From contig NZ_BNEA01000015.1 of the NCBI RefSeq assembly GCF_016860525.1, positions 496,001-560,000 of the forward strand: a DNA stretch of 64,000 bases. The letters are read 5' to 3'. This stretch comes from Streptomyces rubradiris. Lineage in GTDB: Bacteria > Actinomycetota > Actinomycetes > Streptomycetales > Streptomycetaceae. Within the stretch, counting starts at the first letter, position 1; the number at the start of each line of letters is the position of its first letter. A program made the translations under genes and the position numbers. Below, one piece after another: positions 1 to 64,000 of the stretch. Below the pieces are notes generated by a model. The model ran no database searches. It saw only the letters and a list, made by a program, of their open reading frames with translations, and was not told the origin of the DNA.

Positions 1-771
1 CCGGGCCACGTCCGGGTCGGCGGCCAGGGCTGCCACGGCGCGGCCGGTGAAGCGCGGGGTCTCGGAGATGGCGAAGTGGGGTTCGCGTGTCAGGGCGTCC
101 CGCCAGTTCTCCTCACGCACGCCGTACGTGTCGAGCATGATCTCCGAGCGCATCCACCCCGGCGTCAGGGCCACGGCCGTCGCGCCGCGCGGCCCGAGTT
201 CGTGTCCCAGGGCGAAGGCCATGCGCAGGACGGACGCCTTGGCGAGGTCGTAGAAGAAGTTCACGCGGTAGGTGTCGCGGTTGTACTCGGCGGTGCCGTC
301 GGTGACCTCCACGACCAGGCCGCCGGGCCGGCGCAGCAGCAGCGGCAGGGCGTGGTGGCTGGTGACGGCATGGGTCTCGACAGCGAGGCGGAGCAGCCGC
401 AGCCCCTTGTCCAGGTCGTGCTCCCACACGGGGGTGTCCCACTCGAAGAGTCGCTCCCCGCCCCAGATGTCGTTGACGAGGACGTCGAGGCGGCCCTGTT
501 CGGCGGCGATCCGGTCCACGAGGTGCCGTACGGCAGCGTGGTCGAGGTGGTCGGCCGGTACGGCGATGCCCCGGCCGCCGGCCTCGGTGACGAGGTCGGC
601 GGTGTCCTCGATGGTCTCGGGGCGGTCGTACTCCGAGCGGTGGGCGCGGGTGCTGCGGCCGGTGACGTACACGGTGGCGCCGGCCACGCCGAGTTCCACG
701 GCGATGCCCCGGCCCGCGCCCCGGGTCGCCCCGGCGACCAGCGCCACCTTGCCGTCCAGCGGTCCTGTCAT
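1..771 (-). CDS. SDR-family oxidoreductase, 3' end cut by window edge
   Basis: The minus-strand frame opens with ATG at 771 (MTGPLDGKVALVAG) and stays open to position 1, so about 257 residues are visible and the C-terminus is missing. The N-terminal Rossmann signature reads GATRGAGRGIA. A Tyr-x-x-x-Lys catalytic pair is visible as YDLAK in the second half. The family is NAD(P)-dependent short-chain dehydrogenases/reductases, and this one resembles the roughly 300-residue Streptomyces members of unknown substrate. It lies downstream of the mscR pair on the same strand, but a hairpin at 819-848 probably separates the transcripts. The substrate cannot be inferred. Confidence 0.8.
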   Translation of the reverse strand, partial: MTGPLDGKVALVAGATRGAGRGIAVELGVAGATVYVTGRSTRAHRSEYDRPETIEDTADLVTEAGGRGIAVPADHLDHAAVRHLVDRIAAEQGRLDVLVNDIWGGERLFEWDTPVWEHDLDKGLRLLRLAVETHAVTSHHALPLLLRRPGGLVVEVTDGTAEYNRDTYRVNFFYDLAKASVLRMAFALGHELGPRGATAVALTPGWMRSEIMLDTYGVREENWRDALTREPHFAISETPRFTGRAVAALAADPDVAR

Positions 772-818
772 GTCCTGCCTCCCGTGTGCCGTGCGAGCTG
801 TGCCCTGCCACTCTCACG

Positions 819-848
819 GGAATACCGGACATCTTCTGTCGGTGTTCC
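819..848 (-). terminator. Hairpin terminator after the MBL-fold gene
   Basis: Arms 819-831 and 837-848 form about 12 base pairs with one bulged base and a 5-nt loop. The hairpin lies just beyond the stop of the metallo-hydrolase (864) and before the SDR start (771). No U-tract follows, as is usual in streptomycetes. Confidence 0.5.
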
Positions 849-863
849 GGCGGGCGCCCGGAA

Positions 864-1493
864 TCAGTGCCCGCGCTCGATCCACTCCTGGAGGTGCGGG
901 GCCTCCGCACCGATGGTGGTGGCGTCGCCGTGCCCGGTGAGGACCTTGGTCCCGGCCGGCAGGGTGAGGAGGCGGTCACGGACGGAGTCGATGATGGTCG
1001 GGAAGTGGGAGAAGGAGCGTCCGGTGGCGCCCGGGCCGCCCTGGAAGAGGGTGTCGCCGGTGAACACGGTGCCGAGACCGGGGTCGTAGAGGCAGACGGC
1101 GCCCGGGGCGTGTCCGGGGGTGTGCAGGACGGTGAGGTCGGCGCCGGCGGCCTCGATGACCTGGCCGTCGAGGAGGTGCCGGTCGGGTTCGCGGTCCGGG
1201 TGGGTCTGCCGCCACAGCGGCAGGTCGTCGGGGTGCAGCCAGATCGTGGCGCCGGTCAGGTCGGCGAGGCGCGGCGCCGCGTTGACGTGGTCGTTGTGGG
1301 CGTGGGTGCACACGATGGCGGTCAGCCGGCGGTCGCCGACGGCGCGGGCGATGGCCTCGGCGTCGTGGGCGGCGTCGATGACGATCACCTCGCGGTCGTC
1401 GCCGACGAGCCACACGTTGTTCTCCACGTCCCAGGTGCCGCCGTCCAGGGTGAACTGGCCGCTGGTGACGAGGCGTTCGATCCGCGCGGTCAT
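864..1493 (-). CDS. MBL-fold metallo-hydrolase paired with mscR
   Basis: A protein of 209 residues with the metallo-beta-lactamase signature THAHNDH near residue 64, further metal ligands in HTPGHAPG and FTGDTLF, and a late Gly-His-Gly (TGHGD). This is the glyoxalase II-like layout of a two-metal hydrolase. The ATG at 1493 overlaps the TGA of the upstream dehydrogenase (TGATG), so the two are translationally coupled. An in-frame GTG three bases earlier is less likely. Genes of this kind commonly sit beside S-(hydroxymethyl)mycothiol dehydrogenase. A role hydrolysing the S-formylmycothiol produced by its partner is an inference from this context, not proven by the sequence. Confidence 0.85.
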   Translation of the reverse strand: MTARIERLVTSGQFTLDGGTWDVENNVWLVGDDREVIVIDAAHDAEAIARAVGDRRLTAIVCTHAHNDHVNAAPRLADLTGATIWLHPDDLPLWRQTHPDREPDRHLLDGQVIEAAGADLTVLHTPGHAPGAVCLYDPGLGTVFTGDTLFQGGPGATGRSFSHFPTIIDSVRDRLLTLPAGTKVLTGHGDATTIGAEAPHLQEWIERGH

Positions 1494-2581
1494 CACAGCA
1501 CCACCACCGAGCGCAGCACGTCACCGTGGTGCATCCGCTCGAACGCCTGCTCCACCTGGTCGAGTCCGACGGTCTCGGTGACGAACGCGTCGAGCGGCAG
1601 GCGGCCTTGCAGGTGCAGGTCGATCAGCATCGGGAAGTCGCGGCTGGGCAGGCAGTCGCCGTACCAGCTCGACTTCAGGGCGCCGCCGCGGCCGAAGACG
1701 TCCAGCAGGGGCAGTTCGAGCTTCATGTCGGGGGTGGGGACGCCGACAAGGACGACGGTGCCGGCCAGGTCGCGGGCGTAGAAGGCCTGCCGGTAGGTCT
1801 CGGGGCGGCCGACGGCCTCGATGACGACGTCGGCGCCGAAGCCGCCGGTCAGCTCGCGGATCGCCTCGACGGGGTCCGTTTCCCTGGAGTTGACGGTGTG
1901 GGTGGCGCCCAGGGTGCGTGCCGTCTCCAGCTTGCGGTCGTCGATGTCCACGGCGATGACGCGGGCCGCGCCGGCCAGGTTCGACCCGGCGATGGCCGCG
2001 CCGCCGACACCGCCGCAGCCGATGACGGCGACCGAGTCGCCGCGGCCGACGCCGCCGGTGTTGATCGCGGCGCCGATGCCGGCCATCACCCCGCAGCCGA
2101 GGAGGCCCGCGACCGCCGGGGAGACGGCCGGGTCGACCTTGGTGCACTGGCCGGCCGCGACGAGCGTCTTCTCGGCGAAGGCGCCGATGCCGAGGGCCGG
2201 GGACAGCTCCTGGCCGGTGGCGGCGAGGGTCATCTTCTGCCGGGCGTTGTGGGTGTTGAAGCAGTACCAGGGCCGGCCGCGCAGACAGGCCCGGCACTGC
2301 CCGCACACCGCACGCCAGTTGAGGATGACGAAGTCCCCGGGGGCGACGTCGGTGACGCCCTCGCCGACCGACTCCACGACGCCGGCGGCCTCGTGGCCGA
2401 GCAGGAAGGGGAAGTCGTCGGAGATGCCGCCCTGCTTGTAGTGCAGGTCGGTGTGGCAGACCCCGCAGGCCTGGACGCGTACGACGGCTTCGCCGGGTCC
2501 CGGGTCCGGCACCACGATCGTCTCGACCCGTACGGGCTCGTCCTTGCCCGGTGCGACAACGCCGCGTACTTCCTGCGCCAT
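1493..2581 (-). CDS. mscR: S-(hydroxymethyl)mycothiol dehydrogenase (formaldehyde detoxification)
   Basis: A zinc-dependent medium-chain dehydrogenase of 362 residues. Catalytic-zinc ligands appear in CGVCHTD and GHEAAG. The structural-zinc lobe is [15 protein letters not shown], and the cofactor loop is GCGGVGG. The class III-type sequence and the actinobacterial context indicate oxidation of the mycothiol adduct of formaldehyde with NAD to S-formylmycothiol in the cytoplasm. I chose ATG 2581 (MAQEVRG) because AAGGGA lies 7 nt upstream; an ATG at 2596 would add five residues and lacks a good ribosome binding site. It is coupled to the MBL-fold gene by a stop/start overlap. The assignment rests on recognised family similarity. 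Confidence 0.85.
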
Positions 2582-2704
2582 GGCCTGTCCCTTCATCGAA
2601 TGCCTTCGCCGACGACCCTACGACGCGGCCGGCCGGCAGCGGGAAGGGTCACGCACATGATCGCGGATCTTTCCGGCCGCCGTCGGCCGCGGCGCGGGCG
2701 GGGG

Positions 2705-3019
2705 TCAGCGCAGGCGGACGGGGACGGCGTTCACCAGGCCGAGCAGGGGCGCCGCGGGGGCGACGACCTGCTCCACCTGACGCAGCTGGTTCAGTTCGCG
2801 CAAGTGCTTCAGCTCCTGCACCTGTTCGCTGACCTTCGGCACGCGGTCGCGGTACGGGGCCGGGATGTCACCGGCGGTGAGCGAGTCCAGCGTGGAGAGG
2901 GCGGCGAGCTTTCCGACGACGGGGACGCCGGTGCCCGCCGCGTCCGCCTGGGGTGCGGCGATGCCGGCGATCCCGGCGGCCAGACCGACGGCGGCGGCGA
3001 TGCGACGTGTTGAGATCAT
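2705..3019 (-). CDS. Small secreted protein of unknown function
   Basis: 104 residues with a clear Sec signal peptide: a basic start (MISTRR), a hydrophobic Ala/Gly/Ile core, and a likely cleavage after AQADA-like residues near position 27. The mature part of about 77 residues is polar, with a central helical stretch (VSEQVQELKHLRELNQL) and a Pro/Val-rich end, and has no cysteines. It resembles small exported proteins common in Streptomyces, but I do not recognise a named family. It stands alone on the minus strand between mscR and the SnoaL-like gene. Confidence 0.7.
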   Translation of the reverse strand: MISTRRIAAAVGLAAGIAGIAAPQADAAGTGVPVVGKLAALSTLDSLTAGDIPAPYRDRVPKVSEQVQELKHLRELNQLRQVEQVVAPAAPLLGLVNAVPVRLR

Positions 3020-3193
3020 GCCCTCAGCAACGGCCCGGTCGCCCGGCCGGACACGGGTGGCCCGGTGGGCTCACCCGTGAGGCGGACCGCGGCGGCCGGG
3101 CTTGCCGGGGCCGCCGGGGCGGAGGAGTCTCGTCAGGGGGGACCCGTGGCGGTCCGCTCACGGGCGGGCCGCGGGCGCCTGAAGGAGGTCACC

Positions 3194-3559
3194 ATGGGCA
3201 GCGCGACAGGCTCCGCTTTCGACGCCGGGACACTGCGCCGGGGCATAGAGGGCGACACCGGCAACACCCTTCTGTCGCTCTACGCGGACGACGCGCGGGT
3301 CCGCATCGTCGACCGTGTCCACCAGCCCAGTCACCCCACGGAGCTGCACGGCCGGGTACAGATCGCCGAGTTGCTGGACGACATCTACCGCCGCGACATG
3401 ACGCACAAGCTGGAGCAGTGCGTCATCCAGGGCGACCACGCCGCCTACAGCGAGTCCTGCGAGTACGCGGACGGCACCCGGGTCCTGGCCGAGTCGATGC
3501 TCACGCTGCGGGACGGCAGGATCGCCGATCAGCTGATCATCCAGGTGTGGGACGAGTAG
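3194..3559 (+). CDS. SnoaL-like / NTF2-fold protein
   Basis: 121 residues starting at ATG 3194, directly after a strong GAAGGAGG ribosome binding site. The sequence reads as a small alpha+beta cone fold: an N-terminal helix, LLSLYADDARVRIVDR, a long middle helix (ELLDDIYRRDM) and C-terminal strands ending MLTLRDGRIADQLIIQVW. That is the pattern of nuclear-transport-factor-2-like SnoaL domain proteins. Members include polyketide cyclases, isomerases and many proteins of unknown role, and no catalytic residues can be assigned here. It stands alone upstream of the folD leader. Confidence 0.75.
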   Translation: MGSATGSAFDAGTLRRGIEGDTGNTLLSLYADDARVRIVDRVHQPSHPTELHGRVQIAELLDDIYRRDMTHKLEQCVIQGDHAAYSESCEYADGTRVLAESMLTLRDGRIADQLIIQVWDE

Positions 3560-3655
3560 CCCGGCCCGGTGGTACCGGGCTCGGGGCGGACGGCCCCGGC
3601 CCGGCGGCGGAGGAAAGGCGGTCCGAAGGTCGTACGCACGCTCGGTTACGCTGTA

Positions 3656-3730
3656 CGCGGGCCGTGACTGGCGCTGAGGTGGAGCACCACCGGGGAGCGG
3701 CCCGTGAGGTCAGCCGCGCGCCTGGGCGAG
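3656..3730 (+). promoter_or_regulatory. ZTP riboswitch (pfl motif) controlling folD
   Basis: The conserved pfl-motif blocks are all present in order. GGGCCGTGACTGGCG (from 3658) is followed by GGTGGAGCACCACCGGGGAG (3678-3697), GCGGCCC closing the first stem (3697-3703), and the 3' block CCGCGCGCCTGGGCG (from 3713). This class senses the folate-stress alarmone ZTP and is known upstream of one-carbon genes such as folD, purH and glyA. Here it ends about 30 nt before the folD ribosome binding site, which suggests control of folD by 10-formyl-THF status. Confidence 0.88.
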
Positions 3731-3760
3731 AAGAGTCGATCCAGTCCAGGAGTGTGCAGC

Positions 3761-4618
3761 ATGACCCAGACCCGGGCCGCCCGTCTGATGGACGGCACCG
3801 CGCTCGCCCGCCGCATCGTGGAGGACACCGCGCGGCGGGCCGCCGAGCTCACCGAGCGCACCGGCACCGCGCCGTGTCTCGCGACCGTGCTGGTCGGCGA
3901 GGATCCCGCGTCGGTGACCTACGTCCGCATGAAGCAGAACCGCTGCCGCAAGGCCGGCATCACCTCCCGGCACGTCGCCCTTCCGGCCACCACGACGACG
4001 GACGAACTCGTCGCTACGCTGCGGGAGTTGTCGGCCGACCCGGGGGTGCACGGCATTCTGCTCCAGCACCCGGTGGGCGACCACATCGACGAGCGGGCCG
4101 CGTTCGAGGCGATCGCGCCCGAGAAGGACGTGGACGGTGTCACCTTCGCCTCGTTCGCCACGATGAGCTTCGGGCTGCCGGGCTTCGTCTCCTGCACGCC
4201 GGGCGGCATCGTGCGGCTGCTGGACGAGTACGGCGTCGACCCGGCCGGGAAGCGGGCCGTGGTGGTGGGCCGCAGCGCGATCCTCGGCAAGCCGGTGGGC
4301 ATGCTGCTGCTGGCGCGGGACGCGACCGTGACGTACTGCCACTCGCGCACCCGGGACCTGTCGGCGGCGGTCCGCGAGGCCGACATCGTCGTGGCCGCGG
4401 TGGGCCGGCCGCGGCTGATCCGCGGGCAGGACGTCAAGCCGGGCGCGGTCGTGATCGACGCGGGCTACAACCCGGGGAACGTGGGCGACGTCGACTTCGA
4501 CTCGGCCGTGGAGCGGGCCTCGCTGATCACGCCGGTGCCGGGCGGGGTGGGTCCGATGACGATCGCCACGCTGCTGGAGCAGACGGTGACGGCGGCCGGC
4601 CGGCAACTCGGCGCGTAG
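3761..4618 (+). CDS. folD: Bifunctional methylene-THF dehydrogenase / methenyl-THF cyclohydrolase FolD
   Basis: 285 residues from ATG 3761, preceded by AGGAG at 3749. Family signatures are visible: the substrate/catalytic region YVRMKQNRCRKAGI with the essential Lys, the loop ILLQHPVGDHID, the FolD NADP-binding segment VVVGRSAILGKPVGMLL, and the end motif TPVPGGVGPMT. It interconverts 5,10-methylene-, 5,10-methenyl- and 10-formyl-tetrahydrofolate in the cytoplasm and so supplies purine synthesis. The length is normal for the family. An upstream in-frame ATG at 3704 falls inside the riboswitch and is rejected. The ZTP riboswitch in the leader fits regulation by one-carbon demand. Confidence 0.95.
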   Translation: MTQTRAARLMDGTALARRIVEDTARRAAELTERTGTAPCLATVLVGEDPASVTYVRMKQNRCRKAGITSRHVALPATTTTDELVATLRELSADPGVHGILLQHPVGDHIDERAAFEAIAPEKDVDGVTFASFATMSFGLPGFVSCTPGGIVRLLDEYGVDPAGKRAVVVGRSAILGKPVGMLLLARDATVTYCHSRTRDLSAAVREADIVVAAVGRPRLIRGQDVKPGAVVIDAGYNPGNVGDVDFDSAVERASLITPVPGGVGPMTIATLLEQTVTAAGRQLGA

Positions 4619-4818
4619 GGGCGGCGGTACGGGTGCGAGGGCCCGGGGTGCCCGGCCGGGACCGGAACCCACGGCCGTACTCGGCAGCTCGCTGCCGGTG
4701 AACCAGCCGGGCCCCGCCGACCCTCACGGTGTTCAGTGCCGGCGCCACGCGCGTACGTACCGGGCATTCGCGCCGACGGGCGGGCGCCGTGGCCGCGGGA
4801 GCAGCCATACTGGCGGTC

Positions 4819-6063
4819 GTGCGCGTTGCGGTCATGACGGCGGGTTCCCGGGGTGACGCCGCCCCCTACACCGGGCTCGGGCACCGGCTGGCGCTGGCCG
4901 GGCACGAGGTCACGCTGGTCACCCACGGCCGCTTCGAACCGCTGGTGGCGGGGTCGGGGGTACGGTTCCACGCGTTGCCGGTGGATCCGCTGGCGGAACT
5001 CCGGTCGCCGCGCGGCCGGGGTCTGCACCGCAGCGCCAGCGGGGCCGGGAAGCTGGTGCGCGTGGTGGATCTGGCGCGGCGCCTGGTGGGACGGATGACC
5101 GAGGACCTGCTGGAGGCGGCGCGGGACAGCGAGGTGCTGCTGCTGTCCGCCTCACTGGCCCCGCTCGGGCACACCATCGCCGAGGGGCTGCGGCTGCCGA
5201 GCCTGGGAGTGTATCTGCAACCCCTCGCCGCCACCCGGGAGTTCGCCCCGCCGGTGCTCGGCGGCGGCGCCTGGGGCGGGCCGGTGAACCGGCTCGCCGG
5301 ACAGGGGGTGAGCCTGGCCGTGGAACACGTCTTCTCCGGCGCGGTGCCGGCGTTGCGCGAGCGGCTCGGCCTGCCCCCGCTGGGCGCCACCGCGGCCCGG
5401 CGGGCCCGGGAGCGGCGGCGCTGGCCGGTGCACCACGGTTTCAGCCCCCTGGTGGTGCCCCGGCCCGCCGACTGGCGGGCGGGGCTGGAGGTGGGCGGCT
5501 ACTGGTGGCCGTACGACGTCGAGAGCCGGCTTCCCGCCGAGGTGGAGGAGTTCATCGAGGCGGGGCCGCCGCCGGTCTTCGTCGGGCTGGGCAGCGCCAC
5601 CGTGCCGGACGCCGGGCGGCTGAGTACGCGGGTGGTGGCGGCGCTGCGGCGGGCCGGGCTGCGCGGGGTGATCCAGCGCGGCTGGGGCGGGCTCGCGGCC
5701 GACGGGGACGACATGCTGACCATCGGCGAGGTGCCGCACTCGCTGCTCTTTCCGAGGATGGCCGCCGTGGTCCATCACGCGGGCGCGGGCACCACGGCGG
5801 CGGGGCTGCGCGCCGGAGTGCCGGCGGTGCCGGTGCCGGTGCAGTTCGACGCGGGTTTCTGGTCCGCCCGGCTGGTCGCGCTGGGGGTCGCCCCGGCCGT
5901 CGTACCGTTGCGCCGGCTGACCGGGGACGCGCTGGCCACGGCGCTGGTACGGGCCACCCGGGACCCTGCGTTCCGACGGTGCGCCGAGGCCCTGGGCACC
6001 CGCATCCGCGACGAGGACGGCACCGCGCCGGTACTGACCGCCCTGGCCCGGCTCGCCGGCTGA
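4819..6063 (+). CDS. Family 1 glycosyltransferase (UGT-like)
   Basis: The protein starts RVAVMTAGSRGDAAPYTGLG, the typical N-terminus of GT-B fold family 1 enzymes such as the sterol or macrolide glycosyltransferases. The donor-binding signature HHAGAGTTAAGLRAGVPAVP lies near residue 315 and is followed by PVQFDAGFW. I chose GTG 4819 (about 414 residues) because the family begins at this motif; the frame is open back to 4729, and the ribosome binding site is weak. It transfers a nucleotide-activated sugar to a lipid or small-molecule acceptor that cannot be told from sequence. It is a single gene, convergent with the alcohol dehydrogenase downstream. Confidence 0.85.
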   Translation: MRVAVMTAGSRGDAAPYTGLGHRLALAGHEVTLVTHGRFEPLVAGSGVRFHALPVDPLAELRSPRGRGLHRSASGAGKLVRVVDLARRLVGRMTEDLLEAARDSEVLLLSASLAPLGHTIAEGLRLPSLGVYLQPLAATREFAPPVLGGGAWGGPVNRLAGQGVSLAVEHVFSGAVPALRERLGLPPLGATAARRARERRRWPVHHGFSPLVVPRPADWRAGLEVGGYWWPYDVESRLPAEVEEFIEAGPPPVFVGLGSATVPDAGRLSTRVVAALRRAGLRGVIQRGWGGLAADGDDMLTIGEVPHSLLFPRMAAVVHHAGAGTTAAGLRAGVPAVPVPVQFDAGFWSARLVALGVAPAVVPLRRLTGDALATALVRATRDPAFRRCAEALGTRIRDEDGTAPVLTALARLAG

Positions 6064-6360
6064 GCCCGGGCCTGCCGCCCTCGCCTCGGCCGCCTTCGAC
6101 GGCACACCGGCACCCGGGCATGCCGGCTTCCGGAAGCGCACTGCGCCAGCCCCCGTGCTCTCGCCGCCCCGGACCCGCTCACCAACCGATCCGGACCTGC
6201 CGCCCGCGCCCCCGCACCCGGCCGTGCCCGCCGGCACACCGGCCGCCGGGGGATGTCGGATCCCGGCCGGGCACCGTGCCATGCCCATGCCCGCCGCCCG
6301 GACCGGCTCGCCAGCCGGCCCGACCCGGCCGCCCACCGCCTGGGCCCCGGCCCCCGGGCG

Positions 6361-7386
6361 TCAGCCGGTGGTCAGCACCATGCGGAAGCGTGCCGCGCCG
6401 GACAGCATCCTGTCGTACGCCTCCCCGGCCCGTTCCAGCGGCACCGTCTCGGTCATCGGGCGGATGCCGTGCAGGGCGCTGAAGGCCATGGTGTCCTCGA
6501 TGTCCCGCGCGGTGCCGGAGGGGTGCCCGCGGACCACCCGGCCGCTCATGATCAGTTGCACCGGGCTGATGCCCAGCGGTTCGGGTGTGGCGCCGATGAC
6601 GGTCAGTTCGCCGCGCGGGGCCAGGCCGTCCACGGTCGCGGTGATGGCCTCGGAGTTGCCGGCGGTGGCCAGGACGGCCCTCGCCCCGCCGAGGGCGGCC
6701 AGGGCCTCGGCGACCGGGGTCGACGCCGTGCTGTCGACGTAGTGGTGGGCGCCGAGCCGCTTGGCGAAGTCGGCCTTCCCGGCGCCCCGGGCGATCGCCA
6801 CGGTCTCGAAGCCCATCGCCACCGCGTACCGCACGCCGAGGTGGCCGAGGCCCCCGAGGCCGAGCACCGCGACCAGGTCGCCCGGCTCGGCCGGACCTCG
6901 CCGCAGCCCGTTGTACGTGGTCACGCCCGCGCAGGCCAGGGGCCCGGCGTCGGCCGCCGAGAGCGCGTCGGGGATTCTGGCCAGGGCGTCGACGGGTACG
7001 GTCGTCAGCTCTCCGAAGCCGCCGTCGTAGGCCCAGCCGGGGACCTTCAGGGCGGCACACACGATGAAGTCGCCCCGGCGGCAGGACGGGCAGTGGCCAC
7101 AAGCGCCGCCGAACCAGCCGACGGCCACCCGGTCGCCGACGCTCCAGCCGCGCTCCGGGGTGCCCTCGCCCAGTTCCTCGATCCGCCCGGCGATCTCGTG
7201 CCCGGGGACCTCGGGGAAGGTCACGCCCGGCAGCCCGCCGCCGACGAACAGCGCGTCGCTGTGGCAGACTCCGCACGCCTCCACGGCGATCCGCACCTGC
7301 CCGGGCCCCGGCGGGCGGATCTCCCGCTCGGCGAGTTCGAAGGTGCCGTTGGGTTCGGTCACCTGGGCGACGCGATAGGTGCTCAT
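6361..7386 (-). CDS. Zinc-dependent alcohol dehydrogenase (MDR family)
   Basis: 341 residues from ATG 7386 (MSTYRVAQVTEP) with GGAGAG about 7 nt upstream. Catalytic-zinc motifs are CGVCHSD and GHEIAG. The structural-zinc lobe is CGHCPSCRRGDFIVC, and the dinucleotide loop is GLGGLGHLG. This layout is that of AdhA/AdhP-like and cinnamyl-alcohol-type dehydrogenases, which reduce or oxidise a broad range of aldehydes and alcohols. The gene runs toward the glycosyltransferase and is back to back with nothing obvious; the broken TetR gene ends 59 bp upstream on the same strand. The physiological substrate is unknown. Confidence 0.88.
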   Translation of the reverse strand: MSTYRVAQVTEPNGTFELAEREIRPPGPGQVRIAVEACGVCHSDALFVGGGLPGVTFPEVPGHEIAGRIEELGEGTPERGWSVGDRVAVGWFGGACGHCPSCRRGDFIVCAALKVPGWAYDGGFGELTTVPVDALARIPDALSAADAGPLACAGVTTYNGLRRGPAEPGDLVAVLGLGGLGHLGVRYAVAMGFETVAIARGAGKADFAKRLGAHHYVDSTASTPVAEALAALGGARAVLATAGNSEAITATVDGLAPRGELTVIGATPEPLGISPVQLIMSGRVVRGHPSGTARDIEDTMAFSALHGIRPMTETVPLERAGEAYDRMLSGAARFRMVLTTG

Positions 7387-7445
7387 GGCGCTCTCCGGGA
7401 ATCGGGGCGACGGCCTTCGTCCCCAGCAGACCAGCTCCTGGCGGA

Positions 7446-8078
7446 TCACGCGCGCCGAGCCGAACCGCACCCCCGCCGACCTGCGCGAGCGCCGTCCCAG
7501 CGGGTTGCGGGGCGCCAGTCCTCCGGCCGGAGCATGCCCAGCAGCAGCCGGACCGGTTCGTCCACCACCTCGTCCAGCGTGGCGTCCGTCCAGCCGGCCG
7601 TCCAGTCGTGCGTCAGCCCGTTGACGCTGCCGATGAAAGCCGTGGCCGCCGGCCGGTAGTCGCGCGGTGCCGCCTCCCCGCGGGCCACGGCCGCGTCCGC
7701 CTCGGCCGCGTCCGCCTCGGCGCGGATCAGGTCGGCCCAGCGGGCGCGGCGGGCCAGGCGCTGCGCCCCCGGCCGGGGGCTCTCCGCGATGATCTCCATG
7801 AAGGCGATCCGGATGCGGTGCGGGTCGGAGGTGATGGGCGGAACTCCTCGTAGAACTGGCGGGTGGACAGGCCGGCGGCCTGGCTGAGGGCGGCGATCGT
7901 GGTGCCGCGGTAGCCGGGGCGTCGCCGGACAGCCGCAGCGCCGCGTCGAGGAAGCGACGGCGCCGCTCGGCCTGCCGTTCTTCTGCGGACCGGCCGCCGT
8001 AGCGTCCCGTCGGCGCTCCGAGCCTGCCGCCCGACGTGTCCCCCTGCCGTCGCCCTCCGGTCGCCCGTGGTCGGCCAT
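7446..8078 (-). pseudogene. Broken TetR-family transcriptional regulator
   Basis: Recognisable TetR pieces occur in three reading frames. The N-terminal helix (AEERQAERRRRFLDAALRL) lies at about 7930-7990. The helix-turn-helix (GTTIAALSQAAGLSTRQFYE) lies in another frame at about 7855-7915. The C-terminal ligand domain (SDPHRIRIAFMEIIAES onward) is in a third frame down to the stop at 7446. One base is lost in a C run near 7916-7921. Between the HTH end (about 7849) and the C-terminal domain, roughly 40 residues normally found in the family are absent. Either the gene is dead or the sequence has errors, but the missing block is hard to explain by single-base error alone. Confidence 0.75.
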
Positions 8079-8138
8079 GGTCTTCCCCGGTGGCCCAATC
8101 TTGTCGTGCACACGTCTTGTCGAGAAGGCCGCTCCCTC

Positions 8139-8154
8139 CTTACTTTTCAGTAAG
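8139..8154. promoter_or_regulatory. Inverted repeat, candidate TetR operator
   Basis: A perfect palindrome CTTACT-N4-AGTAAG in an otherwise GC-rich intergenic stretch, between the broken TetR gene and the secreted propeller gene (start 8251). Its AT-rich character and divergent location suit an operator of the adjacent regulator. A direct repeat TCTTGTCG (8099 and 8115) lies just upstream. Confidence 0.5.
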
Positions 8155-8250
8155 TTCCTCGTGAATGCGGCCGTGTTCAGATCCCGGACCCCCTCCGGCT
8201 TCCCTCGGCTCCCCTGCCTTCCCCGACCTCCCCGAGGAAAGAGAGCCGTC

Positions 8251-9504
8251 ATGGCCGCCTCCAGAACCAGGCACCTGTGCTCCGTGGCCGTCGCCCTCAC
8301 CCTGGCCCTCGCCGGGCCGGCGGCCGCCGTCTCCGCGCCTTCCGCCGCCCCCGACGGCCTGCGCGAGGTGCTGTTCGTCGGCAACAACTGGGACGGCACC
8401 GCCGATGTCATCCGGCCCTCCGGTGACTACGCGAAGATCGGCCGGATCAGCGTCGTCCCGGACAAGGACGCGCGGATGGCGGAGATCAACACGGACCCGG
8501 TCAAGTGGATCTACTTCCAGGCGATCCGCAACAGCGTCGGCGAGGGGCACGACCAGTTCGCCGACGACATGTACTCCACTCCGGACGGCCGGTCGGTGGT
8601 GGTGTCCCGGCCGAGCTTCGCAGACGTGGTCTCCATCGACCTGGCCGACGGGGCGGTCAACTGGCGCTTCCCGGTGGCCGGTTACCGCGCCGACCACATG
8701 GCGGTCTCGCCGGACGGCACCCGGGTGGCGGTCTCCGCGTCCACCGCCGACACCGTGCATGTGCTGGACATCGCCACCGGGCGGCAGCTGGGGTCGTTCA
8801 AGACCGGCGACAAGCCGCACGAGAACGTCTTCAGCAAGGACGGCAAGTATCTCTGGAACATGTCCATCGGCGAGGTCAACACCGACCTGGACGGCCCGGG
8901 CTGGGACTGGACCAAGGGCGACCGGCACCTCACGGTCGTGGACGCCACGACGTTCCAGCAGGTCAAGGTCATCGACATGCGGCAGCGGCTGGACGCGTTC
9001 GGGCTGGAGGACTTCTCCGACGCGGTCCGCCCGGCCGTGTTCTCCCCCGACGAGTCCAAGCTCTACTTCCAGGTGTCGTTCTTCAACGGCTTCTTCGAGT
9101 ACGACGTCGCCACCGACAGGATCACCCGGATGAAGACGCTGCCGAAGAACCCGGCGACCAGCGAGGACCGCACCACCTGGGTCAACGACTCGCGCCACCA
9201 CGGCATTGCGATGAACCCGGCGGGCACCGAGCTGTGCGTGGCGGGCACCATGGACGACTACGCGGCCGTGGTGGACCGCGCCTCGCTCCAGGAGGGGCCG
9301 CTGGTCCCGGCGGCCAAGCCGTACTGGGCGACGGTCAGCGGGGACGGCAAGGACTGCGTCGTCTCCGAGAGCGGCGCCGACCAGGTGACGGCGATCGACT
9401 TCGCCACCGGGCGGAAGGTGGCGTCGGTCGCCGTCGGCGACCACCCGCAGCGCGTCCGGCTGGGCCGTGTGCCCGCCGACTGGACCGGCCCCGCCGGTAG
9501 CTGA
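8251..9504 (+). CDS. Secreted YncE-like beta-propeller protein
   Basis: 417 residues from ATG 8251, with GAGGAAAGAG about 8 nt upstream. A signal peptide (MAASRTRHLC, then a hydrophobic Ala/Leu core, cleavage near AVSAPSA) directs export. The mature part has repeated blade motifs typical of 40-residue YVTN/YncE or quinoprotein-like propellers: SPDGTRVAVS, VHVLDIATGRQL, FSPDESKLYF, VTAIDFATGRKVASV. Such proteins bind ligands or partners outside the cell, and no enzymatic residues are evident. It is divergent from the TetR remnant, whose probable operator lies in its promoter region, and is followed by a strong terminator. Confidence 0.8.
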   Translation: MAASRTRHLCSVAVALTLALAGPAAAVSAPSAAPDGLREVLFVGNNWDGTADVIRPSGDYAKIGRISVVPDKDARMAEINTDPVKWIYFQAIRNSVGEGHDQFADDMYSTPDGRSVVVSRPSFADVVSIDLADGAVNWRFPVAGYRADHMAVSPDGTRVAVSASTADTVHVLDIATGRQLGSFKTGDKPHENVFSKDGKYLWNMSIGEVNTDLDGPGWDWTKGDRHLTVVDATTFQQVKVIDMRQRLDAFGLEDFSDAVRPAVFSPDESKLYFQVSFFNGFFEYDVATDRITRMKTLPKNPATSEDRTTWVNDSRHHGIAMNPAGTELCVAGTMDDYAAVVDRASLQEGPLVPAAKPYWATVSGDGKDCVVSESGADQVTAIDFATGRKVASVAVGDHPQRVRLGRVPADWTGPAGS

Positions 9505-9517
9505 CGCGCCCTCGGAC

Positions 9518-9556
9518 CGTGGTCTCCGGGGTGCCCCACTCACCCCGGAGGCCACG
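9518..9556 (+). terminator. Strong hairpin terminator after the propeller gene
   Basis: Arms 9518-9533 and 9541-9556 pair over 16 positions with one G-T wobble and a 7-nt loop, starting 13 nt after the stop codon at 9504. There is no poly-T tail, as is common in high-GC actinobacteria. Confidence 0.8.
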
Positions 9557-9986
9557 CCGCTCGGCTGCCGGAAGCGTGCCGCCGCCCACCCGGCCGGCTC
9601 GGTCCGCGCCGCGGCGAGCAGGTCCGCCGGGGGCGCCGTGGCTCCATCCGCGCCGCGGCGACCAGGTCCGCCGGGGGCGCCGTGGCTCCGTCGGCGACCA
9701 GGGCGAAGCGCGGGGCACCGGAGTCGGCACCGGTGAGCAGCAGCCGGCGGCTTCCGGTGCCGCCCGGCTACGGGGCCACGCCGACCGGGGGGCCGAGGTG
9801 TGGGCGGGGGGCCGTACACCGTAGCCCCCAGTAAGCCGCCCGGCGGCCGGCCCGCCCGTGCCGGTGCCGGGGGATGCCCGGATTGAGCGTGGGCACCAGG
9901 TGTCATGTCCTTGAGACGGTGCCGTGCGACGGAACGGCCGCGAGGCACCTGTGGCGGGTGAACGTTCAACGAAAACGGAGCGGGCG
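9557..9986. other. Intergenic stretch with a tandem duplication and a possible gene remnant
   Basis: No intact gene is evident. Two copies of a 43-bp unit (9603-9645 and 9647-9689, one mismatch, 44-bp period) lie here. On the minus strand a short protein-like segment (LLLTGADSGAPRFALVADG, about 9680-9745) runs into the repeats and loses frame because the period is not a multiple of three. This may be the decayed end of a gene, but I cannot name it. Confidence 0.4.
9603..9689. repeat. Two-copy 43-bp tandem repeat
   Basis: Copies at 9603-9645 and 9647-9689 are identical except at one position (G in the first, C in the second) and are separated by one base. The 44-bp period shifts any reading frame crossing it. 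Confidence 0.85.
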
Positions 9987-11093
9987 ATGCGTGACATTCT
10001 CGCGGCGCTGGACCGGTGGTACGCCGCCCGGCTGCCGTTCGGGCTGGCCACGGTGGTCGAGGTCAGCCGCAGCGCGCCGCGCGGGCCCGGCGCCGCCATG
10101 GCGGTCGGCCCGGACGGCGAGGTGGTCGGCAGTGTGTCCGGCGGCTGTGTGGAGGGCGCCGTCTTCGAGCTGGCACAGGAGGCCGCCGAGAGCGGTACGG
10201 CCCGGCTGGAGACCTTCGGGTACAGCGACGAGGACGCGTTCGCGGTCGGGCTGACCTGCGGCGGTGAGATCACCGTGCTGGTCCGGCAGGTGACCTGGGC
10301 CCGGGATCCGGCGTTCGGCGCGGTCGCCGCGTCCGTCGCCGCCGGTGAGCCGGTCACCGTGGCCACCGTGGTCGACGGGCCGGCGCCGCGCGGGGCCACC
10401 CTCGCCGTGTGGTCGCGGACGGCCGCCGGCGGTCTCGGCACCCGGGGGCTGGACGCGGCCGTCGCCGCCGACGCGCGCGGCGAACTCGCCCTCGGCGCGA
10501 CCGGCCTCAGGCACTACGGGCCGCACGGGGAGCGGCGCGAGGACACCGTGACCGTGTTCGTGCAGTCCTTCGCGCCGCCGCCGCGCATGCTGGTGTTCGG
10601 CGCCATCGACCACGCCGCCGCCGTGGCCCGGATCGGGGACTTCCTCGGCTACCGGGTGACCGTGTGCGACGCCCGCCCGGTGTTCGCCACGCCCCGCCGG
10701 TTCCCGGAGGGCGTGGAGGTGGTCGTGGACTGGCCGCACCGGTACCTGCGCGGCACGCCCACCGACGCGCGGACGGTGATCTGCGTCCTGACCCACGACC
10801 CCAAGTTCGACGTGCCGGTGCTGCGGGAGGCGCTGCGGCGCCCGGCCGCGTACATCGGGGCGATGGGCAGCCGGCGCACCCACGACGACCGGCTGCGCCG
10901 CCTGGCCGAGTCCGGCCTCTCCGACGCGGAACTGGCCCGCCTGCGCTCCCCCATCGGGCTGGACCTGGGCGCCCGGACACCGCAGGAGGTGGCGGTGTCG
11001 GTGGCGGCGGAGATCGTGGCGCTGCGCTGGGGCGGTACCGGTGCGCCCCTCAGCCGCACGAGCGGGGCGATCCATCCGCGGGAGGCGGACTGA
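9987..11093 (+). CDS. XdhC/CoxI-family protein
   Basis: 368 residues from ATG 9987, with GGAG about 8 nt upstream. The N-terminal XdhC/CoxI domain shows the Ser/Gly-rich SVSGGCVEGAVF and a TCGGEITVLV segment. The C-terminal half is a Rossmann-type domain (VFGAIDHAAAVARIGDFLGY, then YIGAMGSRRTHDDR). Family members insert or sulfurate the molybdenum cofactor of xanthine dehydrogenase-like hydroxylases, or mature CO dehydrogenase. No molybdo-hydroxylase genes adjoin it here, so its target enzyme is elsewhere or the protein has another role. It converges with the GNAT gene, stop codons 16 bp apart. Confidence 0.88.
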   Translation: MRDILAALDRWYAARLPFGLATVVEVSRSAPRGPGAAMAVGPDGEVVGSVSGGCVEGAVFELAQEAAESGTARLETFGYSDEDAFAVGLTCGGEITVLVRQVTWARDPAFGAVAASVAAGEPVTVATVVDGPAPRGATLAVWSRTAAGGLGTRGLDAAVAADARGELALGATGLRHYGPHGERREDTVTVFVQSFAPPPRMLVFGAIDHAAAVARIGDFLGYRVTVCDARPVFATPRRFPEGVEVVVDWPHRYLRGTPTDARTVICVLTHDPKFDVPVLREALRRPAAYIGAMGSRRTHDDRLRRLAESGLSDAELARLRSPIGLDLGARTPQEVAVSVAAEIVALRWGGTGAPLSRTSGAIHPREAD

Positions 11094-11109
11094 CGCCCGT
11101 GCGGCGGCG

Positions 11110-11700
11110 CTACCCGGCGTCCCCGGCCACCCTCGCGTGCAGGTGCTGGTCGTGCCAGCCGTCGGCGTGCAGGAGGGCGCTGCGCTGGGTGCCCTCGTAG
11201 CGGAAGCCGGCGCGCTCCGCGACCCGGCAGGAGGCGGGGTTGGCCGTGGAGTGGCACAGGCGCAGGCGGTGCAGTCCCAGGTCGTCCAGGGCCCACCGGG
11301 TGAGCCGGCGGACCGCCGCCACGGCGAGGCCGGCGCCGCGGGCCCGGGGCAGCAGCCAGTAGACGAGTTCGGCGCTGCCGCCGGCCAGGTCCACGTCGTT
11401 GAGCCCGGCGAGTCCGGCCGCCGGGCCGTCCGGCCGGGCGAGGGCCCAGACCGCGCCGGTCTCGGCCCGCCACCGTTCGTGCATACGGGCGATCCGGTCG
11501 CGGGCCTGCGCGGCGTCGGCCACGGTGAACAGGTTCCACCGCCGGATGTCGGGGTCCTGCCCGGCGGCGAGCAGCGCCTCGGCGTCCTCGGGCCGCCAGG
11601 GCCGCAGCCGGAGGCCGTCCGGCAGGTCGAGCACGGGTTGCGCGTGGCCGGCCATGCGGCCCGCGGGTACGACATCGGGTATGCCGCCGCTGGAGATCAT
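11110..11700 (-). CDS. GNAT-family N-acetyltransferase
   Basis: About 196 residues from ATG 11700 (MISSGGIPD), with GAGG 8 nt upstream. A shorter start at 11655 is possible. The core follows the RimJ/RimL pattern: LRLRPWRPEDAEALL at the start, the acetyl-CoA loop region LLPRARGAGLAVAAVRRLTRWA, and the C-terminal NPASCRVAERAGFRYEGT. Proteins of this subgroup acetylate N-terminal amines of proteins or small molecules, and the substrate is not evident. It is convergent with the XdhC-family gene. Confidence 0.85.
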   Translation of the reverse strand: MISSGGIPDVVPAGRMAGHAQPVLDLPDGLRLRPWRPEDAEALLAAGQDPDIRRWNLFTVADAAQARDRIARMHERWRAETGAVWALARPDGPAAGLAGLNDVDLAGGSAELVYWLLPRARGAGLAVAAVRRLTRWALDDLGLHRLRLCHSTANPASCRVAERAGFRYEGTQRSALLHADGWHDQHLHARVAGDAG

Positions 11701-12073
11701 CCCGGCATCCTCGCACAGGCGCCGCTGGGGGTTGTCCGGCGGCCCGTTCTCGCCCTCCGCGGAGGCCGGCCCTGTTGGTGGTGAGCGGATGGTTGCTGAG
11801 GAGGCGCCGACCACTTCCGCCGCGTAGGTCACGGGGGGCGCTGTCCGGGTTCGAGGATGCGGTGACCGCTACGGCGAACGCCCCGGGCGTGACGCCGGCG
11901 GTGAGCGCGGGGGCTTCGGCCCCGCCGTTCTTGTCCGTGGGCACCTGGACAGTCCGCTGACCGCCGGTGAAGGCCCGAGCCGGTGCCGCCGGTGACCCTC
12001 GGGTTCGATCCATGCGGGGGTGAGCGGCATCGCCTGAGCGATCCGAGGAACGGACGGTGCCGGGCCCGGCCGG
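11701..12073. other. Intergenic region carrying a bacterial Ig-like gene fragment
   Basis: No complete gene is seen. The middle of the region holds the short Ig-like remnant annotated separately; the rest is GC-rich sequence without recognisable signals. Confidence 0.5.
11835..11962 (-). pseudogene. Fragment of a bacterial Ig-like repeat protein
   Basis: The minus-strand translation reads VQVPTDKNGGAEAPALTAG followed by TPGAFAVAVTASS. This is the recurring pattern of bacterial Ig-like domains of secreted proteins (strand, T-D-x-x-G turn, A-P-x-L-x-A-G, G-x-F-x-V-x-A). There is no signal peptide, no full domain and no plausible start, so it looks like a leftover of a larger surface-protein gene. 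The frame continues into sequence that does not look coding. Confidence 0.45.
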
Positions 12074-12574
12074 CTAGCGCCGCGGCAGCTGATGGAGGGT
12101 CACGTCCGTGAGCGCTCCGTCGGCCACTGTCGCGGTGAGGTAGGTGCAGTGGGGCTGGCGGCGGCGGTCGGTCGGGGAGCCGGGGTTGAGCAGGCGCAGC
12201 CCGCCGGGGGCGGTGGTGTCCCAGGGGATGTGGCTGTGTCCGAAGACCAGGACGTCCAGGTCCGGGAAGCGGGCCGCGCACCGGGCCTCGCGGCCTTGGG
12301 CGGGGCCGGTCTCGTGGACCACGCCGAAACGCAGGCCGCCCAGTTCGGCACGGGCCACCTCGGGCAGCCGGGCGCGCAGCTCCGGGCCGTCGTTGTTGCC
12401 GTACACACCGATCAGCCGGCGGCTGCGGCTCTCCAGCAGGTCCAGGGTGGCGGTGTCGACCCAGTCCCCGGCGTGGAAGACGACATCGGCGTGCGGGAGT
12501 TCGGCGAGCAGTTGCTCCGGGAGCCGCTTGGCCCGCTTGGGAAGGTGGGTGTCGGACATCAGCAGGAGGCGCAC
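12074..12574 (-). CDS. YfcE/MJ0936-type metallophosphoesterase
   Basis: 166 residues from ATG 12574. It has the compact calcineurin-like set of metal ligands: MSDTHLP, FHAGDWVD, GVYGNNDG, VVHETG and FGHSHIPWD. The short length and lack of a lid domain match the YfcE/MJ0936 phosphodiesterases, which cleave bis(p-nitrophenyl) phosphate or cyclic nucleotides in vitro, usually with Mn or Ni. The cellular substrate is unknown. It is a monocistronic gene, divergent from the pectate lyase with 445 bp between. Confidence 0.9.
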   Translation of the reverse strand: MRLLLMSDTHLPKRAKRLPEQLLAELPHADVVFHAGDWVDTATLDLLESRSRRLIGVYGNNDGPELRARLPEVARAELGGLRFGVVHETGPAQGREARCAARFPDLDVLVFGHSHIPWDTTAPGGLRLLNPGSPTDRRRQPHCTYLTATVADGALTDVTLHQLPRR

Positions 12575-12791
12575 GCCGTCAGCCTAGTACCGCGACGGTG
12601 CCCGCTCCGGGAGATGGCCAGGTCAGGGGCTGACCGCGCGCCGAGGGGCGACAGGGGCGGCGGGAGTCCGGGAGGACGTGGTCGTGCGCGTTGCCCGGCC
12701 GGGCGCGCCGCCGCGGCGGGCGGCCGCCCTCGCCCCTCGCTCTCGCCCGCACTCTCCCGCTCGGAGGGCCGTACGAGCCGCGCACCGGCCC

Positions 12792-12809
12792 GGAGAGAGC
12801 GTTTTCTCC
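12792..12809. promoter_or_regulatory. Imperfect LacI-type palindrome, upstream operator candidate
   Basis: GGAGAGAGC|GTTTTCTCC is symmetric at 7 of 9 positions around a central CG, and resembles the perfect site 114 bp downstream in its central CG and its flanking GGA/TCC ends. It could be an auxiliary operator. Confidence 0.35.
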
Positions 12810-12868
12810 CACCCGTCGCCGTGAGCCTCTCCCGATCGGAACGACAGGTTCCGTAACTGTCCGAAACC

Positions 12869-12897
12869 TTGCCGTCAACCGGAGGTCACCCTATTCT
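12869..12897 (+). promoter_or_regulatory. Vegetative-sigma promoter of the pectate lyase
   Basis: TTGCCG (12869-12874), a 17-bp spacer and TATTCT (12892-12897) match the HrdB-type -35/-10 pattern of Streptomyces well. The predicted start near 12904 leaves a leader of about 115 nt before ATG 13020. Confidence 0.65.
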
Positions 12898-12905
12898 CAC
12901 GGCGC

Positions 12906-12919
12906 GGAAAGCGCTTTCC
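12906..12919. promoter_or_regulatory. Perfect palindromic operator GGAAAGCGCTTTCC (LacI-type)
   Basis: A 14-bp perfect palindrome with the central CG typical of LacI/GalR-family sites, starting 8 bp after the -10 box. Its position over the transcription start suits repression relieved by a pectin-derived inducer; the regulator is not encoded in the window. Confidence 0.65.
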
Positions 12920-13019
12920 CGCGTTCGGCTCAGCACGGCAGCACCCCCCACACCGCACGAGGAGCACCACCCAGAATTCGAGCCGCGTCCGGCGGCGAAC
13001 GACCGAGTGGGAGACGACG

Positions 13020-14588
13020 ATGAGACGACCAGTCGCCATGCGACTGTACGCGGCCCTGGCCACGCTGGGTGTGGCCGCCGCGACCGGCATGCTCGTGGCG
13101 ATGCCCGAGCAGGCGTCGGCCGCCGTCGGAGGCGCCACGGGATACGCGACACAGAACGGCGGCACCACCGGCGGCGCGGGCGGGCAGACCGTGCGGGCCA
13201 CCACCGGTACCGCGATCCACGCGGCCCTGTGCTCCCGGGCCGACAGCAGCACCCCGATCACCATCCAGGTCGAGGGCACCATCAACCACGCCAACACCAG
13301 CAAGGTGTCCGGCAGCAGCTGCAACACCGCCGACGGCGTCATCGAGCTGAAGCAGATCAGCAACGTGACCATCGTCGGGGTCGGCAGCGGGGCCGTCTTC
13401 GACCAACTGGGCATCCACATCCGCGAGTCCCGCAACATCGTCATCCAGAACGTGACGGTGAGGAACGTCAAGAAGTCCGGCTCCCCCACGTCCAACGGCG
13501 GTGACGCCATCGGCATGGAGAGCGACGTCCGCAACGTCTGGGTCGACCACGCGACGCTGGAGGCCTCAGGCGGGGAGGACGAGGGCTTCGACGGGCTCTT
13601 CGACATGAAGGACGGCACCCAGTACGTCACCCTGTCGTACAGCGTGCTGCGCAACTCGGGCCGGGGCGGTCTCATCGGGTCGAGCGAGAGCGACTTGTCG
13701 AACAGCTACATCACGTTCCACCACAACCTGTACGAGAACATCGACTCCCGCGCTCCGCTGCTGCGCGGCGGCACGGCCCACATGTACAACAACCACTACG
13801 TGCGCCTGAACAAGTCCGGGATCAACTCCCGGGCCGGCGCCCGCGCCAAGGTGGACAACAACTACTTCGAGGACTCCAAGGACGTCCTGGGCACCTTCTA
13901 CACCGACGAGCTGGGCTACTGGCAGGTCGCCGGCAACACCTTCGACAACGTGACCTGGACCAGCCCCGGCACCGACAACCACCCGGCCGGCCCGGACCCG
14001 CAGTCCAACACCACCGTCTCCATTCCGTACGCCTACACGCTCGACGCCGCCGGTTGCGTGCCCAGTGTCGTGGGCCAGACGGCGGGCGCAGGCAAGGGGC
14101 TGCGCGTCTCCGACGGCAACTGCACACCGCAGACGCCGACACCGACACCGACACCGACCTCCACGCCCACTCCCACGCCCACCCCCACGCCGACCCCGAC
14201 GCCCACGCCGACGCAGCCCGGCGGGACGAACCTCAGCATCGGAGCGGGTTCCGACGGCTCCAGCAAGGCCAACGGCACGAGCTACGGCAACGTGCGCGAC
14301 GGTGACCTGAACACCTACTGGTCGCCGGTGGGCACGACCGGCTCGATCTCCATCAAGTGGGGCTCGCCCACCGCCGTCTCCTCGGTCAACATCCGGGAGA
14401 CGGCGGGGACCTCGGGCCGCATCGGCTCCTGGCGCGTCCTCAACGGCGACACCGGGGCGGTGCTCGCCTCCGGCAGCGGTGCGGGCGTCATCTCCCTCCC
14501 CCGGACGACGCTGTCCAAGGTCACCTTCCAGATCACCGGCGCGAGCGGCACCCCGCAGGTCGCCGAGTTCGAGACGTACGCCGGGTAA
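13020..14588 (+). CDS. Secreted pectate lyase (PL1) with C-terminal carbohydrate-binding-like domain
   Basis: 522 residues from ATG 13020, with GGGAG upstream. A signal peptide of about 34 residues ends in EQASAA. Residues about 40-350 form a PL1 parallel beta-helix with the markers SNVTIVGVG, VRNVWVDHATLE and the FHHNLYENIDSRAPLLRGG segment carrying the catalytic Arg region. It cleaves polygalacturonate by beta-elimination. A Thr-Pro linker (near residues 370-400) joins a C-terminal domain of about 125 residues (ANGTSYGNVRDGDLNTYWSP) resembling F5/8-type C galactose-binding modules. The HrdB-type promoter and LacI-like operator upstream imply substrate-controlled expression. Confidence 0.93.
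   Translation: MRRPVAMRLYAALATLGVAAATGMLVAMPEQASAAVGGATGYATQNGGTTGGAGGQTVRATTGTAIHAALCSRADSSTPITIQVEGTINHANTSKVSGSSCNTADGVIELKQISNVTIVGVGSGAVFDQLGIHIRESRNIVIQNVTVRNVKKSGSPTSNGGDAIGMESDVRNVWVDHATLEASGGEDEGFDGLFDMKDGTQYVTLSYSVLRNSGRGGLIGSSESDLSNSYITFHHNLYENIDSRAPLLRGGTAHMYNNHYVRLNKSGINSRAGARAKVDNNYFEDSKDVLGTFYTDELGYWQVAGNTFDNVTWTSPGTDNHPAGPDPQSNTTVSIPYAYTLDAAGCVPSVVGQTAGAGKGLRVSDGNCTPQTPTPTPTPTSTPTPTPTPTPTPTPTPTQPGGTNLSIGAGSDGSSKANGTSYGNVRDGDLNTYWSPVGTTGSISIKWGSPTAVSSVNIRETAGTSGRIGSWRVLNGDTGAVLASGSGAGVISLPRTTLSKVTFQITGASGTPQVAEFETYAG
14133..14218 (+). repeat. Thr-Pro linker simple repeat within the pectate lyase gene
   Basis: Hexameric repeats of ACCGAC/ACGCCC type encode alternating Thr-Pro residues between the catalytic and C-terminal domains. 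Such flexible, extended linkers are common in secreted Streptomyces glycan-degrading enzymes. Confidence 0.85.
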
Positions 14589-14610
14589 AAGCGCACCACC
14601 GGGGATCGGG

Positions 14611-14649
14611 TCGGTGTCCGTGGCCGTGCGTGCCTGCGCCGGACACCGG
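14611..14649. terminator. Bidirectional hairpin between pectate lyase and SDR genes
   Basis: CGGTGTCCG (14612-14620) pairs perfectly with CGGACACCG (14640-14648) across a 19-nt loop that can fold further. It sits between two convergent genes, where a shared terminator is expected. Confidence 0.5.
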
Positions 14650-14695
14650 CCGGCCCCGGAGCGTGGACGGCTCGCCGGGGGGGGGCGGGCCGTGC

Positions 14696-15706
14696 CTAGG
14701 CCGCTCGTCCCGTCAGGCGGCGTACGCCGAGGGTGGTGCCCAGCACGGCGGCGCCGGCGCCGAGGGCGGTGGCCGCGGGGTGCCGGAGCAGGGTCTCCTG
14801 CCAGGAGCGGGTGTGCGCGGTGTCGTCGAAGGCGCCGTGCGCGCCCTGGTCGTCGGCCGGGGTGCGGTCGACCGGTTCGAAGAGGTTGTCCAGGTGGGCC
14901 GGCGGGACGCTGTCGGTCTGCTGGGACTCGAAGCCGGTGCGGGCCAGATAGCGGTCGAGCGGCGCCGGGAAGAGCCGGTTGGCCCAGATGGTGGCGACGG
15001 TGGAGGCGCCGACGTAGTACTGCTTGCGGCGCGGGTGGTCGGCCGCGTACAGCACGCCCCGGGCGGCCACCTCGGGCTGGTAGATCGGCGGGACCGGCAT
15101 GGGGTGCTTGGCCAGCCGGGAGCGGACCCATTCGAACTGCGGGGTGTTGACGGCGGGCATCTGGGCGACGGTGATGCGCACGTTGCTGCCGCGGTGCAGC
15201 AGTTCGGTGCGCACGGAGGAGGTGAAGCCGTTGATGGCGTGCTTGGCGCCGCAGTACGCCGACTGGAGCGGGATGGACCGTTCCCCGAGCGCGGAGCCGA
15301 CCTGCACGATCGTGCCCCGGTCGCGGGGCAGCATGCGCTTCAGGGCGGTGCGGGTGCCGTTGACGAAGCCGAGGTAGGTGACCTCGGTGACCCGTTTGAA
15401 CTCCTCGGCGGTGATCTCCTCGAACGGCGCGAACACCGTGGCGAACGCGCAGTTGATCCACACGTCGACCGGCCCGAAAGCCTGCTCCGCGGCGTCGGCC
15501 GCCGCCTCCAGCTGCGCCGGGTCGGCCGCGTCGGCGACGTGGACCAGGGGCCGTCCGCCGAGCGCCGCGACCTCGTCGGCCGCCGCGTGGAGACCGCCCT
15601 CGCCGCGCGCGACCAGGACGACGTCGGCGCCACGCCGGGCGTACAGGCGGGCGGTGGCGCGGCCGATGCCGGCGCTGGCGCCGGTGATGACGACGGTGGG
15701 GGGCAT
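14696..15706 (-). CDS. SDR-family oxidoreductase with C-terminal hydrophobic tail
   Basis: 336 residues from ATG 15706, preceded by GAGGAGAAGG. The SDR core spans about residues 1-250: the GASAGIGRATA nucleotide loop and the catalytic Ser (QVGSALG) and Tyr-x-x-x-Lys (YCGAKH). The roughly 85-residue C-terminal extension ends with a hydrophobic helix (LGAGAAVLGTTLGVRRL) and a basic tail, which suggests membrane association. It reduces or oxidises an unknown carbonyl or hydroxyl substrate. It is the third gene of a minus-strand series after the FAD/Fe-S dehydrogenase and the enolase-superfamily gene (89-bp gap), so joint function is plausible. Confidence 0.85.
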   Translation of the reverse strand: MPPTVVITGASAGIGRATARLYARRGADVVLVARGEGGLHAAADEVAALGGRPLVHVADAADPAQLEAAADAAEQAFGPVDVWINCAFATVFAPFEEITAEEFKRVTEVTYLGFVNGTRTALKRMLPRDRGTIVQVGSALGERSIPLQSAYCGAKHAINGFTSSVRTELLHRGSNVRITVAQMPAVNTPQFEWVRSRLAKHPMPVPPIYQPEVAARGVLYAADHPRRKQYYVGASTVATIWANRLFPAPLDRYLARTGFESQQTDSVPPAHLDNLFEPVDRTPADDQGAHGAFDDTAHTRSWQETLLRHPAATALGAGAAVLGTTLGVRRLTGRAA

Positions 15707-15795
15707 GGTCCTTCTCCTCTTCCAGCACGATGTCCGGCACGGTGTCCGGCGTTTTGTACGGCGTGGTGTACGGCCCGGTGTCCGCGCCTTCCGGC

Positions 15796-16905
15796 TCACT
15801 CCGTCCGGTACGGCGCCGCCCGCTCGCGCGCGAGCGTGAGGCCGAGCCCGGGTGCCCCGTCGGCGCCCGGGGTGACGCTGCCGCCGGCCGGGTCGAGGAC
15901 GCCGTCGAACAGCAGGTGCTCGATGCGGACGTGGTCGTGGAACCACTCCAGGTGACGGAGGTTGGGCACGGCGGCGGCAGCGTGGGCGTGGGCGTGCGGC
16001 GCGCAGTGTCCGGAGATGTCGATCCCGCGCGCCTGGGCGAGCGCGGCGGCGCGCAGCCAGACGGTGATGCCGCCGCACCGGGTGACGTCGGCCTGGAGGC
16101 AGTCGACGGCCCCGGCGGCCAGCATGTGCTCGAAGTACGGCAGGGTGTAGCCGTACTCGCCGGCGGCGACGTCGAGCGGGATCCGGCCGCGGATGCCGGC
16201 GAGGACGGTGAGGTGGTCGGAGGAGACGGGTTCCTCGAACCAGGTGACGCCCTGGTCGGCGAGCGCCCCCGCGACCCGTACCGCCTGGCCGCCGGTGTAG
16301 CCGCCGTTGGCGTCCACGTACAGCTCGGCCGTGTCGCCGACGGTCGCCCGCGCGCGGGCGACGCGTTCCAGGTCGCGGTCCTGCCGGGCGCCCCACGACT
16401 CCCCGATCTTGATCTTGACGCGGGGGATGCCCTGGTCCTCGGCCCAGCCGCGCAGCTGGCGTTCCTGCCGACCGGCGTCGTAGGTGGTGAAGCCGCCGCT
16501 GCCGTAGACCGGCACATCGGTGCGGGCGGCGCCCAGCAGGTGGACGAGGGGCAGGCCGAGCAGACGGGCCTTGAGGTCCCACAGGGCGATGTCGGCGGCG
16601 GCGATCGCCTGGGCGGCGAGGCCGGGCAGTCCGGCGTTGCGCACGGCCCGGCACATCCGCTCGTTGGCACGCGGCACGTCGTACGCGGACAGGCCGGTCA
16701 CGGTGCCGGCGAGCAGTTCGCGGACGAGGTGGGCGGTGGCGGCGGGTGCGTAGGTGTAGCCGAGCCCGGTGGTGGTGCCGGAGCGGGCGGTGACCAGGAC
16801 GAGGGTGGTCCTGTCCCAGGCGAGGGTGCCGTCCGCCTCGGGGGCGTCGGTGGGCACGGTGTAGACGGCGGTGTCGACCGCGTCGACGGCCGGCTGGTCG
16901 CTCAT
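15796..16905 (-). CDS. Mandelate racemase/muconate lactonizing enzyme family protein
   Basis: 369 residues from ATG 16905, only 2 nt after the stop of the FAD/Fe-S dehydrogenase, hence operonic. It has the enolase-superfamily architecture: an N-terminal capping domain and a barrel with RVKIKIGESWG (Lys-x-Lys base), ELYVDANGGYTGG (first metal Asp), TWFEEPVSSDH (Glu), AAGEYGYTLPYF (third metal ligand Glu), and a late His region GHCAPHAHAH. Such enzymes abstract the alpha proton of a carboxylate, usually as sugar-acid dehydratases, racemases or epimerases. With a hydroxyacid-type dehydrogenase next to it, an acid-sugar catabolic role is reasonable but not proven. Confidence 0.88.
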   Translation of the reverse strand: MSDQPAVDAVDTAVYTVPTDAPEADGTLAWDRTTLVLVTARSGTTTGLGYTYAPAATAHLVRELLAGTVTGLSAYDVPRANERMCRAVRNAGLPGLAAQAIAAADIALWDLKARLLGLPLVHLLGAARTDVPVYGSGGFTTYDAGRQERQLRGWAEDQGIPRVKIKIGESWGARQDRDLERVARARATVGDTAELYVDANGGYTGGQAVRVAGALADQGVTWFEEPVSSDHLTVLAGIRGRIPLDVAAGEYGYTLPYFEHMLAAGAVDCLQADVTRCGGITVWLRAAALAQARGIDISGHCAPHAHAHAAAAVPNLRHLEWFHDHVRIEHLLFDGVLDPAGGSVTPGADGAPGLGLTLARERAAPYRTE

Positions 16906-16907
16906 GC

Positions 16908-19900
16908 TCACCTCCCGGGCCGGCGCAGCCCGCCCACCGCGGCGGCGGTCCCCGCGGCGAGGGCGGCCACCAGGGCGGCGGTCGCCCAGCCGGCCGTACG
17001 GGACGGCTCGGCGGGGCGGACGGCCAGCCGTTCGGGCCGGTCGCTGGGCAGGTTGCCGTCGAGGGCGAACGCGAGGGCCTCGGCGAGGTGCAGCGCGCGG
17101 CGGCCGGTCGCGCCCTGTTCGATCTGGGTGCGGCAGCTGAAGCCGTCGGCGATGACCAGGCTGTCCGGGGCGGTGGCGCGTACGGCGGGCAGGACGCCCA
17201 GTTCGCCGACGGCCATCGACACCTCGTGGTGGCCGCGTTCGAAGCCGAAGTTGCCGGCCAGGCCGCAGCAGCCCTCGTCGAGCACCTCGGTGTCGAGGTG
17301 GGCGCGGCGCATCAGTTCGCGGTCGGCGTCGAACTTCATGACGGCGTGCTGGTGGCAGTGGGTCTGCACGGTGGCCCGCCGGGACAGTCGCGGCGGCTGC
17401 CAGTCGTCGGGGGCGTGGTGGACGAGGTGTTCGGCGAAGGTGCGCACCTGTCCGGCCAGCCGCTGGACGTCCTGGTCGCCGGGCATCAGCTCGGGGGCGT
17501 CGGCGCGGAAGACGGCCGTGCAGGAGGGCTCCAGGCCGATGACGGGCGTACCGGCCTCCAGGTAAGGCCGCAGCACACCGAGGGTCCGCCGCAACACCTT
17601 TTCGGCGGTGACGAGTTGGCCGGTGGAGATCCAGGTCAGTCCGCAGCACACCGGTTCGGTGGGGACGGCGACGCGGAAGCCGGCGTCCTCCAGGACGCGG
17701 ACGGCGGACCGGGCGATGGCAGGGTGGAAGTAGGTGCTGAAGGTGTCCGGCCACAGCACGACCGTGCGCGGGTCGGCCGGGTCCGGTTCCGGCCGGTCGC
17801 GGGACCGCCACCACTGGACGAAGGACTCCTCGGCGAACACCGGTGCCTCGCGGGCCGGGTCGACGCCGGCGAGCCGCTTGCCGAGGCCGGCCAGACCGGG
17901 CGCGTGCAGCGCGGAGTTCACCAGCCGGGGCGCGGTGCGGCTGAGCCGGGCCCACAGCGGGAGCCAGCCCATGGAGTAGTGGGCCATGGGGCGTTTGCGG
18001 CCCGCGTAGTGGTGGGAGAGGAACTCGGCCTTGAGAGTGGCCATGTCGACGCCGGTCGGGCAGTCGGACTTGCAGCCCTTGCAGGCCAGGCAGAGGTCGA
18101 GCGCGTCGTGGACGGCGGTGGAGCGCCAGCCGTCCTCGATCACGGAGTCCGCATGCCCGCCGAGCATCTCGAACAGCAGCCGGGCCCGGCCGCGGGTGGA
18201 GTGCTCCTCCTCCATGGTGGCCCGGTAGGAGGGGCACATGACGCCGCCGGTGTGGCCGCGGCAGTTGCCGATGCCGACGCAGCGCATCACCGCGCGCTTG
18301 AAGGAGTGTTCGTCCTCGGGGTAGCCGAAGTGGGTGGCCGGGGTGGCGGGCCGCCAGGCGGGGCCGAGCCGCAGCTGACCGTCGACCGGGTTCGGGTGGA
18401 CGACCTTGCCGGGGTTCATCCGGTTGCCGGGGTCGAAGAGCGCCTTCAGCTCGCCGAACGCGGTCACGAGCCGCTCGCCGAACATCCGGGTGAGCAGTTC
18501 GCCCCGGGCCTGGCCGTCCCCGTGTTCGCCGGACAGGGAGCCGCCGTAGGAGGCGACGAGGTCGGCGGCGCGCTCGGTGAACCGCCGGAAGACGGCCACG
18601 CCTTCGGCGGTGCGCAGGTCGAAAGGGATACGGGTGTGCACGCAGCCCTGTCCGAAGTGGCCGTACAGGGACGGGTGGCCGTAGTCGAACTCGGCGAACA
18701 GGCCCTTCAGGTCACGCAGGTAGTCGCCGAGCCGTTCGGGCGGTACCGCGGAGTCCTCCCAGCCCTCCCAGGTCTCCCGGTCGTCCGGCGGGCGGGCGGT
18801 CACGCCGAGCCCGGCCTCGCGGGCCTTGAGCATCTTCTGCTCGCGTTCGGGGTCGTCGGAGAAGGCGACGTTCCGGTCCTTCTCGTCGCGGCCGAGGGCG
18901 TGCAGCAGCGCGTGCGCCTGCTCGTCGACGTCCTCCTGGCTGTCTCCGCTGTACTGCACCATCAGCCAGCTGTCGCCCTCGGGCAGCACGGCCAGCGAGT
19001 CGAGGTAGGCGCCCTCCTCGCGCATCAGCTGGGCCATCCGGTCGTCCAGGGCCTCCAGTTGGGTGGGGTGGCAGTGCTGAAGCAGGCGGGGTACGTCGTC
19101 GGCGGCGGCGCAGATGTCGTCGTAGCCGAGGACGAGCAGCGACTGGTACGCCGGCACGGGCACGAGGTCGAGTTCGGCGCGCAGGACGGTCACCAGGGTG
19201 CCCTCGCTGCCGACGAGCGCCTTGGCCACGTCGAAGCCGTTCTCGGGCAGCAGGGAGTCCAGGTTGTAGCCGGAGACGCGGCGCGGGATCTTCGGGTAGC
19301 CGCGGCGGATGTCGGCGAGGTACTCGGTGGCGACGCGGTCCAGGCCGGCGTAGACCTCGGCGAGCCGGCCGCCGCCGGCGATGATCCGTTCCCGCTCGTC
19401 GGGCGGGGTGGGGCCGACCCAGGCGCGCTGCCCGTCGTAGGTGAGGATCTCCAGCCGGCGGACGTTGTCGACGGTCTTGCCGTAGGCCTGGGCGGAGGCG
19501 CCGCAGGAGTTGTTGCCGATCATGCCGCCGAGCGCGCAGTGGCTGTGGGTGGAGGGTTTGGGGCCGAACTGGAGCTTGTGGCGGGCGAGTCGCCGGTTGA
19601 GTTCGTCCAGGACGATGCCGGGTTCCACCACGCAGGTGCGCCGTTCGGGGTCGACGGAGAGCACGCCGGTGCAGTACTTGCTCCAGTCGATCACCACGGC
19701 GGTGTTGGTCGACTGTCCGGCGAGGCTGGTGCCGCCGCCCCGGGAGAGGACGGGGGCGTCGAAGCGCGCGCACACCGACACCGCGCGGGCGCCCGCCTCC
19801 ACGGTGCGGGGCACGACGACGCCGATCGGGATCTCCCGGTAGTTGGAACCGTCCGTGGCGTAGGCGCCGCGGCTGCCCGCGTCGAAGCGGACTTCGCCGT

Positions 19901-19952
19901 CCACCTCGGCGTGGAGAGCCGCCTCCAGGCCGGACCTGTCCGCAGGGGTCAT
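16908..19952 (-). CDS. FAD-linked dehydrogenase fused to a Fe-S/CCG oxidoreductase module
   Basis: 1014 residues. The N-terminal half (about 1-540) is a VAO/GlcD-type FAD-binding oxidase: SRGGGTSLAGQ, MIGNNSCGA, RVSGYNLDSLLPENG, LVGSEGTLVTV, and SGEHGDGQARGE. The C-terminal half carries a ferredoxin-like cluster (CVGIGNC..., then CLACKGCKSDCP) and two CCG-domain motifs (CCGLTW, CCGLAGNFG). This resembles D-lactate, glycolate or D-2-hydroxyglutarate dehydrogenases that pass electrons to the respiratory chain. The last 30 residues form a hydrophobic helix ending GGLRRPGR, a possible membrane anchor. The ATG at 19952 faces the divergent MarR gene. Confidence 0.9.
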   Translation of the reverse strand: MTPADRSGLEAALHAEVDGEVRFDAGSRGAYATDGSNYREIPIGVVVPRTVEAGARAVSVCARFDAPVLSRGGGTSLAGQSTNTAVVIDWSKYCTGVLSVDPERRTCVVEPGIVLDELNRRLARHKLQFGPKPSTHSHCALGGMIGNNSCGASAQAYGKTVDNVRRLEILTYDGQRAWVGPTPPDERERIIAGGGRLAEVYAGLDRVATEYLADIRRGYPKIPRRVSGYNLDSLLPENGFDVAKALVGSEGTLVTVLRAELDLVPVPAYQSLLVLGYDDICAAADDVPRLLQHCHPTQLEALDDRMAQLMREEGAYLDSLAVLPEGDSWLMVQYSGDSQEDVDEQAHALLHALGRDEKDRNVAFSDDPEREQKMLKAREAGLGVTARPPDDRETWEGWEDSAVPPERLGDYLRDLKGLFAEFDYGHPSLYGHFGQGCVHTRIPFDLRTAEGVAVFRRFTERAADLVASYGGSLSGEHGDGQARGELLTRMFGERLVTAFGELKALFDPGNRMNPGKVVHPNPVDGQLRLGPAWRPATPATHFGYPEDEHSFKRAVMRCVGIGNCRGHTGGVMCPSYRATMEEEHSTRGRARLLFEMLGGHADSVIEDGWRSTAVHDALDLCLACKGCKSDCPTGVDMATLKAEFLSHHYAGRKRPMAHYSMGWLPLWARLSRTAPRLVNSALHAPGLAGLGKRLAGVDPAREAPVFAEESFVQWWRSRDRPEPDPADPRTVVLWPDTFSTYFHPAIARSAVRVLEDAGFRVAVPTEPVCCGLTWISTGQLVTAEKVLRRTLGVLRPYLEAGTPVIGLEPSCTAVFRADAPELMPGDQDVQRLAGQVRTFAEHLVHHAPDDWQPPRLSRRATVQTHCHQHAVMKFDADRELMRRAHLDTEVLDEGCCGLAGNFGFERGHHEVSMAVGELGVLPAVRATAPDSLVIADGFSCRTQIEQGATGRRALHLAEALAFALDGNLPSDRPERLAVRPAEPSRTAGWATAALVAALAAGTAAAVGGLRRPGR

Positions 19953-20026
19953 GAGCGCTCCTTGGGTTCACCGACGTGCTGGCCTGTCCGAGGCCCGGCG
20001 AGTACCCCGGCAAACAGCCAGTCAAA

Positions 20027-20050
20027 ACTGAACAGTCCAAACTGGACAGT
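20027..20050. promoter_or_regulatory. Twin ACTG-N2-CAGT palindromes, candidate MarR operator
   Basis: ACTG-AA-CAGT (20027-20036) and ACTG-GA-CAGT (20041-20050) lie 14 bp apart between the divergent FAD/Fe-S dehydrogenase (start 19952) and the MarR gene (start 20079). Paired sites of this sort suit two dimers controlling both promoters. Confidence 0.55.
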
Positions 20051-20078
20051 CACAGCTGTCGGTCATAGCCTGGCGCGC

Positions 20079-20516
20079 ATGGCCGACATCTCCGACTCCG
20101 CCGCCCGCACCGCACGTGATCTGCGCGTGGTGTTCAGCAGGCTGCGGCGCCGCATCCGTGAGGTCGCGCAGGACACCGACCTCAGTCCCTCGCAGGAGTC
20201 GGCGCTCACCCTGGTCGGCAAGCACGGCGCGGCCACGGCCAGCGCGCTCGCCGCCGCCGAGGGGGTGCGCCCGCAGTCCATGGCCGTCACGCTGGCCGCG
20301 CTGGAGCGGCACGGGCTGATCCGCCGGGCCCCCGACCCCGACGACGGCCGCCGCCAGCTGGTCACCCTGACCGACAGCGGACGGGCCCGCGTCGAAGGCA
20401 ACCGGCAGGCGCGCGAGGAGTGGCTGGCCCGTGCCTTCGAGGACCGCTACACCGAGGAGGAACGGCGGACAGTCCTCGCGGCGCTGGAACTGCTGGAGCG
20501 GCTGTCCGCGCCGTGA
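20079..20516 (+). CDS. MarR-family transcriptional regulator
   Basis: 145 residues from ATG 20079. It contains a winged helix: SPSQESALTLVGKHGAATAS as the first helices, the recognition region EGVRPQSMAVTLAALERHGL, and the wing RRAPDPDDGRRQLVTLTDSG, flanked by dimerisation helices. MarR proteins usually repress themselves and a divergent gene until bound by a small ligand. The paired palindromes at 20027-20050 make the divergent FAD/Fe-S dehydrogenase operon the likely target. The downstream isochorismatase-fold gene, 140 bp away on the same strand, may share the transcript. No ligand is evident. Confidence 0.9.
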   Translation: MADISDSAARTARDLRVVFSRLRRRIREVAQDTDLSPSQESALTLVGKHGAATASALAAAEGVRPQSMAVTLAALERHGLIRRAPDPDDGRRQLVTLTDSGRARVEGNRQAREEWLARAFEDRYTEEERRTVLAALELLERLSAP

Positions 20517-20656
20517 CCGCGCGGCGTACGGCACGGACCGGCCACGCGGTCGGGTCACGCACCGCCCCGGTCACGATGCCCCTCCTCCCCTCCCTCCTCT
20601 CCGACCGTTCCCTCGGCCGGATCACCCCCGAGACACCCGAAAGGTCCGACCGACCC

Positions 20657-21241
20657 ATGTCACTCACCACGCTCGACCCCCGTACCGCCCTCGTCGCGAT
20701 CGACCTGCAGAACGGCATCGTGGCCATGCCCACGCAGCCCCGCCCGGGCCCGGAGGTCGTCTCCCGCACCGCGGAACTCGCCGACGCCTTCCGCTCGCAC
20801 GGACTGCCCGTGGTCCTGGTCCGGGTCTCCTTCGCCGCCGACGGGGCGGACGCGGTGCCCGGCCGCACCGAACGCCAGGCGCGCGGGCTCGCCTTCCCGG
20901 AGGGGTGGGACGTCATCGTGGACGAGCTGTCCGGCCACCCCGGCGACATCCGTGTCACCAAGCACAACTGGAGCGCCTTCCACGGCACCGACCTGGACGT
21001 CCAGCTGCGCCGCCGGGGCATCACGCAGATCGTGCTGACCGGCATCGCGACCAGCATCGGCGTGGAGTCCACCGCGCGCGACGCCTACGCGCACGGCTAC
21101 CACGTCACCCTCGCCACGGACGCCATGGCCGACGCCGACGCCGAGGCACACGCCAACAGCGTGGAGCGGATCTTCCCGCGGCTCGGTGAGACCGGCACGA
21201 CCGCCGAGATCGTGGAGCTCCTGGCCAAGACCCGCGGCTGA
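20657..21241 (+). CDS. Isochorismatase-fold hydrolase lacking the catalytic Cys
   Basis: 194 residues from ATG 20657. The fold is marked by the Asp motif VAIDLQNGIV, the Lys motif RVTKHNWSAF and the loop GIATSIGVESTARDAY with its cis-peptide region. In cysteine-hydrolase members (nicotinamidase, N-carbamoylsarcosine amidase) the nucleophilic Cys lies in that loop where this protein has Gly, as in true isochorismatases, which hydrolyse a vinyl ether without a Cys nucleophile. It may act on an enol-ether-type or unknown substrate. It follows the MarR gene on the same strand. Confidence 0.88.
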   Translation: MSLTTLDPRTALVAIDLQNGIVAMPTQPRPGPEVVSRTAELADAFRSHGLPVVLVRVSFAADGADAVPGRTERQARGLAFPEGWDVIVDELSGHPGDIRVTKHNWSAFHGTDLDVQLRRRGITQIVLTGIATSIGVESTARDAYAHGYHVTLATDAMADADAEAHANSVERIFPRLGETGTTAEIVELLAKTRG

Positions 21242-21480
21242 TCGGCTGACGTCCGGCCGGTCACGGGGCCCGTTCGGGGGGAGCCGACCCCGCGGCCGCC
21301 TCCGCCGGTCCGCCACCCGCAGCGCGATGCGCTCGGGGGCGAGACCGGCTGGGCCCAGGCCCGCCGCGTCGGTCTTTCGGGCTCCTGCGGGGGCAACTCT
21401 CCGGGGCGGCCTTCCCCGGCCGCTTCCGGGAGCCGCGCGCGCTCAGGGGCCGTCCGTCTTCGCCGCGCACGATGGTGGCC

Positions 21481-21849
21481 TCAGGTCCGGCCGCCCCCGC
21501 CGCCGCCGAAGGATCCGCTCGACCCCGGCGTCCAGCGCGGACGGCTCTGGTCGGCGGCGCGCTTGGTGCCGACGTTGCCGAGCTGGTGCGGGGTGAGGCG
21601 TTCGCTCTCGTCGGCGGCCCGGGGCACCTCGTCGGGCTCCCGGACCTCGCGGGTCTCGTGCACCGGCCCGCCCGGCGGCATCTTGGGCTGCTCGTCCGGG
21701 CGCGGCGGCGCGGGCTCCCGCTCACGCACCTTGGCACCCAGCCGGAACGCCCAGATGATTCCCGCGACGAGGGCCACTCCGGCGATCAGGATCAGGACGT
21801 ACCCGAAGGTCTGCGCGCCCGTGGCCGCTTGGTACATGGCAGTGTTCAT
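21481..21849 (-). CDS. Small membrane protein, DUF6479-like
   Basis: 122 residues. One transmembrane helix (TFGYVLILIAGVALVAGIIW) near the N-terminus is followed by a cytoplasmic, Pro/Glu-rich tail with REVREPDEVPRA and LTPHQLGNVG, and a Gly-rich end (SGSFGGGGGG). This layout matches the small conserved Streptomyces family DUF6479, which has no known function. A start at 21837 is possible. It is convergent with the isochorismatase-fold gene. Confidence 0.75.
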   Translation of the reverse strand: MNTAMYQAATGAQTFGYVLILIAGVALVAGIIWAFRLGAKVREREPAPPRPDEQPKMPPGGPVHETREVREPDEVPRAADESERLTPHQLGNVGTKRAADQSRPRWTPGSSGSFGGGGGGRT

Positions 21850-21897
21850 GGACGCCGGGTACCCGGGGCCGGTCGGCGGATGCCTGGTCCGGCGGCC

Positions 21898-22179
21898 CTA
21901 CGGGGCTCCGTCCTGCTCGCCGGCCGCCGCGCGTTCCACCTCCGCCTCGACCTCGGCCCGGGGCCGTCCCGTGTCCCGGGCGTACTCGCTCACCGCCGTC
22001 TGCACATCGCGGGCGAGGTCGCGCCAGGCCCGCAGGGCGGTCTCGTAGGTGCCCGCCTGGACGCCGGTCAGCCGCTGCTCGGCCGGCGGGCCGTAGGCCT
22101 CCCGCAACTCCTGGACCTGGGCCTGGGCGGCGTCGGCCGCGCGTTGCTTCGCGACCAGTTCTTCGAAGGTGTGCGACAC
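21898..22179 (-). CDS. Small helical protein of unknown function
   Basis: 93 residues from GTG 22179 (VSHTFEELVAKQ), with AAGG about 9 nt upstream. The composition is Ala/Glu/Arg/Gln rich with few hydrophobics, and it looks alpha-helical throughout (AADAAQAQVQELREAYG; ALRAWRDLARDVQTAVSEYA). There is no signal peptide or membrane segment. I do not recognise a family. Its conservation-like codon pattern and ribosome binding site support a real gene. It lies 48 bp upstream of the DUF6479-like gene on the same strand. Confidence 0.6.
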   Translation of the reverse strand: MSHTFEELVAKQRAADAAQAQVQELREAYGPPAEQRLTGVQAGTYETALRAWRDLARDVQTAVSEYARDTGRPRAEVEAEVERAAAGEQDGAP

Positions 22180-22340
22180 GCCAACCGACCTTAGGCAGCT
22201 TCGGCGCTCCCGCCCAGAGCGACCTGCCGGAAGTGGCCGCACCCGCACCCGAGTGGCGGGTCGGCCACCGGTCACCGGCTCCGCCCGGCCCCTGTGCGCG
22301 GGCTCCTGGGGCGGATCAGGACGTCTCCGGGCCGCCCCGC

Positions 22341-22862
22341 TCACCCCGGGTCCTTGGTCGGGATGACGAGCAGTTCGGTGACCGAGCCGTCGTCGCCGAT
22401 GACGTCCCGGACGTGGCGGAAGCCCAGGCGGCGGCACATGGCCAGGCTGGCGGTGTTCTCGGCGCCCACCATGCCGTACGCCTCGGTGAGTCCCAGGGTG
22501 TCGGCGGCGTGCCGGAGCAGGCCGCGGACCACCTCGCCGCCCAGGCCGCGCCCCCAGTACGCGGGGAGGAGCGCGGTGACGAGTTCGTGGCCGTCGACGT
22601 TGCCGGTCGGCTTGACCTCGGCGTGGCCGACGTAGCGGCCCTCCAGCCACAGGCCCCACACGTCGAACCGGCGCTGGGGGTAGACCTCGGTGAGGATGGC
22701 CCGGAACAGCTCGCGGAGCTGCGGTTCGGGCACGAGGTCCTGTCCCATCCAGTGGCACACCTCCTCGTCGCGCAGCAGGGCGACGAAGACGTCCTCGTGT
22801 TCGGGCCGGTAGGGGAGGAAGTCCAGGCGTTCGGTGCGCAGGACGGGGGTCTCGGGTGTCAT
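22341..22862 (-). CDS. GNAT acetyltransferase, RimJ/RimL type
   Basis: 173 residues from ATG 22862, with GAGGAG 6-7 nt upstream. Signatures are LRTERLDFLPYRPEHEDVF at the start, the acetyl-CoA-binding stretch LPAYWGRGLGGEVVRGLLRHA, and the end ENTASLAMCRRLGFRHVRDV. It probably acetylates an amine, either a protein N-terminus or an aminated metabolite. It is the first gene beyond the terminator that closes the NRPS-MbtH operon, so membership in the peptide cluster (for example self-protection by acetylation) is possible but not supported by co-transcription. Confidence 0.87.
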   Translation of the reverse strand: MTPETPVLRTERLDFLPYRPEHEDVFVALLRDEEVCHWMGQDLVPEPQLRELFRAILTEVYPQRRFDVWGLWLEGRYVGHAEVKPTGNVDGHELVTALLPAYWGRGLGGEVVRGLLRHAADTLGLTEAYGMVGAENTASLAMCRRLGFRHVRDVIGDDGSVTELLVIPTKDPG

Positions 22863-22950
22863 GGCGGGCTCCTCGGGAGTGATGCGGTGCGACGGGGCCG
22901 AGGGCGGTGGGGCGCCGGTGCTGCGGCTCGTGTGGGGGGAGGGCAGGGCG

Positions 22951-22979
22951 CGCCGGGCCGGCGTGTGGCCGGCCCGGCG
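22951..22979 (-). terminator. Perfect 12-bp hairpin closing the NRPS-MbtH operon
   Basis: CGCCGGGCCGGC (22951-22962) and GCCGGCCCGGCG (22968-22979) pair completely across a 5-nt loop, 20 nt beyond the MbtH stop codon. It marks the likely 3' end of the biosynthetic transcript. Confidence 0.8.
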
Positions 22980-22999
22980 GGTCCGTGGTGGTACGGCGG

Positions 23000-23203
23000 T
23001 CAGGCGCCGGCGTTCTCCATGCGCTCGCGCAGGCTCTTGGGCCGCATGTCGGTCCAGACCTCGTCGACGTAGGCGGAGCACTCGGCCTCGGTGCCCTCCT
23101 TGCCGACGGGCTGCCAGCCGGCGGGCACCTCGATGTCGACGGGCCAGAGGGAGTACTGCTCCTCGTCGTTGCGCAGGACCTGGTAGCGGGTGTTCTCGTC
23201 CAT
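23000..23203 (-). CDS. MbtH-like NRPS accessory protein
   Basis: 67 residues from ATG 23203, with GAAGGAAG 7 nt upstream. The family pattern is plain: the N-x-E-x-x-x-S-L-W-P block (NDEEQYSLWPVDIEVPAGW), the central Gly (PVGKEGTEAEC), and W-T-D-M-R-P near the end. MbtH-like proteins bind adenylation domains and are needed for folding or activity of many actinobacterial NRPSs. It is 98 bp downstream of NRPS B on the same strand and before the terminator, so it is almost certainly the last gene of the operon and serves both synthetases. Confidence 0.97.
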   Translation of the reverse strand: MDENTRYQVLRNDEEQYSLWPVDIEVPAGWQPVGKEGTEAECSAYVDEVWTDMRPKSLRERMENAGA

Positions 23204-23301
23204 GTCGTCTTCCTTCGTCGTGCGGTGTCCGAGTGGGCGTGCGAGTGTGGATGGTCGCGGGCGGCTGGGTGGTGAGCGGGGGCCGTGGGGGCGGAAGGTC
23301 G

Positions 23302-43212
<19,911 letters not shown>

Positions 43213-43225
43213 GGTCGTCGGATCC

Positions 43226-46200
43226 TCACCGTTCGTCGTGGTCGGGGCCGCCGTACGCGGCGTCTTCATCGTCGGGTCCGCCGTGGGCGGGGTCCGGTCC
43301 GTCACCGCCGTACGCGGCCGCTTCCAGTTCGCTCAGCACCTGTTCCTCCACGAGTTCCGCCAGGGCGGCCACCGTGCGGGAGACCAGGACGTCGCGGGGG
43401 GTGAGCGTGACGCCGAACGCGTCGTTGGCGCGGGAGGCGATGAGCAGGGCGCGCAGGGAGTCACCGCCGAGCAGGAAGTAGTCGTCCTCCGCGCCCACGG
43501 CCGTCTGGAGTGCCTCCTCCCAGAGGGCGGCCAGCGCCTCCTCGGTGGGCGTGCGGGGCGCCACGTACTCCGGCCGCTCCCGCTCCTGCTCGGCCGGTGC
43601 CGGGGCGGGCAGCGCGGCCCGGTCGGTCTTGCCGTTCTCGGTGAGCGGGAAGCGGTCCAGCACCACGAACGCCGACGGCACCATGTACCCCGGCAGCGAG
43701 CGGGCGGCCAGCTCGCGCAGCGCGGCGGCGGTGGGCGGTTCGGCGCCGGGGGCGGTGAGCAGGTGGGCGACCAGCCGCGGCAGGCCCGGCTCGTCCTCGC
43801 GTACGGTCACCACGGCGTCCAGCACGCCCGGATGGCGTACGAGAACCGCCTCGACCTCGCCCGCCTCGATGCGGTGACCGCGCAGTTTCAGCTGGTGGTC
43901 GGTGCGGCCGAGGTAGTGCAGTTCGCCCGCGCCGTCCCGGCGCACCAGGTCGCCGGTGCGGTACATGCGGGTGCCGGGCGGCCCGAACGGGTCGGGCAGG
44001 AAGCGGGCGGCGGTCAGTCCGGGGCGGCCGAGGTAGCCGCGCGCCAACGACGGTCCGCTCAGCCACAGTTCGCCGGGTACGCCGTCGGGGACCGGCCGCA
44101 GCCGGACGTCGAGGACGTAGGCGCCGGTGGCGGGCAGCGGGCGGCCGATGGGCGGCGCGCCGCCGTCCGGCTCCAGCGGGGCGGACCAGGTGGCGACGAC
44201 GGTGGCCTCGGTGGGGCCGTAGGAGTTGACCATGCGGTGGTGCGGGGCCCAGCGGGCGACGAGCTCCGCGCCGCACGCGTCGGCGCCGACGATCAGGGTC
44301 TTCAGATCCGGCAGGGTGCCGGGGGTGTCGGCGGGCAGGGTGGCGAGCGCGGCCGGCGGCAGCAGGGTGTGCGTGACGCGTTCGGTGCGCAGTACGCCGG
44401 CGAGTTCGGCGCCGAGCAGCGGGCCGGGCCGGGGTACGACGAGCCGGGCGCCGTGCGGCAGGGACATGCACAGCTCCAGCACGGAGGCGTCGAAGCTGGG
44501 CGTGGCGAAGGCCAGCACCCGGTCTCCGGCGGCGACTTGGTAGTGGGCTGCCTCGGCCGCGCTGAACGCGGCGAGGCCCCGGTGGGTGACGACGACGCCC
44601 TTGGGGGTGCCGGTGGAGCCGGAGGTGTAGATGACGTAGGCCGGGTCGTCCGGGTCGAGCGGGCGCCTCCGGTCGGCGTCGGTGGGCCGGTGTCCGGGGG
44701 TGTCGTCCGGGGGTGCGGCGAGCAGGGCGGCGATCTCCTTGGCGTCCAGGGTGAGGGCGGGGGCGGCGTCGCGCAGCATCAGGGCGATCCGCTCCTCGGG
44801 GTAGGCGGGGTCCACCGGCAGGAACGCGGCGCCGGACTTGGCCACCGCGAGCTGGGCCAGCACCATCTCCGCCGAGCGGGGCAGCAGCAGCGCGACGAGG
44901 TCACCGGGTCCGGCGCCGCGGGCGATGAGCCGGTGCGCCATCCGGTTGGCCCGGGCCTCGGCCTCGGCGAAGGTGAGGAGCGTGCCGGGGGCGTCGAGCG
45001 CGGGTGCGGTGGGCCACCGGTCGACGGCGGCCTCCACGAGCGCGGGCAGGGTGGCGGCGGGCACCGGGGCGAGCGCGGGCCGGGACGGGCCGTGCAGCAG
45101 CCGTTCGCGGTGCGCGGGCGGGAGCACGTCGAGGTCGTCGAGGCGGGCGGTGTCGTCCGGCGCGGCCAGCGCGTGCAGGGTGTGCAGCAGCTGTCCGGCC
45201 ATCGAGTCGGCGGTGGACTTCTCGAAGTACCGCGGGTCGTAGCCGAGTTCGACGGTGAGCCGGTCGCCGGGCGAGACGACCACGGTGAGCGGGTAGTTGG
45301 TGGCCTCCCGGGCGTCCAGGTCGCGCAGCGCCAGCCCGTGCGTGCCCGCGGTCGTGTCCCCGACCGGATAGTTCTCGAACACCACAAGGCTGTCGAACAG
45401 AGCTGTTCCCGGCGGGAGTTGGGTGTAGGAGTGCAGTTCGCTCAGGGGCAGGTGGTCGTGGCGGCGGTCCTCGGCCCGTGCCTCCTGGAGGGCGCGCAGC
45501 CAGGTGTCGCCGCGGGCGGCGCCGTCGACCTCGGTGCGGGCGGGCAGCGTGGTGATGAACAGGCCGGTGATGGTGTCGGCGCCGGGCAGTCCGGCGGGCC
45601 GCCCGGAGACGGTGGTGCCGAAGCAGACCTCCCGCCGGCCGCTCCACCTCGACAGCAGCAGCGCCCAGGCGCCCTGTACCAGGGTGTTGAGGGTGAGGCG
45701 GTGGCGGCGGGCGAACTCCTGAAGGCTCCGCGTCCGCCCGGTGTCGAGCCGCCGGGACAGCCAGGTGCCGGAGCGGGGGGTGGCGCCGGGGGCGGGCCGC
45801 CGGTCGTACGGCAGCGGGGTGGGGGCGCCGAGTCCGGCCAGGGTGTGGCGCCAGTGTTCCTCGGCGGCGGCGGTGTCGCGGGCGGCGAGCCAGGCGGCGT
45901 AGTCCGCGAACGGCCGGCGCTCTGGCAGCTCGGGCAGCTCGCCCCGGGTCAGGGCGGCGTGCGCGGCCATGACGTCGGACAGGACGTGGAAGACGCTCCA
46001 GCCGTCCAGCAGGACGTGGTGGAAGGTCCACACCACCCGGACCGCGTCCGGGCCGAGCCGGACCAGGGCGAGCCGCAGCAGCGGGGCCCGGTCCAGGGCG
46101 AGGCCCCGGGCCCGCTCCTCGGCGAGCAGCCGCTCCAGCTCCGCCGTGTGCCGTTCGGCCGGCAGCGCGCTCCAGTCGTGCTCGGTGACCGGCAGGGTCA

Positions 46201-46430
46201 CGTTCCGGTGGACGACCTGGAGGGGCACCGGTACGCCGTGCAGGGCGACGGAGGTGCGCAGCACGGGGGTGCGGTCGACCACGTGCCGCCAGGCCGCGGC
46301 CAGCGTCGCGGGGTCGTGCGCGCCGTCGGCCACGAAGGTGATCTGCTCGACGTAGAGGCCGTGTTCGGCCTCGTCCAGGCCGTGCATCACCATGCCGGCC
46401 TGGGTGGGGGTGAGCGGGTAGACGTCCGTG
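43226..46430 (-). other. NRPS module 5: C(DCL)-A-PCP, hydrophobic L residue
   Basis: Pocket D-A-L-L-I-G-S-V-V is identical to A10. C5 ([24 protein letters not shown]) is DCL type after E4. PCP5 is followed only by about 75 residues ending in an acidic Gly/Asp/Pro repeat tail, and there is no epimerase. Confidence 0.8.
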
Positions 46431-49400
46431 ACGCCGGCTCCGTCGCCGACGAGCCGGTCCACTGCCGCCTGGTCCAGCGGGGCGAGCGGGAAGTCGGAGG
46501 GGGTGCGGCCACCCGCGCCGGGTTCGGCACAGTGCCGGATGATCGCGCGCAGTTCCGCCGCCAGCTCGGCCGCCAGCCGGGCCACGGTCTCCCGCCGGTG
46601 CCGCCCGCGCGAGTACGCCCAGGTGAACTCCAGCCGGTCGTCGGTGACTTGGCCGAGGATGTCGAGGAGGTGCGGCCGGTTCGCGGAGCGGTCCATGCCG
46701 CCGGTGAGGCCGCCGTGAGGCGCGTGCAGCAGGCCGCCGGGGGCGGGGGCCGTGTCCGGCCGGCCCAGGTAGTTGAAGCAGACCGGCGGCAGGGCGGGCA
46801 GGTCGCGGCCGGCGGTGGGACGCAGGTGGCGCAGCGCGCCGTAGCCGAGTCCGCCGTGCGGTACGGCCCGCAGGTTCTCCTTGACGGACTTCAGCGCGGT
46901 GCCGGGGCCGGCGTCCCGGGGCACGTCCAGGGCGACCGGGTACATCGCGGTGAACCAGCCGGCGGTGCGGGCCAGGTCGGTGTCCTCGAACAGCTCCTCG
47001 CGGCCGTGGCCCTCCAGGGTCACCGCCACCCGGTCCCGGCCGGTCCACCGGGCCAGGACCCGGCCCAGCGCGGTGAGCAGCACGTCGTTGACGCGGGTGC
47101 GGTACGCCTCGGGCACGTCCTGGAGCAGCCGGCGGGTCTCCTCCGCGTCGAGCCCGGCGGTCACGCTGTCCTCGTCGGCGACGGTGTTCGGGCCGCCGGG
47201 GTTGTCGACGGGCAGCGTGGTGCCGGTGTCCGTCCCCTGCCAGTACGGGAGTTCGCCGTCGAAGCCGCCCGCCTCGGTGTGTGCGGCGAGCCGTCGCGCC
47301 CAGTCCCGGAACGCGGTGCTCTTCGGGGCGAGGGCGGGCCGTCCGCCGTCCCGCAGCGCGCGGTAGGCGGTGTCCAGGTCCTCCAGGACCAGCCGCCAGG
47401 AGACGGCGTCCACGACCAGGTGGTGGGCGGCCAGCAGCAGCACCGGCCGGGCGCCGTCAGCGGGGCGTGCTCCGTCGGCCGGGTGTGCCCCATTGACCGC
47501 GCGTGTTCCGTCGGCCGGGCGGCACAGCGCGGCCCGCAGCAGCGGTCCGCCTTCCAGGTCGAACCCGGCACCGAGGGCCTCGGCCACCGCCGCCGGGTCC
47601 GCCCCGTGGTGCACCTCCAGGTACGGGTCACGGTCGCCGGGCGGCGTGCCGTACTGCCGCCAACTCCCGTCCGCCTGACGTTCGTAGCGCATCCGCAGCG
47701 CGTCGTGGTGCTCCAGTACGACGGCCAGGGCGGCCCGCAGCAGCGTCTCGTCGGGGTCGGCCGCCAGCTCGTGGGCGACCGTCTGGCTGAAGTGGGCGGG
47801 GTCGCCGGTGAGGGTGGACAGCAGCCAGTGCTGTACGGGGGTGAGCGGGGTGTCGCCGGTCACCGGGCCCTGCTCGGCGACGACCGCGGAGACCGGCAAC
47901 CGTTCGGCGGCGGCGGCCAATTCGGCGAGGGTCTGGTGGGTGAACAGGTGCCGTGGGGTCAGCGCGAGACCGGCCCGGCGGGCGGCGGAGACGATGCGGA
48001 TGCCGAGGACGGAGTCGCCCCCGAGCGTGAAGTAGTTGTCGTCGGCGCCGACTTCGGGCACGCCCAGCACCTCGGTCCAGATCGCGGCGAGGGTCCGCTC
48101 GGCCTCGGTACGCGGCGGCCGTCCGGCCGTACCGGTGGCCGGCGCGGCCCACTCGGGCACGGGCAGCGCCCGCCGGTCGAGCTTGCCGGTGGCCCCCAGC
48201 GGCAGCCGCTCCAGCGGGACGACGAGCGCGGGGACAAGGTGGTCGGGCAGACTCCGGGCGAGGAAGGCACGCAGCTCGGCGGGGTCGGGAACCCCCGTAC
48301 GGGCCCCCGGCAGGCCGACCGCGCCGGTCCCCTCGGAGCCGCCGGACATGGCCGACACCGGCGTACCGGGCTCCCCGGAACCGTCATAACCCGGCACGAT
48401 GACGGCACCCGACGCCCCGGAACCGGCAGAACCCGGCACGGTGACCACACCCGCCACCCCCGAACCAGCCGAGCCCGGCCCAGTGACCGCACCCGACGCC
48501 CCGGAACCGGCAGAACCCGGCACGATGGCCGTATCCGGTGCCCCGGAAGGGGTCGTGCCCGGTGCCCCGACAGCGGCAGATCCCTGCACGGTCGCCGCCC
48601 CCGACGCCCCGGGGTCGTCCGCCGGGACCGGCTTGTGGGGCACCACATAGCCCACGAGGCGGCGGTGGCCGGCGTGTTCGATCACCCGGGCCGCCGCCGC
48701 GGCCACGGCCGGGTGGCGGGCCAGCGCGGCCTCGACCTCGCCGAGTTCGATGCGGAAGCCGCGCACCTTCACCTGGTCGTCGCCGCGGCCGAGGTAGACG
48801 AGGTCGCCGTCGGCGGTCCAGCGGACCAGGTCGCCGGTGCGGTACATGCGGCTGCCCGGCGGGCCGAACGGGTCGGGCAGGAAGCGGGCGGCGGTCAGGC
48901 CGGGGCGCCCGAGGTAGCCGCGGGCGACACCGGTCCCGGCGAGGAACAGCTCGCCGGGCACGCCGACGGGCACCGGGCGCATCCGTTCGTCCAGGACGTG
49001 GGCGCGGGCGCCGCCGAGCGGCCGGCCGATCGGCGGGTCCCGGTCCGGGTCGGCCGGGTCGCAGGTGAAGGCGGTGGCGTAGACGGTGGCCTCGGTGGGG
49101 CCGTAGATGTTGCGCACCTCGCTGCCGGGTATGGCGTCGCGGACCCGGCGTACGGTCCGGGCGGGCAGCCCCTCCCCCGCGAGGACGACGGTGTCGGCGG
49201 TGATCCGTACGGCGTCCTCGGCGAGCAGCCGGTCCAGGGCCGAGGGCACCGCGCTGAGCAGTCCGGCCCGCCAGGGCCCGGGGCGCTCGGCGAGGGCCAG
49301 CAGGTCGCGGACGATCTCCACGCAGCCGCCGGACAGCAGCGGCGCGAAGACCTCGAAGACCGACACGTCGAAGTTGAGCGAGGTGGAGGCCACCACGTGG

Positions 49401-52400
49401 TCCAGTCCCCGCCCGGCGAACTCGGCCGCCGCCCAGTCGGTGAGGGCGAGCACGGAGGCGTGGCTGACGACGACGCCCTTGGGGCGGCCGGTGGAGCCGG
49501 AGGTGTGGATGACGTAGGCCGGGTGGCCGGGCAGCAGGGCGGTGTGCCGCTCGTCGTCGCCCACCGGGGTGTCCGGCGCCCCGGTTTCCCCGTCGTCGAG
49601 CAGGATTCGGGTGAAGTCGCCCTCGGGGAGCCGGCCGGCGGTCTCGACGGCGGTGATCACGGCGTCGGGCCGTACGTCGTCGAAGAGGAACGCGACGCGC
49701 TCGGCCGGGTACCGGGGGTCGACGGGCAGATAGCCGGCGCCGCTCTTGAGCACCGCGAGGAGCGCGGTGACCAGGTCGGCGGTGCGGGGCAGGCAGAGGG
49801 CGACGAACCGTTCGGGTCCGGCGCCGGCGGCGATGAGCCGCCGGGCGAGCCGGCTGGAGCGGGCGTCGAGTTCCCGGTAGGTGAGCACGTGGTCGCCGTG
49901 CCGGACGGCCGGGGCGCCGGGGGTGCGCTCGGCCTGCCGGCGGAACGCGTCGGGCAGGGTGCCCCGGGGTGCCTCGGCCGTCCGTCCGCCGAACCGGGCC
50001 ACCAGCGCGCGGCCCTCGGCCGGGTCCAGCAGCGGCAGGTCGGCCAGGCGGCGGTCGAGGCCGGTGGCCATGCCGGTGAGCAGGGTGCGCAGGCTCTCGC
50101 CGAGCGCGGTGACCGTGGTGGTGTCGAAGGCGGCCGGGTCGTGGTCCAGGTGCACGGTGAGCGTGTCGCCGGGCGCGACGACCACGCTGAGCGGGTAGTT
50201 GGTCGGCTCCAGGTCCCGTTCCGGTTCCATGGTGAGGCCGTGCCGGGCCGGCGCGTCCGGGTCGAAGGGGTAGTTCTCGAAGACCACGAGGGATTCGAAA
50301 AGGTTTGTGCCGCCCGGGAGTTCGCTCCAGGACTGGATCTGGGCCAGCGAGACGAAGCCGTGGCGGCGGGCCTCGGACTGGGCGGTCTGGATCTCGCGCA
50401 GCCACTCGGGCAGCGGGCGGGAGCCGTCGACGCGGACCCGGGTGGGCAGGGTGTTGATGAACAGGCCCACCATCGAGGTGACGCCGGGCAGTTCGGCGGG
50501 CCGTCCGGAGACGGTGGTGCCGAACACCACGTCGGTGCCGCCGCCGTAGCGGGACAGCAGCAGCGCCCAGGCGCCCTGGAGCACGGTGTTGAGGGTGAGC
50601 CCGTGGCGCTGGGCGGTCTCCCGCAGCCGGGCGGAGAGGTCCGGGCCGAGGGTCATGCGCACGGTTTTGCAGGAGGAGGTGCGGTGTGCCTCGGCGGGCC
50701 GCCGGTCGCGGGGCAGTTCGGTGGGGGCCTGGAAGCCCGCGAGGGTGGTGCGCCAGTACCGCTCGGCCTGGCCGGTGTCGCGCCCGGCGAGCCAGCGCAG
50801 GTAGTCGGCGAAGGGCTTGCGCTCGGGGGTGTGCGGGCGGCGCCCGGAGGTCAGGGCGGCGTACCGCTCGCACACCTCCTCGAAGACCTGGGCGGCGCTC
50901 CAGCCGTCGAGCAGGACGTGGTGGAAGGTCCACACCATGCGGACCCGGTCGGGGGCCAACCGGATCAGGGTCAGCCGCATGAGGGGCGCGGCGGCGAGGT
51001 CGATCCCCCGCTCGCGGTCCTCGGCGAGCAGCCGGTCGAGTTCGGGTGCGCGGCGCTCGTCGGGCCACGCGGACCAGTCGTGGTGGGTGACGGGCACGGT
51101 GGCCCGGTGCCGTACGACCTGGAGCGGTTCGGGGGTGTCCTGCCAGACCAGGCCGGTGCGCAGCACGGGGTTGGCGTCGGCGGTGTGCTGCCAGGCTTCG
51201 GCCAGCGCGTGCGGGTCGGTGACGCCGGCCAGCACGAGCTGCACCTGGTTGACGTAGGTGCGGCCGGCGGGGTCGAGCAGGCTGTGGAAGAGCATGCCCT
51301 CCTGCATCGGCGTGAGCGGGTAGATGTCCTGCACGTCCCGGCCGTCGCCGGCGACGCGGTCCACGGCGGTCTGGTCGAGCCGGGCCAGCGGGAAGTCCGA
51401 CGGGGTGCGGCCGCCCGCGTCGGGGCGGGCGCAGTGGGCGACGATGCCGCCGAGCGCGTCCAGCATGCCCTCGGCGAGGGCGGTGACGGTCTCCTCGCGG
51501 TGGCGTCCGCCGCTGTAGTGCCAGGTGATCTCCAGCCGGTCGTCCTCGACGCGGGCCACGACGTCCAGCAGGTGCGGCCGCTCGGTGTCCGGTGCCTCCG
51601 CGCCGCCCAGGCCGCCGGGCACCGCCCGGACCAGGGCGGCGTCGTCGGCGGACCAGTCGAAGCGGCCCAGGTAGTTGAAGCTGATGCCGGGTTCGGGGGC
51701 GGCGGTGAGCCGTGGGTCGCGGGCGAGGTGGCGCAGCACGCCGTAGCCGAGTCCCCGGTCGGGTACGGCCCGCAGTTGTTCCTTCACGGACTTCAGGGCG
51801 GCGCCCCAGTCCCCCGCCGCCGGGACGGTCAGGGCGACCGGGTGGAGCGCGGTGAACCAGCCGACGGTGCGGGACAGGTCGACGTCCTCGGCCCACTGGT
51901 CCTCGCGGCCGTGTCCCTCCAGGCCGACGGCGACGGTGGCGCGTCCGGTCCAGTCGGCGAGGACCCGGCCGAGCGCGGTGAGCAGGACGTCGTCCACGCG
52001 GGTGCGGTAGACGCCGGGCACCCGGCGCAGCAGGGCGTCGGTGCGCTCGCGGTCGAGCCGTACGGTCACCTCGCGGATGTCGGCCATGGTGTTGCCGCCG
52101 TCGGAGTCCACGGGCAGCGGATCGGCGCACGCGCGGGCGGTCCGCTCCCAGTGGGGCAGCTGGCCGGTGAGGTCCCTCTCGCGCAGCCGGCGGACCCACT
52201 CGGCCGCGGACGTGGTGCGGGCGGGCAGCCGTACGGGCTCGCCGGCGGTGGCCTGCCGGTAGGCGGTCTCCAGGTCCTCCAGCAGGATGCGCCAGGAGAC
52301 GCCGTCGACCACCAGGTGGTGGGCGACGAGCAGCAGCCGGGCGGGCCCGGCGCCGTCGGCGGTGAACAGGCGGGCGACGAACAACGGGCCCGTTTCCAGG

Positions 52401-55400
52401 ACGAGTTGCGCGTGGGTCGCGGCCGTGACGCCTTCTTCGTCCCGCCGGTCGTGGACTTCCAGGAGTTCTGGGGCGGGGCCGTCGTGGGCGGCGATGTCCT
52501 GGTGCCAGGCGCCGTCGAGACCGTGGCGGAACCGGGCGCGCAGGGCGTCGTGGTGGGTCCACAGCGCGGTGAGGGCGCGCCGCAGGGCGTCCTCGTCCAC
52601 CGGGCCGGGCGTCTCGGCCACGACGGACTGGTTGAAGAAGGCGGGGTGGGCGGGCCGGGCGTCCAGGAACCAGTGCTGGATCGGGGTGAGACCGGCCGGT
52701 CCGGCGACCGGCGCGGTGCCGGTGACGGCGGGCGCGGCGCCGCCGCCCGCGGCGGCCAGTTCGGCCACCGTGGGGTGCCGGAACAGGTCGCGGGGGGTGA
52801 GGGTGAGTCCGGCGGCGCGGGCCCGGGAGACCACCTGGATGCTGAGGATGGAGTCGCCGCCCAGCATGAAGAAGTTGTCGTCCACGCCGACGCGTTCGAC
52901 GCCGAGCAGTTCGGCCCAGATCGCGGCGAGGGTCCGTTCGGTGTCGGTGCGCGGGTCGCGGTGGGTCCGTTCGGCGCCCGCCGCCCAGTCGGGGGCGGGC
53001 AGCCGCCGCCGGTCGACCTTGCCGTTGGCCGTCAGCGGCAGCTCCGGCACGGTGACGAACGCGGCGGGCACCATGTAGTCGGGCAGTGCGGCCGCCAGGT
53101 GGGCGCGCAGCCCGGCGGCGGAGGGCACGTCGGCGCCTTCGGCCGGTACGAGGTGGGCGGCGAGCCGTTTGCGTCCGGCGTCCTCGTACAGGGAGACGAC
53201 GGCCTCGGCGACGGCCGGGTGGGCGGTGAGGCGGGCCTCGATCTCGGCGGGTTCGACCCGGAAGCCGCGGATCTTGATCTGGTCGTCCGCGCGGCCGACG
53301 AAGTGCAGTTCGCCGTCGGCGCTCCAGCGCACGAGGTCGCCGGTGCGGTACATCCGGGTGCCGGGCGGGCCGTAGGGGTCGGCGACATAGCGGGCGGCGG
53401 TCGCGCCCGGCCGGCCCGCGTAGCCCCGGGCCAGCCCCGCGCCCGCGATGTACAACTCACCAGCAATGCCCGGAGGTTGGGGCTGGAGTGCGGCGTCCAG
53501 GACGTAGACGCGGGTGTTGTCCAGGGGACGGCCGATGGGCAGGACGGCGGGCAGCGGGTCGCCGGAGCGGAAGACGCGGCGGGTGGCGAAGGTGGTGGTC
53601 TCGGTGGGGCCGTAGCCGTCCACGACGGTCAGCCCGGGGCAGGCGTCGAGGACCCGGCGGACCACCGCGCCGGGCACGGCCTCACCGCCGGTCCACACCT
53701 CGCGGGCGCCACGCAGGCAGCCGGGGTCCTCCTGGGCGAGCAGCCGGAACAGGCCGGCGGTCAGCCACAGGCAGGTGACGCCCCGCTCGGTGACGGCGCG
53801 GCGGACCTGGGCGGCGTCGAGGCCGGCGGGCGGGGCGAGGACGGCCGTGCCGCCGCGCAGCAGCGGCACCCACACCTCGTAGGTGGCGGCGTCGAAGGCG
53901 TGCGGCGAGTGCACGAGGACCCGGTCGTGTCCGGCGAAGGCCCGGTCCAGGGCGAGCGCGACGACGTCCCGCTGGCGCACCGCGACCCCCTTGGGGGTGC
54001 CGGTGGAGCCCGAGGTGAACATCAGGTACTGGACGTTGTCGGGGTGGACGGTGTGCGGGTGCGCGGGCTCGGCCACGGGTGCCGCCGCGGCGGGTGCGCC
54101 GGATGTGTCGTCCACCCGCAGCACCCCGCCCGTGGGCAGCAGTTCGCGGGCCGTCCGTTCCCGGCCGGCGTCGGTGAGCAGCAGGTCGGCGCCCGCCTCG
54201 GCGAGCATCCGGCGCAGCCGTTCGGCCGGGGCCCTGCCGTCCAGCGGCACGTACACGCCGCCGGTGCGTACGAGGGCCAGCTGGGCGACGATCAGCCCGG
54301 CGGAGCGGTCCATGAGCACGCCGACCGGGCGTTCCGGCCGTACCCCGAGCCCGGCCAGGCGGGCCGCCAACTCACCTGCCTGCTGGTCTAGTTCGCGGTA
54401 GGTGAGGCGGGTGTCCCCGGCGTCCAGGGCCACGGCGCCGGGGGTGCGGCGCACCTGTGCGGCGAAGAGGGCGGCGACGGTGGTGTCGGGCAGGTCGGTG
54501 GCGGTGTCGTTCCAGGCGCGCAGCACCTGCGCGCGGCGGTCCGGGGCGAGCAGCGGCAGCCGGGCGGGCGGGCGGTGGGCGCCGGCGGGCAGGTGGGTGA
54601 GCAGGACGGTCAGGTACTCGGCCATGCGCTCGGCCGTCGCGGCGTCGAACAGCCCGGGGTCGTAGCCGAGCCGCAGGGTCAGCTCTTGGCCCGGGTAGGC
54701 GGTCAGGCTCAGCGGGTAGTTGGTGGTCTCGACGCCTTCCAGGCCGCTGAGGCGCAGCCCGTGGGCGGCGGCGAGGTCGTCGTCGACCGGGTAGTTCTCG
54801 AAGACCACGATGCTGTCGAACAGCCCGGCCCGTTCGGGGAGTTGGGTGAACGCCTTCAGCCGGGTGAGCGGCAGGTGGTCGAAGCGGCGGTCCTCGCTCT
54901 GGTCGTGCTGGAGGGCGCGCAGCCAGTCGAGCAGGGTGCCGTGGCCGGGGACGGTGACCCGGGTGGGCAGGGTGGTGATGAACAGGCCGGTCATGGTGTC
55001 GGCGCCGGGCAGCTCGGGCGGCCGTCCGGCGACGGTGGTGCCGAACACCACCTCGTCGCGGCCCGCCTGCCGGGCCAGCAGCAGCGCCCAGACGCCCTGG
55101 ACCAGGGTGTTCAGGGTGAGGCCGGAGGTCCGGGCCAGCTCCTGGAGCGTCCGGGTGGCGGACGGGGGCAGGGTGCGGCGCACGGCGTGGGTGGACTCGG
55201 CGCGGTGGGCCTCGCGCGGCTCGCGGTCGTAGGGCAGCGGGGTGGTCTCGGTCAGCCCGGACAGGCGGTGGCGCCAGTGCCGTTCGGCCGGGGCGGGGTC
55301 GCGTCGCCGCAGCCAGGCCACGTAGTCCCGGTGCGGCGGGCGGTGCGGGAGGGTGCCGGGGGCGGCCCCGGCGTGGTGGGCGAAGACGTCCGAGAGGACC

Positions 55401-58400
55401 TGGAACATGCTCCAGCCGTCCAGCAGCAGGTGGTGGAAGGTCCACACCACGCGCACGGCGGTCCCGGACAGGCGGATGAGGTACAGGCGTTGGAGCGGGG
55501 CCCGTCCGAGGTCGATGCCCTCGGCGCGGTCCCGGGCGAGCACGTCGTCCAGGCGGGCGCGGCGCTCGTCCTCGGTCAGGTCGCGCCAGTCCAGGTGGGT
55601 GACCGGCAGGTCCGCGTGGCGCGCCACCACCAGCAGCGGCTCGGGCACGTCCTGCCAGACGACCCGGGAGCGCAGCGTCTCGGTGCGGTCGGTCACGTGC
55701 TGCCAGGCGGCGGCGAGGGCGCCCGGGTCGGGCACGCCGTCCAGGACGAAGGTCAGCTGCTGGAGGTAGACACCGCGGTCGTCCTGGGACAGGCCGTGGA
55801 AGAGCATGCCCGCCTGGGTGGGGGTGAGCGGGTACACGTCCGCCACCGCCGCCGGGTCCGGGCCGGTGATCCGGTCGACGGCGGCCTGGTCGAGCCGGGC
55901 CAGCGGGAAGTCGGACGGGGTGCGGCCCGCCACCCCCGGGCGGGTGGCGTACCGGGCCAGGTCGGCGAGCGCGGCGGCGAACCGCCCGGCGAGGTCCGCG
56001 ACCTCTTCCCCGCGTTGCGGCCCGTCGGCGTAGAACCAGGTGAACTCCAGGGCGCCGTCGACTAGTTGCCCGACGACCTCCAGGGCGTGCGGGCGGTCGG
56101 CGGCCGGGTCGGCGTCCAGCTCCAGCGGGCGTACGGTGCCCCGGTAGAGGCCGTCGGGGTCCTGCGGCAGCTCCATCCGCCCCAGGTAGTTGAAGCTGAC
56201 TTGCGCGCCGGGGGCGGGCGGCGCCGCCCCGGGACCGGCGAGCCGGCGCAACGCGTCGTATCCCAGGCCGTGCCGGGGTACGGCGCGCAGCTGCTCCTTG
56301 ACCCGCTTCAGCACGGTGTCCCAGCCGGCGTCCTCGGGGACGGCGAGCGCGACGGGGTACCGGGTGGTGAACCAGCCGACCGTGCGGCTGATGTCCAGCT
56401 CGGGGAAGAGATCCTCGCGGCCGTGGCCCTCGACGTCGACCAGCACCCGGTCCTGGCCGCTCCAGCCGCACAGGGCCCGGCCGAGGGCGCCGAGCAGGAC
56501 GTCGTTGGCCCGGGTGCGGTAGGTGTCGGGCAGGGTGCGCAGCAGCGCCGAGGTGACCTCGGGGCTCAACCGCACGGTGTGGGCGCGCTGTTGGGCGTAC
56601 GTTCCGGCGGGCCCCGTCGGCAGCGCGGGGACGGCCTCGGGGAGGGCCCGCGCCCAGTACGCCCGTTCGTCGTCGAAGCCGCCGTCCGCCGCGTGGGCGG
56701 CGAGCCGGTGGGCCCACCGGCGCAGCGGCGAGGACTTGGCGGGCAGCGCGGCGGCGCCGTCGCGGCCGGTGCGGCGGGCCCGGTAGGCGCGGTCCAGGTC
56801 CTCCAGCAGCAGCCGCCAGGAGACGCCGTCGACCACCAGGTGGTGGACGGCGAGGTGCAGCACCGGGGTCCGGCCGGCTCCGGTGTCGTGCAGCACGGCC
56901 CGCAGCAGCGGCCCTCGGGCGAGGTCGAAGGGCCCGAAGTGCGGGGTGTCGGTCTCCGGTCCGGTGTGGCGGGCCAGGCGGAGGCGGGGCGCCCGTTCCG
57001 CCACCGCCCAGACGGGCCGGCCGTCCGTGCCGTCGGCGGTGAAGCGGGAGCGCAGGGCGTCATGGTGGGCGACCAGGTCGTTCAGCGCGTCCTCGAGCGC
57101 CGCCGGGTCCAGGTCGTCGGGCAGCCGGACGGACAGCGCCTGGGCGAAGTGGCCGGCGCGTGCGGCGGCGTCGAACAGCCAGTGCTGGATGGGGGTCAGG
57201 GGGGCGGTGCCGGTGGCCGCCTGGGGCGCGGGGGCGGCCTCGCGCGGGCCGCCGACCGCGTCCGCGCGGCGGGCCAGGGCGGCCACCGTCTGGTGCTGGT
57301 AGACGTCCCGGGAGGTCAGCGGCAGGCCCTCCTGCCGGGCGCGGGCCACCACCTGGATGCTGAGGATCGAGTCGCCGCCGAGTTCGAAGAAGTTGTCGTC
57401 GACGCCGATCCGCTCCACCCGCAGCACCTCGGCCCAGATCGCGGCGAGCGCGCGCTCGGTGGGCGTGCGGGGCGCGACATGCCGAACCGCGCGCACGGCG
57501 GGCCCGGGGTCGGGGAGCCGGCCGCGGTCGACCTTGCCGTTCGGGCTGAGCGGCAGCGCGTCCAGCACGACGACGGCCGACGGGACCATGTAGTCGGGCA
57601 GTGTGCGGCCCAGGTCCCGGCGCACGGCCTCGGGTTCGGTCCGCTGTCCGGCGGCCGGGACGACGTAGCCGACCAGGCGCCGGTGGCCGTCGCGGTCGGT
57701 GGCCGCCGTGGCCGCGGCCTCGGCCACGCCGGCGCAGCCGCGCAGCGCCTCCTCCACCTCGCCCAGCTCGATGCGGAAGCCGCGCACCTTGACCTGCTGG
57801 TCGGTCCGGCCGACGTACTCCAGCGTGCCGTCGGCGCGGCGGCGCACCAGGTCTCCCGTGCGGTACATGCGCTGCCCCGGCGCGCCGAACGGATCGGCGA
57901 CGAACCGGGCGGCGGTCAGTCCGGGACGGTTCAGGTAACCGCGGGCCAGGCCGCCGCCCCCGAGGTACAACTCACCGGTGACACCGACGGGTTGCGGGCG
58001 CAGGGCGCCGTCCAGGACATAGGCCCGGGTGAGCGCCACCGGGGCGCCGATGGGCGGGGCCTGCTCGGGCGGCCGGTCCCCGGCGAACCAGGCGGTGGCG
58101 TACACGGTGGCCTCGGTGGGGCCGTAGACGTTGGCGACGCGGCAGCCGGGCAGGGCGGCGCGCAGCTCGTGCAGCGTCTGGGCGGGCAGGGCCTCGCCGG
58201 CGAGGACGACGGTGCCGGCGGTGATGGGTGCGGTGCCGCCCGCGATCAGCCGGGAGACGACGGACGGCACCCCGCTGAGCAGCCCGGCCCGCCGTGGTCC
58301 GGTGCCGTCGGCGAGAGCCGGCAGGTCGGCGACCACCTCGACGGTGCCGCCGGCCGTGAGCGGGCAGAGCAGTTCGAAGACGGAGACGTCGAAGTTGAGG

Positions 58401-61400
58401 GAGGTCGCGGCGATCACATGGTCCAGCCCCTCGGCGCCGAACCGCTCCCCCGCCCACCGGGCCAGCGCGGCGACCGTGCGGTGGGTGACCACCACTCCCT
58501 TGGGGCGGCCGGTGGAGCCGGAGGTGTAGATGACGTACGCGGGGTGGTCCGGCAGCAGCGGGCGGAGCCGGTCGGCGTCGGTGAGGTCCGTGTCGGGCCC
58601 CGCCGGGTCGGTGGCGTCCTCCAGGAACAGCGGGTCACAGTCCGGGGGCAGGGCGGCGGCGGTCTCCCGGGTGGCGACGACGAGCGCGGGCCGGGCGTCG
58701 GCGAGCATGAACCGGACCCGCCCGGCGGGATAACCGGGGTCGACGGGGAGGTAGGCGGCGCCCGAGGCGAGTACCGCCCACAGCACGGGCACGAGGTCGG
58801 CGGTGCGCGGCAGGCACAGCGCGACCAGGGCCTCCGGGCCCGCGCCGCGTGCGACGAGCAGCCGGGCCAGCCGATTGGCGCGCCGGGCCACCTCGGCGTA
58901 CGCCAGCCGGTCCGGTCCGCAGATCACCGCCGTACGGCCGGGGGTGCGGGCCGCCTGCGCGTGGAGGAGTCCGGGCAGCGTGGCGGGCCCGGTCTCCCGG
59001 GGCTCGCGGGCGGGCGGGTTCCAGCTGTCCACCAGCGTGTGCCGCTCCGCGGCGGAGAGCATGGGCAGTTCGGCCAGGGTGCGGCCCGGGCCGTCCGCCA
59101 TGCCCTCCAGCAGGCGGTGCAGATGGGCGGTCATCCGGGCCACGGTCGCCGCGTCGAACAGGTCCGTGTTGAACTCGGCGGTCAGGAGCGAGCCGCCGCC
59201 CGGGTCCGGGGTGAACTCCAGGACCAGGTCGAAGCGGGCGGCCGGGCGGGGCAGCGGGTGCTCGGCCAGGCGCAGTTCCCCGGCGAGCGGCGGAACGGGC
59301 AGCGGGCTCTGCTGTACGACGAGCGCCTGGACCAGCGGGGTGCGGCTGGGGTCGCGGGGCGGGGCGAGTTCCTCCACCACCCGGTCGAAGGGCACGCCGT
59401 CGTGGGCGAAGGCGTCCAGCACGGTCGTCCGCATGATCTCCACGAACCGGTCCACGGTGGCCCGCTCGTCCACCTCGCCGCGCAGCACCACCGTGTTGGC
59501 GAAGAACCCGGGCACGTCCTCCAGGTCCCGCCGGCCGCGCCCGGTGGTGACGGTGCCGAACGCGATGTCCCGCTGTCCGGAGTAGCGGGAGAACAGCAGC
59601 GCGGCGGCGCCCGCGAACAGGGTGAACAGCGTGGTGCCGCGCCCGGCGGCCAGGTGGCGCAGCCGGGTCACCAACTCGGCGGGCAGAGTGTGCCGGTGGG
59701 CCGCGCCGGCGGTGGTGCGCACGGCTGGACGCGGCCGGTCCGTGGGCAGCTCCAACTGCTGGAGTCCCGCCAAGTGCCGCTTCCAGTAGGCGAGATCGGC
59801 GGTGTCCGCGTCGCCGGTGCGCTGCCGGCGTTCCCACAGCGCGAAGTCCGGGTACTGCACGGCGGGTTCGGGCAGCCCGGCCGGCTCGCCGGTGGTCTCG
59901 GCGTGGTACAGGGCGGCGAGTTCGCGGGTGAGGATGCCGACCGACCAGCCGTCGGTGACGATGTGGTGCTGGGCCAGGAGGAGTACGTGCTCCTCGGCGC
60001 CCAACCGGACGAGCAGGGCCCGGGTGAGCGGGCCGGCCGCCAGGTCGAAGGGCCGCTCCAACTCCTCGGTGAGCAGCGCCTCGACGGCTTCCTCGGCGTC
60101 CGGAGCGCCGGAGAGGTCGGCCGTCCGCAGCGGCAGCTCCGGTTCCGGCGCCACCCGCTGGACGCCCTGGCCGTCGGCGGTGGCGAAGGTGGTGCGCAGG
60201 GAGGCGTGGCGGGCCGCGAGCCGGTGCAGGGAGCGGCGCAGCGCGTCCGCGTCCAGGGCGCCGCGCAGCCGCAGGGCCACGCCGGTGTTGTACTCGGTGC
60301 CGCCGCCGGAGAGGTCGTCCAGGTACCACAGCCGCCGCTGCGCGCTGGACAGCGGCAGGGCGCCCTCGGCCGGGGCCGGCGGGATCGGCTCCGATGCCGC
60401 GGCGGCCGACGGGTCGGCGAGCAGCGGGGCGAGGGCGGCGACGGTCCGCGCGGTGAACACGTCCCGCAGGGTCAGCCGTACCCCCAGCTCGTCCCGGACC
60501 CGGGCGAGCACCCGGGCGGCGAGGAGGGACTCGCCGCCGAGGTCGAAGAAGTCGTCGGTCACCCCGACCTCGTCGACACCCAGCACCTCGGCCCAGATCC
60601 CGGCGAGCACCCGCTCCCGCTCCGACCGGGGCGCCACCCGCCCGGCCGCGGCCGCACGTTCCGGCGCCGGTAACGCCCGCCGGTCGATCTTGTGCTGCGG
60701 GGTGAGCGGCATCCGCTCCAGCACCACGACGACGGCGGGCACCATGTGCGCGGGCAACAGACCGGCCACGGCGGCACGGAGAGAGCCGGGGTCCAGCGAC
60801 TCGACGGGACTCAGCGGTTCGGCGAGGCGGTCCGGGGCGACGGGATTACGGGACTCGGCGGAGTCGGTCGGGGCGGCGGAGGCAGCCGGATGGGCGGAGT
60901 CGGACGGGGCGGCGGAGCCGGCCGGCTCGGCAAGGTCGGCCGACTCGGTGGCGTCGGCCGGGGCAGCGGTGTCGGCCTGCTCGGCGAGGTCGCGGGGCCC
61001 GGCGGAGCCGGTCAGGATGGCGAAGTTGGCCGGCTGGGCAGCGTCGGCCAGGGTGGCGGCATCACGCGGCTCAACAGAGTCGGCCCGGACGGCGGCATCA
61101 CCCGGCTCGGCAGAGTCGGCCCGCCCAGCGGCGGTCAGGGCAACGGAGTCGGCTCGGACGGCGGCGTCGGCTCGGTCGGTGACACCACGCGGCTCGGCAG
61201 CGTCGGCCAGGCCAGCGGCGTCATCCGGCTCCATGGAGTCGGTCGGCTCGGCGGAGTCGGACGGCGCGGCCGAGTCGGCCCCTTCCGCGGTGTCGGACGA
61301 CGCGCTGGGTGGCGGCTGTTGTGCCGGGGTGACGTAGGCGACGAGGCGCTGGTGGCCCGGGGTGTCCTCGCGGACCACGACCACCGCCTCGCCGACCGCC

Positions 61401-62734
61401 CCGCCGCCCGCGCGCCGCAGGGCCGCCTCGATCTCGCCGGGCTCGACGCGGAAGCCGCGGATCTTCACCTGCCGGTCCAGCCGGCCCAGGAACTCCAGTT
61501 CCCCGTCGGCGGTCCGGCGCGCCCGGTCCCCGGTGCGGTACAGCCGGGCGCCGGGCGCGCCGAAGGGGTCGGCGACGAAGCGGGCGGCGGTCAGGCCCGG
61601 CCGGCCCAGGTACCCCCGGGCCACCGCGTCGCCGCCGACGAACAGCTCCCCGTCCACGCCGGGCGGCACGGGCCGCATCGCGGCGTCCAGGACGTACACC
61701 CGCGTGTGCGGCAGGGCACCGCCGATCGTCGGGGTGCCCCGGCCGGCGGTGAGCGGCCCGGTCCAGGTGGCGACGATGGTGGCCTCGGTCGGACCATAGG
61801 AGTTGATCATGCGGCGGCCGGGCGCCCAGCGGTCCACGAGCCCCGCCGGGCAGGCCTCGGCGCCCACGATCAGCGTGCGCAGATGACGCGCGGTGCCCTG
61901 CGCGGGGTCGGGCAGGGTGGCCAGCGCGGCGGGCGGGATCAGGGCGTGGGTGATGCGGTACTCGTCCAGGACCGCCGCCAGTTCGTCGCCGAGCCACGGC
62001 CCGTGCGGCGGTACGACCAGCGTGGCGCCGCACAGGACGGACACGCACAGTTCCAGCACGGAGGCGTCGAAGCTCGGCGAGGAGAACTGGAGCACCCGGT
62101 CGCCGGGACCCACCGCGTACCGTTCGGCGGCGGCCGAGGTGAAGCCGCCCAGGCCGCGATGGGTGACCGTGACGCCCTTGGGGGTGCCGGTGGAGCCGGA
62201 GGTGTAGATGACGTACGCCGCGTGGTCGGCGCCGGCCCACCGGTCGGCGCGGGCCCGCCGGTCGGTGCCGTCCTCGGCGGCCGGCGGCTCGCCCGTCTCC
62301 AGCAGTTCGCGGACCCGGCGCGGATCGTCGAGGGTGACGGCGGGCCCGGCGTCGGCGAGCATCAGGGCCCGGCGCTCGGCGGGGTAGGCCGGGTCCACGG
62401 GCAGGAAGGCGGCGCCCGCCCGCGCGACGGCCAGCTCGGCCGCGATCAGCTCCATGGAGCGCGGCAGGACCAGGGCCACCACCCGGTCCGGTCCGGCCCC
62501 CCGCCGTACCAGGTGTGCTGCCAACCGCTCGGCACGGGCGGCGAGTTCGCGGTAGGTCCAGGTCCGCTGTCCGTCGGTGAGGGCCGGTGCGTCCGGGGTG
62601 CGGGCCACCCAGGCGGTGAACAGCTCGCCGAGCGTCGGATACGCCGGTGCGGCACCGCTTTCCGGCAGGCCGGCGGCGGGGCCGGCCTGCGGCAGGGAGG
62701 ACGCCGGAGCGGGCTTGTCGTGCAGGTCCGTCAT
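43226..62734 (-). CDS. NRPS A: five modules (1-5), initiates with A-PCP
   Basis: 6502 residues from ATG 62734 ([13 protein letters not shown]), with AAAGGA 9 nt upstream. The frame is open to 63229, but that stretch is Arg/Pro-rich spacer without homology. Approximate residues: A1 30-690, PCP1 735 (GGES); C2 793, A2 1250-1735, PCP2 1788, E2 1845-2260; C3 2297, A3 2750-3240, PCP3 3294, E3 3345-3760; C4 3802, A4 4260-4855, PCP4 4907, E4 4960-5380; C5 5435, A5 5890-6370, PCP5 6425. No starter C domain is present, so the nascent peptide has a free N-terminus. All catalytic C and E histidines are intact. Repeat insertions occur in A1 and A4. The acidic C-terminal tail may dock NRPS B. It is encoded downstream of the stand-alone thioesterase. 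Confidence 0.97.
47450..47527 (-). repeat. Short repeat array inside epimerase domain E4
   Basis: About 26 residues made of PADGARP-like units ([21 protein letters not shown]) interrupt E4 just before the strand leading to [10 protein letters not shown]. Other E domains of the line have only a few residues at this loop. Confidence 0.75.
48290..48645 (-). repeat. 42-bp tandem repeats inserted in A4 between motifs A8 and A9
   Basis: About 118 residues separate the strand GYVVPHKP from [12 protein letters not shown], where sister domains have 10-20. The core is three to four 14-residue units beginning PGSAGSG (42 bp each), flanked by looser Gly/Ala/Pro/Ser sequence. Confidence 0.85.
51333..55847 (-). 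other. NRPS module 3: C(DCL)-A-PCP-E, predicted D-Val
   Basis: Pocket D-A-Y-W-W-G-G-T-F is Val-like and closely matches A9. C3 ([24 protein letters not shown]) is DCL type after E2, and E3 carries [10 protein letters not shown]. Confidence 0.8.
55848..60358 (-). other. NRPS module 2: C(LCL)-A-PCP-E, small D residue
   Basis: Pocket D-V-F-S-V-A-V-V-Y, one change from A4; a small residue is inferred from the filled pocket. C2 opens [13 protein letters not shown] with [12 protein letters not shown] type, matching the un-epimerised first residue. E2 has [10 protein letters not shown]. Confidence 0.75.
60359..62734 (-). other. NRPS module 1: A-PCP initiation module, hydrophobic L residue
   Basis: Pocket D-A-L-L-I-G-S-I-V, nearly that of A5 and A10. 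There is no C or formyl/acyl starter domain before it. The A10 motif reads PQHKIDR, keeping the catalytic Lys but losing the usual Asn-Gly. The domain carries a repeat insertion of about 175 residues before motif A9. Confidence 0.8.
60800..61325 (-). repeat. Degenerate repeat insertion in A1 between motifs A8 and A9
   Basis: About 175 residues of Ala/Asp/Ser/Glu/Pro repeats (units such as [20 protein letters not shown]) sit between [10 protein letters not shown] and [13 protein letters not shown]. The DNA shows recurring GGCTCGGCGGAGTCGG-like blocks on the plus strand. The encoded segment is acidic and likely disordered. Confidence 0.85.
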
Positions 62735-63244
62735 GGGTGAAGTCCTTTGGAGAGCGGGGCGATACGGCGCGGGGCGACCCCGGTGGGCCCCGGGGCGGGG
62801 AAACGGCGGGTCACCGGAGGTGCGTGACGGAGCGGGCTGTGCGTGGCGGGCGGCGGTGTCCGGGAGCGGTGACCGGTGTCCGCGAACGGTGCCTGGTGGC
62901 CTGAAGAGATGCCTGGTCTCGGCGACGAACGATCCCGTCACACCGGACCGATCCGAACCGCGACAGACCGGCGGCCAAGACGACGACCACGGGACCGCGG
63001 GACCACGGGGCGGTGGGACCACGAACGGAGCCGGGCCCCGGACCCATGGCAGCCACCGGCTCCCCGCCGGCCGTCCCCGCGAACCGGCCACACCAGCGCG
63101 ACCGAAGCGGGACTCGAACCGGAACCGGAACCAGGACTCGAAACCGCGACCGGCACAGCCCCGGAGCCGGACTCGAACCGGCACGGCACCGCTACCGGTT
63201 GACACCGGCACCAGCACCGGCACCGGCACCGGCGGCGCCCCGTC
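62735..63244. other. 510-bp spacer between thioesterase and NRPS A
   Basis: No gene is evident. The half next to the thioesterase is simple-sequence rich: CCGGAA and CCGGCACC runs (about 63118-63235) and three copies of GGACTCGAA(A)CC at 63110, 63134 and 63169. The half next to NRPS A probably holds its leader, and possibly a promoter, but no convincing -35/-10 pair was found. Confidence 0.5.
63110..63235. repeat. Simple-sequence and T-arm-like repeats upstream of NRPS A
   Basis: GGACTCGAACC occurs at 63110-63120 and 63169-63179, with a one-base-longer copy at 63134-63145. Its complement GGTTCGAGTCC equals the usual tRNA T-arm sequence. A CCGGCACC-type run follows at 63191-63235. There is no complete tRNA cloverleaf. 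Confidence 0.6.
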
Positions 63245-64000
63245 TCAGCCGTCGTCGGTCCGGCGTGCCGTGCGTCCGGAGATCTGTACCCGGTCGATCC
63301 GGCCGGTGGCCGGATCGCGGTGGAACCGTCCGCCGGGTTCGAGCCGCCCGGTGGCCGGATCGCGCAGATCGCAGGTCAGGTCGGCGTAACAGACCAGCGG
63401 GAGGGGCAGGTCCCCGTCCACGGAGAGGGCCGGCGCGCCGTCGGGACCGGGTGCGACGCGGTAGGTCGTGGTGCCGTTGCGGTACGTGCCCGCGCAGCCG
63501 GGCAGGTCGACGGGCCGCCCCCGGTCCACGGCGTGCCCCCGGTCCGCGGTGTGCGGGCCGGCCGGCACCGGGATGCCGGTGAGCCGGGTCACCTCCTCGG
63601 CGAGGTCGCGCCACAGCGCGGTCGCGGACCCGGAGTTGCCGGTGAAGGCGACCACGACCCCGCTCTCCGGGTCCGCCCGCAGATGGCAGGACGTGCCCTG
63701 GGCGTTGCCGTCGTGGCCGCACCAGATCCGGTCGTCCCGCCGGTACAGGGCCAGTCCGGGGCCCCAGCCGTCGGCCAGCGTCCCGGGGCGGGCGGCGCTC
63801 TCGGGCCGGCGCATCTCCTTGGCGACGGCGGGCGGCAGCAGGTCCGAGCGGCCGGTGAGCGCGTTGCCGAACGCGACCAGGTCCAGGGCGCTCGCGAGCA
63901 GCGCGCCGGCCGGTGCCTCCAGTGGTGCCAGGTTCTGCCGGGCCGGACGGGCCTGCCCGGTCGCGGTGTTGACGGCATGTCCGGCGGCCACGGAGCGGGC
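63245..64000 (-). CDS. PBP-type (SurE-like) stand-alone thioesterase, N-terminus beyond window
   Basis: The last 252 residues of a serine beta-lactamase/penicillin-binding-protein fold enzyme are visible. GALLASALDLVAFGNALTG is the usual helix after the active-site omega region. WCGHDGNAQGTSCHLR supplies the His-x-Gly motif that replaces the Lys-Thr-Gly of beta-lactamases. From about residue 165 of the visible part, a beta-rich lipocalin-like domain follows (LPGCAGTYRNGTTTYRV ... GRIDRVQISG). The Ser-x-x-Lys and Tyr motifs must lie beyond 64000. In SurE, WolJ and related enzymes this architecture cyclises peptides released from TE-less NRPSs that end in an epimerase, exactly the situation downstream. 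A plain esterase or D-peptidase is the alternative. Confidence 0.82.
   Translation of the reverse strand, partial: ARSVAAGHAVNTATGQARPARQNLAPLEAPAGALLASALDLVAFGNALTGRSDLLPPAVAKEMRRPESAARPGTLADGWGPGLALYRRDDRIWCGHDGNAQGTSCHLRADPESGVVVAFTGNSGSATALWRDLAEEVTRLTGIPVPAGPHTADRGHAVDRGRPVDLPGCAGTYRNGTTTYRVAPGPDGAPALSVDGDLPLPLVCYADLTCDLRDPATGRLEPGGRFHRDPATGRIDRVQISGRTARRTDDG

Follow-up and report, generated by a model that had tools for sequence, protein, structure and literature searches.

What does a ten-module NRPS line that ends without a thioesterase (TE) domain make, and how is its chain released? These questions are raised by a 64-kb window of Streptomyces rubradiris (contig NZ_BNEA01000015.1, 496,001-560,000), the whole stretch of DNA analysed here, in which we found every part claimed for a decapeptide line. 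We put the probability that the cluster makes a head-to-tail cyclic decapeptide closed by a stand-alone SurE-type enzyme at roughly 85%, a reading that builds on what was observed: the genes present, the order of their domains, the catalytic motifs, the match in fold and the conservation.

A ten-module line on two proteins

An earlier note had described a TE-like hydrolase, two five-module NRPSs and MbtH, with a line running from an A-PCP start to a PCP-E end, and domain scans recovered all of these. The minus strand carries the gene for a stand-alone PBP-type (SurE-family) cyclase of 463 aa (63245-64636; the window ends at 64000), NRPS1 (modules 1-5, 43226-62734; A-T / C-A-T-E / C-A-T-E / C-A-T-E / C-A-T), NRPS2 (modules 6-10, 23302-43212; C-A-T-E / C-A-T / C-A-T-E / C-A-T / C-A-T-E, without a TE domain) and an MbtH-like protein of 67 aa (23000-23203; PF03621, 79.3 bits). 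The longest NRPS frames on this strand (23302-43305 and 43226-63229) are both 6,667 aa, an artefact of longest-frame calling, as the likely starts lie later: ATG at 62734 for NRPS1 (RBS AAAGGA; ~6,502 aa) and ATG at 43212 for NRPS2 (RBS GTGAGGA; ~6,636 aa). Between the TE and NRPS1 lie ~510 nt with no evident gene, so a single transcript for the cluster is putative. The 'perfect hairpin' that had been said to close the operon does exist as a GC-rich, terminator-like structure without a T run after mbtH (22946-22984), but its 17-nt arms are 88% complementary and only the inner core of 12 bp is perfect; a GC-rich hairpin, judged by eye, lies directly 3' of mbtH in all six relatives. Also absent from the earlier account were a P450 gene outside the window (64737-65945) and two stretches of in-frame tandem repeats, both in the C-terminal loop of an A domain: an insert in module 1 (60856-61304, minus strand) and a 42-bp repeat in module 4 (48373-48548, minus strand).

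Scans of the ten module pieces of NRPS1 and NRPS2 found one A domain and one carrier in each module. Every module from 2 to 10 also has a C domain, and a further condensation-type stretch was found in 2, 3, 4, 6, 8 and 10 (module 4 shows three such stretches, its E having been hit as two pieces). TIGR01720, the marker for E, matched in modules 2, 3, 4, 6 and 8. In module 10 it was not among the best 25 of 59 matches listed, and E10 is assigned from the second Condensation stretch, a 20-residue sequence and placement in the E group of a tree. A tree of the C domains groups C2, C6, C8 and C10, whose preceding carrier lacks an E domain (support 0.986), and C3, C4, C5, C7 and C9, which are preceded by E (support 1.000). 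This split is exactly that predicted from six E domains, L-D-D-D-L-D-L-D-L-D. An L N-terminus and a D C-terminus, the chirality anticipated in the earlier note, are thus predicted from a module 1 without E and a module 10 with E.

All modules are read from the minus strand. In NRPS1 the codes are DALLIGSIVK (module 1, 60368-62734; Trp-like, L), DVFSVAVVYK (module 2, 55847-60367; Ala-like, D), DAYWWGGTFK (module 3, 51338-55846; Val-like, D), DVFSVAIVYK (module 4, 46433-51337; Ala-like, D) and DALLIGSVVK (module 5, 43226-46432; Trp-like, L). In NRPS2 they are DTEDMGFVDK (module 6, 38530-43212; basic, Orn-like, D), DFWNVGMVHK (module 7, 35317-38529; Thr, L), DTENLGMVDK (module 8, 30829-35316; basic, Orn-like, D), DAFWWGGTFK (module 9, 27748-30828; Val-like, L) and DALLIGSVVK (module 10, 23302-27747; aromatic, D). 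Modules 5 and 10 have identical codes, although a paper on Streptomyces sp. H-KF8 (PMC10788856), in its available parts, gives Trp and Tyr at these positions. A literature search with six code prefixes returned no match. We also considered piperazate for modules 2 and 4, as the short form DVFSVA is found in piperazate A domains (DVFSVAAYAK and similar), and set it aside: code letters eight and nine are VY rather than YA, the H-KF8 paper gives Ala, and the two strong matches to ornithine/lysine N-oxygenases are distant, one 4.6 Mb away and one on another contig.

The stand-alone thioesterase and chain release

The earlier note saw only part of this gene. The sequence past position 64000 supplies the Ser-x-x-Lys and Tyr motifs it had looked for, the latter as Tyr-Ser-Asn, and these join the His-Asp-Gly that it had already seen. 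Seven signature residues (Ser81, Lys84, Tyr168, Asn170, Gly244, His308 and Arg455) do not vary among the 29 sequences aligned and are shared with SurE and Ulm16; the full set occurs in none of ten serine hydrolases from the same genome. Against PDB sequences, the TE scored 209.8 bits with SurE and 168.9 with Ulm16, with 103.8 for the next best and 79.9 for DD-peptidase R61. A structure model of moderate quality (mean pLDDT 70.2; 85 residues below 50) returned four SurE chains and Ulm16 as Foldseek ranks 1-5 (E values 1.3e-31 to 4.7e-27). The match to both enzymes is full-length and includes the lipocalin-like C-domain that had been proposed, for which the model predicts eight strands between residues 383 and 459, their antiparallel orientation being putative. 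In an unrooted tree that took ten of 15 own-genome relatives, with SurE and Ulm16 as its named references (WolJ, MppK, named class C beta-lactamases and named DD-peptidases lay outside its scope), the ten own-genome hydrolases fall together behind a 0.999 branch and the TE sits with SurE, Ulm16 and other relatives, the grouping that the earlier note had expected. Its claim of a TE-less line is also borne out, as NRPS2 ends in E and no PF00975 thioesterase was found within 460 kb on the contig. Catalytic residues, C-domain, tree grouping and an L-first, D-last line thus place the TE, by sequence, in the PBP-type (SurE-family) enzymes; cyclisation itself is predicted.

Collectively, these features suggest how the line could work. 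NRPS1 and NRPS2 would assemble ten residues in the pattern given above, best read as Trp - D-Ala - D-Val - D-Ala - Trp - D-Orn - Thr - D-Orn - Val - D-(Tyr or Trp), with MbtH as a putative helper of the A domains. The module 10 carrier would hold the finished chain after epimerisation, and the chain would then pass to Ser81 of the TE, aided by Lys84, Tyr168/Asn170 and His308. Gly244 aligns to SurE Gly235, which gives the pocket that receives the D residue at the C-terminus its shape (PMC11735501), and the pocket beside Gly244 would likewise hold the D residue while the N-terminal L residue attacks, giving a head-to-tail macrolactam. The neighbouring P450, where present, may oxidise the peptide or one residue. 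Substrate identities, cyclisation rather than hydrolysis, and the role and timing of the P450 are the parts of this scheme that we infer. Nitration by the P450 was considered for a weak match to the TxtE model (100.2 bits, cut-off 500) and is unlikely here, because no match to a NO synthase was found in the genome.

A TE that mainly hydrolyses the chain to a linear decapeptide is improbable. Such an outcome has been reported for surugamide F, where SurE acting on the thioester gave mostly linear product (PMC7459860), but the Gly244 pocket and the L and D chain ends are the requirements of SurE-type cyclisation, and no other candidate for a cyclase is encoded in the conserved core. That the gene is instead a DD-peptidase or beta-lactamase-like resistance enzyme, with something else releasing the chain, is very improbable: Pfam names it solely as Beta-lactamase (PF00144) and NCBIfam gives weak class C and related matches (best 62.4 bits against a cut-off of 415), but the match to SurE and Ulm16 spans the full length with its C-domain, the TE is separate from the ten own-genome hydrolases, and it adjoins the NRPS genes in 6 of 6 fully read relatives.

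Known systems and the spread of the cluster

The preferred product, a SurE-type cyclic decapeptide, belongs to a kind already known. The earlier note had thought a decapeptide from two proteins likely to be new, arguing that SurE-type products are mostly hexa- to octapeptides. That argument is weakened by work in print: SurE makes the decapeptide cyclosurugamide F (PMC11735501; PMC7459860), and SurE-linked lines of 4-10 modules, ten-module lines included, have been surveyed (PMC7459860). The case for novelty is further reduced by NRPS BGC #1.8 of H-KF8, for which a cyclic decapeptide has been proposed and which, by its published description rather than gene sequences, apparently matches the window (PMC10788856, available parts). 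In that cluster, two NRPS genes encode ten A domains, one of which belongs to no complete module, along with six E domains, and a TE is adjacent; the D positions are 2, 3, 4, 6, 8 and 10, and the residues Ala, Val, Ala, Orn, Orn and Val fit the window's codes. In those parts the paper speaks of a TE domain, without the term penicillin-binding protein-type, and suggests nitro-Tyr and sugars, whereas the genome studied here has no NO synthase match. The H-KF8 ion chosen for MS/MS (m/z 1448.752) exceeds the values computed for a plain ring, 1205.65 (Trp, Trp, Tyr) or 1228.66 (three Trp), which counts against our reading and points to decoration or a different compound. The product of S. rubradiris itself is a prediction from genes alone. 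Besides H-KF8, no matching cyclic decapeptide appeared among the papers listed by searches of an open-access library.

The surugamide system (SurE / SurABCD; PDB 6KSU, 6KSV) likewise has a stand-alone PBP-type cyclase that also makes a decapeptide, and a TE-less line ending in E, with an L first and a D last residue; it differs in that the TEs are ~35% identical, one SurE serves two lines and the residues differ. Ulm16 of ulleungmycin (PDB 8FEK) shares the fold and signature residues, but its substrate is a hexapeptide (PMC11735501).

What is new here is the shared core, the spread of the TE and the loss of one or other of A2 and A4. The core of P450, TE, two NRPSs and MbtH is common to all six relatives compared in full, and each has the same line with nearly the same codes, Catenulispora lacking A2 only. 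The ten codes are near-identical across Streptomyces, Streptantibioticus and Catenulispora, and 44 of the 392 genomes examined for the genus, this one included, encode a TE relative. In 6 of 30 GTDB loci of the decapeptide-cluster family where module 3 was read, its code tail is FWGV[TA]FK instead of WWGGTFK; the product is therefore not identical throughout the family.

Loss of A2 or A4 in relatives

The same Ala-like code is found in modules 2 and 4. The window's own A2 and A4 are intact; A-less modules occur in relatives only (11 genomes), with A2 lost in six and A4 in five. Among 45 genomes with both domains in view, A2 was lost in 5, A4 in 5 and both in none, and the C domain, carrier and E domain of the affected module remain. 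The zero for double loss does not reach significance on its own (0.54 for all 45 genomes; 0.098 for a 13-genome clade). An initial estimate of at least six independent losses was revised downward. Assembly error was rejected as the cause: six of the ten mapped loss genomes consist of 1-4 contigs, a lost A2 has mostly left a mutated remnant, and five genomes from two genera have similar clean deletions of A4. In each loss genome where it is in view (10 of 10), the surviving A domain carries an Ala-like code, and in these genomes one A domain probably charges two carriers. We favour the broader reading that one Ala-activating A domain charges carriers in different modules of one protein. A2 and A4 would then be redundant, which would explain why different lineages have deleted one or the other and yet kept the C domain, carrier and E domain of its module.

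Two alternatives are both unlikely. The A-less module could be skipped to give a nonapeptide. Other NRPSs are known to bypass inactive modules, and where A4 is lost the C domain that follows would still be offered a D residue. If module 2 were skipped, however, a C domain from the D-type clade would be offered an L residue, and the A-less modules retain the carrier Ser, the E motifs and the following C domain in 11 of 11 cases, with remaining sequences about as conserved as in intact relatives. Equally doubtful is the idea that the A-less modules are charged by a stand-alone A protein or a different NRPS rather than by the surviving A domain of NRPS1. Separate-A helpers exist for syringomycin and albicidin (PMC8949500, available parts), and 4 of 10 loss genomes encode additional A domains, located in other large NRPS frames, that share 58-59% identity with A2. 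However, outside the two NRPSs no A domain was found in the cluster stretches of the ten loss genomes (frames of at least 250 aa). The best match to A2, among the matches listed, is the surviving NRPS1 A domain in 10 of 10, and in six of them the next matches listed are at most 54% identical, with some candidates unscored.

Sharing of the surviving A domain has a precedent in capreomycin, where, in the available parts of the account (PMC12400406), the A-less module CmnI is charged by the A domain of another module, CmnA-A1. There the partners are two separate proteins, whereas here the same-code A domains sit on one protein, relatives of an intact line lack one or the other, and loading is inferred. 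The features of a trans-iterative A domain, namely a module that lacks its A domain but keeps an intact carrier, together with another A domain that has the right code, occur in relatives only, with loading predicted.

If A-domain sharing holds, the window's intact line would represent the ancestral state, with its redundancy still in place, and cross-loading may occur there as well. The one-or-other losses offer natural material on whether an A domain can serve a remote module on its own NRPS protein, and such sharing bears on the evolution and engineering of NRPS lines. The cyclase may be useful as a tool for making larger rings, and the peptide appears to be a natural product that has been conserved for a long time, so that its structure and role are worth knowing.

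Assembly line and predicted product

The host genome comprises 9.05 Mb in 22 contigs, one of which contains the window. On the minus strand, the reading order is a P450 gene (64737-65945, outside the window), the thioesterase gene (63245-64636), NRPS1 (modules 1-5), NRPS2 (modules 6-10) and mbtH. The longest frames of NRPS1 and NRPS2 are both 6667 aa; from start codons and ribosome-site context we placed their starts at 62734 and 43212, respectively, the former about 510 nt from the thioesterase stop. Genes for a FAD/4Fe-4S oxidase (16908-19952), an isochorismatase-fold protein (20420-21241) and a GNAT acetyltransferase (22344-23081) lie downstream of mbtH. Among six relatives, the isochorismatase gene recurs in Streptomyces eurythermus and the oxidase gene in none, the GNAT gene being outside this comparison. 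The window also contains a ZTP riboswitch at 3654-3734 (63.6 bits against a gathering score of 39). Outside the conserved core, locus L001 has two large ABC transporter genes (12091-17800); the first encodes a C39 peptidase domain, as in bacteriocin export.

Scans of ten module pieces and motif reading agree with the earlier note on a ten-module line that starts with A-PCP and ends in E: A-T, three times C-A-T-E and C-A-T in NRPS1, and C-A-T-E, C-A-T, C-A-T-E, C-A-T and C-A-T-E in NRPS2. All ten carriers have the carrier Ser, and all six E domains have both HHxxxD and EGHGR. TIGR01720 matches the E domains of modules 2, 3, 4, 6 and 8 and was absent for module 10 among the 25 of 59 matches listed. 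If the six E domains work, C3, C4, C5, C7 and C9 follow a D residue and C2, C6, C8 and C10 an L residue; a tree of the nine C and six E domains split the C domains exactly in this way, with supports of 1.000 and 0.986, respectively. The C motif is also split, into HHxxTDGWS (HHxxADGWS once) versus HHxxLDGWS, and this holds in six relatives in which the whole line was read. In modules 1 and 4, in-frame tandem repeats (60856-61304, units of 18/36 bp, and 48373-48548, units of 42 bp, respectively) lengthen a loop in the C-terminal part of the A domain. The module 1 insert ranges from none to about 280 aa in the 27 of 44 loci that were readable, and five of six fully read relatives lack the insert in modules 1 and 4 alike.

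Residue codes were read by alignment, at positions that we take to be those of GrsA, as DALLIGSIVK, DVFSVAVVYK, DAYWWGGTFK, DVFSVAIVYK and DALLIGSVVK for modules 1-5 and DTEDMGFVDK, DFWNVGMVHK, DTENLGMVDK, DAFWWGGTFK and DALLIGSVVK for modules 6-10. Module 7 presumably takes Thr and modules 3 and 9 Val. By code likeness, the module 1 residue should equal that of modules 5 and 10. Five of the six relatives gave all ten codes and Catenulispora gave nine; the changes are of one or two residues. Across the wider family, the module 3 tail was FWGV[TA]FK in 6 of 30 GTDB loci where module 3 was read, and the module 5 code of one genome (G582) was DALLAGCVVK. Following the H-KF8 paper (PMC10788856), we assigned Ala to modules 2 and 4, Orn to modules 6 and 8, and an aromatic residue to modules 5 and 10.

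Release enzyme, conserved core and prior art

SurE and Ulm16 are the closest solved structures to the thioesterase (P0001) by both sequence and fold (structure model with mean pLDDT 70.2). The Ser-x-x-Lys and Tyr motifs that the earlier note sought past the window are present as Ser81/Lys84 and Tyr168; together with Asn170, Gly244, His308 and Arg455, they are invariant in all 29 aligned sequences (P0001 plus 28 taken from a list of 120 relatives). Ten of the 15 other serine hydrolases found in the same genome were included in a tree, where they cluster behind one branch (0.999), and none has all seven residues together. Gly244 aligns to SurE Gly235, which is described as shaping the pocket for the C-terminal residue (PMC11735501). 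As for release by another thioesterase, the case that the earlier note set against its reading, a search found no PF00975 domain within 460 kb on the contig.

Six relatives were compared: Streptomyces seoulensis, S. eurythermus (G190), S. xanthochromogenes, Catenulispora pinistramenti, Streptantibioticus parmotrematis and G163. All share NRPS1, NRPS2, the P450 (67-97% identical), the thioesterase (60-94%) and MbtH (84-100%), and the remaining flanking genes recur chiefly in S. eurythermus. The P450 adjoins in 38 of 44 GTDB loci; because it is missing at the other 6 and was not found in some loss strains (below), it is a common but dispensable, putative tailoring gene. Its structure neighbours in the PDB include 4GGV, listed as HmtT of himastatin, which makes hexahydropyrroloindole from Trp (PMC10741444). 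At E <= 1e-100, 44 of 392 genomes of the genus (the host genome among them) have a thioesterase relative; part of these 44 were read for the NRPS line, and one of them (G184, L126; thioesterase 49% identical) shows nothing of this line within 20 kb downstream. At E <= 1e-120, the counts are 42 of 394 genomes in the family, 3 of 394 in the class (every one from the own genus), 10 of 70 in the genus of G504 and 4 of 14 in that of G444.

In earlier surveys, SurE-linked TE-less NRPSs of 4-10 modules were reported in 166 organisms, out of 1421 actinobacterial genomes (PMC7459860), and SurE lines in about 15% of sequenced Streptomyces strains (PMC13285481). The H-KF8 cluster, matched by its published description, has the same plan and the same D positions; its parent ion of m/z 1448.752 differs from the plain ring values computed here (PMC10788856). 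A real SurE-type cyclic decapeptide line is well supported; it adds a member to a known kind, with an apparently matching cluster in print, which weakens the earlier expectation of a new product.

Loss of A2 or A4 in relatives

HMM maps of NRPS1 had modules 2 and 4 in view in 45 genomes, own included, each counted once (L038 is G515 and L042 is G007). A2 was gone or gutted in five (G457, G515, G557, G582 and G007) and A4 was gone in another five (G444, G504, G512, G529 and G533), with both lost in none and neither lost in 35. An eleventh loss genome, Catenulispora pinisilvae (L035), is without A2, its module 4 being out of view. A3 and A5 were kept in all 45 and A1 in 44, the exception (G189) giving a partial match with carrier 1 not found. 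A6-A10 were kept in all 20 genomes for which NRPS2 was covered; the final E of G438 and that of G565 extend past the covered stretch. In G450 (L113), NRPS2 runs across two frames with the last module separate. Two of the seven loss strains with the 2 kb upstream covered had no P450 found there.

The rest of the module stays in the A-less relatives (L035, L042, L083, L085, L087, L088, L089, L090, L091, L092 and L094), with the carrier Ser, E motifs and following C domain retained in 11 of 11. Mean identity of A-less modules to four intact relatives, versus that among those four, was 87.1 versus 86.3 for carrier 4 and 77.9 versus 79.7 for E4, and, with L035 left out, 81.7 versus 83.8 for carrier 2 and 74.1 versus 77.5 for E2. 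The remaining partner (A4 or A2) has an Ala-like code in 10 of 10 and, among the matches listed, is the best match to A2 in its own genome in 10 of 10.

A tree of NRPS1 domains except A2 and A4, with some weak nodes, has A2 lost at five points and A4 at one or two. The five A4-less genomes unite at 0.994 in a carrier 4 and E4 tree, and A4 loss is therefore most likely a single event. A C2-only tree places G557 and G457 together at 0.824. In five of the six A2-less genomes, the 3' borders of the A2 gap fall within a span of ten residues, and the 5' borders vary. The trees are thus consistent with about four or five losses of A2 and one of A4, but a smaller number of ancestral A2 deletions, passed on by recombination, could also have produced this distribution. 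The chance that six independent losses all fall on two of five A domains is 0.004, and for five losses 0.01. On the opposing side, the zero double losses are not significant by count alone, and A1 and A5, which also have near-identical codes, were lost in no NRPS1 map, so that a shared code alone is insufficient. Capreomycin provides experimental precedent for one A domain shared between modules (PMC12400406), and our literature search found no one-or-other pattern of A loss in print. The loss of one or other of the same-code domains A2 and A4 is the part most deserving follow-up.
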